Source: Tropicibacter alexandrii (GTDB lineage: Bacteria; Pseudomonadota; Alphaproteobacteria; Rhodobacterales; Rhodobacteraceae). From it: DNA of 64,000 nt. The notes under the pieces were generated by a model that had not been told where the DNA came from, did not search any database, and saw only the letters and a program-made list of their open reading frames with translations. The DNA lies in contig NZ_RCTZ02000004.1 of NCBI RefSeq assembly GCF_003667315.2, positions 186,001-250,000 of the forward strand. Direction: 5' to 3'. Positions 1 to 64,000 of the stretch are shown one piece after another. The stretch's first letter is position 1. Every line of letters starts with the position of its first letter. Both the position numbers and the translations under genes were made by a program.

Positions 1-135
1 GTTGATGCCCTTGGTGGCGGGCGAGATGGTCGGCGGCACCCAATGTGATAGGCGCAGCGTGACTTCTTGGGCGCTGGCGGACAGCGGGCCCATGACGGCA
101 AGGATCGCGCCAAGCGCGACGGTTGTCTTCTTCAT
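1..135 (-). CDS. TRAP transporter solute-binding protein, DctP family (N-terminus only)
   Basis: Only the first 45 codons are present; the gene leaves the window on the left. From ATG at 135 the protein starts MKKTTVALGAILAVMGPLSA, a signal peptide with a likely cleavage after ASA. The next segment, QEVTLRLSHWVPP, is the typical first beta-strand and turn of DctP-type periplasmic binding proteins, which deliver small organic acids to a DctQM TRAP permease. A strong ribosome-binding site (GGGAGGA) lies five bases upstream of the ATG. The permease genes would be expected further left. The ligand cannot be told from this fragment. Confidence 0.75.
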   Translation of the reverse strand, partial: MKKTTVALGAILAVMGPLSASAQEVTLRLSHWVPPTISPATKGIN

Positions 136-177
136 AGTAGTCCTCCCATGGAGTCGATCCTCCGCGACTCCTTGCCG

Positions 178-201
178 AGATTGTTGCCGAATGAACAATC
201 T
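178..201. promoter_or_regulatory. 8-bp inverted repeat upstream of the TRAP gene
   Basis: AGATTGTT (178-185) and AACAATCT (194-201) are perfect inverted arms separated by 8 bases. The repeat is A+T-rich against G+C-rich surroundings. It sits 43 bp upstream of the TRAP gene start and about 145 bp upstream of the GGDEF-EAL gene. An operator for a dimeric regulator of the TRAP operon is the likely reading, but no regulator gene is in view. Confidence 0.3.
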
Positions 202-344
202 AAATCAATGGAAACTTGCGCATCCCGCCTGGCCCGTCGAATTTGTCGAAAAAGCCGCGAAGAAGACATCGACATGTTCGAATGTTTTCAAGGAATACTA
301 ACCAGGTCAGCCTAGCTTTCGCCCGACACAGGCCGGGAAAGTTC

Positions 345-2927
345 ATGCGTCTGACGACCATATTGCGCGATTACCTGTCGTTCACCAACGACGCCATCGC
401 GGTCGCCTATCGCGGCCCCGATGAGGACATCGCGCGCTTTGTCCATGTCAACGCCTCGTTTACCGCCCTGTTCGGCCATGCCGCCGCGCAGGTGATCGAT
501 CGCGGGGTCGATCTGCTGCATGACGCTGAAAGCTGGTCGGACTTCGTTGCCGCCGTGGGCCCGCGTTTCGGGCGGGGCGAAACCGGGTTCGCCGTCGAGG
601 CCGGGTTCCTGCGGGCCGATGGGGACAAGTTCTGGGGCAGCGTCTCGGTCTTCATGGTGGATGATCCGGAAACGGGCGGCTGGTTCTACGGTGCCAGCTT
701 TCGCTACATCTCGGACCTCGACACGGGGAAGCTGTCGAAACGCGCGGCCCTTGCGGAACGCGACCGTGCGCTGGCCCGGCAGGCCCGGATGGACCGTGAA
801 CGCGACTCCATCCAGACGCGGCTGTTTGCGGCGATGAACGCGTATCCCGATCCCTTCGTCATCTACGACAAGGACATGCGGCTGGTGATCTGCAATTCCG
901 CCTACCGGCATTCGATGTCCGACGACCCGGCCTTGATCCACGAGGGCATGCATATCCGCGATGTCCTGCGGCAGGCGATCCGCAGCGGTCGGATGGAAAC
1001 CGATGGCAGCGATCCGGACACCTATATCGAACGGGTCCTGTCGCGCGCCTCGAACCGGCAAAAGGTCGAGGATCTGGAATTCGCCGGGGACATCCACCAC
1101 CGCGTGCTGCGCAGCTATGTCGAGAACGGCGATATGGTCATCATCCGCCTCGATGCAACGGAACTGGTGCGCCAGCGCAGGCAGGCCGCTGCGATGCAGG
1201 ATCGCATTCTCGCGGCGCTGAACGCCTATCCGGAACCGTTCACCATCTACGATTCCCGGGCGCGGCTGGTGCTGTGGAACGACGCCTTTGCCAATTCCGT
1301 GACCGATGACCCGAACGAGTTGTCGGTGGGCATGGATGTCGGGACGGTGATGCGGATCGGCCTGCGCAACGACCGCTTTCCCGAGGCCGAGGGGCGCGAG
1401 GAGGACTGGTTGCGGATGGTGACCTCGCTGGACGAGATCACCAAGCCGTTCTCGGATATCGAACTGCCCGGTGACATCCATCACCGCGTTCTGCGCACGC
1501 GCGCGCCAAACGGCGATACCGTGGTGATCCGGCTCAACACCACCGAGGTGGTGCGCCAGCGCCGGGCGCTGGAACAATATGCCGCCCGGCTGGAGGCCGC
1601 CAACCAGAAGATCCTGTTCAAGGCCCTGCATGACGAACTGACCGGGCTGGGCAACCGGCGCTACCTGTCGGAAAAGTTCGACCTTCTGGTGCAGCGCCGT
1701 GCCCTGCAAGGGGGCGAGTTGGCGGCGCTGCATATCGATCTCGACCGGTTCAAGCAGATCAATGACACGATTGGCCATGCGGCAGGCGACAAGGTTCTGA
1801 TGGACACCGCCGAGCGCATCCGCGCGAATGTCCGCGAGGACGAGGTGGTCGCCCGGATCGGCGGCGATGAATTCATCATCGTCCTGCATGTCGACGCGGA
1901 CAGCACGCGCCCCGAACACCTGGCGCAGGCCCTGATCCGCGACCTGTCCCGCCCCTCTTTCTTCGACGGGCGGGCATGCCGGTTTGGTGCCTCGATCGGG
2001 TTGGCCCGCACGCCCTTGGCGGATACGGGCGACCTGCTCACCAATTCCGACGTCGCCCTGTACAAGGCCAAGCGGGCGGGGCGTGGGCAGATCGGCATCT
2101 TCGACCGCTCCGATCTTGACGAGGTGCGGCGCACGGTGGCGCTGGCCGATGACATCATGCGCGGGGTGGAGGCGGGGGAATTCGTGCCCTTCTACCAGCC
2201 GCAGGTCGATGCTCGCACCGGCAAGGTCGTCGCGCTCGAGGCGCTGGTGCGCTGGCTCCACCCAAAGCGCGGGGTCGTACCCCCGGCCGGGTTCCTGAAG
2301 GTGGCGACCGATCTGGACGTGGTCGCCGATATCGACCGGATGGTCTTTGAAACCGCGATCGCGGAGTGCCAGACCGCGTTCGGGCACAGGCCGGACCCGC
2401 CCTCGCTGTCCTTCAACGTCAGCGCCAAGCGCATCCTCGACGCAGAGGTGGACGAGATCAGCCGCCATGCCGGGGCCTATGGCGGGTCGGTCAGTTTCGA
2501 ACTGCTCGAGACCATCTTTCTTGAGGAGGAGAGCGACAGTTTCCTGTTCCAGCTCGACCGGTTGCGCGACATGGGCCTATCCATCGAGGTGGATGATTTC
2601 GGCAGCGGGCGTGCCTCGGTCGTGGCGCTTCAGCGTATCGGCCCCGACCGGATGAAGATCGACCGCCGTCTGGTCGCGCCCATCGCCGGAAACCCCGGCG
2701 CGCTGCGTCTGCTGCGCTCGATCGTCGAGATCGGCAATGCGATGGGCATCGGCGTCACCGCCGAAGGGATCGAGACGCCGGAACAGGCGCGCCTGCTGGC
2801 CGAGCTGGGCTGTGACCGGCTGCAAGGGTTTCACATCGCCCAACCCATGAGCTTTGGCGATCTCTGCGACTTCCTGCGTCGGCACGGCTTGCGGATCGAG
2901 GGTGCGCCGCCCGTCCGCACCGGCTGA
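345..2927 (+). CDS. PAS-PAS-PAS-GGDEF-EAL cyclic-di-GMP enzyme
   Basis: A 860-residue, apparently soluble signalling protein that should make and/or degrade cyclic-di-GMP. The start at 345 is chosen because residues before MRLTTILRDYL look like non-coding translation. Three PAS-like sensor modules occupy roughly residues 10-130, 158-285 and 286-412; the last two are tandem copies with a 128-residue period and share the motif GDIHHRVLR. The diguanylate cyclase motif GGDEF is at 506-510 and the phosphodiesterase motif EAL at 632-634. The EAL domain also keeps DDFGSG and AEGIET. The product-inhibition I-site reads REDE instead of RxxD. There are no membrane segments. The gene converges on gspF, with 9 bp between them, so a link to secretion is not implied. 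Confidence 0.9.
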   Translation: MRLTTILRDYLSFTNDAIAVAYRGPDEDIARFVHVNASFTALFGHAAAQVIDRGVDLLHDAESWSDFVAAVGPRFGRGETGFAVEAGFLRADGDKFWGSVSVFMVDDPETGGWFYGASFRYISDLDTGKLSKRAALAERDRALARQARMDRERDSIQTRLFAAMNAYPDPFVIYDKDMRLVICNSAYRHSMSDDPALIHEGMHIRDVLRQAIRSGRMETDGSDPDTYIERVLSRASNRQKVEDLEFAGDIHHRVLRSYVENGDMVIIRLDATELVRQRRQAAAMQDRILAALNAYPEPFTIYDSRARLVLWNDAFANSVTDDPNELSVGMDVGTVMRIGLRNDRFPEAEGREEDWLRMVTSLDEITKPFSDIELPGDIHHRVLRTRAPNGDTVVIRLNTTEVVRQRRALEQYAARLEAANQKILFKALHDELTGLGNRRYLSEKFDLLVQRRALQGGELAALHIDLDRFKQINDTIGHAAGDKVLMDTAERIRANVREDEVVARIGGDEFIIVLHVDADSTRPEHLAQALIRDLSRPSFFDGRACRFGASIGLARTPLADTGDLLTNSDVALYKAKRAGRGQIGIFDRSDLDEVRRTVALADDIMRGVEAGEFVPFYQPQVDARTGKVVALEALVRWLHPKRGVVPPAGFLKVATDLDVVADIDRMVFETAIAECQTAFGHRPDPPSLSFNVSAKRILDAEVDEISRHAGAYGGSVSFELLETIFLEEESDSFLFQLDRLRDMGLSIEVDDFGSGRASVVALQRIGPDRMKIDRRLVAPIAGNPGALRLLRSIVEIGNAMGIGVTAEGIETPEQARLLAELGCDRLQGFHIAQPMSFGDLCDFLRRHGLRIEGAPPVRTG

Positions 2928-2936
2928 GGCCGCCTG

Positions 2937-4166
2937 TCAGCTTACCATCGACTGCATGTCGAAGATCGGCAGCAGTATGGCCAGCACCACCACCAGCACG
3001 AAGGCCCCCACGACCATCATCAGCAGCGGGTCGAGCAGGGCTGCGATGCGCTTGCGGTCGTTTTCCAGCCAGCTTTCGACCAGCCGCGCCGCGCGCTCGG
3101 TCATCTTGCCGACCTTGGCGGATTGTTCGCCCGCGCTGATCAGTTGGCGGCAGACCGGCGGGATGAATTCCAGATGCGCCAGCCCGCCGGACAGGCTTTC
3201 GCCCCGTGTTATGTCCGTCGTGGCGCGCTGCGATTGCGCGACAAAACGCGAGACGCTGAGCACGCGGGTCGCGCTGCCCACCGCATCCAGCGCCGTCTGG
3301 CGGCTGGATATCACCAAGGCGAGCGTTTGCAGGTATTGTTGCGCCGCCGACAGCCGCATCAGCCGCCCGACGATGGGCAGGCGCAGCAAGAGCGCGTGCC
3401 AGCGGTCGCGAAACGCCGGAACCCGCAGGGCGGCCAGAAACAGGACCGTGCCGCCCAGCAGCCCGATCAGACAGGCCAGCCACCAGCGTTCAAGCCAGTC
3501 GACCGCGGCCAGCAGGGTTGTGGTGATCGCGGGCAAGGGTTGGCCCGTCGCCTCGAACATGGTGACGATTTCCGGTGCCACATTGGTCACGAGGATGCCG
3601 CAGACCAGCACCGAGACGGCAGCGACGAAGGCCGGGTAGATCAGCGCCGTGGCGATCTTGGACTGGTCCGCGCCCATGGTTTCGAGATGGTTCGCCAGTT
3701 CCTCGACCACGCGGGGCAGCTCGCCCGAGGTCTCGCCCGCGGCGATGGCGGCGATGTAGTAAGGGGGAAAGCCCGGATCGGCCATGGCCAGCGCATCGGC
3801 CAGCGTTTCGCCCTCGTGCAGGGCGGCGCGGGTGCTGACGGCGACGGATTCCAGCCGCTGCGAGCCGCCAGACGCGCCGACAGTGTCCAGCGCCATGTCC
3901 ACCGCCAGATCGGCAGAGATCAGAACCGCCAATTGCCGGGTAAAGATCGCCCGTTCATCGGTGGTCAGCCCGCGCCCGCGCCGGAACCCGGCCAGCCGCT
4001 TGCGGCCCCGGCCCGGCGTCGCCCGCTCGGCGCGGGCTTCGATTTCGGCGGCGAACAGGCCCTTGGCCTTGAGCAGTTGCGCGGCCTGCCCCCGGCTGTC
4101 GGCGGCCAGCGTGCCTTTGCGCCGTTTGCCCTCGGGGGTGTAGGCGACATAGCGGAAGGCGGTCAT
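2937..4166 (-). CDS. gspF: T2SS inner-membrane platform protein GspF
   Basis: This 409-residue protein is the polytopic platform of the type II secretion system; it couples the GspE ATPase to pseudopilus assembly. It starts MTAFRYVAYTPEGKRRKG, the usual cytoplasmic GspF opening. Two copies of the T2SSF domain follow (about residues 70-195 and 270-395), each ending in hydrophobic helices. The C-terminus, ALLDPLLMMVVGAFVLVVVL, is characteristic of the family. ATG at 4166 overlaps the gspE stop by 4 bp, which indicates translational coupling. It is the last gene of the gspC-D-E-F block. Confidence 0.93.
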   Translation of the reverse strand: MTAFRYVAYTPEGKRRKGTLAADSRGQAAQLLKAKGLFAAEIEARAERATPGRGRKRLAGFRRGRGLTTDERAIFTRQLAVLISADLAVDMALDTVGASGGSQRLESVAVSTRAALHEGETLADALAMADPGFPPYYIAAIAAGETSGELPRVVEELANHLETMGADQSKIATALIYPAFVAAVSVLVCGILVTNVAPEIVTMFEATGQPLPAITTTLLAAVDWLERWWLACLIGLLGGTVLFLAALRVPAFRDRWHALLLRLPIVGRLMRLSAAQQYLQTLALVISSRQTALDAVGSATRVLSVSRFVAQSQRATTDITRGESLSGGLAHLEFIPPVCRQLISAGEQSAKVGKMTERAARLVESWLENDRKRIAALLDPLLMMVVGAFVLVVVLAILLPIFDMQSMVS

Positions 4167-5614
4167 GGCGTGCTGCCCACGACGCGGGTCACCTCTGTGA
4201 AATCGGTGGCGCCGGTGGCGACAAAGGCCAGCGCCTCGCCGAACAGGGTTTCGCTGGGCGCCAGTGCCAGCGCCTTGATCGCCTGTTCCGAGGCACCCTC
4301 GTCGATGACCTGTTTCAGGGCTTCGGTGATCGTCACGATCTCGTAGATGCCGATCCGCCCGGCATGGCCGACGCCGTGGCAGGCGGGGCAGCCGACCGGG
4401 TCAAAGATCTGCGCGGGATGCGGCAGGCCGATGCTGTCGAAGGCGGCGGTTTCGGCGGCGTTCAGCGCGCGCGGGGTTTTGCAGGCGGGACAGAGCCTGC
4501 GCAGCAGGCGTTGCGCGATGATCGCCCGGACGGTCGAGGCGATCAGGTAGTCGTCCAGCCCCAGATCGCGCAGGCGGATGATCGCCGCGACCGAGGAATT
4601 GGCGTGCAGCGACGAAAACACCAGATGCCCGGTCAGCGCGGCTTGGGCGGCGGTGGTGGCGGTTTCCTTGTCGCGAATCTCGCCTACCAGAATGATGTCC
4701 GGGTCCTGCCGCAGCGCCGCGCGCAAGCCTGCCGCAAAGGTCAGGCCGATTTCCGCGTGGATCTGGCTTTGGTTGATGCCGGGCAGGTCATATTCGATCG
4801 GGTCCTCGACCGTCAGGATGTTGCGCTCGGCCTTGTTGGCGAGTTTCAGCAGCGAATACAGCGTCGTGGTCTTGCCCGAGCCGGTCGGGCCGGTGGCCAG
4901 AACGATGCCGTTCGGCGCGGCGGACAGCGCTTCGAGCGTGGCGACCTGCGGGGCGCGCAGGCCCAGATCGCCCAGCGGGCGCAGCCCGGCGGTCTTGTCG
5001 AGAACCCGCATCACCACCCGTTCGCCATAGTTCCCGGCCAGCGTCGAGACCCGGATATCGATGGACCGCCCGCCATAGCGCAGGGCGATGTGGCCATCCT
5101 GCGGCAGGCGGGTTTCGGCGATATCCATGCCCGCCATGACCTTGAGCCGTGAAATCACCCGCTTGGCGGGGGCGGCGGGGCGGTCATAGATCGTTTGCAG
5201 GAAGCCATCGACGCGGATGCGCGTGCGCAGCCCGCTTTCATGCGGTTCGACATGGATGTCCGAGGCGTGATCCTCGACCGCGCGACGCAGGAAGTGGTTG
5301 ACGAGCCGGATGACCGGCGCCTCGTCGCCGCCATCCAGCAGGTCCTGCGGCGGGGGTTCCCTCGAACTGTCATCCAGAACGAAGCTGTCGCTGTCCTCTT
5401 CCTCGATCCCGGTGGCCTGACCTTGGTAGTGGCGCATCAATTCGGTCTGAAAGGCGTCCTCGTCCAATTCGGTCAGCGCGGCCTCGGGGCCCGCGTGGCG
5501 CAGCGCCTCGCGCAGGCCGGCCAGCGTCGCACCGGGACCGGCGATCAAGGCACCCTCCGCCAGCAGGACCTTTTGATCCCGGGCAAAGGTAAAGGGCAGG
5601 CGGTCGGTCAACAT
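4163..5614 (-). CDS. gspE: T2SS ATPase GspE
   Basis: Cytoplasmic hexameric ATPase (483 residues) that powers pseudopilus assembly. Visible motifs are Walker A GPTGSGKTTT, the Asp box and Walker B region DPDIILVGEIRDKET, and the tetracysteine zinc element made of CPAC and CPAC about 45 residues apart (CMα subdomain). The N-terminal N1E domain is short compared with gammaproteobacterial GspE. ATG at 5614 has no clear ribosome-binding site and lies 63 bp after the gspD stop. The 3' end overlaps gspF by 4 bp. Confidence 0.94.
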   Translation of the reverse strand: MLTDRLPFTFARDQKVLLAEGALIAGPGATLAGLREALRHAGPEAALTELDEDAFQTELMRHYQGQATGIEEEDSDSFVLDDSSREPPPQDLLDGGDEAPVIRLVNHFLRRAVEDHASDIHVEPHESGLRTRIRVDGFLQTIYDRPAAPAKRVISRLKVMAGMDIAETRLPQDGHIALRYGGRSIDIRVSTLAGNYGERVVMRVLDKTAGLRPLGDLGLRAPQVATLEALSAAPNGIVLATGPTGSGKTTTLYSLLKLANKAERNILTVEDPIEYDLPGINQSQIHAEIGLTFAAGLRAALRQDPDIILVGEIRDKETATTAAQAALTGHLVFSSLHANSSVAAIIRLRDLGLDDYLIASTVRAIIAQRLLRRLCPACKTPRALNAAETAAFDSIGLPHPAQIFDPVGCPACHGVGHAGRIGIYEIVTITEALKQVIDEGASEQAIKALALAPSETLFGEALAFVATGATDFTEVTRVVGSTP

Positions 5615-5677
5615 GTCAAAATCAGACGAGGAAATGCAGCGTGTTGCAATGAAAATCTTGGCGAAGGGGCGCCCACC

Positions 5678-7615
5678 CTACCGGGCGAATTCCAGCCGTT
5701 TGGGCAGCGCGGGCATCAACCGTTCGATCACCAGCGCATCCGAGGTGCTGGCCTCGAACGGTTGGTTCAGGTCGGCCCCGTCAAAGGGCAGGCGGCCATC
5801 GGGAATGCGCGGGAAGGTGCCGTCGTCGCGCGGTGCGATGCGTTCGGTCACGGCGCGCGCCTCGCGGGCGATCTGCCTCGTATAGCGGGCCGCTTCGTGG
5901 TCGCTGTTGATGATGCGGGGCCGCATCATGATCAGCAAAACCCGTTGGTTGGACGAGACATTGCGCCCCCGGAACAGCCCGCCGATGACCGGCGCGCGGG
6001 ACAGGCCCGGCACCCGCTGCGACACCGCGCCCGAGCCATCCTCGACCAGACCGCCAAGGATGATGACGTGGTTGTCGCGCACCAGCGCGTTGGTGGACAG
6101 CGTGCGTTTCGAGGTGATCTCGCCCCCGGCGGCAGAGGCGGCGTTGGTGAGGTTCGACACTTCCTGTTCAATCTTCATCCGGACATTGTCGTCAAAGGTG
6201 ATCTGCGGGGTGACTTCCAGCGTCAGGCCCACATCCTGCCGCTGGATCGTCTGGAAGGGTTCGTTGGGAATCGCGCTGTCGCCGACCTGTGCGAAACTGC
6301 CCGTGACAAAGGGGACGTTCTGCGCGACGACGATGCGCGCCGCCTCGTTGTTCAGGGTCAGAATCGACGGTGTGGACAGCAGCCGGGTGCTGGACTGGCT
6401 GGCCAGCGCCGACAGGAACCCGGCAATGCCGCGCGACGAATCGCCCGCGCGCCCAGCGATGGTTCCGCCGGATCCCGGTGAGGTGACCCGGTTGGCGAGG
6501 ATCGAGCCCACCAGACCCGTCAGGGTCGGGCGACCGTCCAGCGAGAACTCGACCCCGCCGACCAGCGCGTCGTTCAAGAGCGCGCCGAATTGCACCGACA
6601 GGTCCGAGAAATTCTCGACCGAGAGTTCAAAGATCACCGCCTCGATCAACACCTGCGACGGCTTGCGATCCAGCGAGCGGATCGACGCGGCCACGGTTTG
6701 GATGCGCTCGGCGGGGCCGGTGATGATCAGCGCGTTTTGCTGCGGCTCCGCAACCACGGTGATGCCATTCAGGGTTTGCGCGCCTTCGCCCCCGGCGGCG
6801 GCGGCACTGCTGAAGGATTTCTGGATCACCGGTTCCAGTTCCTGCGCATCGGCGTAGTTCAGCCGCACCACTACGGTCGAGGTCGACCGCTGCGGTGTGT
6901 CCAATTCGTTGATCAGCCGCCGCACGCGCGACCGAAACTCGGGTCCGCCGGACACGATCAGCGCGTTGACCCGGCTGTCAGCCGACACGCTGGCGCCCTC
7001 GGGCATGATGTCGAGCGATTCCACCACGGCCACCAGATCGGCGGCCTGCGCGTTGTTCAGGCGCATGGTCTCGACGATCTCGTTGCGGGGCTGGTCCAGA
7101 CGCTGGACGATGTCGACGATGCGGCGATAGCTTTCGAGCCGGTCCGACAGGATCAGAATCCCGGCATCGGGAACGGCGGTCAGCACCGCTTCGGGGGCGA
7201 TCAGACGGCGCACGACCTCTTCGACCTCGGCGACGGGGACATTGTTCACGGGGATCACCCGCGTCTGGTAGCCGCCGCCGATCACATCCGGGCCGGGGGC
7301 CAGTTCGCGGGCGACATCCATCGGCACGATGCGGTCGGCCTCGACGCCCTCGACGATGGTCAAGCGGTTCAGTTCCAGCACGTTGAGGAAGATTTCGTAC
7401 AAGGCGGCGCGGGACACGTCGGACGGGGCCAGCACGGTGACCGTGCCCTGCACGCGCGGATCGAGGATGAAGTTGCGTCCGGTGCTGTCGGCGACGATGG
7501 CGACGAAGTCCCGCAGGTTCGCATCGCGCAGGTCCAGCCGGATCTGCGCCGCACCGGGCAGGCACAGCGCGAGCCAGATCAAGGCCGCAAGCACCGGTGT
7601 TCTAAAGATTCTCAT
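5678..7615 (-). CDS. gspD: T2SS outer-membrane secretin GspD
   Basis: Secretin of 645 residues forming the outer-membrane channel of the T2SS. The start at 7615 gives a clean signal peptide, MRIFRTPVLAALIWLALCLP, cleaved near GAAQ; upstream in-frame sequence belongs to the end of gspC. After it come an N0 domain (IRLDLRDANLRDFVAIVADS), three N1-type repeats (about residues 110-330) and the secretin domain with the conserved stretch around VPFVTG and LSTNALVRDNHVIILGGL. The ATG lies 14 bp inside the 3' end of gspC, so the two are translationally coupled. No pilotin gene of the GspS type is adjacent; the lipoprotein at 8618-9124 may fill that role. Confidence 0.94.
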   Translation of the reverse strand: MRIFRTPVLAALIWLALCLPGAAQIRLDLRDANLRDFVAIVADSTGRNFILDPRVQGTVTVLAPSDVSRAALYEIFLNVLELNRLTIVEGVEADRIVPMDVARELAPGPDVIGGGYQTRVIPVNNVPVAEVEEVVRRLIAPEAVLTAVPDAGILILSDRLESYRRIVDIVQRLDQPRNEIVETMRLNNAQAADLVAVVESLDIMPEGASVSADSRVNALIVSGGPEFRSRVRRLINELDTPQRSTSTVVVRLNYADAQELEPVIQKSFSSAAAAGGEGAQTLNGITVVAEPQQNALIITGPAERIQTVAASIRSLDRKPSQVLIEAVIFELSVENFSDLSVQFGALLNDALVGGVEFSLDGRPTLTGLVGSILANRVTSPGSGGTIAGRAGDSSRGIAGFLSALASQSSTRLLSTPSILTLNNEAARIVVAQNVPFVTGSFAQVGDSAIPNEPFQTIQRQDVGLTLEVTPQITFDDNVRMKIEQEVSNLTNAASAAGGEITSKRTLSTNALVRDNHVIILGGLVEDGSGAVSQRVPGLSRAPVIGGLFRGRNVSSNQRVLLIMMRPRIINSDHEAARYTRQIAREARAVTERIAPRDDGTFPRIPDGRLPFDGADLNQPFEASTSDALVIERLMPALPKRLEFAR

Positions 7616-8408
7616 CGACAATAACCTCAAGTGACATGCGTGCGCCAGCGCGCAAAATTTCGACATCAAAGCTACGTTCACGCAATAGTTGTGGCGTGGC
7701 TTTGGACAGCGCGTCCATATCGCCCGCGGGAATTTCGTTCAGTGTCAACACAATGTCGCCCTTTTGCAACCCGAGTTGATCGTAGAACCGGCCTTTGCGC
7801 ACCCAGATGATTTCCTGTGCGAACAGCCCGTTGCCGCGATCGACGATCTGCGTTCCCCCGGCCAGACCAAGCGTGCGTTGAAAGCCGTCCTCGCGCAGTT
7901 GTCGAAGCGACAGCTGCACCGGGTTCAGCTGGGCCGAAACCGCGAGCTGTCCGGTGGCGACCGGCGGGGCGCTGGCATCCGGGTCCGCAAAGCCGATGAC
8001 GAGCCGCTTGTTGTCGCGCACGATCTCGACGCCTTGCGGGGTGATGCTTTCGACGGTGAAGCCATCGGGCAGGAGGGTGCCATGCTCGACGATCTGGTCG
8101 CCCTCGGGGCCGGTCACGATGGCCCAGCCATTCTGTTCGGCGGCAACCAACCCCTTGAGTGTGTAATTGGCGGCGGGCACGGCTTTGGGCGGGGCTTCGG
8201 CGACCGGGGCGGCGGGGGGCACACCGAAGAGCGCTGGCCAGACCCGGTCAGGCGCGGCCTGCGCGGCGGCTTCTGTGGGGGCCATGTCGATGGCCGCCTG
8301 CTGTGCGCCCGTGTTGGGCCGCAGGGTCAGCACCAAGGCCAGCGCAACAGCGCCTAGGCCGACCGAGGCCATGCCGAAGAAATTGAGGATATGGTCCGTG
8401 CGGATCAC
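7602..8408 (-). CDS. gspC: T2SS inner-membrane protein GspC with PDZ domain
   Basis: GspC (268 residues) links the inner-membrane platform to the secretin and helps select substrates. A short cytoplasmic tail is followed by one membrane helix (about residues 13-30), an Ala/Pro-rich linker, the HR domain (YTLKGLVAAEQNGWAIV onward, about 90-150) and a C-terminal PDZ domain (about 185-268, with LQKGDIVLTLNEIPAGD). Translation starts at GTG 8408. It is the first gene of the gspC-D-E-F block, and a 209-bp gap to the divergent lipoprotein gene at 8618 probably contains its promoter. Confidence 0.9.
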   Translation of the reverse strand: MIRTDHILNFFGMASVGLGAVALALVLTLRPNTGAQQAAIDMAPTEAAAQAAPDRVWPALFGVPPAAPVAEAPPKAVPAANYTLKGLVAAEQNGWAIVTGPEGDQIVEHGTLLPDGFTVESITPQGVEIVRDNKRLVIGFADPDASAPPVATGQLAVSAQLNPVQLSLRQLREDGFQRTLGLAGGTQIVDRGNGLFAQEIIWVRKGRFYDQLGLQKGDIVLTLNEIPAGDMDALSKATPQLLRERSFDVEILRAGARMSLEVIVDENL

Positions 8409-8617
8409 CGCGCCTGCCTGCCTTTGTGCCTTGCCTCGCCCGTATCGCGACCGCCTGCCAAATCACCTTGCCCGAGCCGGTTCGACGGGTGATTTCGTGG
8501 TTATCAGGGCACGGTCCCGCGCCTTTGCCCACGTCCCTGATGACGGCCTTGGCGGCTTCTGTTACGGTAAGGAAACTACTGAAATAAGTCATTAGCAAAT
8601 TATGTGAGGGTCCGGCA

Positions 8618-9124
8618 GTGAAGCTGCATGTTCTGCCCGTAGCGATGGCGCTTTTGGTGATTTCGGCCTGTGACGACACGGGCCCCTTCGCGGGAAAATC
8701 CCTGAGCGCGGGTTTTGGCACGACGTTCCAGGAACGTTACTTCGCCGCGCGCGAGGATCTCGAAGACGGGAATTTCAACGCCGCCGCGCGCAAGTATCGT
8801 GGCCTGAGCTCTGAATTCGCCGACAGCGACCTTGCCGCACGGCTCGACCTCGAATTGGCGCATGCGTTGCTGCGGGGCGGTGACTACGCGGAAGCGGCGG
8901 AGGTGTCGGCCTCTGTCATGCGCGGGGCGCAGGGGCCGCTGCGGGGGCTGGCGCTGGCCGTTCATGGCACGGCGCGGCACGAGATGGCCAAGGCCAAGGG
9001 CAACCCCGCAGATTTCGCCGCTGCAGAAGCCGCGCTAAGCGACATGATCGAAAACTACCCGGATCTCGACCGGGGCGGGGCGATGGCTCGCCGCCTGTCG
9101 ATCCTGCGATCCGGCGGCAACTGA
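8618..9124 (+). CDS. TPR-like lipoprotein inside the T2SS locus
   Basis: A 168-residue protein with a lipoprotein signal (MKLHVLPVAMALLVISAC; the lipobox is VISAC). The rest is predicted alpha-helical, with TPR-like spacing (EDLEDGNFNAAARKYRGL; LLRGGDYAEAAEVSASVM). GTG at 8618 is preceded by GAGG with 8 bp spacing. It is the only gene on the plus strand within the gsp cluster; its 3' end lies 4 bp from that of gspN and it diverges from gspC. Lipoproteins encoded beside a secretin often act as its pilotin, and TPR pilotins exist in type IV pilus systems. A pilotin role here is therefore an inference from context only. Confidence 0.75.
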   Translation: MKLHVLPVAMALLVISACDDTGPFAGKSLSAGFGTTFQERYFAAREDLEDGNFNAAARKYRGLSSEFADSDLAARLDLELAHALLRGGDYAEAAEVSASVMRGAQGPLRGLALAVHGTARHEMAKAKGNPADFAAAEAALSDMIENYPDLDRGGAMARRLSILRSGGN

Positions 9125-9128
9125 CCGA

Positions 9129-9866
9129 TTAGGGCACCGAAAGGCGCAGCCGCCAGTTGCCGTCCTCGGTCTTGTCACCCCAATACAGCAGCGCGTCCGA
9201 CCAGTCCGGCGGCATTTGGGGACCAGGCACCAGCGTTGCCGCCAATGTGGCCTGAACCCGGTCCAATCGGCCCGAGGCGGTGCCGCCAAGCCCGGCGACC
9301 GGTCCGTCCGGAATGTCGAATTCCAGCCGCCAGCCGCCGCCGACATCCGCCCTCAGCCGAAAGGTGCCGTCGCTCAGCGCATCGCCGCCAAAGGACAGGC
9401 CTTGGATACGGCCTTCGCCGACAAGCTGGACAAGGCGCTGATCGGACAAGCGGTATTGCGCGTCGAGCCGGTCAAAGCGCAGCACGCCCGCCGGGATCGA
9501 CAAGGGCATGTCGGCGCTGACCAGCGCAAGATCGACGATGCCGCGGCCTTGCGACAGCACAACGGTGTCGAAGGGCGCGTGGGCGCTGACCTTGCCGGTC
9601 ATCGCGACACCGGTCCCGGTCAGGCTGGCCTGCCAGTCGGGCCCGGCGGCAGACAGGCCGTCGAGCCGCCAGTCGAGGTCGAGCGGGGCAAATGGGGTCG
9701 CCACCTGCGCCCGACCGGCCAGCAGGCCGGAGGCGCCTGACACGGTGTCTGTCCAAGCCGGAAGCTGGCTTGGCGCCACCTGCCGCAGATGGTCGATCCG
9801 GCCAAAGCCGATGATCGCCACGGCCACGCCCAGAAGTAGCCCAAGGATGCCAAGCAGAAACTTCAT
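9129..9866 (-). CDS. gspN: T2SS protein GspN
   Basis: This 245-residue protein has one N-terminal membrane anchor (MKFLLGILGLLLGVAVAIIG) and a periplasmic beta-rich region built from repeating short strands, as in the GspN family. GspN is an accessory, non-universal T2SS component of the inner membrane. ATG at 9866 overlaps the gspM stop codon; a GTG one codon upstream (9869) is an alternative start. Position as last gene of the gspG-N block supports the call, because sequence similarity in this family is weak. Confidence 0.75.
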   Translation of the reverse strand: MKFLLGILGLLLGVAVAIIGFGRIDHLRQVAPSQLPAWTDTVSGASGLLAGRAQVATPFAPLDLDWRLDGLSAAGPDWQASLTGTGVAMTGKVSAHAPFDTVVLSQGRGIVDLALVSADMPLSIPAGVLRFDRLDAQYRLSDQRLVQLVGEGRIQGLSFGGDALSDGTFRLRADVGGGWRLEFDIPDGPVAGLGGTASGRLDRVQATLAATLVPGPQMPPDWSDALLYWGDKTEDGNWRLRLSVP

Positions 9867-10348
9867 CACGCGGGCTCCAGAATCAGCGAGGCCGCGACCT
9901 GACCGGGGGTGTCGAGCGCCTGCACGGCGAAGCTGGCCAGCCGATAGCCCAACTGCGTTTCCAGCGTGGCGGTCCAGCGCATCACCTCTTCGAAGGGGAC
10001 CGTATCAAAGCGCAGGTCGATGCCGCCGCCGCTGCGGCCCGACAGGCCGGTCACCTGCGCGCGCAGCCCGGCGGTGACAAGGCTTTGTTCCAGACCGGCC
10101 AGACCGACTGCCTCGGTTCGCGGGGCCTCGACCTGTGGCAGCGGCGGGTAGGCGCGCGCCTGATCCTGCACCCAGCGATGCAGGTCCCGCGCGGCGGCCA
10201 GATCGCGTTCGGCGGCGCGGCGTTCCTCCAACTGTGGGGCGAGCAGCAGCATGACCGCGCCAAAGGGCAGCGCCAGCGCCAGAAGCGCACCCACCAATCG
10301 CCGTTCGCGGGGGCTGAGAGTGACAAGGATTTCCGAAACTCCGCGCAT
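9866..10348 (-). CDS. gspM: T2SS assembly protein GspM
   Basis: A 160-residue bitopic inner-membrane protein: cytoplasmic residues 1-17 with the family-typical LSPRERRLV, one membrane helix (about 18-37), a coiled-coil stretch (EERRAAERDLAAARDLHRWV) and a small periplasmic ferredoxin-like domain at the C-terminus. GspM binds GspL and supports the GspE/F platform. The ATG follows the gspL stop codon with no gap, and the 3' end overlaps the gspN start. Confidence 0.88.
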   Translation of the reverse strand: MRGVSEILVTLSPRERRLVGALLALALPFGAVMLLLAPQLEERRAAERDLAAARDLHRWVQDQARAYPPLPQVEAPRTEAVGLAGLEQSLVTAGLRAQVTGLSGRSGGGIDLRFDTVPFEEVMRWTATLETQLGYRLASFAVQALDTPGQVAASLILEPA

Positions 10349-11485
10349 CTACTGCACCCCGGTCAATTCGAGTTCCGCCGTCACACCGCTTTGCGGATTG
10401 ACCGCCGAGGTGACGACCCGGGCGCGGGCGGCTGGCCCATTCAACTCGGCCACAAGGCTTTCGAGCGCCGCGAAATCCGGCAGGGACACGTCCAGCCGCA
10501 CCGCCCCGCGGCGGGTCACCTGAAGCTGCGAAACCGGGACCGCGCGATTGGTCAGCACCTCGGACGCGAAAAAGACGAGATCCACTGCGCCGGTCCTTTC
10601 CGTCCGGGCGGAGGCCTCTTGGCGTGCGGCGATCACCCGACCGACCTGTTGGCGCAGGTCGAGGATCGGGCCATTGGGAATGAAGGCCGCGCGGGCGACC
10701 TGAACCGAGGCGGCGCGGATGGTTTGCGCCTGTTCGCGCAAGGCCCCAGTTTCGATCCACAAGGCGGCGGCCAAGGCTGCCAGCCCCGCGAACATGGCCA
10801 CCATCGGCACCCGCCAGCGCCGCACCACCTGCCGCATCTCGCGCAGGTCCGCTGCCGGGTCGCGCAGCAGGTTGAAGGCCAGCTCGTCGGGGCCGGGGGC
10901 CCAAGGGTCGACCGGCTCGGTCGACGGCGTCAGGTCATGCGCCGTCAGCAGCGCAGAAAGCCCCGGCGGAACCGGGCCCGCCACATGCACGCGGGTCGGC
11001 AGGTCATTGCCACGCAGGGCGGTGCCCAACTGCAACAAGGCCGCCGGAAGCGGTGCGGCAAAGCCGTCCTTGGGCCCGAGCCTTGCGATGACGCGGCCGT
11101 CCTCGACATGGATGACCCATGCATCGGGCAGGGCCGGCAGGGTGAGATAGTCGGGCAGCAGTGCCCTTGGCGGATGGCGCCCGTTCAGGCGCGTCCGGGC
11201 ATCGACGGCGAGGGCGTGATCGACGACGACCGCCGCTCCTTGCCCGGCAAGCTGGCCGACGCGAAACTCCAAACCCTCGATGCCGCGTTGAAGGACGCTT
11301 TCCAGCTCGGACCGGGCGACCTGCTGGCGGGCGGTCTCGCGCAGGCTTTCGGGCAGGTCGAGCCGGTATAGCGGTGCCCGCTCGCCCGGAAGGCTCGCGA
11401 TATACGGCCCCCTTGGCGGATCCTGCGGATCCGACAGCGACCAGACCGGCAGGGTCTGGGATTTGGAAGAGGTCCGGTGTTTCAC
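10349..11485 (-). CDS. gspL: T2SS inner-membrane protein GspL
   Basis: A 378-residue protein that anchors GspE to the membrane. A cytoplasmic actin-like region (about residues 1-205) is followed by one membrane helix (VPMVAMFAGLAALAAALWIE), a short coiled coil and a periplasmic ferredoxin-like domain with the pattern LQVTRRGAVRLDVSLPDFAA. GTG at 11485 is chosen because GTGA overlaps the gspK stop by 4 bp, the coupling used throughout this operon; a longer in-frame extension to 11602 would lie wholly within gspK. The cytoplasmic part is divergent from gammaproteobacterial GspL. Confidence 0.87.
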   Translation of the reverse strand: MKHRTSSKSQTLPVWSLSDPQDPPRGPYIASLPGERAPLYRLDLPESLRETARQQVARSELESVLQRGIEGLEFRVGQLAGQGAAVVVDHALAVDARTRLNGRHPPRALLPDYLTLPALPDAWVIHVEDGRVIARLGPKDGFAAPLPAALLQLGTALRGNDLPTRVHVAGPVPPGLSALLTAHDLTPSTEPVDPWAPGPDELAFNLLRDPAADLREMRQVVRRWRVPMVAMFAGLAALAAALWIETGALREQAQTIRAASVQVARAAFIPNGPILDLRQQVGRVIAARQEASARTERTGAVDLVFFASEVLTNRAVPVSQLQVTRRGAVRLDVSLPDFAALESLVAELNGPAARARVVTSAVNPQSGVTAELELTGVQ

Positions 11486-12393
11486 GGCAGGTCGAGGCGC
11501 AGTTTCTGGGTCACGGACCCAGATTGGGCAGAGCGGTGCAGATAGATCAAGCGCTCTCGTACATGGTCGCCCACCCGCGCCGACAGCGTGGCCGAAAACC
11601 ACTCTGACGATACGGCGAACCGGCTGGCCCCGAAACCCTCCAGCGCCGCGTCGGGCAGAAGCCGGGCAGCGCGTGCGGCGAAATCCCCACGGCTGGTGAA
11701 AGCGTTGCCATCCCTGTCCCGCACGAAGGCTTCGGCGCCCCGGCGACCGGCGGTCGGGATCAGCGCCGCCAGAACAGGTATGGGCGCGGTGTTGACGTTC
11801 AGCCGACTGTCGGGCGGAAGGGCGGTGACATAGGGCATCAGCCGCGCAAGGGTCGCGTCATCCATGCCCGGCACCGCGCGCAGGTCCAGCGGATGCCGGA
11901 TCGCGCCGCCGGTGGCCGCGATTGGCAGCGGGCGGTTGCTGTAGGCCACGGGATTGGGCGGCCCGCCGTCGCGGACGTGATCGCGGATCGCACTGGCCAC
12001 GGCGACCGGCAGGCCCAGATCCTGAAACATGCGTTGGAAGGCCGCCGGGGTGAAGCTGTCATCGGGATCGGTCAGCCAGTTGACGTTGAACAGGCCTTGC
12101 AGATCGGTGATCTGCCCGCCAAGGCTGCCACGGTCGATCGGTACCGTGTAGCCTTGGGTTGCCCAAAGCTCGCCCAGATGGTCGCTGTCCGGCGAGTCCT
12201 CCCAGTCGCGTTCGAGGACCTGTTCCAGCAGCATCTCGCCCGCCGACAGGTACAGCCCGGCCTGATCGCCATCGCGCAGCGTGCCCAGCCGCGCCGTCCC
12301 CGTTGCGGCCAATGCCAGAAGCCCGGCGGCGACCCCCGCCATGGCCATCGTCAGTATCAGCGCATTCAACAGGACGAAGCCGCGATCGCTCAT
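11482..12393 (-). CDS. gspK: T2SS minor pseudopilin GspK
   Basis: This 303-residue protein caps the pseudopilus tip together with GspI and GspJ. The prepilin leader is only five residues, MSDRG, before FVLLNALILTMAMAG. Asn replaces the usual Glu at mature position 5, as expected for GspK. The large globular domain contains LQGLFNVNWL (the conserved FNVN segment), the helix-hairpin-helix-like HPLDLRAVPGMDDATLARL and LNVNTAP. ATG at 12393 overlaps the gspJ stop by 4 bp. It is a substrate of the gspO peptidase. Confidence 0.9.
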   Translation of the reverse strand: MSDRGFVLLNALILTMAMAGVAAGLLALAATGTARLGTLRDGDQAGLYLSAGEMLLEQVLERDWEDSPDSDHLGELWATQGYTVPIDRGSLGGQITDLQGLFNVNWLTDPDDSFTPAAFQRMFQDLGLPVAVASAIRDHVRDGGPPNPVAYSNRPLPIAATGGAIRHPLDLRAVPGMDDATLARLMPYVTALPPDSRLNVNTAPIPVLAALIPTAGRRGAEAFVRDRDGNAFTSRGDFAARAARLLPDAALEGFGASRFAVSSEWFSATLSARVGDHVRERLIYLHRSAQSGSVTQKLRLDLP

Positions 12394-12980
12394 GGTGTCA
12401 CCATCACACGCAGATCGCCGTGGCGCGCCGTGGTCAGCGTCACCTCGATGGCGCGCGGGCGTGCCGCGGGCACATCGGCAGAGCCGAAGCGATCCGACCA
12501 GCCATCCGGCGTCAGTCCGCGCGCGACCAGCTCCGTGATTCCGGACAAGATCGCGACCTCGGGGCCTTGGGCGCGGGTGTTGAACGGTGTCAGGGACAGC
12601 CATGCCTGCCGATAAAGCACCTCTTCCGTGGCGTCGAAGCGCCAGACCACGCGCATCTCTCCGGTCTCGGTCGTGCCCGGCAGGACTGGCATGCCCGCCA
12701 CGGACAGGTGCAGGCTGTCGCCCCCGAAGACCACCGCCGGTTCCGGCGCTTTCTGGGGCGGGACAAAGGCCCGGTCGGTCACCCGTTCGAGGTCGCGCCG
12801 GAGCAGCGCCAGCGCCTCGGCGGCCTCCCAAGTTTCGGCATGGCGCCGCCCGAGCACCTCTTGCACCCGGACCGATCCGCTGAGCGCCTGCAGCCCCATC
12901 ACCGCGATCAAGGCAAAGACCGCCATGGTCACGGTCAGTTCCAGCAGGGTCAGGCCCGCATCGCGGGACGGCGGGGTCAT
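12390..12980 (-). CDS. gspJ: T2SS minor pseudopilin GspJ
   Basis: A 196-residue minor pseudopilin with leader MTPPSRDAG and mature N-terminus LTLLELTVTMAVFALIAVMG, which keeps Glu at position 5. After the membrane helix comes the GspJ globular domain with LLRRDLERVTDRAF and WRFDATEEVLYRQ. It starts at 12980, overlapping the gspI stop by 4 bp, and ends overlapping gspK by 4 bp. The order H-I-J-K is the canonical one. Confidence 0.9.
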   Translation of the reverse strand: MTPPSRDAGLTLLELTVTMAVFALIAVMGLQALSGSVRVQEVLGRRHAETWEAAEALALLRRDLERVTDRAFVPPQKAPEPAVVFGGDSLHLSVAGMPVLPGTTETGEMRVVWRFDATEEVLYRQAWLSLTPFNTRAQGPEVAILSGITELVARGLTPDGWSDRFGSADVPAARPRAIEVTLTTARHGDLRVMVTP

Positions 12981-13354
12981 GGCTCTGCCTCCGGGTCGGC
13001 GCGCCTGAGATAGCCGGTCAAGAGCGAGCCGGTGCCGTCCGGCCCGCGCGCAAGCACCCTCAGTTCGACATAGCCTACGGAGGTCTCGGCCTCGATGACC
13101 TCGATGTCCCAGTCGCGCCCGGCAAAGCGGACCTGATCGGGCAGCCTGCGCCCGGCATCCAGCCCCAGCGCCCGGTACTCGGCGATCCGGTTCAGCGCGA
13201 CCTCATGGGCGAACAGCCGCTCTGGCGCGGTGGCAACGCTGGCGCGCGCGGTGTTGAGGACGCGGTAGGCGGCGACGGTGCCGATCGACAGGACAAGCAC
13301 GGCCACCATGACCTCGATCAGGGTGATGCCGCGATCCTGACGCGCGGCGCTCAT
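12977..13354 (-). CDS. gspI: T2SS minor pseudopilin GspI
   Basis: A 125-residue minor pseudopilin: leader MSAARQDRG, then ITLIEVMVAVLVLSIGTVAA with Glu at mature position 5. The small C-terminal domain includes the family-like DWDIEVIEAETSVGYVELRV. ATG at 13354 overlaps the gspH stop (ATGA). In-frame sequence upstream of this ATG belongs to gspH and gspG and is not translated as part of this protein. Confidence 0.9.
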   Translation of the reverse strand: MSAARQDRGITLIEVMVAVLVLSIGTVAAYRVLNTARASVATAPERLFAHEVALNRIAEYRALGLDAGRRLPDQVRFAGRDWDIEVIEAETSVGYVELRVLARGPDGTGSLLTGYLRRADPEAEP

Positions 13355-13854
13355 GACTGGGCCTCGCAGGTCAGGTCCTGCCAGCCGTCCGCGAGGCACA
13401 GCCACATCCCACCCGGCCCGTCGAGCAGCAGTTCGAAGCTGCTGGACCGGCGATCCGGCAAGAGGTGGATCAGGGTCCAGTCGCCGTCCCGCGTGGTGCC
13501 GGTGCCGGACGTCACGGTGAGGGTGCTGCGCAGGCGCTGCGGTGTGCCAAGTTGCAGCCCGTCCGGGCCGATCTCTGCGCGCGCCAAGCGGTCGGGCCCC
13601 AGCGCCAGAACCGCCTGTCGTCCCGACAGGACCGCCTCGCTGCGCAGGTTTGCCAAAGTGTCGCGCAGGATCGCGACGTCGGAATTGGCCTGCCTGTCGC
13701 GATGGCCCACCGACAGGGTTGCGCCCACCGAAAGGATCGAAATCAGCGCGACCACGATCATCAACTCGATCAGGGAAAAGCCGCGATCGCCGGTGGTGGG
13801 CCCGCGCAGGGCGTGGGCTGGATGTCCGAACGCTGGTCGGCCTAGTTGTCCCAA
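13351..13854 (-). CDS. gspH: T2SS minor pseudopilin GspH (non-ATG start)
   Basis: Minor pseudopilin with cleavage motif TTGDRG followed by FSLIELMIVVALISILSVGA (Glu at position 5) and a C-terminal beta domain of GspH type. No ATG or GTG lies in frame between the end of gspG and the leader. TTG at 13854 overlaps the gspG 3' end by 13 bp and gives 167 residues with a rather long 25-residue leader. CTG at 13809 would give a 10-residue leader, closer to the other pseudopilins. The start is therefore unresolved, but the identity is clear from the leader and from its place between gspG and gspI. Confidence 0.85.
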   Translation of the reverse strand: MGQLGRPAFGHPAHALRGPTTGDRGFSLIELMIVVALISILSVGATLSVGHRDRQANSDVAILRDTLANLRSEAVLSGRQAVLALGPDRLARAEIGPDGLQLGTPQRLRSTLTVTSGTGTTRDGDWTLIHLLPDRRSSSFELLLDGPGGMWLCLADGWQDLTCEAQS

Positions 13855-14297
13855 GAGCCCAGATCGGCATCCGCGCCGCTGCCGCCTTCCTGACCATCCG
13901 CCCCGAGGGTGAATATGTCGAATACGCCATGCACGCCCGGTTCGAGATACTGGTAATCGTTCCCCCAAGGGTCCTTGGGCAGGCGGTCGATATAGCCGTT
14001 CGTCGCCCAGTTCGCGGGCACGGGCGGGGCGGTCGGCTGATCGACGAGGGCGGCAAGCCCCTGTTCCGTCGTCGGATAGCGCAGGTTGTCGAGCCGATAC
14101 AGCTCGACCGCGCTGGTCAGCACAGAGATGTCGGACTGCACGCGGGCGATGCGGGCTTGGTCCGGGCGGTCGATGACGCGCGGCACGATGACCAGCGCGA
14201 GGATCGACATGATCACCACGACGACCATCAGTTCGAGCAGGGAAAAGCCCGCTTGCGCGCCTTGCTTTTCACCGGCGGATTGGCTGTAATCAGGCAT
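13842..14297 (-). CDS. gspG: T2SS major pseudopilin GspG
   Basis: The major subunit of the pseudopilus, 151 residues. A 17-residue leader (MPDYSQSAGEKQGAQAG) precedes FSLLELMVVVVIMSILALVI, with Glu at mature position 5. The C-terminal half has the GspG landmarks LRYPTTEQGLAALV, PKDPWGNDYQYLEPG and the calcium-loop region FDIFTLGADGQEGG. It is the first gene of the gspG-N block. ATG at 14297 lies only 20 bp from the divergent start of the rhombosortase gene, and no ribosome-binding site is visible, so a leaderless message is possible. Confidence 0.94.
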   Translation of the reverse strand: MPDYSQSAGEKQGAQAGFSLLELMVVVVIMSILALVIVPRVIDRPDQARIARVQSDISVLTSAVELYRLDNLRYPTTEQGLAALVDQPTAPPVPANWATNGYIDRLPKDPWGNDYQYLEPGVHGVFDIFTLGADGQEGGSGADADLGSWDN

Positions 14298-14317
14298 TGT
14301 CTAAATCAACTGGTTCC

Positions 14318-15013
14318 ATGAATCTTCTTTCACTCTATCCCACGAAAAAGCCTGACTCAATCCTGTTGCGGGTCGTGGGTGTGACCGCCGTGATGGCGGT
14401 GGTGATGGGACTGTTGCATCTGGGCGGCGATGCCACCCGTGGCGCCCTGCTGTTGGAACGCGACGCGGTGCTGAACGGTCAGGTCTGGCGGCTGGCAACC
14501 GCGCATCTGGTGAACCTGTCGGGCACGCACACCTTTCTGAACACGCTGGGGCTGGGCCTGATCATCGTGACCCTGTGGTCGATCCTGACCGTCGAGACCC
14601 TGCTGCGGGCCATCATGTTTTCCGCTGCGGCGATCAGCCTTGGCTGGATCGTCCTGATGCCGGCGGGCGTGACCTATGTGGGGTTTTCGGGGGTGACCCA
14701 TGGCGTGATGGCCTGGGGCGGGCTGACGATCTGGAAGCGTGGTCCGAAATGGTTTGCCGTGGTGATCCTGACCTGCCTTCTCGCCAAGCTGGGGCAGGAG
14801 TTCTGGAACGGCGCGGTGCCGGGCGCCGATGCGGCGATCGGCGGGCGGGTCAGCTTTGTCTCGCACACCCTTGGCTCGCTGGGCGGCACGCTTGCGGCCT
14901 TCGAGGGGCCGGTGCTGGGGCGCTTGGCGCTTCTGGTGCTGTGTGTCTGGCTGTCCGTCATCCACGCCGACCGCGAGGCGGCGTCGCAGGCGGAAAGCCA
15001 TCAGGATGGGTGA
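14318..15013 (+). CDS. rrtA: Rhombosortase-like rhomboid intramembrane protease
   Basis: A 231-residue rhomboid-fold serine protease with about six membrane helices. Catalytic Ser124 is in GFSGVTHG and His183 in FVSHTLGS. The segment GQVWRLATAHLVNLSGTHTF corresponds to the conserved WR and HxxxN-type loop of rhomboids. Small rhomboids of this kind (rhombosortases) process proteins ending in a GlyGly-CTERM signal, as RrtA does for VesB in Vibrio cholerae. A protein with such a tail is encoded at 17957-20728. The ATG at 14318 is preferred; a TTG at 14297 is possible. The gene overlaps gspO by 8 bp. Confidence 0.85.
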   Translation: MNLLSLYPTKKPDSILLRVVGVTAVMAVVMGLLHLGGDATRGALLLERDAVLNGQVWRLATAHLVNLSGTHTFLNTLGLGLIIVTLWSILTVETLLRAIMFSAAAISLGWIVLMPAGVTYVGFSGVTHGVMAWGGLTIWKRGPKWFAVVILTCLLAKLGQEFWNGAVPGADAAIGGRVSFVSHTLGSLGGTLAAFEGPVLGRLALLVLCVWLSVIHADREAASQAESHQDG

Positions 15014-15737
15014 TCCGCTGGTCTGGCTGGTCCTGCTGCTGGGCGCACCTGTCGGATCGTTCATGGCGGCCTTCGCGGATCGGCTGTGTCTGGGCCGGTC
15101 GATTTGGCTGCCCTCTAGCTGTGCCTCCTGCGGGGTTCGCATGCGCTGGCGCGACCTGATCCCACTGTTCAGCTACCCGGTCAGACGAGGCCGCTGCCAC
15201 GATTGCGGCGGTCACATTCCCGCGCGGCTCTGGCTGGCGGAACTGCTGGGTCTGCTGGCGTCGCTTGTTGCGGTGGCGGTCACGCAGGCCTCGGTCGACC
15301 TGCTGGCCTTGGCGGTGGTCCTGTGGTGCCTGCTGGGGCTGGCTTTGTGCGATCTGGCCTGTTTCCGCCTGCCAGATGCGCTGACCGGCCTGCTGTTCGT
15401 GTCGGCGGTCTGTCTGGCATTCGCCGAACACCGGCTGCCAGAGGCGCTGGCGGGCGCGGTGACCGGGGCGGGTGTGCTTTGGCTGCTGCGCTTCGTCTAT
15501 CGCCGCTTGCGCGGACGCGAGGGGTTGGGGCTTGGGGATGTCAAGCTGGCGGTCGGGCTGGGCGCGGCGCTGGGGCCGATGGCCCTGCCATGGCTGGGAT
15601 TGATCGCATCGGCCAGCGCGCTGTTATGTGTCTCAACCGGCGCATGGGGCGGTGTGAATCGCCACACGGCGCTGCCTTTCGGTCTGTTCCTCTGTCTCGG
15701 CGCGGCAGCGCTTCTGGCGGTGCGGCTGGTCCGCTGA
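15006..15737 (+). CDS. gspO: Prepilin peptidase / N-methyltransferase GspO
   Basis: A 243-residue polytopic aspartyl protease that cleaves and N-methylates the pseudopilin leaders. The N-terminal methylase part has the two zinc-binding CxxC pairs (CASC and CHDC) around PLFSYPVRRGRC. The protease part has the catalytic aspartates in CDLACFRLPDALT and in the GxGD motif GLGLGDVKL. ATG at 15006 lies inside the rhombosortase gene, so the two are translationally coupled. Their pairing puts the two proteases of the pathway, one for pseudopilins and one for the substrate tail, under one promoter. Confidence 0.92.
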   Translation: MGDPLVWLVLLLGAPVGSFMAAFADRLCLGRSIWLPSSCASCGVRMRWRDLIPLFSYPVRRGRCHDCGGHIPARLWLAELLGLLASLVAVAVTQASVDLLALAVVLWCLLGLALCDLACFRLPDALTGLLFVSAVCLAFAEHRLPEALAGAVTGAGVLWLLRFVYRRLRGREGLGLGDVKLAVGLGAALGPMALPWLGLIASASALLCVSTGAWGGVNRHTALPFGLFLCLGAAALLAVRLVR

Positions 15738-15768
15738 CCGGACGGCGAATCGCCGCGCGGGACGATGG

Positions 15769-16989
15769 TCAGGCGAATATGACCGGCACGCGCTCGATCA
15801 GCATGAAGGCTGCGACCGAGCCCATGGCGATCAGCGCGGCCTGCTTCAGCCGCAATGTCCAATTCCGCGAGATATGGGCGAGTCCGGCGAATACAGCCAG
15901 AACGACGACGACGATCATCAATTGGCCAATTTCGATCCCCACGGTGAAGGCGGCCAATGCCTGCACCAATTCCGGCGAATCCGGGCCCAATACGTTTCCC
16001 AGCACAAAAGAGAATCCGAACCCGTGCAGAAGGCCAATTCCGGTATACAGCAAGGCCGACGAGCGGGTGCCCCGAAGGCTGGCCAAGGCTGCCATGATGA
16101 TGGTCGCTGCGATGGCGGCCTCGATGGCGGGGATGAACCAGCCGGAGGTCGGCACATAGCCCAAGAAGCCCGCCACGAGCGTCACGGCATGGCCCAACGT
16201 GAACGCGGTCACGTTCCGCACGAGACCCCAGCCGCCAACCGCGCCGAGCGCCATGGCGACGACCAACAGCACGTGATCGAGACCTTCGAGAATGTGCAGC
16301 ACGCCTTGATAGGCGTATTCCAGCGCGACGCCGATCTGGCTGGTCGGCAGGACCAGCACCTGCGCCAACTGTCCGCCCCGCACCAGACTGCGGGACGGGC
16401 TGACCCGGTGATCGATGATGTGGTTGTCGATGGCGACGTCCTCGGGCAAATCCAGCGCAGGAAAGCCCGACTGCACGACCAGAGGCGCATCCGTGGCGGC
16501 GAAGCCAAGGCTGACCGTCATGTCGACATAGCCGTCCGAGATCGGCACCTCGCCGGTGGCATCGGGCTGGCGGAGCGAGTCGCGCGCGGCGGCGGGGCTG
16601 ACGAGGGCCTGCAACGGCAGTTCGGACAGTATGCGATAGGCGCGCACGCGGGGGCTTCCGTCCTGCGTGCCGATCTTCCATGTGAGGCTGTCTGCCAACC
16701 GCGCTGCAAAGGCGGCGCGATGGGCCGCGACGGCCTCGGTGGATAGGGCATAAACCGGCGTCTCGGCGGTGCCACGATTGATCAGGAACCCGTGCTCGTC
16801 CGGGGCGGCGCCGGTCAGGATGTCCCCGAACAAAAGCGGCAGCGGAGTCCGGATGTGGATTTCCGTGGTCGTCTCTTCGGTGGTGATGACGAATTGCCGG
16901 ACTTTCGTGCCCGGATCGAAATGGGCAAGCAGCGGCCCTGCCAATGCAACAAGGCAGAAAACAAGAATGGTCAATGGGGGTCTTATCAA
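15769..16989 (-). CDS. HupE/UreJ-type membrane protein with periplasmic domain
   Basis: A 406-residue protein with a signal-like start, a soluble extracytoplasmic region (about residues 22-215), then six or so membrane helices. The membrane part has the HupE/UreJ_2 family signatures LEGLDHVLLVVAMA, FTLGHAVTLVAG and GLLHGFGFSF, which place His residues inside helices. HupE/UreJ proteins are thought to carry nickel or cobalt. Here no hydrogenase or urease genes are adjacent. It converges on gspO (31 bp apart) and diverges from the secreted-protein gene at 17150. The start is TTG at 16989. Confidence 0.8.
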   Translation of the reverse strand: MIRPPLTILVFCLVALAGPLLAHFDPGTKVRQFVITTEETTTEIHIRTPLPLLFGDILTGAAPDEHGFLINRGTAETPVYALSTEAVAAHRAAFAARLADSLTWKIGTQDGSPRVRAYRILSELPLQALVSPAAARDSLRQPDATGEVPISDGYVDMTVSLGFAATDAPLVVQSGFPALDLPEDVAIDNHIIDHRVSPSRSLVRGGQLAQVLVLPTSQIGVALEYAYQGVLHILEGLDHVLLVVAMALGAVGGWGLVRNVTAFTLGHAVTLVAGFLGYVPTSGWFIPAIEAAIAATIIMAALASLRGTRSSALLYTGIGLLHGFGFSFVLGNVLGPDSPELVQALAAFTVGIEIGQLMIVVVVLAVFAGLAHISRNWTLRLKQAALIAMGSVAAFMLIERVPVIFA

Positions 16990-17085
16990 ATCATCCGCCC
17001 CTTCAATTCGCGCAGTCGGCTAAATCTATATCACGAGAAAAAAATCGTAATTTACAGGCTATGCGCGTGGTTTCAATGATCGACG

Positions 17086-17114
17086 TTGACGCTAGCGAAT
17101 TGGATTGTTAACGT
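17086..17114 (+). promoter_or_regulatory. Candidate sigma-70 promoter for the CLCA-like gene pair
   Basis: TTGACG at 17086-17091 is followed, after 17 bases, by TAACGT at 17109-17114, in a short A+T-rich stretch of an otherwise G+C-rich region. A transcript starting near 17121 would have a leader of about 30 bases before the ATG at 17150. The -35 match is good and the -10 match moderate. It is the best candidate seen in the 160-bp divergent region. Confidence 0.4.
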
Positions 17115-17149
17115 CTAGTCAAATTTTTCTCGTCTCTGCAGGGGTGGCC

Positions 17150-17857
17150 ATGCTCCGCTGGATATTTTTGATAATGAATTCAATGTGTCTCTTGGGTGCC
17201 GCGGCTGCGGCTCAAGCGCGCGTTTGTGGTGTGTCCGTCACGCCTTTCGTGCAGGTCATCGAGGGGCAGCTGGACGCCGGGACGACCACCTTCACCGCGT
17301 ATCGTCTGACCCGCGACGGGCAACTTTCCATCGCGCGTTGGACGGACAACAACGATCTTCTGGGGGTCGCGAAGACCGTCGAACTGGGCGGCCCGGCCTA
17401 TGACAGGGCCCGAACGGCGCTGTCGCGGATCGACCCGTCAGAGGCCATGCGCGAAGCCCAACCCAGTCTGGGCGGCCCGGATCCGTACTCTTTGCAGATC
17501 GCGATCCAAGGCGAAGACGCGCTGACGCGCCACCTGCGCCAGACCGCCCCGTCGGATGTCGCGTCCGGCCTGATCGCGGAATGGCAAGGGGCCGGGCGGC
17601 TGAAGCGACCGGCGCGCGGGTCCTATGTCTGGACCTTGCCGATCCCCGCCGAGCCCGGTGGCGAGGATGTGCGCCTTGCCGCGCAGGCTTGTCCCGAGGG
17701 GCTGGCCAGCTGGGTGGGCGCGGCCTTCGTTGGGGCGGTCGCGCACAAGCTGCCGCAGGGCGCGCCTGACGCGCAAGACATTCAGCCCGGACGCGCGGTT
17801 TTCAGCGCGCGATTGCCGGATGGATACGCCCATTTCGGGATCGTCTCACGGCAGTGA
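17150..17857 (+). CDS. Secreted or periplasmic protein of unknown function, upstream of the CLCA-like gene
   Basis: A 235-residue protein that I do not recognise. It has a probable signal peptide (MLRWIFLIMNSMCLLGAAAA, cleaved near AQA), then a soluble domain with two cysteines (RVCGVSV and AQACPEG) that could form a disulphide. ATG at 17150 follows the purine-rich GCAGGGGTGG; a TTG at 17105 is possible but would precede the predicted promoter region. The gene is 99 bp upstream of, and codirectional with, the CLCA-like protein. A role as its chaperone, inhibitor or partner is inference from proximity. Confidence 0.7.
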   Translation: MLRWIFLIMNSMCLLGAAAAAQARVCGVSVTPFVQVIEGQLDAGTTTFTAYRLTRDGQLSIARWTDNNDLLGVAKTVELGGPAYDRARTALSRIDPSEAMREAQPSLGGPDPYSLQIAIQGEDALTRHLRQTAPSDVASGLIAEWQGAGRLKRPARGSYVWTLPIPAEPGGEDVRLAAQACPEGLASWVGAAFVGAVAHKLPQGAPDAQDIQPGRAVFSARLPDGYAHFGIVSRQ

Positions 17858-17956
17858 GGCAAGTGAAGGTGTCCGCTTCAGTGACACCGAATTTGAGGCG
17901 AGTACGCAGCCCTTGGGGCGATTTTTTGGAACGTATTAGAGGGAGTTCAAGGTATC

Positions 17957-20728
17957 ATGCAAAAATTGAGACAACGCGTTGCCAGTCTGGTGGGCGCCCT
18001 GGGCACGGTCTGTGTCGCGGTGCAGCCAGTCTATGCCGACGCAAGTCTGCTTTCGACAGTGACCTATGTCGAAAGCGGCAAGCAGATGACGGTGCCGATC
18101 GCCCGTCTGAAGGATGGCACGATCAAGGCCGACAGCGCCAACGCCGTGTTCAACATCAGCATTTCGCTCGAAGAGGATCCGCAGGGTGACGACGATTCCA
18201 CCGTCGATGCGGGTACGACCGATGCGGATCAGCGCAAGTACGAGGAAAAGATCCGCGAATTCGCGGATGCCGTGTTCCAGTCCACGAATGGCGCGCACAA
18301 GATTGGCCGGGTGACGATTTTCCGCAACCAGGACCAGTTCAACAATGCCGATGTGCAGTGGCACCATGATTGCGGCAGCAGCGGCCCGAGCACATGGATC
18401 AACAGCTTTGGCAACAGCCGCCAGATCCGCATGTGCAACATCTGGACCGGCTCCTCGACCATGGATACCGCCAAGGGCGGTGGCTTCACGCTGGCGCATG
18501 AATGGGGCCATTACGCCTATGGCCTGTTCGATGAATACGCCTCGAATTGCGGGCAGAACCCGGAAAGCAGCTGTTCCATCTTCAAGCCGCGTTCCACGGA
18601 TGTCGAGCCGAACCCGTCGATCATGAACGATCAGTGGCTTGCGGCCCGCGCCACCGGGGCCAATCTGGATGCGCTGGAATTCTCGACCGACGATGTCGAG
18701 CCCTACGCGACCCAAGCCGATGGCGATGACAAGAACGCACAGGCCCGTGTCTATGGCGAACCCGGTTGGGATACGCTGGTGCGCGATCCGGCCACCGACC
18801 CGCGCCACAGCTTCATGAGCCCGGCCCGGACCCGCTACACCACGCTCGCCGCGCCGGCTGGCCCGGATTTCACCCAGAACGACGATGAGAGCACCGCCCG
18901 CAGCGAGCTGAACATCATCTGGGCGGGCAACCGTGTGGTCGAACTGATGATCGACACCTCGGGGTCGATGGGCGGCACGCCGATCGCCAATGCCCGCACC
19001 GCAGGCAGCCTGCTGGTCGGTCAGCTGGTGCCCGGCGTCAATGCCGTCGGCGTGGGTCGTTTCACCGGCTCTGCTTCGCAGGTCTTCGCGATTCAGGACA
19101 TTCCCGATCCCGATACCGGTGTGCGCGCAGCAGCCCAAGCGGTGATCAACGGTCTGAGTTCCGGTGGCAGCACCGACATCGAAGAAGCGGCCTTGCTGGC
19201 CCTATCCGAAGTGACGGCCTTCCAAGGCGGTACGCGCCCGGCGGTGGTCTACCTGCTGACGGACGGTCAGAGCTTCGTCAATCAGGCGACCGTGATCAAC
19301 GCCTACACCGCTGCCAAGGTGCCGCTGGTGACCTTCGGCTTCGGTCCGAACGTCGACACGGCCCTGCTGCAGAACCTCGCAAACAGCACGGGCGGTCGGT
19401 ACTTCTTCTCGCCGACGGCGCTGTCCGACATCCAGCAGGCCTTCGTTGCGGCCAACGCGGCGTTCTCCTCGGCGGTTGTCGTGAATTCCTCGGCGGCTCT
19501 GGCATCGGCCTCCAGCACCGAGGTGCGTGACATCCTGCTCGACAGTACGCTGGCGGATGCCGCGATCGTGGTGACCTATCCCGGCCCGCAGGCCGATATC
19601 GACCTGCGCCTGCTTGACAGCTCGGGTGCGGATACCGGTGCCGTGTTCACCTGCTCCGGTTCCGGCGACGTGTCCTGCGAAGCGGTGGTCGACGTGCAGA
19701 CCCTCGGGGCTGGCACCTATGGCGTCGAGATCGTCAACAATGCCGCTGGCGACAAGGACGTCTCGATCCTGATCTCGGGCAACCCCACCGGCGAGAACTT
19801 CGACATCGCCGTCGAGTTCGACAATGCCAACTATCCGTCGGACTTCACCATTCGCGCACTTGTGCGCAAAGGTGCGCCGCTGACCGGTCTGAACGTGGTC
19901 GCCACGGTCACCAAGCCGGACAATTCGGTGGTCGAGCTGACCTTGCTGGATGACGGGCTTGGCGCCGATGCCGATGCGGATGATGGTGTCTACTCCATCA
20001 GCGTGCCCTACGATCAGAACGGCACCTATTCGGCAACGGTCCGGGCCGACAACGCGGCGGGCAATGCGCAGACCTCCTTCAACGGCGTTCTGTTCACCCG
20101 CGCCAGCGACGGTCCCGAAAGCCCGGCCGTCCCGCAGAGCGTCTCCGAGAACTTTACTCGGGTGGCGATCACCAATGCGGCGGTCAATGGCTTCCAGACG
20201 GACGATCACTCCGATGATCCGGCCGTGCCCGGTACCTGTACCGCAGTGGCCGATGACAACATCGACGTTCCGGGCCGGATCGATACCGGTGGCGATGTCG
20301 ACTGCTTCGTGTTCGTGCCGACCTCGACCTCGGATGACATGATGGCGCGTCTGACCAGCTTGGCTGGCGGCATGGAAGCCATCGTGAAGGTCTATGACGC
20401 GGCTGGTACGACCGAGCTTCTGTCGGTGGACCTGTCCTCCTCCGAGAACCCGGCGTCGGGCGTCATCGCCCGTATTCCGGCGGGGTCGCTTGACGCGGCA
20501 GGTCATGTCGTCACGGTCGAGCACACCGACAGCGCCGCAGGGACGGGCACCTACGCCCTGTCCATTGGCGCTCCGCTCAAGTCCGACACTCCGGTGGTTT
20601 CCTTCACCGGCGGTGGCAATGGCGGTGGCGGTGGCGATTCCTCGGGTGGTGCGCTTGGTCCGCTTTCGGTCCTGATCAGCGCCCTGCTGGCCGCCGTTGG
20701 CCTGCGCCAGCGCCGTCGCCGGGTCTGA
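17957..20728 (+). CDS. CLCA-like secreted metallopeptidase with VWA domain and GlyGly-CTERM tail
   Basis: A 923-residue exported protein. Residues 1-28 form a signal peptide ending VYA. The N-terminal domain carries the zinc motif HEWGH (181-185) inside AHEWGHYAYGLFDEYA, closely matching the HExxH...FDEY signature of animal CLCA proteins. A VWA domain (about 325-490) has the MIDAS motif DTSGS (333-337). After about residue 520 come beta domains; one contains LLDDGLGADADADDGVYS, again like the CLCA C-terminal half, and a cysteine-containing PPC-like domain follows. The last 39 residues are Gly-rich with GG at 897-898, one hydrophobic helix and RQRRRRV: a GlyGly-CTERM signal. It is the probable shared substrate of the T2SS and the rhombosortase at 14318. 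Confidence 0.9.
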   Translation: MQKLRQRVASLVGALGTVCVAVQPVYADASLLSTVTYVESGKQMTVPIARLKDGTIKADSANAVFNISISLEEDPQGDDDSTVDAGTTDADQRKYEEKIREFADAVFQSTNGAHKIGRVTIFRNQDQFNNADVQWHHDCGSSGPSTWINSFGNSRQIRMCNIWTGSSTMDTAKGGGFTLAHEWGHYAYGLFDEYASNCGQNPESSCSIFKPRSTDVEPNPSIMNDQWLAARATGANLDALEFSTDDVEPYATQADGDDKNAQARVYGEPGWDTLVRDPATDPRHSFMSPARTRYTTLAAPAGPDFTQNDDESTARSELNIIWAGNRVVELMIDTSGSMGGTPIANARTAGSLLVGQLVPGVNAVGVGRFTGSASQVFAIQDIPDPDTGVRAAAQAVINGLSSGGSTDIEEAALLALSEVTAFQGGTRPAVVYLLTDGQSFVNQATVINAYTAAKVPLVTFGFGPNVDTALLQNLANSTGGRYFFSPTALSDIQQAFVAANAAFSSAVVVNSSAALASASSTEVRDILLDSTLADAAIVVTYPGPQADIDLRLLDSSGADTGAVFTCSGSGDVSCEAVVDVQTLGAGTYGVEIVNNAAGDKDVSILISGNPTGENFDIAVEFDNANYPSDFTIRALVRKGAPLTGLNVVATVTKPDNSVVELTLLDDGLGADADADDGVYSISVPYDQNGTYSATVRADNAAGNAQTSFNGVLFTRASDGPESPAVPQSVSENFTRVAITNAAVNGFQTDDHSDDPAVPGTCTAVADDNIDVPGRIDTGGDVDCFVFVPTSTSDDMMARLTSLAGGMEAIVKVYDAAGTTELLSVDLSSSENPASGVIARIPAGSLDAAGHVVTVEHTDSAAGTGTYALSIGAPLKSDTPVVSFTGGGNGGGGGDSSGGALGPLSVLISALLAAVGLRQRRRRV

Positions 20729-20747
20729 CATCCCTGACACGACTTCG

Positions 20748-20771
20748 GGGGGCCGTTCGCGGCCCCCTTTT
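20748..20771 (+). terminator. Rho-independent terminator after the CLCA-like gene
   Basis: An 8-bp G+C stem (GGGGGCCG with CGGCCCCC) and a TTCG tetraloop are followed at once by TTTT, 20 bases after the stop codon at 20728. This closes the 17150-20728 transcription unit. Confidence 0.9.
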
Positions 20772-20870
20772 CCATGGGCGTCCGGCAGAGTGCGGCGACA
20801 TGCGACACCAGCCGACACAGGGTCGTTGCCCCATGCAACGACACCTAACGCGCATTAGATTTTTATGAAT

Positions 20871-20947
20871 TGGTCGGAGCGAGAGGATTCGAACCTCCGG
20901 CCCCTGCCTCCCGAAGACAGTGCTCTACCAGGCTGAGCTACGCTCCG
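20871..20947 (-). tRNA. tRNA-Pro (anticodon CGG)
   Basis: On the minus strand all cloverleaf parts pair: acceptor CGGAGCG with CGCTCCG, D-stem GCTC with GAGC, anticodon stem CTGTC with GGCAG around loop TTCGGGA, and T-stem GGAGG with CCTCT around TTCGAAT. The anticodon CGG reads the proline codon CCG. The 3' CCA is encoded. Length with CCA is 77 bases. No integrase or direct repeat is next to it. Confidence 0.96.
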
Positions 20948-20991
20948 ACCGTGAGGCGCGGATTACCCCGTCCGCGCGGACTTGGCAAGGC

Positions 20992-21939
20992 TCATTCTGC
21001 GCCTTTTTTCTTCCTCAGGAAGGGAGAAATCCGCGAAAACGTGCCAAAGCCCCGCGATCGGGTGCGCAAGACGGGTGTCTGGCTGTCGCCCTTGCTGCTT
21101 TCGCGGGCGACGATGTAGATGCCGGACCCGATGATGATTGCCGATCCGATCAGCGTGAACGTGTCCACCTGTTCGTTGAACAGGAAGAAGCCAAAGAACG
21201 AGGCCCAGATGATCTGGCTGTATTGCATCGGCGCGACGATGGCGGCCTCGCCCGTCTTGTAGGCGGCGATCAGGAACAGACCTGCGATGAAGCCCAAAAG
21301 CGAAATCGTCGCCGCGCCGCCCATGTCCGGCAGCGGCATGGGTTTGTAGACGAAGATCATCAAGGCACCGACCACGACGAAATTCGCCGCCATCGGGTAC
21401 AGCAGCAGCACCACCGAGCGTTCCTCGCGCCCGATCTTGCGCACGATGATCGAGGCCATGGCCCCCAGAACGGCTGAGCCCATCGCTGCGAAATGTCCGG
21501 TCGACAGCGGTGACGATCCCGGGCGCAGCACCACCATGACGCCGATCAGGCCCACCAGAACCGCCAGACCTCGCCGCCAGCCGACCTTTTCGCCCAGCAT
21601 CGGCACCGAGATCAACGTGATCAGCAGCGGCGCGGCAAAGAGGATGGCGTAGGTCTGCGCCAGCGGCAGAACGGAGAACGCATAGAACGCGCACATCCCA
21701 TTGCCCACCGCGCAGGAGGTGCGGATCAGCGTCCACCACGGGTGGACCGGGCGCAGGTTGCCGTGAGTGGTGTCGTTCATAAGCATGAAGCTGACCAGTG
21801 GAAAGGAAAACAGCGTGGAAAAGAAGATCACCTGAAACGGCGAGTAGCTGCCGCCGAGATACTTGATGACCACGTCATGCGTGGCGAAAATACCGAAGGC
21901 GATCAGCGCAAAGAGTGCGCCTTTTGCATTGCTGGACAT
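20992..21939 (-). CDS. DMT-superfamily (EamA) transporter
   Basis: A 315-residue inner-membrane protein with ten predicted helices arranged as two EamA repeats; the first begins ALFALIAFGIFATHDVVIKY and the second near GHFAAMGSAVLGAMASIIVR. Members export amino acids, purines or other small metabolites, but the substrate cannot be told from sequence. The C-terminal tail is basic (SPFLRKKKGAE). ATG at 21939 stands alone in its transcription unit, 44 bp from the tRNA gene. Confidence 0.85.
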   Translation of the reverse strand: MSSNAKGALFALIAFGIFATHDVVIKYLGGSYSPFQVIFFSTLFSFPLVSFMLMNDTTHGNLRPVHPWWTLIRTSCAVGNGMCAFYAFSVLPLAQTYAILFAAPLLITLISVPMLGEKVGWRRGLAVLVGLIGVMVVLRPGSSPLSTGHFAAMGSAVLGAMASIIVRKIGREERSVVLLLYPMAANFVVVGALMIFVYKPMPLPDMGGAATISLLGFIAGLFLIAAYKTGEAAIVAPMQYSQIIWASFFGFFLFNEQVDTFTLIGSAIIIGSGIYIVARESSKGDSQTPVLRTRSRGFGTFSRISPFLRKKKGAE

Positions 21940-22158
21940 TGGGGGGACCTGTTTTCGCTAGCTCCACGATGCTAAACGCACCCGAATTTCAGACGCAAGG
22001 CCACATCGTGCAAAATCGCCGCAAAGCTGTGCGACGCGTATGGAACGGCCTTTCAATTCGGCTCTTGCATCGGGGCGCGTGTTGACCGCGATTCCGGCCT
22101 GATTCTAGGATGGCCCCGCTAAATCAATGATTTCAAAAACTTGATAAGGATTGCTGCG

Positions 22159-22452
22159 ATGAAACTCTTCGATTTCAGCTTTTTCATCTACCCAAAGGTC
22201 GCGCGGATTCTGTTCATCATTGCGACGGTTCTGATCGCAATCGGCGCGGTAATCGGCTTTTTCACCGCCTTTGCCGGGTGGGGATCGTTCGGCCAAAAGC
22301 TGCTGACCGCCTTCGGCAGCCTGATCGGCGGCGCGCTTGCGATCCTTGGCTTGCGCCTGACGACCGAACTGCTGCTCGTGATCTTCGCGATCAAGGATCT
22401 GCTGCAGGAACAGGTCGATCTGCAAAAGCAGGGGGCGGACCGGGCCGGGTGA
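22159..22452 (+). CDS. Small DUF4282-type membrane protein
   Basis: A 97-residue protein with two hydrophobic helices (about residues 14-40 and 48-75) and a charged C-terminus (AIKDLLQEQVDLQKQG). The N-terminal MKLFDFSFFIYPKVARILF and overall size fit the DUF4282 family, whose function is unknown. ATG at 22159 is chosen over an upstream TTG at 22141 because AAGGA lies 8 bp before it. It is divergent from the EamA transporter and convergent with leuB. Confidence 0.75.
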   Translation: MKLFDFSFFIYPKVARILFIIATVLIAIGAVIGFFTAFAGWGSFGQKLLTAFGSLIGGALAILGLRLTTELLLVIFAIKDLLQEQVDLQKQGADRAG

Positions 22453-22470
22453 CGCCGGACTGCTGATGCG

Positions 22471-22502
22471 AAAACGCGGGCCCTGAGGGTGCAGGGCCCG
22501 CG
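22471..22502 (-). terminator. Terminator of leuB
   Basis: An 11-bp stem (22475-22485 with 22492-22502, core CGCGGGCCCTG) with a six-base loop is followed on the minus strand by TTTT. It lies 25 bases past the leuB stop. On the plus strand it may also stop transcription from the gene at 22159. A hairpin with the same core follows leuD at 27540-27567. Confidence 0.8.
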
Positions 22503-22527
22503 CTTGTCTGTGTGAACCGTGCGTCGC

Positions 22528-23631
22528 TCAGAGAGAGGCGTCCAGCGCCGCGACGATGGCATCGCCCATCTCGCTGGTGGACACGGGCTGCTTGCCCTCT
22601 TCGCCCAGCAGGTCGGCGGTGCGATAGCCGTCTGCCAAGACCTTCTCGATGGCCTGCTCCAGACGGGTGGCTTCGTCGCCTTGGTCAAACGAGTAGCGCA
22701 GCGCCATGGCAAAGCTCAGGACGCAGGCGATCGGGTTGGCTTTGCCCTGACCCGCGATGTCGGGGGCGGACCCGTGCACCGGCTCGTAAAGCGCCTTGGG
22801 GCGGCCATTGGCCATCGGCGCGCCGAGGCTGGCGGAGGGCAGCATGCCGAGGCTGCCGGTCAGCATCGCGGCGGCGTCGGACAGCAGGTCGCCAAAGAGG
22901 TTGTCGGTGACGATCACGTCGAACTGCTTGGGCCAGCGGCACAGCTGCATCGCGCCCGCATCGGCGTACATGTGGCTCAGTTCGACATCGGGATAGTCCT
23001 TGCCCACCTCGGTCACGACCTCGCGCCACAGGACGCCGGATTCCATGACGTTGGCCTTTTCCATCGAGCACAGTTTCTTGTTCCGGCGCATCGCAAGTTC
23101 GAACGCGGACCGCGCCACGCGGTCGATTTCCGACTCGGTATAGCGCTGGGTGTTGATGCCAACGCGCTCGTTGCCTTCCTCGATGATGCCGCGCGGCTCG
23201 CCGAAATAGATGCCGGAGGTCAGTTCGCGCACGATCATGATGTCCAGACCGGCAACCACGTCCTTTTTCAGGGACGAGAAATCCGCCAGCGCGTCAAAGC
23301 ACTGGGCCGGGCGCAGGTTGGCGAACAGGTCCATTTCCTTGCGCAGGCGCAGCAGGCCGCGCTCGGGCTTCACGGAGAAGTCGAGCGAGTCGTATTTCGG
23401 GCCACCCACGGCGCCCAGCAGGACGGCGTCGACCTCTTGCGCCTTGGCCATCGTGTCGTCATGCAGCGGCGTGCCGTGCTTGTCATAGGCGCAGCCGCCC
23501 ACCAGATCCTCGCTGACGTCGAATTTCATGTCCCGCTTGGCACCGAACCAGTCGATGATCTTGCGGACTTCGGTCATGACTTCGGGGCCGATGCCGTCGC
23601 CGGGCAGGATGAGAAGCGAGGGGTTGCTCAT
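22528..23631 (-). CDS. leuB: 3-isopropylmalate dehydrogenase LeuB
   Basis: A cytoplasmic NAD-dependent enzyme of 367 residues that oxidises and decarboxylates 3-isopropylmalate in leucine synthesis. Family landmarks are [13 protein letters not shown] at the N-terminus, the substrate-binding [34 protein letters not shown], and [20 protein letters not shown] with the metal-binding Asp residues, then [17 protein letters not shown] at 23631 is chosen because AAGGA is well spaced upstream. It is separated from leuD and leuC by 4 kb of unrelated genes. Confidence 0.96.
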
Positions 23632-23691
23632 GGGGGCGTCCTTCGAGGTTTGCAAAAGTTGCCGTTCCGGTAGCCTTTGGGCACAGAAACG

Positions 23692-24588
23692 TCAAGAAAC
23701 GAAGGGTGAAAGCCCCTCTTCCAGCAGGTCCCAGACGCGGCGGACGCGCGGGGTGCGGCGGATGCTATCATGCGCGGCGAGCCACAGGGGCAGGGTCGGC
23801 AGGGGCATGTCCGGGACAAGCCGTTCGACCGTAGGGTCGTTTTCCGCGACCGAAGTCTGGGCAAAGCCGATGCCGCAGCCTGCGCGGATCAACTCCCAAT
23901 AGGTGCCGTGGTGATCGGTGCGGGTGGCAAACCAGTCGCGCTGGGCCTCGACGCCCGCTTGGCGCAGGCCGCGCAGGATAAGGTCGGACCGGTCATAGCC
24001 GACAAGGTCATGGTCGAAGATCTGCTGAAATTGCGTGGGTCTGCCGCGCCGATCCAGATAGGACTTGGCGGCATAGAGGCCCAATTGCAGTTCGCCCAGA
24101 TGCTTGGTCACGATGTCCAGTTGCTCGGTCCGGTACATGCGCACGGCGATGTCGGCCTCGCGGTACAACAGGTTTTCCGAGGTGTCGGTGGGCGCGAGGT
24201 CGATTTGGATATCCGGCTCGGCCGCGCGGATGCGGGCGATGATCGGCGGCAGGTGATGATGCGCGGTAAAGACGCTGGCGGTGATGCGAACCGTGCCGGA
24301 CAAGGTGTGGTCATGGCCTGCGGCGGCGATGGCAAAGCCCCGCACCGCTTCGGCCATCGCCCGTGCATGCGGCATCAGCGACGCCCCGCACGACGTCAGG
24401 GCAAAGCCCCGCGCCTGCCGGTGAAACAGCGTGACGCCAAGGGTTTCCTCGATCTTCTGCACCTGTCTGCCCACGGTCGGCTGGGACACGCCCAAGTCCC
24501 GCGCAGCCTGTGACAGCGACCCGGACTCGGACACCGCAAGGAAGGTCTGCACCAAGGACCAGTCGAGGGATGAGAGCGCCTTTTCCAT
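23692..24588 (-). CDS. LysR-family transcriptional regulator
   Basis: A 298-residue regulator with an N-terminal winged helix-turn-helix (recognition region SLSQAARDLGVSQPTVGRQV, about residues 24-43) and a C-terminal periplasmic-binding-like effector domain. The effector domain resembles those that sense small metabolites and carries the CysL/GcvA-like GTVRITASVF and GCGIGFAQTS. It is divergent from the epimerase-like gene at 24680 across 91 bp. LysR regulators typically control such a divergent neighbour, so this gene is the presumed target. Confidence 0.9.
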   Translation of the reverse strand: MEKALSSLDWSLVQTFLAVSESGSLSQAARDLGVSQPTVGRQVQKIEETLGVTLFHRQARGFALTSCGASLMPHARAMAEAVRGFAIAAAGHDHTLSGTVRITASVFTAHHHLPPIIARIRAAEPDIQIDLAPTDTSENLLYREADIAVRMYRTEQLDIVTKHLGELQLGLYAAKSYLDRRGRPTQFQQIFDHDLVGYDRSDLILRGLRQAGVEAQRDWFATRTDHHGTYWELIRAGCGIGFAQTSVAENDPTVERLVPDMPLPTLPLWLAAHDSIRRTPRVRRVWDLLEEGLSPFVS

Positions 24589-24600
24589 TCACAAATGAAT
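24587..24600. promoter_or_regulatory. Short inverted repeat at the LysR start (possible operator)
   Basis: ATTCA-CAAA-TGAAT is a perfect 5-bp inverted repeat that overlaps the LysR start codon, in the 91-bp divergent region shared with the epimerase-like gene. It could be an autoregulatory site. The repeat is short enough to occur by chance. Confidence 0.25.
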
Positions 24601-24679
24601 ACACGATCTACGATTTCTGCCAATTCCTTTCCTTCGGTGAATAGGGGACGCTGGGCTCAGGATCTTGATGGAGGTTGGA

Positions 24680-25579
24680 ATGACGGGACACGTCTTGATA
24701 CTGGGAAGCAGCGGGCGGTTCGGGCGCAACATGGCAGAGGCGTTCTGGAATGCCGGGTGGCGGGTGCATCTGCATGACCGCGCGACCGGCGACCTGATGG
24801 CCGAGGCGCGCGAGGCCGACGTCATCGTGAACGGCTGGAACCCGGCCTATCCCGATTGGGCGGCGCAGCTACCGGGGTTGACGGCGCGTTGCATCGAAGC
24901 GGCGCGCGTGAATGACGCGACGGTCCTGATCCCCGGCAATGTCTATGTCTATGGCAAGGACGCCGCCCCCGATTTCGGCCCGCACCTGCCGCATGGCGCG
25001 CAGAACCCGCTGGGGCGGTTGCGGATCGAGATGGAACAGGCCTATCGCGACAGCGGCTGCAGGGTGATCGTGCTGCGCGCGGGGGATTTCCTTGATACCG
25101 AGGCCTCCGGCAACTGGTTCGACAGGATCCTGGCGCCCTCGCTGAAAAAGGGCGTGCTGACCTATCCCGGCAACCCGGACATCCCGCACGCGTGGGCGTT
25201 CCTGCCCGATCTGGCACGCGCGGGGGTGCAGTTGGTCGAACGGCGCGAAAGCCTGCCGCATTTCGCCGACATCGCCTTTCCCGGTTACACGCTGACGGGG
25301 CATGAGTTGGCCGCGCTGTGTGGCGGCAAGGTCAAGCGCATGTCTTGGCTGCCGATCCAACTCGCCCGCCCGGTCTGGCGGCTGGCCGCGCCGCTGCTGG
25401 AGATGCGCTATCTCTGGGACAAGCCGCACTTCATGGCACCGCAAAGTTTTGCCGCCGTGCTGCCCGATTTCCGGGCGACCGATCCGGCCGAGGCGGTGGC
25501 GCAGGCGACAGCCCCGGTCATGGCATCGCGAGGTCGACCCAGACAACGCGATGTGGGCCCGGCCCCGGCACAGGCGTGA
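24680..25579 (+). CDS. NAD(P)-dependent epimerase/dehydratase-like protein (extended SDR fold)
   Basis: A 299-residue Rossmann-fold protein. The nucleotide-binding start is VLILGSSGRFGRNMAEAF (GxxGxxG pattern). The expected SDR catalytic Tyr-x-x-x-Lys is replaced: NVYVYGKDAAPDFG has Tyr and Gly-Lys but an altered spacing. The later region HAWAFLPDLARAGVQLVE matches the extended-SDR substrate segment. ATG at 24680 has GGAGG five bases upstream. Its 3' end overlaps that of the convergent gene at 25518 by 62 bp. The substrate is unknown. Confidence 0.8.
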   Translation: MTGHVLILGSSGRFGRNMAEAFWNAGWRVHLHDRATGDLMAEAREADVIVNGWNPAYPDWAAQLPGLTARCIEAARVNDATVLIPGNVYVYGKDAAPDFGPHLPHGAQNPLGRLRIEMEQAYRDSGCRVIVLRAGDFLDTEASGNWFDRILAPSLKKGVLTYPGNPDIPHAWAFLPDLARAGVQLVERRESLPHFADIAFPGYTLTGHELAALCGGKVKRMSWLPIQLARPVWRLAAPLLEMRYLWDKPHFMAPQSFAAVLPDFRATDPAEAVAQATAPVMASRGRPRQRDVGPAPAQA

Positions 25580-26435
25580 CGCCCGCATCGAGCACGGTCA
25601 GCGCGGCATCGGGCAAGACGTAGCTGACCCGCATCTCGCCCACGCTGTCCCAGTCGACGGTGGGCAGGGCGGGCAGCGGGTCTTGCAGCCTTGGGTGAGC
25701 CAGCAGGCGGGTGGCGGCGTCGCGCAGCCCCTCGCCCCGGTCGGGGTCGAGATTCAGCAGGCCCGCCAGCACCACTGGGCCATCCATCGCGTCCAGATGA
25801 TGCGCCCACAGCATCACCTCGTCATGGTTGCGCCGGCCATTGCGATCCTCCGGCCCGTCAAAGACTGGCGGGGTGGCGGCCAACGTCAAAAGGGCAAACG
25901 GCACGGGCGCATCCACGCGCACTGCCCAATGGGCGGCGGAGGACAGGCGCTGAATCTCGGCCTCTTGCGGGGTCCAAAGCGTCTCGGGCGCGTCCTTCCA
26001 TGGCAGGGCGCTGTGATCGGCAACCAAGGCCAGCGGATAGCGTGACAGGATGGCCATCCCGCCTTGGCCCGAGAACCAGCCATAGCCCTGTGCGTCGCGC
26101 GGCCCACCCAGCCGACCGTCGCCGTCAAGGTCCAGCCCGGTGGCCATGCCGGTATTGGGTCGCATCGCGAACAGATGGGGGTAGCCGCCCAGCCGGTCTG
26201 CCAAAGCGGCCAGCGCCACGTGCCCCGCGTCGTAGTCCACATCGGTCAGGACCAGAACATCCGGTGACAGGGCTGCGACGGGCCCGAGATCGGGTGATTT
26301 GTCGGACAGCAGCTCCTTGAGCAACAGGCCCGGTCCCTTGCGGCTGAAATCCCCATGCCACGTGGCCACGCGCAAGGGCTCGGCCAAGGCCGGTCCGCAG
26401 AGCAGGCACAATAACAGGATCAGGCGACCAGCAAT
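25518..26435 (-). CDS. Endonuclease/exonuclease/phosphatase-fold protein, probably secreted and possibly degenerate
   Basis: The protein from about residue 20 (EPLRVATWHGDFSRKGPG) has the EEP fold: a DVDYD acid pair, NHDEVMLWAHHLDA, and the terminal HRVVWVDLAMP. Two catalytic positions differ from the family: the GDFN/GDLN motif reads GLLN, and the usual SDH before the last strand reads GPH. A hydrophobic stretch (RLILLLCLLCGPALA) would be a signal peptide. No ATG, GTG or TTG fits it well; candidates are ATT 26435, CTG 26423 (a CTGA overlap with the upstream stop) and TTG 26411, while ATG 26537 overlaps the neighbour by 118 bp. The start is therefore provisional. Confidence 0.7.
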   Translation of the reverse strand: MAGRLILLLCLLCGPALAEPLRVATWHGDFSRKGPGLLLKELLSDKSPDLGPVAALSPDVLVLTDVDYDAGHVALAALADRLGGYPHLFAMRPNTGMATGLDLDGDGRLGGPRDAQGYGWFSGQGGMAILSRYPLALVADHSALPWKDAPETLWTPQEAEIQRLSSAAHWAVRVDAPVPFALLTLAATPPVFDGPEDRNGRRNHDEVMLWAHHLDAMDGPVVLAGLLNLDPDRGEGLRDAATRLLAHPRLQDPLPALPTVDWDSVGEMRVSYVLPDAALTVLDAGVTPVPGPGPHRVVWVDLAMP

Positions 26436-27241
26436 TCCGCCTGCGCATAGGCGCGGCGGCGTTTTTCCTCGATCAGGTCGGCGATGCGCATCAGGGCGAC
26501 GCCGCGCATGATCAGGCTTGACGGGATGAAGGCCCATACGGTGACAACCCAGATCAGTGTTTGCGGATCGTTCAGCCTGACTGGCATCCCGGTGGTCGAC
26601 ACAAGCTGCAGGACCGCAGGCACCAAGAATGGCAACAGAAACCCTAAGGCGACGTTAACGCGGCTATCCCGCTTGAGACGGCGCAGGACGTCGCCCCCGG
26701 CCGTGGGGTCGAACAGGGGCAGATTGACCCACACATTGAAGGCGCCGTTGCGGATGGGCCAGTCCAGCAGGCGGACAACGGCGACGAAGGTCAGCAGCGC
26801 GATGAGCGAAATCGTATAGGCCAGCCCGGCCGTGACCCGCAGATGCGCCGCCATCGCGTCATCCTGCGCGACCAGAACCATCAGCCGCACCGGCGAAAAC
26901 GGGAAGTCCATCGCCGCGCCGACCACGTCGCCAAAGCCGCTCAGGTCGGACTCGAATCCGGCGGGCGCCATCTGCTCGCGGCAGATCAGCGTCAACAGCA
27001 CCACCGTCGAGAACAGCGCCAGAAACCGCATACGGTTCAGGGGCGGGGCGGATCGGAACTCGATGAACGACGGGTAGTCGGTCCAGTATTCGACAAAGGT
27101 CAGCAGCGCCGCGACCAGCGACACAAGTGCCACGATCTGGACGGAATCCGGCTTGACCCCGGGCAGAACCAACGCCGGAAAGGCAATGACGAATGCCACG
27201 AGGGTCGCGCGCAGCGCGGCGGATGCCGTCCGTTTGATCAA
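26420..27241 (-). CDS. Conserved-looking multi-helix membrane protein of unknown function
   Basis: A 273-residue protein with about six hydrophobic segments (for example LRATLVAFVIAFPALVLPGV and ISLIALLTFVAVVRLLDWPI) and a charged, helical C-terminus (DLIEEKRRRAYAQAE). I do not recognise a family. Translation appears to start at TTG 27241, about ten bases after AAGGG. It overlaps or abuts the EEP-fold gene downstream and is probably cotranscribed with it. Confidence 0.65.
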   Translation of the reverse strand: MIKRTASAALRATLVAFVIAFPALVLPGVKPDSVQIVALVSLVAALLTFVEYWTDYPSFIEFRSAPPLNRMRFLALFSTVVLLTLICREQMAPAGFESDLSGFGDVVGAAMDFPFSPVRLMVLVAQDDAMAAHLRVTAGLAYTISLIALLTFVAVVRLLDWPIRNGAFNVWVNLPLFDPTAGGDVLRRLKRDSRVNVALGFLLPFLVPAVLQLVSTTGMPVRLNDPQTLIWVVTVWAFIPSSLIMRGVALMRIADLIEEKRRRAYAQAELLVA

Positions 27242-27539
27242 AACTCTGCCCTTCCGTTCAGGACGGCCGCGATACGATGCCGCGCCCTTGTTCCATCACG
27301 AGTCCGCCGATTGTGGCGGGTTGCCTCATTCTTGCCCAAGTTTTGCCTCACTTCCCCAAGCACGACAAGTTACCCACAGAGGTTCCGCCGCATTTCAGGC
27401 AATTTCTGGAACGGTGTGGTGCGGGATTGCATCATTCCTTGGGCGATTCCAAGGAGCACTGGGGGTGCCCCACAAGATACTGTGGTTGCTGACTTTTTGA
27501 GCACAACGAACCGTTCACCCAATGTTAACCCGTGTGTCC
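27242..27539. other. Non-coding stretch between the membrane protein and leuD
   Basis: The stretch from 27242 to the leuD stop is about 365 bp and holds no convincing gene. It should carry the promoter for 26420-27241 and the 3' end of the leuC-leuD transcript (see the hairpin at 27540-27567). A single DnaA-box-like TTACCCACA is present near 27372, with no cluster. I see nothing else. Confidence 0.5.
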
Positions 27540-27567
27540 GCGGGCCCTGAAACGAGTCAGGGCCCGC
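27540..27567 (-). terminator. Stem-loop after leuD, same core as the leuB terminator
   Basis: An 11-bp perfect stem (GCGGGCCCTGA with TCAGGGCCCGC) and a six-base loop lie 38 bases past the leuD stop. There is no T-run on the minus strand, so it may act with Rho or as an mRNA-stabilising end rather than as an intrinsic terminator. The GCGGGCCCTG core matches the hairpin after leuB, and a third half-copy follows at about 27572-27581. Confidence 0.5.
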
Positions 27568-27605
27568 GTATGGCGGGCCCTGTCGGGATCGGTCTTTGGC
27601 CGGGC

Positions 27606-28211
27606 TCAGACCCAGGGGCGGGCTTGCGATGCCTGTGCCTCGAACGCGTCGATGGCGGGGGCTTTTTCCAGCGACAGGCCGATATCGTCGAGCCCTTCCA
27701 TCAGGCAATGCTTCTTGAACGGGTCGATTTCGAAAGCGAACGATTCGCCCTCGGAGGTCGAAACGGTCTGGTTTTCCAGATCGACGATCATCCGCGCGTT
27801 AGACCCTTTCTCGGCGTCCTTCATCAGGACGTCGACGGCCTCTTGCGGCAGGACGATCGGCAGGATGCCGTTCTTGAAGCAGTTGTTGTAAAAGATGTCG
27901 GCGAAGGAGGTCGAGATGACCGACTTGATGCCGAAATCCTTCAGCGCCCAAGGCGCGTGTTCGCGCGAAGAGCCGCAGCCGAAGTTGTCACCGGCGACGA
28001 GAATCTCGGCGTCGCGGTATTGCGGCTGGTTCAGGACGAAATCGGGGATTTCGTTGCCCTGACGGTCATAACGCATCTCGTCGAACAGGTTTACACCCAG
28101 ACCCGAGCGTTTGATGGTCTTGAGGAAGACCTTGGGGATGATCATGTCGGTGTCGATATTGACCAGCGGCATGGGCGCCGCGATCCCGGCTAGTTTTTCG
28201 AACTTTTCCAT
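27606..28211 (-). CDS. leuD: 3-isopropylmalate dehydratase small subunit LeuD
   Basis: A 201-residue small subunit of isopropylmalate isomerase, swivel domain. It keeps the family start [19 protein letters not shown] and the substrate-binding [17 protein letters not shown], followed by [20 protein letters not shown] at 28211 lies 11 bp after the leuC stop, so the subunits are cotranscribed and made together. Sequence in frame upstream of the ATG is the 3' end of leuC. Confidence 0.95.
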
Positions 28212-28222
28212 ATCCGGCGTCC

Positions 28223-29638
28223 TTATGCGTTTTCGGTCATCAACTCGCGCACGTCGGTCAGGTGACCGGTCAGCGCGGCGGCGGCGGCCATGGCGGGCGA
28301 TACGAGGTGCGTGCGCCCCTTGTAGCCCTGACGCCCCTCGAAATTGCGGTTCGAGGTGGAGGCGCAACGCTCACCCTCGGACAGCTGGTCGGGGTTCATG
28401 GCAAGGCACATGGAGCAACCCGCCATCCGCCATTCGAAGCCAGCGTCGATGAAGATCTTGTCCAGACCTTCTTCCTCGGCCTGCGCGCGGACAAGGCCCG
28501 AGCCGGGGACGACCATGGCGCGGTTGATGGCGATCTTCTTGCCTTCGACGATCTTGGCGGCGGCGCGCAGGTCCTCGATCCGGCCGTTCGTGCAGGACCC
28601 GATAAAGACGGTGTCGATCTTGATGTCGGTCAGTTTCTGACCCGGGGTCAAGCCCATGTAGTCGAGCGCGCGCTTCGCGGCCTCGACCTTGCCGCCTTTG
28701 AACGACTCGGGCGCGGGGACCACGGCAGAGATCGGCAGCACGTCCTCGGGCGAGGTGCCCCAAGTCACGACCGGCTCGATTTCCTCGCCCTTCAGTGTGA
28801 CGACCTTGTCAAAATGCGCGCCTTCGTCGGTGTAGAGCGTCTTCCACCAGTCCATCGCGGCTTCCCATTGGGCCCCTTTCGGGGCGTGGGGGCGGCCTTT
28901 GACATACTCATAGGTGGTCTCGTCCGGGGCGATCAGGCCCGCGCGCGCGCCGCCTTCGATGGCCATGTTGCAGACGGTCATCCGCCCTTCCATCGAGAGG
29001 TCACGGATCGCTTCGCCGCAATATTCGATGACATAGCCGGTGCCGCCGGCGGTGCCGGTCGCGCCGATCACGGCGAGGGTGATGTCCTTGGCGGTGACAC
29101 CGGGGCGGAGCTTGCCGGTGATCTCGACCTTCATGTTCTTGGACTTCTTCTGGATCAGCGTCTGGGTGGCCAGAACGTGCTCGACCTCCGACGTGCCGAT
29201 GCCATGCGCCAGCGCGCCAAAGGCCCCGTGGGTGGCGGTGTGGCTATCGCCGCAGACCACGGTCATGCCGGGCAGGGTCCAGCCCTGTTCCGGGCCGACG
29301 ATGTGGACGATGCCCTGACGGACATCGGTCACCGGGTAGTAGTGGATGCCGAATTCCTTGGCATTGGTGTCGAGGGCTGCGACCTGAATGCGGCTGTCCT
29401 CGGGCATCTGGTCGGGGTTCTCGCGGCCCAGCGTCGTCGGCACGTTGTGGTCCGGCACGGCGATGGTCTTTTCGGGGGCGCGCACCTTGCGGCCCGCCAT
29501 GCGCAGACCCTCGAAGGCCTGCGGGCTGGTCACTTCGTGCACCAGATGGCGGTCGATATAGAGCAGGCAGGTGCCGTCAGAGTCCTCGGATACGACATGC
29601 GCATCCCAGATCTTGTCATAGAGCGTCTTGGGGGACAT
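28223..29638 (-). CDS. leuC: 3-isopropylmalate dehydratase large subunit LeuC
   Basis: A 471-residue aconitase-family subunit that holds the 4Fe-4S cluster and isomerises 2- to 3-isopropylmalate. The cluster cysteines are in GSCTNGR and in [12 protein letters not shown]; the substrate loop is [29 protein letters not shown] and [14 protein letters not shown] are also typical. ATG at 29638 has GGAGAGGA upstream. A 28-codon reading frame lies 69 bp upstream of it. Confidence 0.96.
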
Positions 29639-29707
29639 TGGTCCTCTCCCGTTATTTGGGTGATGTGTGGTCAGTCGAAAGCGCGCCCCGGAAGCGAGGC
29701 GGGAATG

Positions 29708-29794
29708 TCATAGACGGGCGAGCACCGTGAAGGTGGCGCCGTGAAAGCGTTCGCGCAGGCGGGCGCGATCACCGACATTGAGAAACTTGGCCAT
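29708..29794 (-). CDS. Short upstream reading frame (28 codons) before leuC
   Basis: ATG at 29794 opens MAKFLNVGDRARLRERFHGA and ends eight codons later (TFTVLARL) at TGA. Leucine codons are four of 28, the last being the rare CTA just before the stop. A small hairpin (GCCTCG-CTTC-CGGGGC on the minus strand) lies between it and leuC. This layout could serve as a leader for translation-coupled control of leuC, but there are no tandem Leu codons and the ribosome-binding site is poor. Confidence 0.3.
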   Translation of the reverse strand: MAKFLNVGDRARLRERFHGATFTVLARL

Positions 29795-29881
29795 GGACGC
29801 CCAGATACATCCTGCCGCTGAGTCTATCAAGGGTTTCGCGCGGCTCTTGTCCGGCGGCGTGTTTGGGTCATTATCAAATTT

Positions 29882-31219
29882 ATGGATCCGACCGACCCGC
29901 AGGAACTGACCGAGACGGCGCAAAGCGTTCTGACCTTCCTTTTGGAAGCTGCGCTGGACCTGTGGCAGGAATTGTTGCGCCCGTGGACGGTGTATCAGCT
30001 GGCCATCGCGGCGGCGATCTTTGCCGTGGCGTGGATGCTGGCGCTGGCGCTGCGGCCACGGCTGGGCGACTGGCTGCGCACCCGCGAGAACTGGCCGAAA
30101 TGGCGGTTGCGGATCGGGCTGATCGTGCAGCGCCGGATGCGCATGGTCTTCTTCGTCGCGATGATCTGGGTGGTCTATTACGTGATGCGCGAGGTCACGT
30201 GGCCGTCGCGCTCGATCCTGATCGGGGTGCTGGCGCGGCTGACGACGGCGTGGCTGTTCATCGCCTTCGCGACGCGGCTGATCGCCAACCCCTTTCTTAG
30301 GTTCATCGCACGCTATGGCGCGTGGACATGGGCGACCCTGTCGATCCTTGGCTGGACGGACGAGGTGCAGGGCTGGCTGGACAGCGTGGCCTTCACCATG
30401 GGCGAGACGCGCTATTCGCTGTGGCTGCTGGTCAAGGCGGTGGTGATGATGATGGTCATGCTGGGCGGTGCCCGGCTGCTGACCTCGGCCTCCAGCGCGT
30501 CGATCAAGGCGAACAAGGATATCAGCCCCTCGATGCAGGTGCTGGCGGTCAAGGTGCTGCAAGTCGTGCTGTTCGGCGCGGCGTTCTTCATCGCGCTGAA
30601 ATCGGTGGGGGTGGATCTGACAGGCTTGGCCGTCCTGTCCGGGGCGATTGGTGTCGGCTTGGGCTTTGGCCTGCAAAAGGTGGTGTCCAACCTCGTGTCC
30701 GGCATCATCATCCTGCTCGACAAGTCGATCAAGCCGGGCGACGTGATCTCGCTCGGCTCGACCTTTGGCTGGATCGAGAGCCTTGGCGCGCGCTATGTCA
30801 GCGTCGTCACCCGTGACGGCAAGGAATACCTGATCCCGAACGAGGACCTGATCACTGGCCAAGTGGTCAACTGGTCCCATTCGAACGAATTCGTCCGGCT
30901 GGATATCCATTTCGGCACCTCCTATCACGACGACCCGCACAAGGTGCGCAAGATCGCCATCGAGGCCGCCAAAAGCGTCGACCGGGTGCTGAGCTTCAAA
31001 CCGCCGGTCTGCCATATCGTGGGCTTTGGCGATTCAAGCGTGGATTACATCCTGCGCTTCTGGATCACCGACCCGACCGGGGGCCTGACCAACATTCGGG
31101 GGAACGTGTTTCTGGCGCTTTGGGACGCGTTTCAGGCGAACGGAATCTCCATTCCTTTCCCGCAGCGCGAGGTCCGCCTGCTGGATACGGAAAAACCTGC
31201 CGAGGATGCGCAAAACTGA
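29882..31219 (+). CDS. MscS-family mechanosensitive channel
   Basis: A 445-residue membrane protein with four to five N-terminal helices and the MscS core. The pore-lining helix is LSGAIGVGLGFGLQKVVSNL, followed by VSGIIILLDKSIKPGDVI, the hallmark of the family, and a cytoplasmic beta/alpha domain (LDIHFGTSYHDDPHKVRKI onward). Such channels open under membrane tension and release solutes during osmotic downshock. Its size is larger than E. coli MscS (286 residues), with the extra part at the N-terminus. It is a single-gene unit. Confidence 0.92.
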   Translation: MDPTDPQELTETAQSVLTFLLEAALDLWQELLRPWTVYQLAIAAAIFAVAWMLALALRPRLGDWLRTRENWPKWRLRIGLIVQRRMRMVFFVAMIWVVYYVMREVTWPSRSILIGVLARLTTAWLFIAFATRLIANPFLRFIARYGAWTWATLSILGWTDEVQGWLDSVAFTMGETRYSLWLLVKAVVMMMVMLGGARLLTSASSASIKANKDISPSMQVLAVKVLQVVLFGAAFFIALKSVGVDLTGLAVLSGAIGVGLGFGLQKVVSNLVSGIIILLDKSIKPGDVISLGSTFGWIESLGARYVSVVTRDGKEYLIPNEDLITGQVVNWSHSNEFVRLDIHFGTSYHDDPHKVRKIAIEAAKSVDRVLSFKPPVCHIVGFGDSSVDYILRFWITDPTGGLTNIRGNVFLALWDAFQANGISIPFPQREVRLLDTEKPAEDAQN

Positions 31220-31276
31220 GGCGTTTCGAGGCGGCTGTTAACCTGACGTAAAATGTTTGCCGTGCAGGGTTGGGAC

Positions 31277-31468
31277 ATGTCTCGATCCGACGGAATATGG
31301 CGCAATGCGCGCACGCATCCCTACGTGGATGACAGCGGTCCGCAGGTGCCGCCCCGGGGGCTGTCCTCTGAGGGCAGGAACTCTCTCTGGAAAGGGCTGG
31401 CGCGGCTGCTGCGCGGCAAGCGCCCGGCAAAGCCGCCCAGCCCGCCCGAGATCTATCGCAGGGGCTGA
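31277..31468 (+). CDS. Small basic protein of unknown function
   Basis: A 63-residue reading frame rich in Arg, Pro and Gly (MSRSDGIWRNARTHPYVDD at the start, ending PEIYRRG). CAGGG lies seven bases before the ATG. Codon use resembles its neighbours. It ends 2 bp from the convergent gene at 31471. I do not recognise it; a real small protein is more likely than not, but without homologues this is uncertain. Confidence 0.45.
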   Translation: MSRSDGIWRNARTHPYVDDSGPQVPPRGLSSEGRNSLWKGLARLLRGKRPAKPPSPPEIYRRG

Positions 31469-31470
31469 CC

Positions 31471-31779
31471 TTAGCCTACGACCTCACCGACCAGTATCTG
31501 CGGCTTGGCATCGGTGAAGTTCGGGATGTCATCCAGCAGCGGCTGGGCCCCTTGCATGGCGGCGTCAAAGGCGGTCTGATCCTTGAACACCATGCTGGCA
31601 ATCGCGTAATAGCCCGGCGGTGTGTCGGGCCCGCCTGCGAGCCCCTTGGTCACCAGCTTGCTGGCTATGTGCGGGCCCCATGCCTTGCCGACCAAATCCA
31701 TATGGGTGGTCAGGTAGTAGTCGTAATCGAATGTCGTCCCGGTGCTTGCCGGATAGATGACTTGTAGCGAAACCGTCAT
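31471..31779 (-). CDS. EthD-family protein
   Basis: A 102-residue ferredoxin-like alpha/beta-barrel protein. The start MTVSLQVIYPASTGTTFDYD and the segment DYYLTTHMDLVGKAWGPH match the EthD family, where the first strand is followed by a conserved Tyr/His-containing helix. EthD was named from an ether-degradation cluster, but most members are of unknown function and probably dimeric. ATG at 31779 is chosen because GGAGGA is five to eight bases upstream. Confidence 0.8.
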   Translation of the reverse strand: MTVSLQVIYPASTGTTFDYDYYLTTHMDLVGKAWGPHIASKLVTKGLAGGPDTPPGYYAIASMVFKDQTAFDAAMQGAQPLLDDIPNFTDAKPQILVGEVVG

Positions 31780-31917
31780 GAAATCGTCCTCCTCCAAAGT
31801 CGGGACAGTATAGCAGTCTTCGGCTTTCGACGGGGAAGTCATTTGTGACGAGGGGTCGCTCTACCCAATGGTCGTGCAACTGTGCATAGTTCCGGCAAAC
31901 AGAACCGGGAGCACATC

Positions 31918-33093
31918 ATGGACGATATCTTTATCCTCAGCGGGGCACGGACCGCGATCGGCACCTTTGGCGGGTCGCTGGCGGGCACACCCCCCATCGA
32001 ATTGGGCACCGCCGCCGCCAAGGCGGCGCTGGAGCGCGCCGGTGTCGAGGGCGGGCAGATCGGGACGGTCGTCTTTGGTCATGTCATCAACACCGAGCCG
32101 CGCGACATGTATCTGAGCCGCGTCGCGGCGATGCAGGCCGGTATTCCCGACACGGTGCCTGCGATGAACGTCAACCGGCTGTGTGGCTCGGGCGCGCAGG
32201 CGATTGTCTCGGCGGTGCAGGCACTGGCCATGGGGGATGCGGATTTTGCGTTGGCCGGTGGGGCCGAGAACATGTCGCGCAGCCCCTATATCGTGCCGGA
32301 TCAGCGCTGGGGCGCGAAGATGGGGGATATCCGCACGCTGGACATGATGCTGGGCGCGCTGAACTGCCCGTTTGGCACCGGGCATATGGGCGTGACGGCG
32401 GAAAACGTCGCCGCCGAGCATGACATCAGCCGCGATGCGCAAGACGCGTTCGCGCTGGAAAGCCAGAACCGCGCGGCGGCAGCCATCGAGGCGGGCTATT
32501 TCGACGAGCAGATCGTGCCGGTCGAAGTGCGGGTGAAGCGCGACATGGTGCCGTTTGCCCGCGACGAACACCCCAAGGCGACGACGCTGGAGGCGCTGGG
32601 CGGTCTGAAGACCGTGTTCCAGAAGGATGGTACCGTGACGGCGGGCAATGCCTCGGGCATCAACGATGGCGCGGGCGCGGTGGTGCTGGCGCGTGGCGAT
32701 GCGATGGAAAAGGCCGGGCTGAAGCCCCGGGCGCGGGTTCTGGGCTATGCCCATGCGGGTGTGCGCCCCGAGGTCATGGGCATCGGCCCTGTTCCGGCTG
32801 TCGAGGCGCTGCTTGCGCGCACCGGCCTGTCGATCTCCGATTTCGACGTCATCGAGTCGAACGAGGCTTTTGCGGCGCAGGCTTTGGCGGTGAACAAGGG
32901 GCTGGGTCTGGACCCGGCGAAGGTCAACCCGAATGGTGGGGCGATTGCCTTGGGTCACCCGGTGGGGGCGACCGGCGCGATCATCACCGTCAAGGCGCTG
33001 TATGAGCTGGAGCGGATCGGCGGCTCGAAAGCCCTGATCACCATGTGCATCGGCGGCGGTCAGGGCATCGCGCTGGCCATCGAGCGGGTCTGA
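31918..33093 (+). CDS. Thiolase (acetyl-CoA acetyltransferase / beta-ketothiolase)
   Basis: A 391-residue cytoplasmic thiolase. The acylated Cys89 is in NRLCGSGAQAI, catalytic His347 in GHPVGATGA and Cys377 in CIGGGQGIAL. Such enzymes condense two acetyl-CoA or cleave 3-ketoacyl-CoA, feeding polyhydroxybutyrate or fatty-acid pathways. No PHB genes are adjacent, so the pathway is open. ATG at 31918 is preceded by GGGAG. The gene is convergent with pbpC. Confidence 0.92.
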   Translation: MDDIFILSGARTAIGTFGGSLAGTPPIELGTAAAKAALERAGVEGGQIGTVVFGHVINTEPRDMYLSRVAAMQAGIPDTVPAMNVNRLCGSGAQAIVSAVQALAMGDADFALAGGAENMSRSPYIVPDQRWGAKMGDIRTLDMMLGALNCPFGTGHMGVTAENVAAEHDISRDAQDAFALESQNRAAAAIEAGYFDEQIVPVEVRVKRDMVPFARDEHPKATTLEALGGLKTVFQKDGTVTAGNASGINDGAGAVVLARGDAMEKAGLKPRARVLGYAHAGVRPEVMGIGPVPAVEALLARTGLSISDFDVIESNEAFAAQALAVNKGLGLDPAKVNPNGGAIALGHPVGATGAIITVKALYELERIGGSKALITMCIGGGQGIALAIERV

Positions 33094-33103
33094 TCCGGAG
33101 CGG

Positions 33104-33124
33104 GGCCGGGGGAGACCCCCGGCC
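33104..33124. terminator. Stem-loop between thiolase and pbpC ends
   Basis: A perfect 9-bp stem (GGCCGGGGG with CCCCCGGCC) and a three-base loop lie 10 bases after the thiolase stop and 46 bases from the pbpC stop. There is no T-run, so it is a probable bidirectional, Rho-assisted or structural terminator. Confidence 0.55.
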
Positions 33125-33170
33125 TAAGATCTGTCATGTGGCTATCGGGGCTGGTCCGTGGACTGGCCCC

Positions 33171-35180
33171 TTATTGTGTGAGTTCGATGGAAACGCGGCC
33201 CGCATCGCCGTTGGTGTCGATCACCGAGAGGGTGGTGAAGCCGGGGCCGGTGATCGGGGCGGTGAATTCCGGGCGGTGCAGGCCGGTGGCAAGGACCTCG
33301 CCGTCGGCGATCAGCGTATAGGGGGCGCGGCCCCCGCGCAGCTTGACGGGGATGCCGTATGGGCTGGCCGCCAGCGTCGCGCCTTCGGGGGGGAAGGTGA
33401 GTTGCAGGGCGGGCGTGCTGACGCGGTTGCCGAAGCGTTGCAGGGGTGCGGGCAGCTGGGCGTTGCCGACCATCAGCGTTTCGGGGGGCGGCGGTGGCAG
33501 GGGGGTGTGCTTGACGCGTCCCAGCGCCTCGAACAGCAGGGGCGCGGCGAGGTCGCCGCCAAAGGCGCCCGGCACGGGGGTGCCGTCGGGGCGGCCGATC
33601 CAGATGCCCGCCACATGGCGCCCGTCCCAGCCGATGGCCCAGGCATCGCGGTGACCGTAGGACGTTCCGGTCTTGTAGGCGACCTTTCCGGCCGGTCCGG
33701 CGGAGGCGGGCGGGGCGAGACCGGCAAGGATATGCCCCACCTGCCAGCTGGCGGCGGGAGAGAGGATGCGGTTGCCGGTTTGCGGCGCGCTGGCCTGCCA
33801 GCGCAGGGGCAGGGTGTTCCCGCCGCGGGCCATGGTGGCGTAGAGCTGGACCATCTCTTCGAGCGTGACGCCGACGCCGCCGAGCGAGACGGCAAGGCCG
33901 GGGGCGCCGCCTTGCAGTGCGGGTTTCAGCCCGGCACCCTTGAGGGAGGCCATGAGATGCGCCGGGCCGAGGGCTTCGGTCAGGCGGACGACGGGGATGT
34001 TCAGCGACAGTTGCAGGGCGCGGCGGACCGGCAGCTCGCCACGGAATTCGCCGTCGAAGTTTTGCGGCGCGTAGCTGCCGAATTGCACCGGCGCGTCGAG
34101 GATCAGGGTTTCCGGGTGCGCCAGCCCGCGGTCGAAGGCCAGCCCGTAGACCAGCGGTTTCAGCGTCGAGCCGGGGGAGCGTTGCGCCTGTGTCATATCG
34201 ACGAAGCCCTGCCCTGCCGCCTTGGTATAGTTGGCCGAGCCGATGGAGGTCAGGATATCTCCGGTCTGATGATCGGCCAACACCAGCGCCACGGACAGGC
34301 GCGGGTCGCGGCCTGCCATGTAGCGCTTGACGAGCTTTTCGAGACTGGTTTGAAGGGGGCGGTCGATGGTCAGGTCGTGCCGTCCGGGGCCAAGCGCCAG
34401 CGCGCGGTCGGCCATGTGCGGGGCCAGTTGCGGCATCGGCTGGCGGCCCTTGGGCGCCGGGTCGAGCTGGTCGGAACGCGCCGCCGCCATCGGGATCACC
34501 CCATCGCGGGCCATGCGCAGCAGCACGCGGTTGCGGGCGATCTTTGCCGCCTCGGGGTGGCGGTCGGGGCGGCGGCTTTCGGGGGCTTGCGGCAGGGCCA
34601 CCAGCAGCGCCGCCTCGGCCGGGGTCAGGCGGGCCGGTTCCTTGCCCAGCCAGATCAGGGAGGCGGCGCGCAGCCCCTCGACATTGCCGCCATAGGGGGC
34701 GAGGCGCAGGTAGAGTTGCAGAATTTCGTCCTTGGACAGGCGACGTTCCAGCGCCAGCGCCAGCCGCATCTGCGCCAGCTTGCCGCCCCATTGCCCGGTC
34801 GTGCCATCGGTCAGCAGCCGCGCCACCTGCATGGTCAGGGTCGAGGCGCCCGAGACGATTTCACCGTATTGGACATATTGCAGCCCGGCGCGCGCGGTGG
34901 CGAGCCAGTCGATGCCGGCGTGGCGGTAAAACCGCTTGTCCTCGTAGGCGATCAGCATGTCGAAGAACAGCGGGTCGACGGCGTCGGGGCTGACCTCCAT
35001 CCGCCAGATGCCGTTTTCCACCGTGTAGGCGCGCAGCAGGTGGCCGTCGCGGTCGCGCATCTCGGGGGAGGTCGCATGGACCAGCGTCGGGATCGGCGTG
35101 GCGTCGATCCATGCGTCGACCCGGTCGCGCGTGAAGGCGGCGAGCCAGAGGGTCAGGGCAAGGATCAGGAGGCGTTTCAT
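33171..35180 (-). CDS. pbpC: Penicillin-binding protein 1C
   Basis: A 669-residue bifunctional peptidoglycan synthase anchored by one N-terminal helix. The glycosyltransferase domain has catalytic Glu80 in AYEDKRFYRHAGID and STLTMQVARLL. The transpeptidase domain has Ser338 in SPGSTLKPL, the SxN motif SLN and KTGTSYGHRDAWAIGW. A C-terminal BiPBP_C domain (last 85 residues or so) is characteristic of PBP1C. ATG at 35180 gives the membrane helix at the very N-terminus. The pairing with an alpha-2-macroglobulin gene upstream is the conserved yfhM-pbpC arrangement. Confidence 0.95.
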   Translation of the reverse strand: MKRLLILALTLWLAAFTRDRVDAWIDATPIPTLVHATSPEMRDRDGHLLRAYTVENGIWRMEVSPDAVDPLFFDMLIAYEDKRFYRHAGIDWLATARAGLQYVQYGEIVSGASTLTMQVARLLTDGTTGQWGGKLAQMRLALALERRLSKDEILQLYLRLAPYGGNVEGLRAASLIWLGKEPARLTPAEAALLVALPQAPESRRPDRHPEAAKIARNRVLLRMARDGVIPMAAARSDQLDPAPKGRQPMPQLAPHMADRALALGPGRHDLTIDRPLQTSLEKLVKRYMAGRDPRLSVALVLADHQTGDILTSIGSANYTKAAGQGFVDMTQAQRSPGSTLKPLVYGLAFDRGLAHPETLILDAPVQFGSYAPQNFDGEFRGELPVRRALQLSLNIPVVRLTEALGPAHLMASLKGAGLKPALQGGAPGLAVSLGGVGVTLEEMVQLYATMARGGNTLPLRWQASAPQTGNRILSPAASWQVGHILAGLAPPASAGPAGKVAYKTGTSYGHRDAWAIGWDGRHVAGIWIGRPDGTPVPGAFGGDLAAPLLFEALGRVKHTPLPPPPPETLMVGNAQLPAPLQRFGNRVSTPALQLTFPPEGATLAASPYGIPVKLRGGRAPYTLIADGEVLATGLHRPEFTAPITGPGFTTLSVIDTNGDAGRVSIELTQ

Positions 35181-35251
35181 GTGGCGAGGTCGATTGGGTA
35201 TTTGGAAAGAGAAGAAGACAGTGGCTTGGTGCTGAAAAGGGGAAGGCGGGG

Positions 35252-35806
35252 CTATGGGTCCCCGGCTTGCCAGAGGCCGGGATAGTGGGTGACGAAGCCG
35301 TGCTCGTCGACCTTGAGATGGGTCTTGAAATCGCTTTCCTCGGCCTCGTAGAGCACGAGCCCGCCGCGTTCGCGGGTATAGCTTTGATGCAGCGGTGACA
35401 GCAGCGGGCCGGGCAGGCGCAACCACGCGGCGCAGGTGGTCAGCCTGCCGACCTGCGGCAGACGGCGCAGTGGCATGAGGTTGGTGGCGGGGGTAAAGCT
35501 GAGGTCGATATCCTCGGCTCCGGTCAGGTCCGGTTGCAGGCGGTCGTTCAGGGACCAGTCCGCGCCCGAGCGGGCCAGATGCCAGCCCACGGTTTCACCC
35601 GCGTAGTCGCCGGTGATGTCGGCGGAGGTGGTCAGCCAATCGGCATCGGTGCGGATGACATAGTCGAGCGCGGCCCAGCCGTGGCCGTCGCGGAAGCGCG
35701 CATGGCCCACCAGCATCCAGCCCTGTCCGGCGTCGACCAGACGGCAGGTGTCCTCGCCGTCGCGGTCGAGGGCGCGCCAATGGGCCTTGGCGATCGTCTC
35801 GGTCAA
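35252..35806 (-). CDS. Putative glycolipid-binding protein (PF06475-like)
   Basis: A 184-residue protein resembling the putative glycolipid-binding family: WRALDRDGEDTCRLVDAGQG, then beta strands with GHARFRDGHGWAALDYVIRTD and a C-terminal VDEHGFVTHYPGLW. The biochemical role is unproven in the family. It starts at TTG 35806, overlapping the stop of the alpha-2-macroglobulin gene by 4 bp, and sits between it and pbpC. This is unusual, as the pair is normally adjacent. Confidence 0.7.
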   Translation of the reverse strand: MTETIAKAHWRALDRDGEDTCRLVDAGQGWMLVGHARFRDGHGWAALDYVIRTDADWLTTSADITGDYAGETVGWHLARSGADWSLNDRLQPDLTGAEDIDLSFTPATNLMPLRRLPQVGRLTTCAAWLRLPGPLLSPLHQSYTRERGGLVLYEAEESDFKTHLKVDEHGFVTHYPGLWQAGDP

Positions 35807-38800
35807 GGCAGCACCGTCACGGTGCCGGAGGCCGTGGTGGCTCGGAAATCGGGTCTGTACATATCCTCGACCAACGCCGCCGGATGATGGAAGGTTCCGG
35901 GGGAGACGGCGCGCAGCATATAGGCCAGCCTCACGGGTTTGGTGCCGCCGTAATCCAGCGCCGCGATGAAGCGGTCGGTGCGGAATTCGCTATGCTCGGC
36001 CTGCATGGTTTCCAGCCAGTCCAGCGCCTTGATGTCACCGGCGCGCAGGAGCGAGGGGTTGTCGATCTCGAACCCGGCGGGCAGGGCGTCGTCGACGATC
36101 AGGCGGGCGCGGGTCTTGTCCGCCGGTTTGATCGTCAGGACGGCGACCATGCGGGTGCCTGCCTTGATGTCGCCGGTGATCTCTTCGCCGTCGAGCGTGT
36201 AGTAGGCGCGGGTCAGCGCGTAGCCATAGCCACCCGCCTCGGTCGCGCCGTCGGGGATGCCGAGGGTCGTCAGGGTGATGTCTGTGGGCGTGGCGGCGGT
36301 GTTCTTGACCGTCATCGGCACCAGCGTCTCGCCCTCGATCCGGCGGACAAACGGCCCGGCCAGCGGTTGACCGTCCACCTCAAGGCCCGAGACGGACGGG
36401 TCCTGCACCATGGCGTGGGCGGCCAGCAGCGCCCAGCTTTGTTCCTGCGTGGACAGGGGGCGGTTGGCGGCGCTAATGCGGCTGACCAATGCGTCACGGT
36501 TGACCGCGTCAGAGCGCGCCTCGACCGCGAGCGACAGGATCCCGGCGGCGTCGCGCACGGTTGAGCCGAAGTCGATGCGATACAGGCTTGCCGGGCGGGT
36601 CGGCGTGGCGGCGATGCGGGCTGCGGCCTTGCCGAACATCTTGTCGGCGCGCGGCTGGTCGCCATAGCTGGCCAGCGCCGCGCCCAGTTGCGCCTGCGCC
36701 AAGGGCGTGCCGAAATTGTCGGCGCGCTCGTCGGCGTAGTAGCGCAGGTCGCCCATGGCGGCGGCCCCTTCGCGCGCCAGCACCATCAGCGCATAGGCGA
36801 TATCCTCGCCGCCATCGTCGAAGTCCGACGCATAGGCGATGCGGTTCTTGAGGTTGTCGAGCGCGTTCTGGAAGGCGAGGTCAGGCACCTGATGCCCGGC
36901 GCGTTTGGCGCGCGACAGGAAGTCGGTGACATAGGCATCCAGCCACGTGTCGCCGGAATAGGCGCCCCACAGGCCAAAGGCACCGTTGGGGGCTTGGCGC
37001 GTCAGGATCTGCTCGATGGATTGGGCGATGCGTTGGTCCATCCGCGCGGTGTCGCCAAGGCCGAGCGGTTCGGCGATGGAGGACATGTAAAGGAGCGGCA
37101 GCGCCTTGGACGTAACCTGTTCCGTGCAGCCATAGGGGTAGCGGTCGAGCGCGGCCAACAGGCCGGGCGCGTCGAAACGGGCGAGGGGACCAGCGGAGAT
37201 CAGCGCCTCGGACCCTGTCAGGCGGAGCCCGGCAAAGACCTCGCGATCCAGGGTGAAGGTCTGACCGGGGGCCAGCGACAGGCGGCGGGTGGCCCCAACG
37301 GCAGGGTCATTGGCACGGACGCCAAGGGTCAGGGTTTTGGTCAGTTGCTGACCGGACGGGGTTTGCAGGGCGATCTGGATCACGTGGTCGCCCACCAGAT
37401 CGGCCTTCAGCGGGATGTCCAGCGTGGTCTTGCCGCCCTCGGTCAGGGTGACGCGCTGCGATTGCGCGATGCCCATCCCATCGGAGGTGACGGAGAGGGG
37501 CATTTCCCCGGCCTGACCCTTGGCATGGGTGAGTTCCAGCAGCAGGCGGGATTGATCGCCGGGGGCGAGGAAGCGGGGCATCGACGCAGAGATCACCACC
37601 GGGTCGCGCACCAGCACATCGGTTTCGGCTGCGCCCACGGCGGTGGGGGACCATGCGACGGCCATCAGTTTCACGGTGCCGTTGAAGTCGGGAATCTGGA
37701 ATTCCACCTTGGCCTTGCCATCCTGCACGGCGACGGGGCCGGAGAAGAAGGCGACGATCGCTTCGGTCGGCGGGGGCGATTGCATCCGCATCGACGCCGC
37801 GCCATCGCCGCCCGAGCGGACTGCGCCCATTGCACCGTTCATACCGTCGATCAGGCGGCCATACATGTCGCGGATTTCCACGCCCAGACGGCGCTGGCCG
37901 AAATAGTGCGCGGCAGGATCGGGGGATTTGAAACCGGTGAGGTTGAGGATACCCACATCGACAGCGGCGACGGTGACAAAGGCCTGACCATCGGGGGCAT
38001 CGATATTGACGGTGGCCCTGAGCGCGCTGCGCGGGTCGGATTCGGCGGGCGCGTCAAAGCTGACAGCCAGCTTGCGCGCGCCGGGATCGACGGCGGCATG
38101 GGTCAGGCCCAGCGAGCGGGCCGGGTTCTGACCGGCGGCGACATCCATCGGGCGGATGACCTGCGCCGTGACATAGACACCCGCGCCCCAATCATCGGTG
38201 ACGGGCAGTTGCAGGGTGTTCTCACCCTCCGCCACGTCGACGGCCTGCATGGAGATCACGCGGTCGGCCAGCACGGTGACCAGCGCCTTGCCCGCGTAGC
38301 GCGGGACCATGCGCAGGGTCGCGGTGTCGCCGGGCTTATACGCGACAGCATCCAGCGACATTTCCAGCATATCGGGGGTGTCCTGCGCGGTCACGGGGGC
38401 ATACCACCCGGCGTAGAAATCGGTCGCGGCGGCGAGATACGGCCCATCGGTGCGTTCCACCACCAGCTCATAGCGGCCCCACTCGACGTCACCGGCAACG
38501 CTCAGCGGCTCAGCCCCGAGCGTGCCCTCGCCACGGGCTACGGTTTCGCGGGTGGTGATCGGCTCCCACCGCCAGTTGCCGTAGCGCTGATACCATTGGT
38601 AGCGGGTGTTCACCCGGTTCAGCCGCCATTCCACCTGCATCGCCCGCGGTTGCAGGTCCGGGCCAAGGGCGATCACGTCAAACCGCGCCTCTGCGCCTTC
38701 CCCCAGATCGCCGTCAAAGGCGGGGCGGATGCCGATCATCGGGGTCGGGGGCGCAACGGGGCGGGTGATCTCACGCTCGACCGGGCGACCGGAGGCCTCG

Positions 38801-41226
38801 GACAGGCGCAGGGTGATGCGGGCGCTCATCGGGCGACCCAGCGCATCGAGTTCCGGGATCGGCAGGGGTAGGGTGGCATTGCCGTCGGCATCCGTCACCA
38901 GACCGGCGTCAAAGCTGTTGGTGCGATAGTCATTCTGGTCGTCGTAGCGGCCAAAGCGGTAGCGGGGGAAGCCGTCCAGCGTGGTCGCGGTGCTCATCCG
39001 CAATTCGCCCTCGATCTTCAGATCGGCACCGGGCGCGCCATACAGATAGTTGGCGGCGACGGTCAGGTCGGGCGGGGACAGCGGGTTGATCGGCCCCTCG
39101 GGCAGGGTCAGGTCGAAGTCGATGCGCTCAGGCACGAAATCCTCGACCAGCAGGGTGCGGGTGGTCAGCGGCTCGGCCTTTGGGTCGGCATGGATCGCCA
39201 GCCGCCACGTGCCGCGCGGCGCGCTGTCGCCGACCGGCAGATCAAAGACATGGCCACCCGCCTGACCGCCATCGCTGACATGGCGCGAATATTCGACACC
39301 ATCGGGGCGGGTGAGGATCGCGGTCAAAGGCACATCGGGAATGGCCGCCGCAGTCGCGTCGCGCAGCAGGGTCGTGGCGTGGATCACCTCTCCGGCGCGG
39401 TAGACACCGCGATCAGTGGCAAGGAAGGCATCCATCGCTCCCGCAGGTGCGCGCCCCTCGACACCGCGATCCGACAGGTCAAAGGCCGGGTCGGTCAGCG
39501 ACAGAAATGCGATGTCCTCATCGCCCTGTTTCGCCATGACCAGGGCGGGGGCAGAGCCATCCTCGCCCCGCAAGAGGCCGGGGGCGAAGCGGGCAACGCC
39601 CTCCGCATCCGTCATGGCCGATCCAAGCAGGCGGTTCGCGGTGGCGTAAAGCTGGACCTCGACGCCTTCCATCGCGCCTGCAGTGCGCAGGTCGCGGGCA
39701 AAGACGGTCAGCCCGTCGGTGCCCTGCATGGTGGTCAGGCCGATATCGGACAGGATGAACCACTGGCTGGACTGGGCGTTGTTGTAGTCACGCTCACCCG
39801 GTTCGCGCGCAGCGAGCAGATAGATGCCCGCAGGCAAGTCGCCCAAGGCCTCGCCCATGGGCAAGCGGGTCAGCATGTCGGTGTTCAGCTCGTTCTGAAC
39901 CTCGCCTGTGCCCTCCCAAATCTTCTCGCCCAAGGTGCGCTCGATATATTCGTCATCGCCGTAGCGCAGCGGCTCGCCGAAATACTGGTCGCGCATGGCG
40001 GCGATCAGGTTGCGGTCGGACAGGCGGGACAGGGTCAGATCGACCTCGGACAGGTTGACCGTCTCGATGGGAATGCCTGCATCCGGGGTGCGCGGCAGCA
40101 CATAGGCCCGGCCCGGAAAGCTGATGCGGGGGGAGCGGTCGCGCACATAGGTGGTGATGGGCACATCCTTGACCAGCTTTTCGCCCGACGCGGCGGGCAG
40201 ACCGGCGCGGAAGGTCACGGTATAGCGCGATCCGTGCTGGACACCGGTGATGCAGATGCGGCTGTCATCGGCGCTGACGGCGAGTTTCGGATCGGGCAGG
40301 CGCACATAGGGCGCATAGTCCTGACCGGCCCGCACCAGCGCCTCGGAGAATTGCGCGCAGATACGGGGCTCGGCCGAGTCCGCCTCCACCTGATGCTCGG
40401 TGATGCGGAAGCCGTATTTGCCGATGGCCTTGTCCAGCGCCTCTTCGATCTCGGCGGTGTTCGAGATATCGAACGCCATGCGCAGGGGTTCGATCATCTC
40501 GCGCCCGCGGCGGTTTTCTTCGAGCCCCAGCGCGATGCGGTGCAGGGCGCGGGCGCGCAGGGCGTCGTCGTCGGCACGTAGGTAGGCGTTGATCGCGCCA
40601 TGCAGGGCGCGATCGACATATTTGTCCTGTTCCGAGCCTTTCAGCACCATCGCATAGTCCCACGACCAGTCCGCATATTGCTGCCAGTGCTCGGCCGCGT
40701 CGGTCTGGGCCAGCGCCGCGCCGGTCCAGTTGATGGCGTCATAGCGGTTGCCGGCGGTCTGCGCGTCGGCGGCGGCGGTCAGCAGGGCCTCGACCGTGTA
40801 TTGCCCACCGGCATGGCGCAGGGCCAAGGCGGTGGCTTCGTTCCGGGCCTGTGCAAAGTCGCTGTCGCGCAGAAAGCGGATTTCGGCCCGGCGCAGGGCG
40901 GCGCGGGCTTGCGCTTCCTCGCCGGTCTCGATCACGCGGCCAGAGATCGCGCCGTTATAAGCCTGCCGGTCGCTGACGCCGCTTTTGGGGAAACAGGCAT
41001 TGGAGCGGGTGTTGAAGGTAAAGGCGACGCATTGCGGATCGTTCAGACAAAGCCGCTCGCAAGCGCCATAGCTGGTGTCGAACAGCGCCTGAAGGTCGGA
41101 GCCGTAATAATCGATATCCCGCGTCACGACGATCCGCCGGTCCGGAATGGCGGTCTGGGCCTGCACGGTGGCCGGGCCGGACAGGCCGATCAGGGCCGCG
41201 AACAGGCCAAGAGCAAAGCGACGCAT
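35803..41226 (-). CDS. Bacterial alpha-2-macroglobulin with PAN domain and thioester
   Basis: An 1807-residue exported protein thought to trap proteases in the periplasm and protect the envelope together with PBP1C. A signal peptide (MRRFALGLFAALIGLSGP, cleaved near VQA) is followed by a PAN/apple-like cysteine domain (about residues 50-90, with CERLCLNDPQCVAFTF). MG domains, the bait region and the thioester domain follow, with the intact thioester CTEQ at 1367-1370 in YPYGCTEQV. There is no lipobox, unlike E. coli YfhM, so it may be soluble or held by the PAN domain. AAGGAG precedes the ATG at 41226. Confidence 0.94.
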   Translation of the reverse strand: MRRFALGLFAALIGLSGPATVQAQTAIPDRRIVVTRDIDYYGSDLQALFDTSYGACERLCLNDPQCVAFTFNTRSNACFPKSGVSDRQAYNGAISGRVIETGEEAQARAALRRAEIRFLRDSDFAQARNEATALALRHAGGQYTVEALLTAAADAQTAGNRYDAINWTGAALAQTDAAEHWQQYADWSWDYAMVLKGSEQDKYVDRALHGAINAYLRADDDALRARALHRIALGLEENRRGREMIEPLRMAFDISNTAEIEEALDKAIGKYGFRITEHQVEADSAEPRICAQFSEALVRAGQDYAPYVRLPDPKLAVSADDSRICITGVQHGSRYTVTFRAGLPAASGEKLVKDVPITTYVRDRSPRISFPGRAYVLPRTPDAGIPIETVNLSEVDLTLSRLSDRNLIAAMRDQYFGEPLRYGDDEYIERTLGEKIWEGTGEVQNELNTDMLTRLPMGEALGDLPAGIYLLAAREPGERDYNNAQSSQWFILSDIGLTTMQGTDGLTVFARDLRTAGAMEGVEVQLYATANRLLGSAMTDAEGVARFAPGLLRGEDGSAPALVMAKQGDEDIAFLSLTDPAFDLSDRGVEGRAPAGAMDAFLATDRGVYRAGEVIHATTLLRDATAAAIPDVPLTAILTRPDGVEYSRHVSDGGQAGGHVFDLPVGDSAPRGTWRLAIHADPKAEPLTTRTLLVEDFVPERIDFDLTLPEGPINPLSPPDLTVAANYLYGAPGADLKIEGELRMSTATTLDGFPRYRFGRYDDQNDYRTNSFDAGLVTDADGNATLPLPIPELDALGRPMSARITLRLSEASGRPVEREITRPVAPPTPMIGIRPAFDGDLGEGAEARFDVIALGPDLQPRAMQVEWRLNRVNTRYQWYQRYGNWRWEPITTRETVARGEGTLGAEPLSVAGDVEWGRYELVVERTDGPYLAAATDFYAGWYAPVTAQDTPDMLEMSLDAVAYKPGDTATLRMVPRYAGKALVTVLADRVISMQAVDVAEGENTLQLPVTDDWGAGVYVTAQVIRPMDVAAGQNPARSLGLTHAAVDPGARKLAVSFDAPAESDPRSALRATVNIDAPDGQAFVTVAAVDVGILNLTGFKSPDPAAHYFGQRRLGVEIRDMYGRLIDGMNGAMGAVRSGGDGAASMRMQSPPPTEAIVAFFSGPVAVQDGKAKVEFQIPDFNGTVKLMAVAWSPTAVGAAETDVLVRDPVVISASMPRFLAPGDQSRLLLELTHAKGQAGEMPLSVTSDGMGIAQSQRVTLTEGGKTTLDIPLKADLVGDHVIQIALQTPSGQQLTKTLTLGVRANDPAVGATRRLSLAPGQTFTLDREVFAGLRLTGSEALISAGPLARFDAPGLLAALDRYPYGCTEQVTSKALPLLYMSSIAEPLGLGDTARMDQRIAQSIEQILTRQAPNGAFGLWGAYSGDTWLDAYVTDFLSRAKRAGHQVPDLAFQNALDNLKNRIAYASDFDDGGEDIAYALMVLAREGAAAMGDLRYYADERADNFGTPLAQAQLGAALASYGDQPRADKMFGKAAARIAATPTRPASLYRIDFGSTVRDAAGILSLAVEARSDAVNRDALVSRISAANRPLSTQEQSWALLAAHAMVQDPSVSGLEVDGQPLAGPFVRRIEGETLVPMTVKNTAATPTDITLTTLGIPDGATEAGGYGYALTRAYYTLDGEEITGDIKAGTRMVAVLTIKPADKTRARLIVDDALPAGFEIDNPSLLRAGDIKALDWLETMQAEHSEFRTDRFIAALDYGGTKPVRLAYMLRAVSPGTFHHPAALVEDMYRPDFRATTASGTVTVLP

Positions 41227-41425
41227 GGGAAAGCTCCTTTTCGATCAATGATCGTATGGTGGCACCACCCTAGCAAACCGGCAAGGATTCGCCGGTCCGG
41301 CATTCCATACCAATTTTGTTCCACCCCGGCGCCCATGGCGCGATCGGTGCCGGGAAAGGTACAACCTTTAAGCGGTTCTTCACCCCAATCGGGCAAAGCT
41401 GGCGACGGATTCTGGAGGACCGCGT

Positions 41426-43948
41426 ATGGATCTGGCGGAAACGCTGGCCAAGGAACGCCGCGCGCGGCTGGCGGCGGAACGCTTGCTTGAACTCAAGCAG
41501 GCCGAGCTTTTCGAGGCCAATCGAAAGCTCGGGAAACATGCGCTCAAGCTGAGCCACGAGATCAAGGAAACGCGCGTCCTCGTCGAAGAAACCAAGTCCG
41601 AGAACATGCGCGTCAAATCCGAACTGGGGCAGGTGACCGAGCAATACGAGGTCGTCACCGAACAGCTTTGGGCGGCGCTGGAAACCGTGCAGGACGGCTT
41701 TGCCATGTTCGACGCGGAGCGCCGGATGGAACTGGCGAATCCGGCCTATCTGCAAATCTTCGAGGGGCTCGAACATGTCGGGCCGGGGATTTCCTATCCC
41801 GACCTGCTCGGCACGCTGGTCGACGAGGGGCTGGTGGACCTTCAGGGCGTTAGCGCCGAGGACTGGATGGCGCGCATGCTGACCCGCTGGGACAAGGACC
41901 CGATCCCGGTGGAAATGCTGCGGCTGTGGAACGGCCAGTTCATCAAGATGCAGGATCGCCACCTGCCCGATGGCGGCGTCGTGTCACTCTGTGTCAACAT
42001 GACCGAGTTGATGCGCATGTGGTCGGCGATGCAGGAAATGCCGGATGGGTTCGTGATCTACGATTCCGATGACCGGCTGCTGATGTGCAACGAACCCTAC
42101 CGCGAGATGTACAAGGCCTCGGCCCCCGCCATCGTCCCCGGCGCCACGTTCGAGGAAATCCTGCGCTACGGGCTGGAAACCGGCCAGTACAAGGACGCAA
42201 TCGGCCGCGAGGAGGAGTGGCTGGAAGAGCGCCTTGAGGCGCACCGCGACGCGGAATCCGAGCTGGAACAGCAGTTGGAGGACGGGCGCTGGCTGCGCAT
42301 CTACGAACGCGAGACCTCGGATGGGGGGCGGGTCGGCCTGCGGGTCGACATCACCCAGATCAAGGAGGATCAGAAGCGCCTCAAGGAGGCGATGAACCGC
42401 GCCGAGGCCGCGAACAGGGCGAAATCCGCCTTCCTCGCCAATATGAGCCACGAGATACGCACCCCGATGAACGGCGTCGTCGGCATGGCCGAGCTGATGG
42501 CCGATACCGAGCTGTCGGAGGAACAGCAGCTGTATCTCGACACGATCAAATCGTCGGGCGAGGCGCTGCTGGTCATCATCAACGACATCCTCGATTATTC
42601 CAAGATCGAGGCGGAAAAGCTGATCCTGCATGCGGAGCCCTTTGACCTCGAACGCGCCATCCACGAGGTGGTGATGCTGTTGCAGCCCACCGCGCGCGAC
42701 AAGGCCATCCAGTTGCTGGTGGATTACGACATGTTCATGCCGACGCGTTTCGTCGGCGATACCGGGCGCATCCGGCAGGTGCTGACCAACCTTCTGGGCA
42801 ACGCGGTGAAGTTCACCGTCGAGGGGCATGTGCTGGTGCGGGTCGTGGGCTTTGACGAGGAGGACGGGCGGACCTCGATCCATGTCACGGTCGAGGATAC
42901 GGGGATCGGCATCCCGGCGGACAAGGTCGACCACGTCTTTGGCGAGTTCAATCAGGTCGAGGACGAGCGCAACCGCAAGTTCGAGGGCACCGGGCTGGGG
43001 CTGGCCATCACACGGCGGCTGGTCGAGATGATGGATGGCGAGATGTGGGTGGAGTCCGAGCTGGGCCGGGGCAGCTGTTTCGGCTTCCGCATCCTGCTGC
43101 CCGCCGACGAACCCGCCGTCTACCAGTCCGCGCGCCTGCCAGAGGGGTTGAAGCGGGTGCTGGTCGTCGACGATCACTCGGCCAACCGGATGATCCTGTC
43201 GAAGCAGCTGGATATCCTCGGGCTGGAGACGGATTATTGCAGCACCGGGTCCGAGGCCTTTGACCGGCTGGCCGTGCCGCCCGACCTGATGGTGGTGGAA
43301 CAGGAACTGCCGGACATGGAGGGGATCGAACTGGTCGAGCAGATGGCGCGCGCGGGCTATTCGATCCCGGTGGTGTTGCTGTCGGACCATCCCGGCCAGA
43401 TCCCGGTGGCCGAGGGGGTGCACCTGCAGGCGGTTCTGCAGAAACCCGCGCCGCGCGGGGCGCTGTTCAAGGCGCTGGAACAGGTGCAAACCGTCGCCCA
43501 GCCCGCCCGGGCCGTCAGTCGGCAGACCCCGGCCGCCCCTTCAGGCTTACCCGAGGCGGCGCTGCTCGACGTGCTGGTGGCCGAGGACAACAAGACCAAT
43601 CAGCTGGTGTTTTCCAAGATGGCCAAGGGGTTCGACGTCGCCTTGCGCTTTGCCAATAACGGGATCGAGGCGGTGGAGGCGTTCCGCAAGAGGCGGCCGG
43701 ACATGATCTTCATGGATATTTCGATGCCACGGATGGATGGCAAGCAGGCGACGCGGGAAATCCGCGCGATCGAGGGCGACGGGCCGCATGTGCCGATCAT
43801 CGCGGTGACGGCGCATGCGATGGCGGGCGACCGCGAGGGCATTTTGGAGGCGGGGCTGGACGATTACCTGACCAAGCCACTGCGCAAGGCGGAACTGGCG
43901 AAGAAGATCGCGCTGTATGCGAAAGCCCCGCACCGGGCGGCGTCGTGA
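41426..43948 (+). CDS. Hybrid sensor histidine kinase with a pseudo-receiver and a true receiver
   Basis: An 840-residue cytoplasmic protein with no membrane helix. Order: a coiled coil (residues 1-80), two PAS-like modules (about 85-185 and 200-300), a HisKA domain with His342 in SHEIRTPMNG, and a HATPase domain with DTGIGIPADKVDHVF and GTGLGLAI. Two receiver domains follow (about 577-690 and 712-830). In the first, the phospho-acceptor Asp is Glu625 (VVEQELPDMEG), so it cannot be phosphorylated in the normal way. The second has Asp764 in FMDISMPRMDG. GGAGG precedes the ATG. No histidine phosphotransfer or output gene is adjacent. Confidence 0.93.
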   Translation: MDLAETLAKERRARLAAERLLELKQAELFEANRKLGKHALKLSHEIKETRVLVEETKSENMRVKSELGQVTEQYEVVTEQLWAALETVQDGFAMFDAERRMELANPAYLQIFEGLEHVGPGISYPDLLGTLVDEGLVDLQGVSAEDWMARMLTRWDKDPIPVEMLRLWNGQFIKMQDRHLPDGGVVSLCVNMTELMRMWSAMQEMPDGFVIYDSDDRLLMCNEPYREMYKASAPAIVPGATFEEILRYGLETGQYKDAIGREEEWLEERLEAHRDAESELEQQLEDGRWLRIYERETSDGGRVGLRVDITQIKEDQKRLKEAMNRAEAANRAKSAFLANMSHEIRTPMNGVVGMAELMADTELSEEQQLYLDTIKSSGEALLVIINDILDYSKIEAEKLILHAEPFDLERAIHEVVMLLQPTARDKAIQLLVDYDMFMPTRFVGDTGRIRQVLTNLLGNAVKFTVEGHVLVRVVGFDEEDGRTSIHVTVEDTGIGIPADKVDHVFGEFNQVEDERNRKFEGTGLGLAITRRLVEMMDGEMWVESELGRGSCFGFRILLPADEPAVYQSARLPEGLKRVLVVDDHSANRMILSKQLDILGLETDYCSTGSEAFDRLAVPPDLMVVEQELPDMEGIELVEQMARAGYSIPVVLLSDHPGQIPVAEGVHLQAVLQKPAPRGALFKALEQVQTVAQPARAVSRQTPAAPSGLPEAALLDVLVAEDNKTNQLVFSKMAKGFDVALRFANNGIEAVEAFRKRRPDMIFMDISMPRMDGKQATREIRAIEGDGPHVPIIAVTAHAMAGDREGILEAGLDDYLTKPLRKAELAKKIALYAKAPHRAAS

Positions 43949-43994
43949 CGGGGGAGTGATGCCGGGCGTGCGCTCTGCCCCGGCCCCTCGCGCA

Positions 43995-44765
43995 TCAGGC
44001 CTCTGCCGGGCGGACGAAGACGGGGCCGTCGGGCTTGCTCAGATCGGGGCGGTAGACGTAGCCGCCGCTGTCGAAATCCTGCACGGCGGCGGCGTCGGTC
44101 AGCCGGTGCTGGATGATGAACCGCGCCATCGCGCCTCGGGCACGCTTGGCGTAGAAGGACACGATCTTCGGCCCGCCCGGCTTGTCTTCCATGAAGACGG
44201 GGGTGATCACGCGCAGCTTCAGCGCCTTGAGGTCGACCGCGCCGAAATATTCCTGACTGGCGCAGTTCACCAGAACGTCGGTCCCCAGCGTCTCGGCCTG
44301 CGCGTTCAGCGCTTCGGCGATGCGCGGCCCCCACCAGTCATACAGGTTGCGCCCGCGCGGGTTTTTCAGGCGTGAGCCCATCTCCAGCCGGTAGGCCTGC
44401 ATCGCGTCGCGCGGACGCAGCACGCCATAAAGCCCCGAGAGGATGCGCAAATGATCCTGCGCCCAGTCCATTTCCTCGCCGTCCAGCGACGCGGCTTCCA
44501 ACCCCTGATAGGTATCCCCGGCAAAGGCCAGCGCGGCGGGGCGCACGGCCTCGCCCGAGGGCGCCTCGCTGTAATCCTGAAACCGCTGCCAGTTCAGTTT
44601 CGCAAGGTCGTCCGAGATATGCATCAGCTTGCCCAGTGCATCCTTGGACAGGTCGCGCGCGACCTCGGCCAGCGCGTTCGCCTGATCGGCGAACACCGGT
44701 TCGGTCATCGTCTCTTTGCGTTCCGCCCAGTCCAGCTTTTTCGCTGGCGACACCACCACAAGCAT
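43995..44765 (-). CDS. yaaA: Peroxide stress protein YaaA
   Basis: A 256-residue protein of the YaaA/DUF328 family, starting MLVVVSPAKKLDW as usual. Other signatures are DDLAKLNWQRFQDY, LRILSGLYGVLRPRDAM and NCASQEYFGAVD. In E. coli it limits free iron and DNA damage under hydrogen peroxide stress and is a DNA-binding protein. The gene lies 29 bp downstream of recQ on the same strand, so the two may be cotranscribed as a stress and repair unit. Confidence 0.93.
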   Translation of the reverse strand: MLVVVSPAKKLDWAERKETMTEPVFADQANALAEVARDLSKDALGKLMHISDDLAKLNWQRFQDYSEAPSGEAVRPAALAFAGDTYQGLEAASLDGEEMDWAQDHLRILSGLYGVLRPRDAMQAYRLEMGSRLKNPRGRNLYDWWGPRIAEALNAQAETLGTDVLVNCASQEYFGAVDLKALKLRVITPVFMEDKPGGPKIVSFYAKRARGAMARFIIQHRLTDAAAVQDFDSGGYVYRPDLSKPDGPVFVRPAEA

Positions 44766-44794
44766 CGCAATCCTCCTATATGTCGGGACGGGAC

Positions 44795-46852
44795 TTAGTC
44801 CGCTTGCGACAGGATTTCCAGAAAGGCCGGACCGAAACGGTCAGTGCGCTTGTCGCCAAGGATGCGTTCCATCGACGACAGGCAATCGGGCCGCTGTTCC
44901 GCGACCTTCGCCAGCAGTGAAGCCGAGCAACTGAGCGGCTTGTCCGTGCCATCCGCCCCGCGCATCAGGTCGGTTTGCGCCTCCAGCAGGGCATCATATA
45001 GCGAACCCGCCTTGCGCCCGGCCAGCTTGCGGCGCATCGGGTGGACCTCTTCGACGGAGCCGGTCAGAACCTCAAGGAAGGCGGTGCCGTAGCTGTCCAG
45101 CTTCTTGGCCCCGACGCCGGAAATCCCCATCAGCGCGTCCAGTGTCTGGGGGCGCTTCTCGGCCATTTCGACGAGGGTCCGGTCGTTGAAGATCATGTAG
45201 GGCGGCAGCCCGGCCTCGCGCGCCAGCGCAGTTCGGCGGGCCTTGAGCGCCGACAGCATCGGCGCGTCATCGTCGGACACCAACGCCTTGACCGCGGGGC
45301 GGCGGTCGGCGGCGCGTGTCAGTACGTCCTTGCGCAGCTTGATGGTTTCTTCGCCCCGCAGGATCGGCAGGGCGCGGTCGGTCATCACCAGCGCGCCATG
45401 GCGGTCGGCATCGGGGCGGATCAGGTCAAAGCCCATCATCTGCCGGAACACCGCCTGCCATTGTGCCTTTTTCAGGTCCTTGCCGACGCCGAACGTGGGC
45501 AATTGGTCATGGTTGCGCTGCATGACCTTGTCCGTCTCGTTTCCGAGAAGAATGTCGATCAGGTGCCCCATTCCAAAGCTTTCCTGCGTGCGCAGCGCGG
45601 CGGACAGAGCCTTGCGGACGGGTTCGGTGCCGTCGAATGTCTCGGGCGGGGTGTCACACAGGTCGCAATTGCCGCAGGTCTCGGGCGCGTCCTCGCCGAA
45701 ATAGGCGAGCAGCGCGCGGCGGCGGCAGCCCAGCGCCTCGGCGAGACCCAGAAGCGCGTTCAACCGGCCATGATCGGCGGTGCGACGTTCGGGAGGCGCG
45801 TTTCCCTCGTCGATCTGGGCGCGGCGCAGGCGGATGTCCTCTGGCCCGTACAGGGTCAGCGTCTCGGCGGGCGCACCGTCGCGCCCGGCGCGGCCGATCT
45901 CCTGATAATAGGCCTCGATCGATTTCGGCAGGTCGGCATGGGCGACCCAGCGGATGTCGGGCTTGTCGACGCCCATGCCAAAGGCGACGGTGGCGCAGAC
46001 GATCAAGCCGTCTTCGGTGGCAAAGCGGTGTTCGACGTGGCGGCGCGCATCCGGGTCCATGCCGCCATGGTAGAAGGTCGCCTGATGGCCGTCCTCGGAC
46101 AGGGCGCGGGCCAGTCCTTCGGTCTTGTTGCGGGTGCCACAATAGACGATCCCGGCGCGGCCCCGGCGGGCGGCGGCGTATTTCAGGATTTGCGCGCGGG
46201 GGCTGTCCTTGGGCTGAAAGGCGAGGTGCAGGTTGGGCCGGTCGAAGCCCCGCAGAAAGGTGTCGGGCTGCACACCGCCAAACAGGCGCGTGACGATCTC
46301 GGCCTGCGTCTCGGGGTCGGCGGTGGCGGTGAAGGCGGCCAGTGGCACGCCCAAGGCGTTCTTCAATTCGCCGATACGCAGGTAATCCGGGCGGAAATCG
46401 TGGCCCCATTGGCTGACGCAATGCGCCTCATCAACAGCAATCAGGCCAACTCCGGCGGTGTGCAGCATCCGCTGCGTGCCGCCTGAGGCCAGCCGTTCGG
46501 GCGCGAGATACAGCAGCTTCAGCTCGCCCGCGTGCATCAGGCGCCAGACCTCGTCGTTTTCCTCTTCGGTGTTGCCGGAGGTCAGGGCCCCCGCCGCCAC
46601 ACCGGCCTCGCGCAAGCCGCGCACCTGGTCGCGCATCAGGGCGATCAAAGGTGAAATGACAACGGTGATCCCGCCACGCATCAAGGCAGGCAGTTGGAAA
46701 CACAGGGATTTGCCGCCGCCGGTGGGCATGATGGCCAGCGTGTTGCGGCCCTGCGCCACGGCCTCGACGATCTCGCCCTGACCGGGGCGAAAGGCATCGA
46801 AACCGAATATCTCTTTCAGAAGCGCCTCTGCCGAGGCGATGTCACGGGGCAT
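44795..46852 (-). CDS. recQ: ATP-dependent DNA helicase RecQ
   Basis: A full-length 685-residue 3'-5' helicase. The helicase core has Walker A MPTGGGKSLCFQLPA, the DEAH box in VDEAHCVSQWGHDFRPDY, and motif VI EIGRAGRDG. The RQC zinc cysteines are in CRRRALLAYF and CGNCDLC. A winged helix and an HRDC domain (about residues 520-600) follow, with a further C-terminal extension. It acts in recombination, replication-fork repair and suppression of illegitimate exchange. ATG at 46852. Confidence 0.95.
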   Translation of the reverse strand: MPRDIASAEALLKEIFGFDAFRPGQGEIVEAVAQGRNTLAIMPTGGGKSLCFQLPALMRGGITVVISPLIALMRDQVRGLREAGVAAGALTSGNTEEENDEVWRLMHAGELKLLYLAPERLASGGTQRMLHTAGVGLIAVDEAHCVSQWGHDFRPDYLRIGELKNALGVPLAAFTATADPETQAEIVTRLFGGVQPDTFLRGFDRPNLHLAFQPKDSPRAQILKYAAARRGRAGIVYCGTRNKTEGLARALSEDGHQATFYHGGMDPDARRHVEHRFATEDGLIVCATVAFGMGVDKPDIRWVAHADLPKSIEAYYQEIGRAGRDGAPAETLTLYGPEDIRLRRAQIDEGNAPPERRTADHGRLNALLGLAEALGCRRRALLAYFGEDAPETCGNCDLCDTPPETFDGTEPVRKALSAALRTQESFGMGHLIDILLGNETDKVMQRNHDQLPTFGVGKDLKKAQWQAVFRQMMGFDLIRPDADRHGALVMTDRALPILRGEETIKLRKDVLTRAADRRPAVKALVSDDDAPMLSALKARRTALAREAGLPPYMIFNDRTLVEMAEKRPQTLDALMGISGVGAKKLDSYGTAFLEVLTGSVEEVHPMRRKLAGRKAGSLYDALLEAQTDLMRGADGTDKPLSCSASLLAKVAEQRPDCLSSMERILGDKRTDRFGPAFLEILSQAD

Positions 46853-46931
46853 GTCTGTCGGGCTTTGTCGCTATATCTGCTCTGCGCGCGACAGTCTCAT
46901 ACCATGGATAGGTTGATCAAGTCAGAACAGG

Positions 46932-47225
46932 TCAGAACGAGTAGAAGAACCCGGCATTGGTCGTCAGAATGATTTGCAGGGCATAGAGCCCGACCAGAAA
47001 GATCAGCGGCGCAAGGTCAAGCCCGCCCATCGGCGGCAGGACGCGGCGGATGCGCGAATAGATCGGCTCCAGCAGGCGGTTCAGGCCATCCCAGATCTGC
47101 GCGACCAGCGGCTGACGCAGGTTGAGGATCTGGAAATTGATCAGCCAGCTCATGATCACATGGGCAATGACGATGAACCAGACGATGTTCAGCAGCATCA
47201 TGATGATCTTGTACAGCGACTCCAT
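46932..47225 (-). CDS. YggT-family membrane protein
   Basis: A 97-residue protein with two membrane helices, an N-terminal YKIIMMLLNIVWFIVIAHVI and a C-terminal APLIFLVGLYALQIIL, separated by the family-typical LNRLLEPIYSRIRRVLPPMG. YggT proteins are linked to osmotic and potassium homeostasis and to cell-division or photosystem assembly in other bacteria. The start at 47225 is preceded by GGGCCGGAG. It lies 79 bp after recQ's start, on the same strand. Confidence 0.88.
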   Translation of the reverse strand: MESLYKIIMMLLNIVWFIVIAHVIMSWLINFQILNLRQPLVAQIWDGLNRLLEPIYSRIRRVLPPMGGLDLAPLIFLVGLYALQIILTTNAGFFYSF

Positions 47226-47355
47226 CTCCGGCCCTTCCCTAGCGTGACGTTGCATCCCACCTAAGCGCGGCGTGGCAAAATCGCAAGTCTGCCGCCGCGT
47301 CTTGGTTGACGCGGCTGCCGCGGCGCAGCAACACGGGCACAAAGGAGACCTCCGC

Positions 47356-47895
47356 ATGTACCCGTTCTTTCGCCTGTTCAAGGACATGGCCCGCGCCCGC
47401 AAACAGCCCCGGCTGGGCCTGTATGACACCCATGTCTCGCATCACCTCTGCCTGCCTTGGGACTTGGACATGTGGAACGAGCTGAACAATGGCCGGACGC
47501 TGACGCTGTACGATCTGGGGCGCATCCCCTTTGCGCAGCGCACCGGGCTGATCGACCTGCTCAAGCAGGAGAAGTGGGGCCTGACCATCGCCGGATCGGT
47601 GGTGCGCTATCGCCGCCGCGTGCGCGGCATGGACCGGATCGAGACGCGCTCGCGCCTTCTGGGGTGGGACCGGCGGTTCATGTATATCGACCAGTCGATG
47701 TGGAAGACGAATGGCGAATGCGCCTCTCACGCGGTGTTCCGCGCGGCGGTCACCGACAAGAACGGCATCGTGACCACGGACCGCATCCTTGCGGCGTTGG
47801 GCAATGACGACCCCGCGCCAGAGCTGCCCGACTGGGTCGCCAAGTGGATCGAGGCCGAAGACATGCGGCCTTGGCCGCCGCAAACGACGGCCTGA
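47356..47895 (+). CDS. THEM6-like hotdog thioesterase
   Basis: A 179-residue protein of the 4HBT/hotdog fold. The catalytic region LPWDLDMWNELNNGRTLTLY matches the D-x-D-x(3)-x-x-NN pattern of THEM6- and FadM-type acyl-CoA thioesterases, though the usual His is replaced by Glu in this stretch. Strands with LLGWDRRFMYIDQSMWK and ECASHAVFRAAVTDK follow. AAAGGAGA is an excellent ribosome-binding site eight to nine bases before the ATG. The substrate is unknown. Confidence 0.8.
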   Translation: MYPFFRLFKDMARARKQPRLGLYDTHVSHHLCLPWDLDMWNELNNGRTLTLYDLGRIPFAQRTGLIDLLKQEKWGLTIAGSVVRYRRRVRGMDRIETRSRLLGWDRRFMYIDQSMWKTNGECASHAVFRAAVTDKNGIVTTDRILAALGNDDPAPELPDWVAKWIEAEDMRPWPPQTTA

Positions 47896-47966
47896 GGATG
47901 GACGGCGCCCCCTTGCCTTAACCGTCGTCACGGGGTTCTATCGCGCCCAAGGCAAGGGGACGCGCC

Positions 47967-49337
47967 ATGGGACAGATTTCGACACGCAAGCGCATCTGGG
48001 GTTGGGCGTTCTTTGACTGGGCGCAACAGCCCTACGCAACGCTCGGCCTGACCTTCATCTTTGCGCCGTTCTTTGCCGCCGTGGCGACCGATGCGCTGGT
48101 GGCGCAGGGCGCCAGCCTCGACGATGCCAAGGTTGACGCGCAAACCATGTGGTCCTCGGCGCAGACGCTGGCCGGTTTGGTCATCGCGTTTTCCGCACCC
48201 TTCCTCGGCGCATGGGCGGATGCCTCGGGGCGCAAGCGCCCGTGGATCACGCTCTTCACCTCGCTCGCGATCCTCTGCGCCGCCTGCCTGTGGGTCCTGC
48301 AACCGGATGGCACGAACCTGATGCTGGCGCTGACGCTGTTCTGGGTGGGCTTCGTGTTCTCCGAAGCGGCGTTCAACCTCAACAACGCCTTCCTGCCCGA
48401 TCTGGGCACGCCCGAAGAGGTCGGGCGCATTTCCGGCGGGGCGACGGCGTTTGGCTATTGGGGCGGCGTGGTCTCGCTGTTCCTGATGCTGCTGTTCTTC
48501 GCCGAGAACGAGACGGGCAAGACATTGATCGACCTCGCGCCAGCCTTCGGCCTTGACCCCGAGCAGCGCGAAGGGACGCGCTTCGTCGGGCCGTTCATCG
48601 CGATCTGGTTCGCTGTCTTCCTGATCCCCTTCCTGCTCTGGACCCGCGAGAACCCCGCGATCAAGCGCACCCGGCCGAAATTCCAAGAGGTGCTCAGCCA
48701 GCTTTGGGTCAGCATTTGCCGCGTGGGCAAGCAGCCCTCGACCCGCAATTTCCTGCTGGCCTCGCTGTTCTATCGCGACGCGCTGACCGCGCTCTATGCC
48801 TATGGCGGCATCTATGCGCGGCAGGTGTTGGACTGGCAGACCATCCAGATCGGCATCTTTGGCATCATCGCCGCCATTGCCGCCGCGCTCCTGTCGTGGA
48901 TCGGGGGGATGGCGGATCAGCGGTTCGGGCCCAAACCCGTCATCGCCTTCTGCATCTGGTCGATGGTCGGGGTCGGTTGCATCATCGTCGGCATGTCGCG
49001 CGAACACCTGTTCGGCATCCCGCTGACCGAGGGGTCGCTGGTGCCGGACATCTTGTTCTACTTCTGCGGCGCTGCGATCGGTGGCGCGGGCGGGGCGCTA
49101 TATAGCGCGTCTCGGTCGATGATGGTGCGCCACGCGGACCGGGACTATCCCGCCGAGGCATTCGGCCTGTTCGCCTTTGCGGGCAAGGCGACTGCCTTCC
49201 TTGCCCCGGCCCTGATCACCTTGTTCGGAGTGCTCACGAACTCCAACCAACTGGCATTTTTGCCGGTGATCTTCCTTTTCCTCATCGGGTTGTTTCTGCT
49301 ACGCTACGTTCATCCAGACGGAGCACGCTCTACATGA
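47967..49337 (+). CDS. MFS transporter, UMF1/Atg22-like
   Basis: A 456-residue transporter with about twelve helices. The start MGQISTRKRIWGWAFFDWA and the segments FDWAQQPYATLGLTFIFAPF and GAWADASGRKRPWITLF are typical of the Atg22/UMF1 family, which in yeast vacuoles releases amino acids and in bacteria is largely uncharacterised. It starts the run to mepA and the phytase-like esterase; the next gene begins 4 bp before its stop codon ends. Confidence 0.88.
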   Translation: MGQISTRKRIWGWAFFDWAQQPYATLGLTFIFAPFFAAVATDALVAQGASLDDAKVDAQTMWSSAQTLAGLVIAFSAPFLGAWADASGRKRPWITLFTSLAILCAACLWVLQPDGTNLMLALTLFWVGFVFSEAAFNLNNAFLPDLGTPEEVGRISGGATAFGYWGGVVSLFLMLLFFAENETGKTLIDLAPAFGLDPEQREGTRFVGPFIAIWFAVFLIPFLLWTRENPAIKRTRPKFQEVLSQLWVSICRVGKQPSTRNFLLASLFYRDALTALYAYGGIYARQVLDWQTIQIGIFGIIAAIAAALLSWIGGMADQRFGPKPVIAFCIWSMVGVGCIIVGMSREHLFGIPLTEGSLVPDILFYFCGAAIGGAGGALYSASRSMMVRHADRDYPAEAFGLFAFAGKATAFLAPALITLFGVLTNSNQLAFLPVIFLFLIGLFLLRYVHPDGARST

Positions 49338-50260
49338 TCCGCACAGTTCTTTCCCTGACCTTGATCACCGCGCTGGCTGCTTGCAGCCCCGGTCCGCGCG
49401 ACATTTCCGGCGAGCGCATGGCGACGCCAAAGCTTGACCCGGTGATCGCCTCGAAATCCGCCAAGCAGCTGTTCGGCTATACCGACGGCGCGTCCCGGCA
49501 GGCCGCGCAGCCGCATGGCTCCTACGCCAAGGGCTGCCTCGCCGGGGGCGTGCAACTGCCCGAGACCGGCCCGACTTGGCAGGCCATGCGGCTGAGCCGC
49601 AACCGCAACTGGGGCCATCCCGAACTGATCGACTACGTGCAGGACCTGTCCCGCAAGGCGGCGCAGCAACCGGGGTGGAGCGGGCTCTACGTGGGCGACA
49701 TGAGCCAGCCGCGCGGTGGTCCGATGCTGACGGGCCATGCCAGCCACCAGATCGGGCTGGATGCCGACATCTGGATGCTGCCCGCTGACGATCTGAATCT
49801 GTCGGCCAATGCGCGGGAAAAGATCTCGTCGATCTCGACCCGGCGCAGTTCCGGCGCCTATGTGAACAACAATTGGACCCGCGCCCATCACGAAATCCTC
49901 AAGGCCGCCGCCAGCGACCCGCGCGTGGCGCGGATCTTTGTCTTTCCCGGCGCCAAGGTGCAGATGTGCAACGATGAAAAGGGCGACCGCAGCTGGCTGC
50001 GCAAGATCCGGCCGTGGTACGGGCATCACTATCACTTCCACGTCCGGCTGAGCTGCCCCAAGGGTGCGGCGGGCTGTGTCGATCAGGCCGCCCCGCCGCC
50101 CGGTGACGGCTGTGCCGATGCGCAGGACTGGGTGAACAACATCCTCAACCCGCCGCCGCCCAAGCCCGTCGATCCGAACGCGCCCAAGCCCAAGCCCAAG
50201 CGGGAACTGACGCTGGGCGACCTGCCCGGGCAATGCGCTGCCGTGCTGGCCGCGAACTGA
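49334..50260 (+). CDS. mepA: Penicillin-insensitive murein endopeptidase MepA
   Basis: A 308-residue zinc peptidase that cuts D-Ala-mDAP cross-links in peptidoglycan. The signal carries a lipobox (ITALAAC), so it is probably a lipoprotein. The LAS-type zinc ligands are in GHASHQIGLDADIWM (His and Asp) and YGHHYHFHVRLSCP (His). The C-terminal tail is Pro/Lys-rich (NPPPPKPVDPNAPKPKPK), probably an extended linker. ATG overlaps the end of the transporter gene by 4 bp. Confidence 0.93.
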   Translation: MIRTVLSLTLITALAACSPGPRDISGERMATPKLDPVIASKSAKQLFGYTDGASRQAAQPHGSYAKGCLAGGVQLPETGPTWQAMRLSRNRNWGHPELIDYVQDLSRKAAQQPGWSGLYVGDMSQPRGGPMLTGHASHQIGLDADIWMLPADDLNLSANAREKISSISTRRSSGAYVNNNWTRAHHEILKAAASDPRVARIFVFPGAKVQMCNDEKGDRSWLRKIRPWYGHHYHFHVRLSCPKGAAGCVDQAAPPPGDGCADAQDWVNNILNPPPPKPVDPNAPKPKPKRELTLGDLPGQCAAVLAAN

Positions 50261-50269
50261 GGGGTTTTC

Positions 50270-51163
50270 ATGAGGTTTCGCATCAGCGCCATTGCGGCGC
50301 TGCTCGCGCTTGGCGGGTGCATTGCCGGGCTCGATCCGTCGTATGACGGCCCGAAGGCGCGGTTTGCCGGGTCCTACGAATGGCTGCCATCCGAGCATCA
50401 CCTCGGTGGGTTTTCTGGCCTTGAACTGTCCGACGATGGCGCGCGGCTTCATGCGGTCAGCGACCGCGGCGGGCTGGTAACGGCGCGGATCACGCGCAAG
50501 GAGGGCAGGATCGTGGCCGTCGAGGCCGATCCGCCACGGCCCCTGACGCGGCGCGACGGTCAGCCGATCTCGGGGTTTCGGGCCGATGCCGAGGGGCTGG
50601 CGATCCTGCCCGACGGGCACATGCTGGTCTCTTTCGAAGGGTTTCACCGGGTCTGGATGTATGACGGGTCGGGCAAGGCGATCCCGCTGAAGCTGGAAAA
50701 GTGGTTCCGCGATATGGGCGGGAATTCCGGTTTCGAGGGGCTGGCCGTGGATGCGCAGGGCCGCCCGCTGGTGATCCCCGAGAAATCCGGCCAGCTGACG
50801 CGGGCCTTTCCGGTCTGGCGGCTGGACGGCGACGCCTGGCGCAACCCGTTCGACATTCCGCGCTCGGGCGGGTTCCTGCCGGTTGGGCTGGATTTCGGAC
50901 CGGACGGGCGGCTGTACCTGCTGGAGCGGCTCTTTACCGGGTTCGGCTTTGCCAGCCGGGTGCGGCGCTTCACGCTGGAGAACGACCGCATCACTGCCGA
51001 GGAAACACTGATGCGCAGCGCGGTCTGGCAGCATGACAACCTCGAAGGGCTGGCGGTCTGGCGCGACGACACCGGGGCGATCCGGTTGACGATGATCTCG
51101 GACGACAATTTCCGGTCGATCCAGCAGACCCAGATCGTCGAATATGTCCTGAACGCAAAGTAG
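50270..51163 (+). CDS. Lipoprotein of the esterase-like phytase family (PF13449-like)
   Basis: A 297-residue predicted lipoprotein (lipobox ALGGC) followed by a beta-propeller-like domain. LGGFSGLELSDDGARLHAVSD, FRADAEGLAILPDGHMLVSFE and NSGFEGLAVDAQGRPLVIPE repeat the family's G-L-E/A-D pattern. Enzymatic activity in the family is mostly inferred. It lies 9 bp after mepA and is probably cotranscribed. Its stop codon sits inside a 24-bp palindrome. Confidence 0.85.
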   Translation: MRFRISAIAALLALGGCIAGLDPSYDGPKARFAGSYEWLPSEHHLGGFSGLELSDDGARLHAVSDRGGLVTARITRKEGRIVAVEADPPRPLTRRDGQPISGFRADAEGLAILPDGHMLVSFEGFHRVWMYDGSGKAIPLKLEKWFRDMGGNSGFEGLAVDAQGRPLVIPEKSGQLTRAFPVWRLDGDAWRNPFDIPRSGGFLPVGLDFGPDGRLYLLERLFTGFGFASRVRRFTLENDRITAEETLMRSAVWQHDNLEGLAVWRDDTGAIRLTMISDDNFRSIQQTQIVEYVLNAK

Positions 51164-51184
51164 GATGGGTGATCACCCATCCTA
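51161..51184. terminator. 24-bp perfect palindrome overlapping a stop codon
   Basis: TAGGATGGGT and ACCCATCCTA flank a central GATC. The first three bases are the stop codon of the phytase-like gene. In RNA it forms a 10-bp stem with a four-base loop. No T-run follows (CCCCTT), so a weak terminator, an mRNA end or a protein site are all possible. Confidence 0.45.
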
Positions 51185-51270
51185 CCCCTTGCACGACTCA
51201 GGCAACCGCTATAGGGCCACCCCGTCCGAAAGGGCCAAGTCCCCGCAACCTTGCTAAAACGGGTATACCC

Positions 51271-51921
51271 ATGACCAGCAAATACCTTCCCGGCATCCTT
51301 GCCATGGCCGCCATCGTCGTGGCCGCGAATATCGGCGTGCAGTTCCTGCTTTTCGACGGCCTCCTGACATGGGGCGCCTTCACCTATCCGCTGACCTTCC
51401 TCGTCACCGACCTGATGAACCGCGTCTACGGCGTGCAGGCCGCGCGCAAGGTCGTGCTGGCCGGTTTCGTCACCGGCGTCATCTGCTCGTTGATCGGCAG
51501 CCAGATCATGTTGCAGGGCGACGGCTATGAATACGCCGCCGTGCCGTTGCGGATCGCCGTGGCCTCCGGCCTCGCCTTCCTCGTCGCACAGCTGACCGAC
51601 ATCACCGTGTTCGACCGCCTGCGCGGTGGCGCGTGGTGGCGTGCGCCTCTGGTCTCGTCCGTCGTAGGCTCTGCGCTGGACACGGCGCTGTTCTTCACCA
51701 TCGCCTTTGCCGCGGTCATCACCGTGTTCGGGCCGGGTGCCGACAGCGCGATCAACTGGGCGTGGGAAAGCGTTCCGTTCATGAACTTTGGCCCGGCGCT
51801 GCCGCTTTGGGTCACGCTGGCCTTTGCCGACTGGCTGGTCAAGATGACGCTGGCGCTGATCGCTTTAATCCCGTTCCGGGTGATCGTTTCGAAGGCGGCG
51901 GTAACGGAAAATTTCGCATGA
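51271..51921 (+). CDS. yhhQ: Queuosine precursor transporter YhhQ
   Basis: A 216-residue inner-membrane protein of the YhhQ/VUT family with about six helices, probably importing a queuosine precursor such as preQ0. Signatures are ILAMAAIVVAANIGVQFLLF, GAFTYPLTFLVTDLMNRVYG, QLTDITVFDRLRGGAWW and the last helices ending in LALIALIPFRVIV. ATG at 51271 follows GGGTATACCC, a palindrome where the ribosome-binding site would be expected, so translation may be controlled. Its 3' end is next to the small element at 51923. Confidence 0.92.
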   Translation: MTSKYLPGILAMAAIVVAANIGVQFLLFDGLLTWGAFTYPLTFLVTDLMNRVYGVQAARKVVLAGFVTGVICSLIGSQIMLQGDGYEYAAVPLRIAVASGLAFLVAQLTDITVFDRLRGGAWWRAPLVSSVVGSALDTALFFTIAFAAVITVFGPGADSAINWAWESVPFMNFGPALPLWVTLAFADWLVKMTLALIALIPFRVIVSKAAVTENFA

Positions 51922-51922
51922 A

Positions 51923-52057
51923 ATGAAAAAAGACTTTGTGGATCACCGAGGTCGTGCCAACATGATCTTGCGTTTCAAACAGCTGAAAGGAGGTGATCCA
52001 GTGTCTATTGAGGTATTGGAGAAAGGTGTCGGAACAGTTCGAGGAACCACGACCTAG
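51923..52057 (+). CDS. 44-codon frame with an 18-codon internal start behind an extreme Shine-Dalgarno sequence
   Basis: From ATG 51923 the frame encodes a 44-residue peptide ending GVGTVRGTTT. In the same frame, GTG at 52001 opens an 18-residue peptide (MSIEVLEKGVGTVRGTTT). GGAGG lies seven bases before that GTG, and 51985-52001 is a 17-base perfect complement of the alphaproteobacterial 16S 3' end. Whether the peptide, the RNA or both matter is open. The ATG is one base after the yhhQ stop, so coupling to yhhQ is possible for the long form. I do not recognise the peptide. Confidence 0.4.
   Translation: MKKDFVDHRGRANMILRFKQLKGGDPVSIEVLEKGVGTVRGTTT
51939..52000 (+). promoter_or_regulatory. 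16S-tail mimic pairing with the anti-16S segment
   Basis: TGGATCACC (51939-51947) equals the 16S rRNA 3' tail, and GGTGATCCA (51992-52000) is its perfect inverse. The two can form a 9-bp stem around a 44-base loop that would hide the segment next to the GTG start. Further on, CCTCCT at 52110-52115 can pair with AGGAGG at 51988-51993. The RNA can therefore choose between pairing with itself or with the 30S subunit. Confidence 0.5.
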
Positions 52058-52123
52058 GGCAGCCCCTGGGAACGTTTGGTCCCGAATTGGCATCGCCTAA
52101 CTGGCCCTGCCTCCTACGCTTCG

Positions 52124-52153
52124 AAGGGTCGCCTTGAGCAGGGCGACCCTTTT
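52124..52153 (+). terminator. Rho-independent terminator of the small element
   Basis: A 10-bp stem (AAGGGTCGCC with GGCGACCCTT), an eight-base loop and the run TTTTCCTTTT. It lies 66 bases after the tiny frame's stop and 30 bases before arfB, so the element probably forms a discrete 3' end of the yhhQ transcript or of its own RNA. Confidence 0.88.
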
Positions 52154-52183
52154 CCTTTTCCGGGTTCCTGTTATGTCAAACCC

Positions 52184-52603
52184 ATGCGCATCAACGATCA
52201 GATCAGCATCGAGGATTGGGAACTGACGGAACAGTTCGTGCGATCCTCCGGCCCCGGCGGGCAGAACGTCAACAAGGTGTCGACGGCGGTCGAGCTGCGC
52301 TTCGAGGCGGAACGCTCGCCCAACCTGCCCGGCCCGGTCAAGGCGCGGCTGAAACGCCTTGCGGGGCGGCGCTGGACGAAAGAGGGCGCGCTGATCCTTC
52401 AGGTCGAGGAGACGCGGTCACAGGCCCGCAACCGCGAGATCGCCCGCCAAAGGCTGGCCGAGCTGATCCAGAAGGCCTGCGAGAAACCCAAACGCCGCAT
52501 CGCGACCAAGCCGACGCTCGGGTCGAAAAAGCGCCGCTTGAAGGCCAAGAAGGTCCGCGGCGAGGTCAAGGCGATGCGCGGCAAGGTCGATCCCGATACG
52601 TGA
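52184..52603 (+). CDS. arfB: Alternative ribosome-rescue factor ArfB (peptidyl-tRNA hydrolase)
   Basis: A 139-residue release-factor homologue that frees stalled ribosomes. The catalytic GGQ is at 25-27 in SSGPGGQNVNKVST, and the basic C-terminal tail (GSKKRRLKAKKVRGEVKAMR) that inserts in the empty mRNA channel is present. It starts at 52184 without a clear ribosome-binding site. It follows a terminator by 30 bases, so it needs its own promoter there or relies on read-through. Confidence 0.94.
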   Translation: MRINDQISIEDWELTEQFVRSSGPGGQNVNKVSTAVELRFEAERSPNLPGPVKARLKRLAGRRWTKEGALILQVEETRSQARNREIARQRLAELIQKACEKPKRRIATKPTLGSKKRRLKAKKVRGEVKAMRGKVDPDT

Positions 52604-52666
52604 CGCGCTTGTTCCGGGGCGCTGCCGGCCCTAGAACCCGGGAAAACGCGCACAGGGACGACCACC

Positions 52667-53593
52667 ATGACCGACACCAAAGCCACGCTTGCCGCGATCA
52701 AGGCCCGCACCAAGCTGCCCGCGATCTGCGCGCCGATGTTCCTTGTCACCGGGCCGGAGATGGTGATCGCGGCCTGCAAGTCTGGCGTGATCGGCAGCTT
52801 CCCGGCGACCAACGCAAGGACGGAGGACCAGCTGCGCGACTGGATCGCCCAGATCGATGCGGCGGTGGGCCCGGCGGACGCGCCCTGGGCGATGAACATG
52901 ATCACCCATACCAGCTATGGTCGCTTCGACGCGGAACTGGCGCTGGTCGCGGAATTTCAACCCGGCATGGTCATCACCGCGCTGGGCGGCCCGCATCGGG
53001 TGACGGATGTGGTGCATGGCTATGGCGGCTTGGTCTTCGCCGATGTGAACTCGCCCCGGTTCGCCCGCAAGGCGCTGGACAAGGGCGCGGACGGGCTGGT
53101 GCTGGTCTGCTCCGGCGCGGGCGGGCATACGGGCGACTACGCGATGATGCCCTTCATCGACGAGGTGCGCAGCTTCTTTGACGGGCCGCTGATCGTCGGC
53201 GGCGGCATCGGCACCGGGCGCGCGATCAAGGCGGTGGAAACCTTGGGCGCGGATTTCGCCTATCTCGGCACGCGCTTCCTTGCGACCGAGGAAAGCCTGA
53301 TCAACGACGCCTATCGCCAGATGGTCTGGGACAGCGGGATGGAGGATCTGATCGCCTCGCGCGCGATCACCGGGGCGCTGGGCAACTGGATGCGCGCCAG
53401 TGTCGAGGCGGCGGGGCTGACGCCCGAGGATATGGCCGCCACGGCCAAGATCGACTTCTCGCAGGACATGCACAATTCGGCCAAGGCGTGGAAATCGGTC
53501 TGGAGCGCGGGGCAGGGTGTCGGCACCGTCACGGGGCGCGAGACGGTGGCCGAGGTGGTGGCAAAGCTGGCGGCGGAGTACGACGCGGCCTAG
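52667..53593 (+). CDS. Nitronate monooxygenase (2-nitropropane dioxygenase family)
   Basis: A 308-residue FMN-dependent TIM-barrel enzyme that oxidises nitronates such as propionate-3-nitronate. The barrel opens with LPAICAPMFLVTGPEMVIAA. The flavin and catalytic region is VCSGAGGHTG, with the conserved His, and the phosphate-binding loop is GGGIGTGRAI. NMO-type proteins detoxify nitro compounds. ATG at 52667 lies 63 bp after arfB. Its end overlaps the convergent permease gene by 4 bp. Confidence 0.9.
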   Translation: MTDTKATLAAIKARTKLPAICAPMFLVTGPEMVIAACKSGVIGSFPATNARTEDQLRDWIAQIDAAVGPADAPWAMNMITHTSYGRFDAELALVAEFQPGMVITALGGPHRVTDVVHGYGGLVFADVNSPRFARKALDKGADGLVLVCSGAGGHTGDYAMMPFIDEVRSFFDGPLIVGGGIGTGRAIKAVETLGADFAYLGTRFLATEESLINDAYRQMVWDSGMEDLIASRAITGALGNWMRASVEAAGLTPEDMAATAKIDFSQDMHNSAKAWKSVWSAGQGVGTVTGRETVAEVVAKLAAEYDAA

Positions 53594-54357
53594 ACCTGTC
53601 TGTCGGCCCATCCGGCAAAGGTCCGTTCCAGCCAGACGACGATGTAATACAGCACGATCCCGAGAAAGGCCAAGGCGATCAGCACCGCGAACATCAGCGG
53701 GTAGTCGGAGTTCGTCTTGCCTGAATCGAACAGCGCCCCAAGGCCGCGCCCATGGGGGCTGACGATCTCCATCAGGTTGGTGCCGATGAAGGCGAGCGTG
53801 ACGGCGACCTTCAGCGCGCCGAAGAATTCCGGCAGGGTCTTGGGCAGGGCGATCTTGCGAAAGATCGTCATGTTCGACGCGCCAAGCGCGCGCAGGATGT
53901 CGCGGTATTCCGGCTCCAGCGTCGACAGGCCGATGGAGACGGACACGGCGATCGGAAAGAACGAGATCATGAAGGCAATCAGCACGGTGTTGAAATCGTG
54001 CTGCCCGACGAAGAGCAGCGCGACGATGGGCACCACGGTCGCCTTTGGAATGGCGTTGAAGCCCACCAGCAGCGGGTAAAGCGCGTCGCGCATGATGCGC
54101 GAAAAGCCCATGACCATGCCGATCAACACGCCGACGATCACCGCAAGGATCAGCCCGACGACGGTCCGCCACAGGGTTTGCCAGCCCATGACGATGAACA
54201 GTTCCCAGTATTTCGCGTAGGCGGGCGGCAGGTCCGAGGGCGAGGCCATGACGTAGTTGGGCCAGTTGTTCGCCCAGACGAGCAACTCCCACAGGCAGAG
54301 GAAGACAAGGACGGCGATGATCGGCGCAAGGAACGCGCGGCTGGTCAGGGCATTCAT
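53590..54357 (-). CDS. ABC importer permease, NitT/TauT (SsuC-like) type
   Basis: A 255-residue permease with five to six helices and the EAA loop ILRALGASNMTIFRKIALP, which binds the ATPase. The family carries nitrate, sulfonates, taurine or thiamine precursors. Together with the ATPase at 54354 and the NMT1-like binding protein at 55197, it forms one importer. ATG overlaps the ATPase gene's stop by 4 bp. It ends the minus-strand series that begins beyond the right edge. Confidence 0.92.
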   Translation of the reverse strand: MNALTSRAFLAPIIAVLVFLCLWELLVWANNWPNYVMASPSDLPPAYAKYWELFIVMGWQTLWRTVVGLILAVIVGVLIGMVMGFSRIMRDALYPLLVGFNAIPKATVVPIVALLFVGQHDFNTVLIAFMISFFPIAVSVSIGLSTLEPEYRDILRALGASNMTIFRKIALPKTLPEFFGALKVAVTLAFIGTNLMEIVSPHGRGLGALFDSGKTNSDYPLMFAVLIALAFLGIVLYYIVVWLERTFAGWADRQV

Positions 54358-55145
54358 GCGGCGTCTCCTTCGCTGGCGCGGCCTTGGGCCACGGCGATCT
54401 GGTGGCGCAGGGTGGCCAGTTGGTCGGCGGATTTGGCGGTGTAGAGGTGGTCGAGGTCGCGCGGGCCCTCGGCCTGCACATCCAGCACGTATTGCGTGGT
54501 GGCGGGGCGGCCCGACAGGACGACGACCTGATCGGCGAGGAAGATCGACTCGCGCAGGTCATGGGTGATGAGGACGCCGGTGAAGGGCTCCTTTTCCTTG
54601 ACCTTGTGCATGGTCTGCCAGAGGTCCTCGCGCGTGAAGGCGTCCAGCGCGCCGAAGGGCTCGTCGAGGATCAGCACCTCGGGCTGGTGGATCAGGGCGC
54701 GGCACAGCGAGGCACGCTGGCGCATGCCGCCGGACAGTTCCGACGGGCGCTTATCCTCGAACCCCGACAGGCCGACCAGCGACAGCAGGTGGCGGGCGCG
54801 GTCCTGTTGCTCGGCGCGGGTGAGTTTCGTCTGGACGATCTCCAGCGGCAAAAGGACGTTTTGCAGGATCGTCCGCCATTCCAGCAGGACGGGGTTTTGA
54901 AAGGCCATGCCCACGGTCGCGCGCGGCCCGGTGACCGGCTTGCCATGCAGCATGACGGTGCCGGTGTCGGGCTTCATCAGGCCCGCGATCAGCCGGGTCA
55001 GGGTGGATTTGCCACAGCCCGACGGCCCGACCACGGCTGTGAAGCCGCCCTCGGGCACGGAAATGTTCAGGTCATTCAACACCGGCAGCGGGCCGCTTGC
55101 GGTCTTGTAGGCGTGGGTGACGCCTTTGATCTCTATCAGGGCCAT
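54354..55145 (-). CDS. ABC importer ATPase, SsuB/TauB-like
   Basis: A 263-residue ATPase: Walker A GPSGCGKSTLTRLIAG, Q-loop in MAFQNPVLLEW, signature LSGGMRQRASLCRAL, Walker B LILDEPFGALD and the switch His in LITHDLRESIFLAD. It energises the permease that follows it, overlapping by 4 bp. Compared with SsuB the C-terminus is slightly longer. Its start at 55145 lies 52 bp after the binding-protein gene, with a stem-loop between. Confidence 0.94.
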   Translation of the reverse strand: MALIEIKGVTHAYKTASGPLPVLNDLNISVPEGGFTAVVGPSGCGKSTLTRLIAGLMKPDTGTVMLHGKPVTGPRATVGMAFQNPVLLEWRTILQNVLLPLEIVQTKLTRAEQQDRARHLLSLVGLSGFEDKRPSELSGGMRQRASLCRALIHQPEVLILDEPFGALDAFTREDLWQTMHKVKEKEPFTGVLITHDLRESIFLADQVVVLSGRPATTQYVLDVQAEGPRDLDHLYTAKSADQLATLRHQIAVAQGRASEGDAA

Positions 55146-55166
55146 GGGGGCTTTCCGGGCAAGGGG

Positions 55167-55190
55167 CGGCGGGCCGTTTCCAGCCCGCCG
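55167..55190 (-). repeat. Intercistronic stem-loop after the NMT1-like gene
   Basis: An 8-bp perfect stem (CGGCGGGC with GCCCGCCG) and an eight-base loop lie 7 bases after the binding-protein stop and before the ATPase gene. Such hairpins commonly raise the stability of the binding-protein message over that of the other components. Confidence 0.55.
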
Positions 55191-55196
55191 AACAGG

Positions 55197-56198
55197 TCAC
55201 TTCAGCGCAAAACCGCCCTCGGGCAGGTAGGCGTCGGTGAAATACAGCGCCGCGTCTGGCGCGTTGGTGAACTCATAGGTCAGGGCGATCTGCTCCAGCG
55301 CGGTGTCCATCCGCGCCGCGTCGATCCCGCCAAAGCCGTTCGCGGTGGTCCAGTCGGTCACCACATTGGCGTCGATTGCCAGTTCCAGACGGCGCTTTTC
55401 CAGATCGGCATCCGCTGCCGGGTTGCGCTCGATCAGCGAGGCAATTGCCGCATCGGGATCGGCAATCGCGTCTTTCCAGCCAGCGGCCACGGCGGCAAGG
55501 AAGCCCTTGACCAGCTCAGGGTTCTCCTCGGCAAAGGTGGTGTTCACGATCACCGCGTTGCCGTACAGCGCCAGACCGTGATCGGCCATCAGGATGGTCG
55601 AGATGTCATCCTCTGGCACGCCCAGACGGACGAGGTTCAGGTAGGACGAAAACGAAAAGCCGGTGATCGCGGCGACCGCACCTTCGGCCAGCATCGGTTC
55701 GCGCGTGGGGAAGCCCACGGGCTCGACGGTGATCTTGTCCACGTCCAGCGCGTTTTCCGAGGCAAAGATCGGGAACTGCGCCCATGCGCCATCGGGGGGC
55801 GGGGCACCCAGCACCTTGCCTTCGAGGTCCTTGGGCGCTTCGACGCCCAGCGACTTGCGGCCAACGATGGCGAAGGGCGGCTTGTCATAGACCATCATCA
55901 CCGCGGTGACGGGCGCGCCGGGGTTCTGGTCGAGAAACTTGATCAGGCTGTTGATGTCGGCAAAGCCCACGGGGAAGGCACCGGTCGCGACCTTGGGGAT
56001 CGCGTCGAGCGAGCCCTGCCCGGCGGAGATTTCCACCGACAGGCCGGCATCGGCGAAATGGCCCTTGTCGATGGCTGTGAAATAGGGGGCGGCGGGGCCT
56101 TCGAATTTCCAGTCGAGGGCAAAGGGCATCTCGGTTTGCGCGGCGACGCTGGTCGCCAGCACGATCCCGGCAAGGCCGGTCATGGCACGGTGCAGCAT
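55197..56198 (-). CDS. ABC importer substrate-binding protein, NMT1/THI5-like
   Basis: A 333-residue periplasmic protein. The signal peptide (MLHRAMTGLAGIVLATSVAA) is cleaved near AAQ. The mature start MPFALDWKFEGPAAPYFTAI, followed by GHFADAGLSVEISAGQGS, is the NMT1/THI5-like opening found in thiamine-pyrimidine and related binding proteins. DLEGKVLGAPPPDGAWAQFP and the MADHGLALYGNAVIVNTTF region fit the family. The ligand is not clear. ATG at 56198 has AGGAGAGA upstream. It is separated from the dehydrogenase genes by a stem-loop and 153 bp, suggesting its own promoter. Confidence 0.9.
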   Translation of the reverse strand: MLHRAMTGLAGIVLATSVAAQTEMPFALDWKFEGPAAPYFTAIDKGHFADAGLSVEISAGQGSLDAIPKVATGAFPVGFADINSLIKFLDQNPGAPVTAVMMVYDKPPFAIVGRKSLGVEAPKDLEGKVLGAPPPDGAWAQFPIFASENALDVDKITVEPVGFPTREPMLAEGAVAAITGFSFSSYLNLVRLGVPEDDISTILMADHGLALYGNAVIVNTTFAEENPELVKGFLAAVAAGWKDAIADPDAAIASLIERNPAADADLEKRRLELAIDANVVTDWTTANGFGGIDAARMDTALEQIALTYEFTNAPDAALYFTDAYLPEGGFALK

Positions 56199-56311
56199 GG
56201 GGTCTCTCCTATTGTCCCGAAAGGGGATGCACCGGATATGACGGGTGTGCTGCGGAATTGGGCAGAGGGCGGACGGGCACTGTCTGTCGGATTCGACGAT
56301 AAATGCCGGAT

Positions 56312-56342
56312 TTTCAGGCGCCTCGGGCGCAGACGCCTGAAA
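56312..56342 (-). terminator. Stem-loop after the third Gfo/Idh/MocA gene
   Basis: A perfect 9-bp stem (TTTCAGGCG with CGCCTGAAA) and a 13-base loop begin 9 bases after the stop at 56352. There is no T-run after it on the minus strand. It probably marks the end of the sugar operon before the NMT1-type importer. Confidence 0.5.
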
Positions 56343-56351
56343 CTTGGGCAA

Positions 56352-57410
56352 TCAGGGAATCCAGCTGTCATATAGTGGATGGCTGGCATCCAGCGGCAGG
56401 TCGACGGACAGGCCGGTGCGGCCCGAATGGTAGCAGGCGGTGACGAATTCGAGACTGCGCCGCCCGTCTTCCTGCGTGACCTCGCGCCCCGGCTTGCCGT
56501 CCAGCGCATCGGCCAGCGCGGTGAACATGCCCTCATAGCCGGAGCGGGCATTGGTGACGGTGCCCAGCACCGCGTCGATCTGCGTCTGATCGGTCGGGGC
56601 GCGGGCGGTAAACGTCCAGCCCTTTTCGGCCAGCGCGTAAGGCGCGTGGTCGGATTCGACGGTGAAGCCCTCGAACATCAGGCGCAGGCGGCTGATATTC
56701 CCGGCGCAGCCCAACGTCACCGATGATGTCAGCACCGCACCCGACTCCATGCGGATCGACAGGGCGGCGCAATCCTCGACCTCGATCTGGTTCACGCGGG
56801 TGGCGGTTTCGGCATAGACGCGGGCGACCGGGCCGATCAGCCATGTGAACAGGTCGTGGATGTGGATGGCGTGCCCCAGCAGCGCGCCGCCCTGTTCGCC
56901 CGCCCATGTGCCGCGCCAATCCACGGCGTAATAGGCGGCGTCGCGGTCCCAATGCGTCTCCAGCGACCCGGCATAGCAGCGCCCCGCCAGCCCGGCATCG
57001 ATCAGCGCGTGCAGTTGCGCGGTGCCCAGCCCATAGCGGTATTGGAACACAGGCGACAGGGTGCGCCCAGTCTCGGCCTGCTTCGCCGCCAGCGCGTCGG
57101 CCTGTTTCAGCGAGGTCACGAGGGGCTTTTCGCAGATCACATCCTTGCCCGCGTCGAGCGCATCCATGCAGGCCTGAAAGTGGAGATGGGGCGGCAGGCA
57201 GATATCGACGATGTCGACCTCCGGGTCGGCCAGAACCGCGGCAAAGTCCGACGTGACGCCGACACCGTCATACTTGGCCGCGACGCCTTGGGCGCGGTCC
57301 GTGTTCAGATCGCAGATGGATTTCACGCGGAAGCGGTCGGGCAGGGCGGCAAAGCCGGCCATGTGCTGTTCGCCAATCCCGGCGCCGACGATGACAACGG
57401 TTCTGGTCAT
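56352..57410 (-). CDS. Gfo/Idh/MocA-family oxidoreductase
   Basis: A 352-residue NAD(P)-dependent dehydrogenase for sugars or polyols. The N-terminal Rossmann fold starts TVVIVGAGIGEQHMAGFAAL (GxGxxx). The catalytic Lys is in DVICEKPLVTS. The C-terminal alpha/beta domain includes HAIHIHDLFTWLIGP, with the substrate-binding His residues. It overlaps the dehydrogenase upstream by 4 bp and is the last of three in a row. The substrate cannot be told. Confidence 0.9.
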   Translation of the reverse strand: MTRTVVIVGAGIGEQHMAGFAALPDRFRVKSICDLNTDRAQGVAAKYDGVGVTSDFAAVLADPEVDIVDICLPPHLHFQACMDALDAGKDVICEKPLVTSLKQADALAAKQAETGRTLSPVFQYRYGLGTAQLHALIDAGLAGRCYAGSLETHWDRDAAYYAVDWRGTWAGEQGGALLGHAIHIHDLFTWLIGPVARVYAETATRVNQIEVEDCAALSIRMESGAVLTSSVTLGCAGNISRLRLMFEGFTVESDHAPYALAEKGWTFTARAPTDQTQIDAVLGTVTNARSGYEGMFTALADALDGKPGREVTQEDGRRSLEFVTACYHSGRTGLSVDLPLDASHPLYDSWIP

Positions 57411-58411
57411 TGGGCTTCGGCCTTCATCTGGGCGGTGATCGCCACTTCCATCGTGCGGAAGGTATGGGCTTGGCTACAGGCGGTTTCGGTGCGGTCCTGC
57501 ACATCGGCCACGAGGCGCGGGAAATAGGGCAGATCGGCATCGGAACAGTCGATATGACGGTTTTCGCTGCCGTTCACGAGATATAGGTTATCGGTGCGGT
57601 GGGGCTGGCCAATGTCGGTGTATTTGCGGCATTCGATGGTGCCCTCGGTCCCCAACAGGAACAGCCGCCCGTCGCCCCAAGTGGGCAAGCCGTCGGGGGT
57701 GAACCAGTCGAGCCGCAGGTAGCCGTGGCCCTTGTCGCCGACCAAGGTCATCTCGCCAAAGTCCTGAAAGCCGGGATGGTCGGGCATGGTGGTGTTTTCC
57801 ACCAGCGCGTGGCCCACGGTGACAACGGTCGAGCCGGTGAAATGCAGGAACTGGTCGACCTGATGGCTGCCGATATCGCACAGGATGCCGCCATAGCGTT
57901 CGCGCTGGAAATACCAGTCGGGGCGGGTTTTGAGGTTCTGCTTGTGCGGCGCGAGCGTGACGACCTGAATGACGCGGCCAATCGCGCCTTGGTCCACCAG
58001 TTCGGTGGCGCGGGTGGTGGCGCGCACCTCGAACCGTTCAGAGAAGTTGACCGACCAGATGCGCCCGGTGCGGGCCTGACACTCCTTGATGGCGTCGAGT
58101 TGCTCCAGCGTGGTGCAGCCGGGCTTGTCGACCATCACATCCTTGCCCGCCTCCATCGCCTCGATCGCCAAGGCGGCGCGGTCGGCGGGCACGGCAGAGA
58201 TCAGGACCATCGTGACATCGGGGTCGTCCAGAATGGCGCGCCGGTCGGCGACTTTTTCCAGATGGGGAAAGACTTCGTTGAACTTGTTCTCGGTGACGGC
58301 GGGGCCGTCCGTCCAGTAGTGGGTGCAGGTGCAGCCTTGGGCCGTCATGTTGGACAGCATGCCAAAGATATGTCCGTGGTCGATGCCAAGAACGCCAAGT
58401 TTGAAGGGCAT
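57407..58411 (-). CDS. Gfo/Idh/MocA-family oxidoreductase with an unusual nucleotide loop
   Basis: A 334-residue dehydrogenase. The start MPFKLGVLGIDHGHIFGMLS has GIDHGHIFG instead of the usual GxGxxG loop, with Asp and two His residues near the dinucleotide. The catalytic Lys is in DVMVDKPGCTT, and the C-terminal domain has CDIGSHQVDQFLHFTG. ATG at 58411 lies 24 bases from a hairpin; AAAGAGG precedes it. The changed loop may mean a different cofactor or tight binding. Confidence 0.85.
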   Translation of the reverse strand: MPFKLGVLGIDHGHIFGMLSNMTAQGCTCTHYWTDGPAVTENKFNEVFPHLEKVADRRAILDDPDVTMVLISAVPADRAALAIEAMEAGKDVMVDKPGCTTLEQLDAIKECQARTGRIWSVNFSERFEVRATTRATELVDQGAIGRVIQVVTLAPHKQNLKTRPDWYFQRERYGGILCDIGSHQVDQFLHFTGSTVVTVGHALVENTTMPDHPGFQDFGEMTLVGDKGHGYLRLDWFTPDGLPTWGDGRLFLLGTEGTIECRKYTDIGQPHRTDNLYLVNGSENRHIDCSDADLPYFPRLVADVQDRTETACSQAHTFRTMEVAITAQMKAEAQ

Positions 58412-58434
58412 GAGGGGGCCTCTTTGTGGGTCGC

Positions 58435-58500
58435 GTCCCGGGCGAAGACCCGGGACCTCTGGGTCGATCAAGGTGGAGGCCCCGGGTATTCGCCCGGGGC
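58435..58500 (-). repeat. Two tandem CCCGGG hairpins between dehydrogenase genes
   Basis: Two separate perfect 8-bp stems lie within 66 bp: GTCCCGGG...CCCGGGAC (58435-58456) and GCCCCGGG...CCCGGGGC (58479-58500). Both have six-base loops. They fill the gap between genes in the same operon, and both share the CCCGGG core. They look like a REP-type intergenic unit or an attenuator, and may lower expression of the two downstream dehydrogenases. Confidence 0.6.
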
Positions 58501-58507
58501 GCGTGGG

Positions 58508-59505
58508 TTATAGCTGTGTCGTGCGGCCTGTCCGGGCCGATGTTTCAAGCGCGTCGATCAGGGCATGGACCTGCAACGCCGTGCGGCCGGGGACCAGCGG
58601 GGGGCGGGTGTCGCGGATGGCCTCTGCGAAGTCCTCGATGACGGCACGGTGCCAGTCGGAGGTAAACGCCATCGGATCGGCGCCCGCGCCGGATGTGGCG
58701 GCGGCGCCCAGCGTCTCGGTCCGGCCATCCTGCCAGTGCAGGTGCAACTCGCCGGCTTCCAGATGGGCCGAACCTTGCGCGAAATGCAGGGTGATCGTCT
58801 CGCCCCGCCCCGGAAAGCTGGCGGTGGAGGCAAAGACCTGCCCCACCGCGCCATTCGCAAAGCGCAAGCCCGCGCAGACGAAATCCTCTGCCTCCATGTC
58901 GTGAAAGCCGGTGGTGGCGGCCATGGCCGTGACGTCGCGCACCGGGCCGGTCAGCGACAGCATCAGGTCGAGCGTGTGGATCGCCTGCGAAATCAGCACG
59001 CCGCCGCCGTCGCGGGTATAGGTGCCGCGCCCCGGCTCGTCATAATAGGCCTGCGGGCGCCACCACGGCACGTTGACCTCGGCGGCGCGCAGCGGGCCAA
59101 GCTCGGCCATGACGCGGCGCAGGTCGGCCACGACGCGCCGGGCGCGGTGTTGCAGGACGATCCCCAAGGGCACGCCGCGCGCCTCGCACATCTCGACCAG
59201 CGCAGTGGCCTGGGCCAGGGTCCGTTCCACCGGCTTTTCCATCAGGATGGATTTCCCGGCGGCGCTGAGCGTGTCGACGATCTCGGTGCGGGCATTTGGG
59301 GGCGTGGTCAGGATGACAAAATCAACGTCCGACTGCGCGATCTCGTCAACACTGGCCGCTTGCGCACCCAGATCGGGCCACGCGGCGCGGAACGCCTCGC
59401 AACTGGCGTCGGACCGCGCATGGATCAGCGACAGGTAGATGTCGCTGTTCATCAGCGCGTCGCCATAGGTCTTCGACACCATGCCAAGGCCGATCAGGGC
59501 GCATT

Positions 59506-59509
<4 letters not shown>
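58508..59509 (-). CDS. Gfo/Idh/MocA-family oxidoreductase (first of three)
   Basis: A 333-residue dehydrogenase starting MKCALIGLGMVSKTYGDALM (GxGxxx). The catalytic Lys is in SILMEKPVERT; the C-terminal domain has GGVLISQAIHTLDLMLSLTG with the conserved His. The catalytic fold and length are standard. The ATG overlaps the stop of the sugar-importer ATPase by 4 bp, tying the enzyme to the imported sugar. Confidence 0.9.
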
Positions 59510-60611
<1,102 letters not shown>

Positions 60612-60615
<4 letters not shown>

Positions 60616-61694
60616 TTCAGCCCCGTTGTGGCGATGCCGGTGGTGATGAAGCGTTGCAGCCAGACGAAGACAAGCGTGATCGGCAACAGCGTCACCACGG
60701 TCATGGCGAGGATGTAGTGGAAGTCGGTGTTGAACTCGCCCGCGAACTGGGTGAGGCCCAGTTGCAGCGTGTGGGCGTTCGGGTCGGAAATCAGCACGAT
60801 CAGCGGCCAGAGGAAATCATTCCAGCGCCAGATCACGGACAGGATCGCCAGCACGCTGAGCGCGGGCAGCGACAGGGGTAGGACGATCCGCCAGAAGATG
60901 CGCCATTCGCTGGCGGCGTCCATGCGCGCGGCCTCCAACAGCTCATCGGGGATGGTCAGCATGTATTGCCGCAGCAGGAAGACCCCCGTGGGTGTCGCGG
61001 CGGCGGGGATGATCACCCCCCAAAGCGAGCCGAAGATGCCAAAGGACCAGACCACGAAGAACAGCGAGACAAGGATGATCGAGGACGGGATCAGCAGCGT
61101 GGCCACGATCAATATGGTAAAGGTCAGCCGCCCCCTGAACCGGTATTTCGACAGGGCGAAAGCCGCCATGGCGTTGATCAGGAGGGTGATCAGCGTGGCG
61201 ACCACCGTGACGAAGACCGAGTTGTAGAGATAGGTCGGGAAGTTGAAATTCTCCTGCCCGTTCCGTTTCAGCAGCGGGTCGAGGTAGTTTTCCGTGGCGA
61301 TGCGCACGACTTCTTGCGGTTCGAGCGTGTCACGCGGCACGCCAAAGACCTCGTCGGGGTTGTCCAGCGTTGCCACGTCGGTCACGGACCGGGTCGGGCC
61401 GGCCTTGTAGACCAGCGTTTCGGTGCCGGTTTCGTCCGTGTAGATCCAAACCGGTTTCTCACCCACGCCGGGGATATCGGTTTCGACCTGCGCATAGGGC
61501 AGCAGGCGGGTGTCGAAATTGTCCACCGCGCGTTCCGGCTTGATCGAGGTGAAGAAGGTCCACGCGACCGGCACCAGCACGATCAGCACGCCGAACAGCA
61601 GATAACTGTAGGCGAGGAAATCCTGCATGCCGAACCTGTCGGCGGTGTCGCGATTGCCCTTTGTGCGGGTCAGGAAGGTTCCGATACGGCTCAT
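60612..61694 (-). CDS. ABC carbohydrate importer permease, MalG-like, with an enlarged first loop
   Basis: A 360-residue permease; typical MalG-type proteins have about 280-300 residues. The first helix is SYLLFGVLIVLVPVAWTFFT, followed by SIKPE. About 85 residues of extracytoplasmic sequence, with VWIYTDETGTETLVYKAGP, then precede YLYNSVFVTV. The five remaining helices and the EAA loop (LEAARMDAASEWRIFWRIVLP) are normal. It lies 1 bp from the MalF-like gene. The extra loop is an unusual feature; see findings. Confidence 0.9.
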
Positions 61695-61695
61695 G

Positions 61696-63120
61696 TCACA
61701 GCTCCGACTGGCGCCGTGTGATCCACAGCTGGAAGAAGGTGAACACGGCGATGATCACCGCCATCAGGACCGACCCGGCGGCGGCTTCGCCGTAATCGGG
61801 TTGGCTGTTGGTAAAGGCGACCTCGTAGATGTTCTGGACGATCATGTAGGTTTCGCGCCCCGGCCCGCCGCCGGTCAGCAGGTAGACCTCGTCAAAGATC
61901 TGGAAGCTGCGGATCAGCGACAGCACGATGACCACGGTCAGGGTGGGCATGACCAGCGGCAGCGTGATCTTGCGGAAGGCGCGGAATGGCTTGGTCGAAT
62001 CCATCTTGGCGGCCTCGTACAGGTCGCGCGGGATCGCTTGCAGCCCGGCCAGCAGGATCAGCATGTAGAAACCCATATGCGACCAGCAGAACACGAAGAC
62101 CAGCCAGAAGAACGGCCACCCGGTGTTGGGCGTCACCAGCCAGTTGTTCGGGCGATAGCGGCCCATGTCGAATACGGTCGAGAACTGGATCGACAGCAGC
62201 ATGACGGCAGACAGTGCTGCGGCGACCAGCAGGGTGATGCGCGCGGTGCGGCCGCCTTGGGCCACGACCCAGAGCAGCCCAAGCGCCAGCACGCAGCCAA
62301 GCCAGAAGCTGCCACCCATTTCGATCAGGCTCATCGGGTTGGCCCATGTCACCAGCAGGGCAAAGATCACCGCAAAGACGGTGGTCCATGCCAGCGAGGG
62401 TTCCTGCCCGCTGCGCAGCGCGCGTTCGGTGACGACGATCAGGATCACGGCCAACAGGATGGTGGCCATCATGTCAAAGCCTGTCAGCCCGGCCAGCGCG
62501 TTCAGCCCGCCCTGAAGCTCCCCCAAGGTCGAGTTCAGCACGCCTTTGCGGTTCAGCACCCAGTTCCAGATATTGGCGATCACCACCGGTGACAGCATCA
62601 CGGGGTAGAAGAACATCGCGCGCCAAAACCCGCGCCCCTTGATGTTGCGATTGACCACCAGCGCGGTCAGCAGCGCCACACCGCACATGATCGGCACCTG
62701 AATGGCGACGAACCACAGCGTGTTATAGAGCCCGGTGAAAAAGTTGTAGCCCGCGTTCGAGCAGGTCTTCGGCACGAGGTAATCTTCGCAGGTGAAGATT
62801 TCGGCGTATTTCTCCAGCCCGATCCACGGGCGGTCGAACAGGATGATCGACGAGCCGCCGGTAAACGACACGTAGAAGTTCAGGATCATCGGCGAAAAGG
62901 TGAACAGGCCGAAGATCAGCATGTTGGGCAGCAGCAGCGCATAGGGCACGCCGCCCCGGCCAAACAGGCTTTGCGCCAGTTCCACGGGAAACCCCAGCAG
63001 GTCCATGGCAAAGCGCCCGGTCTGCGTCACGCGGTAGCGTCGGGTGGTCAGCAGCCAGATCGCGCCGCCGCCGATCCAGGCCAATAGCAGACCAAGCATA
63101 AGGCTGGATGCCAGCGTCAT
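61696..63120 (-). CDS. ABC carbohydrate importer permease, MalF-like, with an inserted multi-helix segment
   Basis: A 474-residue permease; sugar permeases of this kind are usually about 290-320 residues. Standard elements are an early helix (PYALLLPNMLIFGLFTFSPM), helices from YNTLWFVAIQVPIMCGVALL onward, and the EAA loop LYEAAKMDSTKPFRAFRKIT near the C-terminus. Between residues of about 200 and 330 a block of about 120 residues adds several hydrophobic segments, for example MMATILLAVILIVVTE and ITLLVAAALSAVMLLSIQF. The gene follows the solute-binding gene, with a hairpin between. Confidence 0.9.
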   Translation of the reverse strand: MTLASSLMLGLLLAWIGGGAIWLLTTRRYRVTQTGRFAMDLLGFPVELAQSLFGRGGVPYALLLPNMLIFGLFTFSPMILNFYVSFTGGSSIILFDRPWIGLEKYAEIFTCEDYLVPKTCSNAGYNFFTGLYNTLWFVAIQVPIMCGVALLTALVVNRNIKGRGFWRAMFFYPVMLSPVVIANIWNWVLNRKGVLNSTLGELQGGLNALAGLTGFDMMATILLAVILIVVTERALRSGQEPSLAWTTVFAVIFALLVTWANPMSLIEMGGSFWLGCVLALGLLWVVAQGGRTARITLLVAAALSAVMLLSIQFSTVFDMGRYRPNNWLVTPNTGWPFFWLVFVFCWSHMGFYMLILLAGLQAIPRDLYEAAKMDSTKPFRAFRKITLPLVMPTLTVVIVLSLIRSFQIFDEVYLLTGGGPGRETYMIVQNIYEVAFTNSQPDYGEAAAGSVLMAVIIAVFTFFQLWITRRQSEL

Positions 63121-63151
63121 GTCACGTCCAGATCATCAGGGGGAAAGGAAA

Positions 63152-63175
63152 GGCGCCGGAGAGGTCCCCGGCGCC
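63152..63175 (-). repeat. Intercistronic stem-loop after the sugar-binding gene
   Basis: An 8-bp perfect stem (GGCGCCGG with CCGGCGCC) and an eight-base loop lie 20 bases after the solute-binding stop. It is followed on the minus strand by a pyrimidine run (TTTCCTTTCC). Like the hairpin at 55167 it probably limits or stabilises the message, so that binding protein outnumbers permease. Confidence 0.6.
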
Positions 63176-63195
63176 CGTGTTCGGTCAGCCTGCGC

Positions 63196-64000
63196 TTATT
63201 TCACCGCTTCGCGGATCTTATCCAGCGCCTCGTCGACGGTCAGGTCGCCATTCAACGCCGCCGACAGGTATTCGACGGTGGAGTTGTAGACCTTGAAGCC
63301 TATCGGGCTGCCCTGAAGCTGGTAGGCCTGCGGGGTCTGCTCGGCGGCGACGGCGGCCATCTTGGTGAAGGCATCCAGACCGTCGGCGACGTTCTGGCTG
63401 GCGCCCGCGCCGGTATAGTCCAGCCCCTCTTCCTGAAGGGTCGCATGCGCGGGGATCGCGTAGGTGCGGGTGTACCACTCACGCGCCTGCTCAAGCTCGC
63501 CCATCCATGCGACGAAGCCCGCCGCGGCGGCTTCCTTCTCGGCATCGCCCGACTTGAACGCGACCAGACCCGCGCCACCCGGCATCACGCCGCAGCCAGC
63601 GGGGCCGCAGGGCACCGGCACCACGGTCCAGTCGAAGTTGTCGCCCACGTTGCTTTGGACGTTGCCGGTGTTCCACGAGCCGGACATGTAGAAGGGCACG
63701 TCCTGACCAAAGAACATCTCGTTGCCATTGGCATATTTGGACCCGGACACGGCGGGCCAGACATCCGGCGGCATCAGCCCTTCCTTGTGCCAGTCGACCA
63801 GCATCCGGGCGAATTGCTCGTACCCTTCGTCGATCACGAGGTTGCCTTCGTCGTCGAAATACTTGGCGCCGTAGGACATGGCCGGCCCGGCAAAGCGGTG
63901 GCCCGAACGGTCCATCACCATCCCGGCATAGGACCCGGTTTCCTCCATCACCTGACGGGTGGCGTCGGCCCAGTCTTCCCATGTCGCACCGGGGCCGGGG
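63196..64000 (-). CDS. ABC carbohydrate importer solute-binding protein, family 1 (C-terminal part)
   Basis: The gene runs off the right edge, so the N-terminus and signal peptide are missing. About 268 codons are visible. The segment at the edge reads ATWEDWADATRQVMEE, a standard opening of the second lobe in extracellular solute-binding family 1 proteins. GEMFFGQDVPFYMSG-type sequence (here NEMFFGQDVPFYMSGSWNTG), VVPVPCGPAGCGVMPGGAG and AGFVAWMGELEQAREWYT are typical. It heads the importer of 59506-63120. The sugar is unknown. Confidence 0.9.
   Translation of the reverse strand, partial: PGPGATWEDWADATRQVMEETGSYAGMVMDRSGHRFAGPAMSYGAKYFDDEGNLVIDEGYEQFARMLVDWHKEGLMPPDVWPAVSGSKYANGNEMFFGQDVPFYMSGSWNTGNVQSNVGDNFDWTVVPVPCGPAGCGVMPGGAGLVAFKSGDAEKEAAAAGFVAWMGELEQAREWYTRTYAIPAHATLQEEGLDYTGAGASQNVADGLDAFTKMAAVAAEQTPQAYQLQGSPIGFKVYNSTVEYLSAALNGDLTVDEALDKIREAVK

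Follow-up and report, generated by a model that had tools for sequence, protein, structure and literature searches.

Gene content of the locus

In Tropicibacter alexandrii, the window (the whole 64-kb stretch of DNA analysed here) encodes a T2SS from C to O, including N, between positions 2937 and 20728, in one block with a rhombosortase and a tailed CLCA-like protein, referred to below as the cargo. The parts are as follows:

2937 to 4166, minus strand: gspF (TIGR02120 340.6 bits, below the cut-off of 424; PF00482)
4163 to 5614, minus strand: gspE ATPase (TIGR02533 533.6 bits, below the cut-off of 630; PF00437 and GSPE_N1E)
5678 to 7681, minus strand: gspD secretin (TIGR02517 394.5 bits, above the cut-off of 351.35)
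7602 to 8408, minus strand: gspC (TIGR01713 31.1 bits, cut-off 101.6; PF11356 26.7 bits, cut-off 27)
8618 to 9124, plus strand: BamD/YfiO-like TPR lipoprotein gene (TIGR03302 38.3 bits, below cut-off; PF13525 just above cut-off)
9129 to 9869, minus strand: gspN (PF01203 29.4 bits, cut-off 29.6)
9866 to 10348, minus strand: gspM (PF04612 71.4 bits)
10349 to 11602, minus strand: gspL (TIGR01709 68.3 bits, above the cut-off of 65; real start probably more internal)
11482 to 12393, minus strand: gspK (PF21687, PF03934)
12390 to 12980, minus strand: gspJ (PF11612 43.4 bits)
12977 to 13354, minus strand: gspI (prepilin motif PF07963; 61% identity to the Marinovum gene at the corresponding place)
13351 to 13968, minus strand: gspH (prepilin motif at residues 61-83; Marinovum homologue 44%; the ORF is long, real start nearer 13800)
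13842 to 14297, minus strand: gspG major pseudopilin (PF08334 134.8 bits)
14318 to 15013, plus strand: rhombosortase (TIGR03902 98.6 bits, cut-off 84; a TTG at 14297 may serve as start instead; gene oriented divergently to gspG)
15006 to 15737, plus strand: gspO prepilin peptidase, A24 (PF06750, PF01478; 8-nt overlap with the rhombosortase gene)
15769 to 16989, minus strand: HupE/UreJ_2-family membrane protein (PF13795 100.2 bits)
17105 to 17857, plus strand: small secreted protein, encoded immediately ahead of the cargo gene (probable start 17144)
17957 to 20728, plus strand: cargo, a CLCA-like HExxH metalloprotease and VWA protein (VWA PF00092 57 bits)
20639 to 20728, plus strand: GlyGly-CTERM-like tail of the cargo, SSGGALGPLSVLISALLAAVGLRQRRRRV, read from sequence

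The core components C to M and the prepilin peptidase O are recognised by family models, except that the names of GspH and GspI come from position and homology to Marinovum genes, the prepilin N-methylation motif being their sole match. For gspE and gspF the T2SS model is the best match, yet it scores below the equivalog cut-off, and gspC has a Marinovum gene at the corresponding place with 51% identity. On this gene content the locus is assigned to the T2SS, and secretion of a substrate across the outer membrane is predicted. The BamD/YfiO-like gene lies antisense between gspN and gspC and is kept in Marinovum, in an uncultured Rhodobacteraceae genome (4-145, here G087) and in loci L280, L283 and L279; its product is possibly a pilotin-like assembly factor. 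The end of the block, previously placed at 20771, is corrected to 20728, where the cargo gene stops.

The rhombosortase and its overlap with gspO

The rhombosortase gene stands between gspG and gspO. Its product had been called a rhombosortase in the sequence-only reading, and the TIGR03902 score bears this out; a better score against GlpG-type families is ruled out, the GlpG model reaching 16.2 bits (cut-off 250), 82 bits behind the rhombosortase model. The Ser/His pair named in that reading, the GFSG serine 124 and the second histidine 183, is correct when counted from the ATG at 14318 (131 and 190 from the TTG at 14297), and both residues are kept in a relative of 48% identity. A search of the sequence against solved structures gave nothing at E <= 1. 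By family score and catalytic pair the protein is thus classed as a rhombosortase, which is predicted to cleave a GlyGly-CTERM protein. That it is instead an ordinary GlpG-type quality-control protease, beside a T2SS by coincidence, is scarcely credible: two further TIGR03902 matches in the host genome, like those in control genomes, are weak and below cut-off, which leaves some room for such an assignment, and against it stand the 82-bit gap and the recurrence of rhombosortase genes beside gspG in gammaproteobacteria (see below).

The gspO ATG (15006) precedes the rhombosortase stop codon (15011-15013), giving an 8-nt overlap as read from the sequence. The overlap is also 8 nt in Marinovum and is 14 nt in a Rhodobacterales MAG, so that the frames overlap in all three examined loci having both genes, in agreement with the coupling of the two genes proposed earlier.

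The cargo and its neighbours

The cargo (923 aa) is encoded 2.9 kb beyond the rhombosortase and bears a C-terminal sorting tail. In a 21-row alignment, its HEWGHY (H181-E-W-G-H185) and DEY (D192-E193) motifs are nearly invariant, and its VWA domain resembles the CLCA1 VWA structure (TM 0.81 by target length). It scores below cut-off with both Pfam CLCA PF08434 (14.2 bits, cut-off 25.6) and TIGR00868 (78.5 bits, cut-off 900.85). With an HExxH motif followed by a VWA domain, the predicted protein is CLCA-like, not filed as CLCA. A single plasmid record matched the cargo, at 17% across the VWA part. The HupE-like gene travels with the cargo gene, being nearby in Marinovum, G087 (30%, partial) and Granulosicoccus, and in L016, L017, L019, L020 and L026 the gene for the small secreted protein precedes that of the cargo. 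The small protein has no Pfam match in the window copy; its structure model (pLDDT 80.7) best matches Mago nashi chains (Foldseek E 3e-4, TM 0.45 by target length; VIA Z 9.9 over 115 residues, the next group reaching 5.5), and no known protease inhibitor is among the structure matches listed. The tRNA-Pro behind the cargo was considered as an integration site; no tRNA occurs in the six loci scanned, including both that cover the Marinovum block.

The GlyGly-CTERM-like tail

The tail SSGGALGPLSVLISALLAAVGLRQRRRRV is tripartite, consisting of a Gly/Ser motif with Gly-Gly, a helix and the basic end RQRRRRV, and it lacks Cys. In the structure model of the cargo, a low-confidence stretch is followed by a single terminal helix (residues 903-920, with low confidence there). 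Five Rhodobacterales homologue tails have GGxxGP in common, and GG is invariant in the five. The proposed check against the GlyGly-CTERM model went against the window tail itself, which gives no TIGR03501 match at E <= 10 (cut-off 15.5 bits), and the G087 tail reaches 12.7 bits; the tails of three gammaproteobacterial homologues (Shewanella, Pseudoalteromonas) do match, at 24.0-28.8 bits. The window tail has weak matches to IPTL-CTERM (14.1 bits, cut-off 20.5) and SVAGG (12.1 bits, cut-off 150). Of 8 genomes whose rhombosortase scores above cut-off, 7 have the cargo tail, against 1 of the 15 assessable genomes in which no rhombosortase exceeds the cut-off. Tailed proteins do co-occur with the enzyme, which is not the pattern of a block that has the rhomboid but never a GlyGly-CTERM protein. 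A point against the export line proposed below is that in Granulosicoccus a rhombosortase is present and the CLCA-like protein lacks such a tail. A point in its favour is that in Thalassovita litoralis neither a rhombosortase nor a GspD (at E <= 1e-60) was found, and the cargo gene has an in-frame TGA.

The best weak match of the window tail being IPTL-CTERM, the tail might be another sorting signal (IPTL- or PEP/VPLPA-like) served by an exosortase elsewhere, the rhombosortase doing other work. This is very unlikely, because no IPTL or PEP motif precedes the helix, GG is invariant among the Rhodobacterales tails, family members in Shewanella and Pseudoalteromonas bear clear GlyGly-CTERM tails, and the tail accompanies the enzyme as counted above.

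Across the host genome, TIGR03501 gave zero targets above cut-off and missed the known cargo tail too; it is therefore useless for counting tails there, and more widely this general model misses alphaproteobacterial tails. A weak match (C8:4262-4324, 13.5 bits) is internal to a 513-aa ORF, not terminal; by eye, this ORF resembles a membrane transport protein. Since an initial tail pattern missed 3 of 11 known tails, it gave way to a second pattern that recovers all 11, picks up none of 4 negatives, loses L151 and L206 (both caught by the initial pattern), and at unlinked loci has some matches that resemble ordinary membrane proteins (L122, L125, L127, L161, L185, L233). Within the 64-kb window, the cargo alone fits a tail pattern.

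The block in other bacteria

Marinovum algicola has the identical 18 genes in identical order, and this colinearity argues that the grouping of the parts is not due to chance; the fetched Marinovum flanks yield no homologue of window ORFs from outside the block (threshold E <= 1e-20). The claim that the T2SS, the peptidase gspO, the sorting protease and a tailed protein are brought together in one block is confirmed. G087 carries 16 of the 18 genes, rearranged, with the cargo gene directly adjoining the rhombosortase gene; gspG and gspO were not detected in this block, and gspG is present in the second T2SS of that genome. No more than about 3.1 kb separates the cargo and rhombosortase genes in G087, Marinovum and the window. 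The rhombosortase is also linked to a T2SS in Granulosicoccus and in the Rhodobacterales MAG, where the T2SS and rhombosortase are on one contig and the cargo is on another. The block is thus present in two further genomes, complete in Marinovum and with 16 of 18 genes in G087, and is rare in Rhodobacterales at large, where a rhombosortase was found in 3 of 292 genomes and GspD in 58 of 292.

In gammaproteobacteria, 46 of 120 rhombosortase loci are at a T2SS locus; the gene is divergent from gspG in 42 of the 120 and inside the F-G interval in 2. The parts had been said to be normally scattered there, which is true only in part for enzyme and machine; what did stand is that a tailed cargo in the same place is unusual, a tailed ORF occurring at 1 of 45 T2SS-linked loci. 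T2SSG was found in 39 of 40 genomes with an unlinked rhombosortase versus 21 of 40 without the enzyme (the latter unmatched for size or completeness). GspN follows gspM in 34 of 35 testable linked loci and is not rhombosortase-specific, since both rhombosortase-negative gammaproteobacterial loci tested have it; L280, a locus lacking the rhombosortase, is matched by the window GspN in tblastn and has no Pfam match. The recurrence of the machine-enzyme pairing in many bacteria suggests that both work as one line.

Such a line might be a general one for several unlinked substrates, the CLCA-like protein being merely nearby and nothing in the block dedicated to it. The absence of a tailed ORF from the fetched stretch at 44 of the 45 linked gammaproteobacterial loci is what this reading would lead one to expect, as are the several targets per genome reported as common in Vibrio and Shewanella (PMC3237569) and the separate cargo contig of the MAG. 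The HupE-like gene, the small secreted protein and the cargo lie inside the colinear block in Marinovum, however, and the cargo keeps close to the rhombosortase in the window, Marinovum and G087, so that a general line is plausible but the less favoured reading.

Origin of the parts

In the trees, the window GspE and GspG fall in the Rhodobacterales set (100* and 99*). A gammaproteobacterial source for the entire T2SS was rejected because both proteins cluster with T2SS loci of Rhodobacterales lacking an adjoining rhombosortase. In three such sister loci gspO is directly divergent from gspG. Judged by the trees, the T2SS of Rhodobacterales is probably native and the rhombosortase probably added; the latter appears to have been inserted between gspG and gspO of a Rhodobacterales-type T2SS, with the cargo trio standing alongside. 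On the enzyme tree the T2SS-linked state is clustered (18 changes, versus 39.6 after label shuffling, with none of 500 shuffles giving so low a count). A single T2SS clade defined by the rhombosortase is not supported, the linked state being spread across many branches. The trees were built quickly from short proteins and leave many forks open, and some long branches meet in the GspE tree.

A proposed surface-anchoring export line

Gene content, family membership, conserved neighbourhood and conserved tail make it probable that the block forms a T2SS export line which includes an anchoring step of its own (GG cleavage, lipid attachment, export and surface retention). The CLCA-like cargo would leave the cytoplasm by Sec export, and its C-terminal helix would then keep it in the inner membrane, where the rhombosortase would cut it at the GG motif. 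The new C-terminus would be joined to an ethanolamine-containing lipid, as with VesB in Vibrio cholerae, and the neighbouring T2SS would carry the cargo across the outer membrane, the lipid retaining it on the surface. GspN, which is reported to help T2SS lipoproteins in Acinetobacter in the available text (PMC12802150), may carry the lipidated end.

Alternatively, the rhombosortase could cleave the tail by plain hydrolysis, making the block a release rather than a display system. Part of VesB does enter the medium in V. cholerae, according to the portion available of the same study in which rhombosortase processing leads to surface retention of VesB with a glycerophosphoethanolamine moiety and release is seen for VesB lacking an intact tail (PMC6219818). 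These latter results, and the presence in the block of GspN, a protein tied to lipoprotein export, make release unlikely.

More broadly, the divergent and F-G arrangements in gammaproteobacteria and the alphaproteobacterial clade tentatively suggest, at somewhat short of even chances, that the rhombosortase is an optional T2SS module that makes a surface-anchoring line, with GspN as carrier of lipidated cargo and the Rhodobacterales block as its compact cassette form. Machine, anchoring enzyme, protease cargo and helper genes would then travel as one cassette. The recurrent enzyme-machine link and GspN make the handling of lipid-anchored cargo, and the coupling of processing with export, testable in one locus; the compact block would serve as a small model system outside pathogens, and a probable path to the surface of the cell is offered for the patchily distributed bacterial CLCA-like proteins.

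Comparison with known systems

Among the closest known systems, RssP/VesB/T2SS of V. cholerae has a rhombosortase of the same family, a tripartite tail on an exported protease and a T2SS in the genome. Unlike the window, that bacterium encodes six tailed proteins, and gene linkage of enzyme and T2SS is not mentioned in the available text; VesB is trypsin-like, whereas the tailed protein of the window is CLCA-like and encoded in one block with machine and enzyme. Haft and Varghese (2011) described dedicated pairs of a rhombosortase and a single target; of 21 genomes with a single target, 16 encode the tailed protein, as here, near its rhombosortase gene (PMC3237569). The available part of that paper does not mention T2SS genes in its section on pairs, finds no evidence that rhombosortase marks a T2SS subclass and lists no alphaproteobacterium in Table 1, judged by genome names (PMC3237569). 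Two alphaproteobacterial enzymes of the same family (G059, G525) adjoin a VIT and VWA protein with a Gly-rich tail; unlike in the window, the regions fetched around them contain no T2SS gene, and these enzymes lie on another branch of the enzyme tree. Prokaryotic CLCA metalloproteases with VWA have also been described, the few bacterial carriers including the alphaproteobacterium Citreicella sp. SE45 (PMC3650047); the word "sortase" has no occurrence in the available text of that paper, and the window adds the tail and a neighbouring export line. Finally, the Myxosortase/MYXO-CTERM system shares with the window a C-terminal tripartite tag, cleavage, the T2SS and the cell surface, in the account available (PMC11980579), but it relies on another protease family and a Cys-containing motif, whereas the window tail is without Cys.

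Layout of the block and identity of the rhombosortase

The genes of the block and its border are arranged in the window as follows.

14297 down to 2937, minus strand: gspG-H-I-J-K-L-M-N, then gspC-D-E-F
8618-9124, opposite strand to these gsp genes: BamD/YfiO-like TPR lipoprotein gene, lying antisense in the gspN-gspC interval
14318-15013, plus strand: rhomboid (rhombosortase), divergent from gspG
15006-15737, plus strand: gspO, overlapping the rhomboid gene by 8 nt
15769-16989, minus strand: HupE/UreJ_2 membrane protein, after gspO
17105-17857, plus strand: small secreted protein, directly upstream of the cargo
end at 20728, plus strand: cargo, 923 aa, after the small secreted protein
20871-20947: tRNA-Pro (CGG), immediately following the cargo gene

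The sequence-only reading of the rhomboid as a rhombosortase has been upheld. The protein scores 98.6 bits on the rhombosortase model (cut-off 84) and 16.2 on the GlpG model (cut-off 250), and is by curated cut-off a rhombosortase and not a GlpG, the only one over cut-off in its own genome. The frames of the rhombosortase gene and gspO overlap in all three examined loci that have both genes (window, 8 nt; Marinovum, 8 nt; a MAG, 14 nt). The BamD-like lipoprotein, a candidate pilotin-like factor, is also encoded at T2SS loci of Rhodobacterales that have no rhombosortase (L280, L283, and L279).

Distribution in Rhodobacterales and relatives

Among 292 genomes of the order, the rhombosortase has been found in three, the cargo in three, and GspD in 58 (57 over cut-off), with enzyme and cargo together in genomes G000 and G087 (uncultured Rhodobacteraceae 4-145). 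In Marinovum algicola FF3, the 18 genes are present in identical order and orientation; its fetched flanks contain no homologue of window ORFs from outside the block at E <= 1e-20, and no tRNA was found in the loci covering the block. G087 has 16 of the 18 genes in a rearranged form, in which the cargo lies tail to tail with the rhombosortase and the latter is divergent from gspH; gspG and gspO were not found in this block (L007/L008). A second T2SS of the same genome (L284) carries a gspG 76% identical to that of the window, and the two systems may share this pseudopilin. In the MAG DOLJORAL78_59_82, gspN-G and rhombosortase-gspO share a contig, with the cargo on a second. The block is real, conserved, and rare: it recurs in Marinovum and, incomplete, in G087, but the enzyme is present in only 3 of the 292 genomes, and the one other species of the window's genus examined is without it. 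In Thalassovita litoralis, the cargo gene, at a contig start (L017 1052-3805), has an in-frame TGA and keeps its tail; neither a rhombosortase nor a GspD (E <= 1e-60) was found in this genome, and the gene looks like a case of decay after enzyme loss, or of assembly error. Two other alphaproteobacterial rhombosortases, of genomes G525 (L078 10108-12213) and G059 (L010 561-2825), adjoin a VIT+VWA protein whose tail is Gly-rich. No T2SS genes occur in the fetched stretches around either, the T2SS of G059 being on another contig, and in the enzyme tree these rhombosortases form a second, separate alphaproteobacterial lineage.

The cargo and its tail

The cargo contains a VWA domain preceded by HEWGHYAYGLFDEY, in which H, E, H, D, and E hardly vary across an alignment of 21 rows, some of them partial. 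Its AlphaFold model is good (pLDDT 79.4, pTM 0.79), and the VWA part matches the solved VWA domain of CLCA1 with a TM of 0.81 by target length and 24% identity, other VWA domains giving better E-values. The Pfam and NCBI CLCA models do not match the protein, which is therefore named CLCA-like. Bacterial CLCAs have been described as patchy, with the alphaproteobacterium Citreicella sp. SE45 listed in that account (PMC3650047). The small secreted protein belongs to no sequence family found, and its predicted structure is similar to Mago nashi (Z 9.9). By eye, small, apparently secreted proteins are also encoded directly upstream of CLCA-like genes in Shewanella (L021 9304-9891) and Chloroflexi (L024 8377-9345). 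The HupE/UreJ_2 protein also accompanies the cargo gene in Granulosicoccus (L018), at a locus where neither T2SS genes nor a rhombosortase gene were detected.

The cargo tail consists of a Gly-rich stretch, GG, a helix, and RQRRRRV. It had been proposed as a GlyGly-CTERM, but the window tail does not match TIGR03501 and so is not one by that model. Three homologues in Shewanella and Pseudoalteromonas score 28.8, 24.0, and 26.7 bits (cut-off 15.5), and five Rhodobacterales tails have GG[AG][ILVF]GP in common. A contig scan with the cargo yielded 45 loci, and the genomes of 24 were searched for the enzyme, which is over cut-off in eight. Judged by eye, and in some cases also by pattern, the tail is present in seven of these eight, the exception being Granulosicoccus, whose CLCA-like protein ends in an unrelated stretch. 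Among the other 16, four (Chloroflexi) give weaker enzyme scores of 43-51 bits and one locus is cut off by a contig end; the tail is present in one of the 15 assessable, the interrupted gene of Thalassovita. Chloroflexi CLCA-like proteins (L024, L032, L035, L036, L037, and L041) end in (V)YLPL(I/V)xR or similar, not in a GG tail.

Rhombosortase beside the T2SS in Gammaproteobacteria

In the gammaproteobacterium Granulosicoccus, a rhombosortase is divergent from gspG, and for this reason the Gammaproteobacteria were searched for the enzyme, which is over cut-off in 126 of 369 genomes. Up to 14 kb was fetched around 120 of 130 rhombosortase places. The gene is divergent from gspG in 42 of the 120 (41 by script, L204 by coordinates), and is otherwise linked in four: two lying codirectionally between gspF and gspG, one upstream of gspC-F, and one at 2.7 kb from gspG. 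The first two (L196 and L209) place it within the T2SS operon. The rhombosortase is thus at a T2SS locus in at least 46 of 120 loci, a lower bound because one flank is shorter than 2.5 kb in 15 of the 74 unlinked ones. Enzyme genes that the script classed as linked are separated from gspG by no more than 0.47 kb (median 0.18 kb); for one T2SS per genome of some 3 Mb, the probability of such adjacency arising by chance is estimated at well below 1%. Among genomes whose rhombosortase is unlinked, 39 of 40 have a T2SS GspG, vs. 21 of 40 without rhombosortase, the latter set including many small genomes. The link is recurrent, and the earlier view that the parts are normally scattered in this class is only partly right; this recurrence is the most useful outcome, wider than the block itself. 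No report of this neighborhood was found in the literature on rhombosortase and GlyGly-CTERM, as surveyed mostly from listings.

GspN and the origin of the arrangement

Of the 45 linked gammaproteobacterial loci, 35 were testable for GspN, and in 34 of these the gene after gspM encodes a Pfam T2SSN protein; the remaining one, L187, had room for it but gave no ORF. Overall, 37 of 38 tested ORFs match, the failure being L280. Both rhombosortase-negative gammaproteobacterial loci tested also have GspN, and tblastn with the window GspN in Rhodobacterales relatives without the enzyme gave a match in L280 and none in L273, L283, L279, and L284. GspN accompanies rhombosortase-linked systems but also occurs outside them. 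In Acinetobacter baumannii, T2SS surface lipoproteins have been shown to require GspN (PMC12802150); in that paper, "rhombosortase" and "GlyGly-CTERM" occur once each, in a reference title.

In an enzyme tree of 128 rows built by a quick method, the four T2SS-linked alphaproteobacterial enzymes form one set (support 100), and the three without T2SS neighbors belong to a 12-member set of unlinked enzymes (96); linkage state requires 18 changes vs. 39.6 when shuffled. The window T2SS falls in sets of eight Rhodobacterales rows (GspE, 100; GspG, 99), five of them from T2SS loci without rhombosortase, including, in the GspE tree, the second T2SS of G087. The enzyme profile has no match in the fetched ordinary T2SS loci. 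In three such loci (L280, L273, and L283), gspO is directly divergent from gspG, and therefore the rhombosortase looks to have been inserted between genes already side by side.

Proposed mechanism and comparison with known systems

Genes, families, neighborhood, and tails are what has been observed here, and the mechanism is carried over to the window block by homology from VesB of Vibrio cholerae (PMC6219818). By this analogy, the rhombosortase would cleave the tail, a lipid would be attached to the cargo, and the cargo would be displayed at the surface, possibly with GspN taking part and with roles, if any, for the HupE-like and small secreted proteins.

With a tail pattern, which recovers 11 of 11 known tails and none of four negatives, a tailed ORF is detected in the fetched stretch of 1 of 45 linked gammaproteobacterial loci vs. 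15 of 74 unlinked, although T2SS genes occupy one side of linked loci and lower the chance of seeing cargo there. Nine of the 15 are plausible, at most 0.3 kb from the enzyme, and the other six are probably false. The sole linked case, L135 of genome G730, has two tailed ORFs (3-1085 and 1698-4382) with rhombosortase and T2SS operon. In an earlier survey, 16 of 21 dedicated one-target rhombosortase pairs are close together, and its authors saw no evidence that rhombosortase marks a T2SS subclass (PMC3237569). The gammaproteobacterial loci scanned here with the tail pattern mostly pair the enzyme either with the secretion machine or with a cargo, whereas the alphaproteobacterial block has both together with it.
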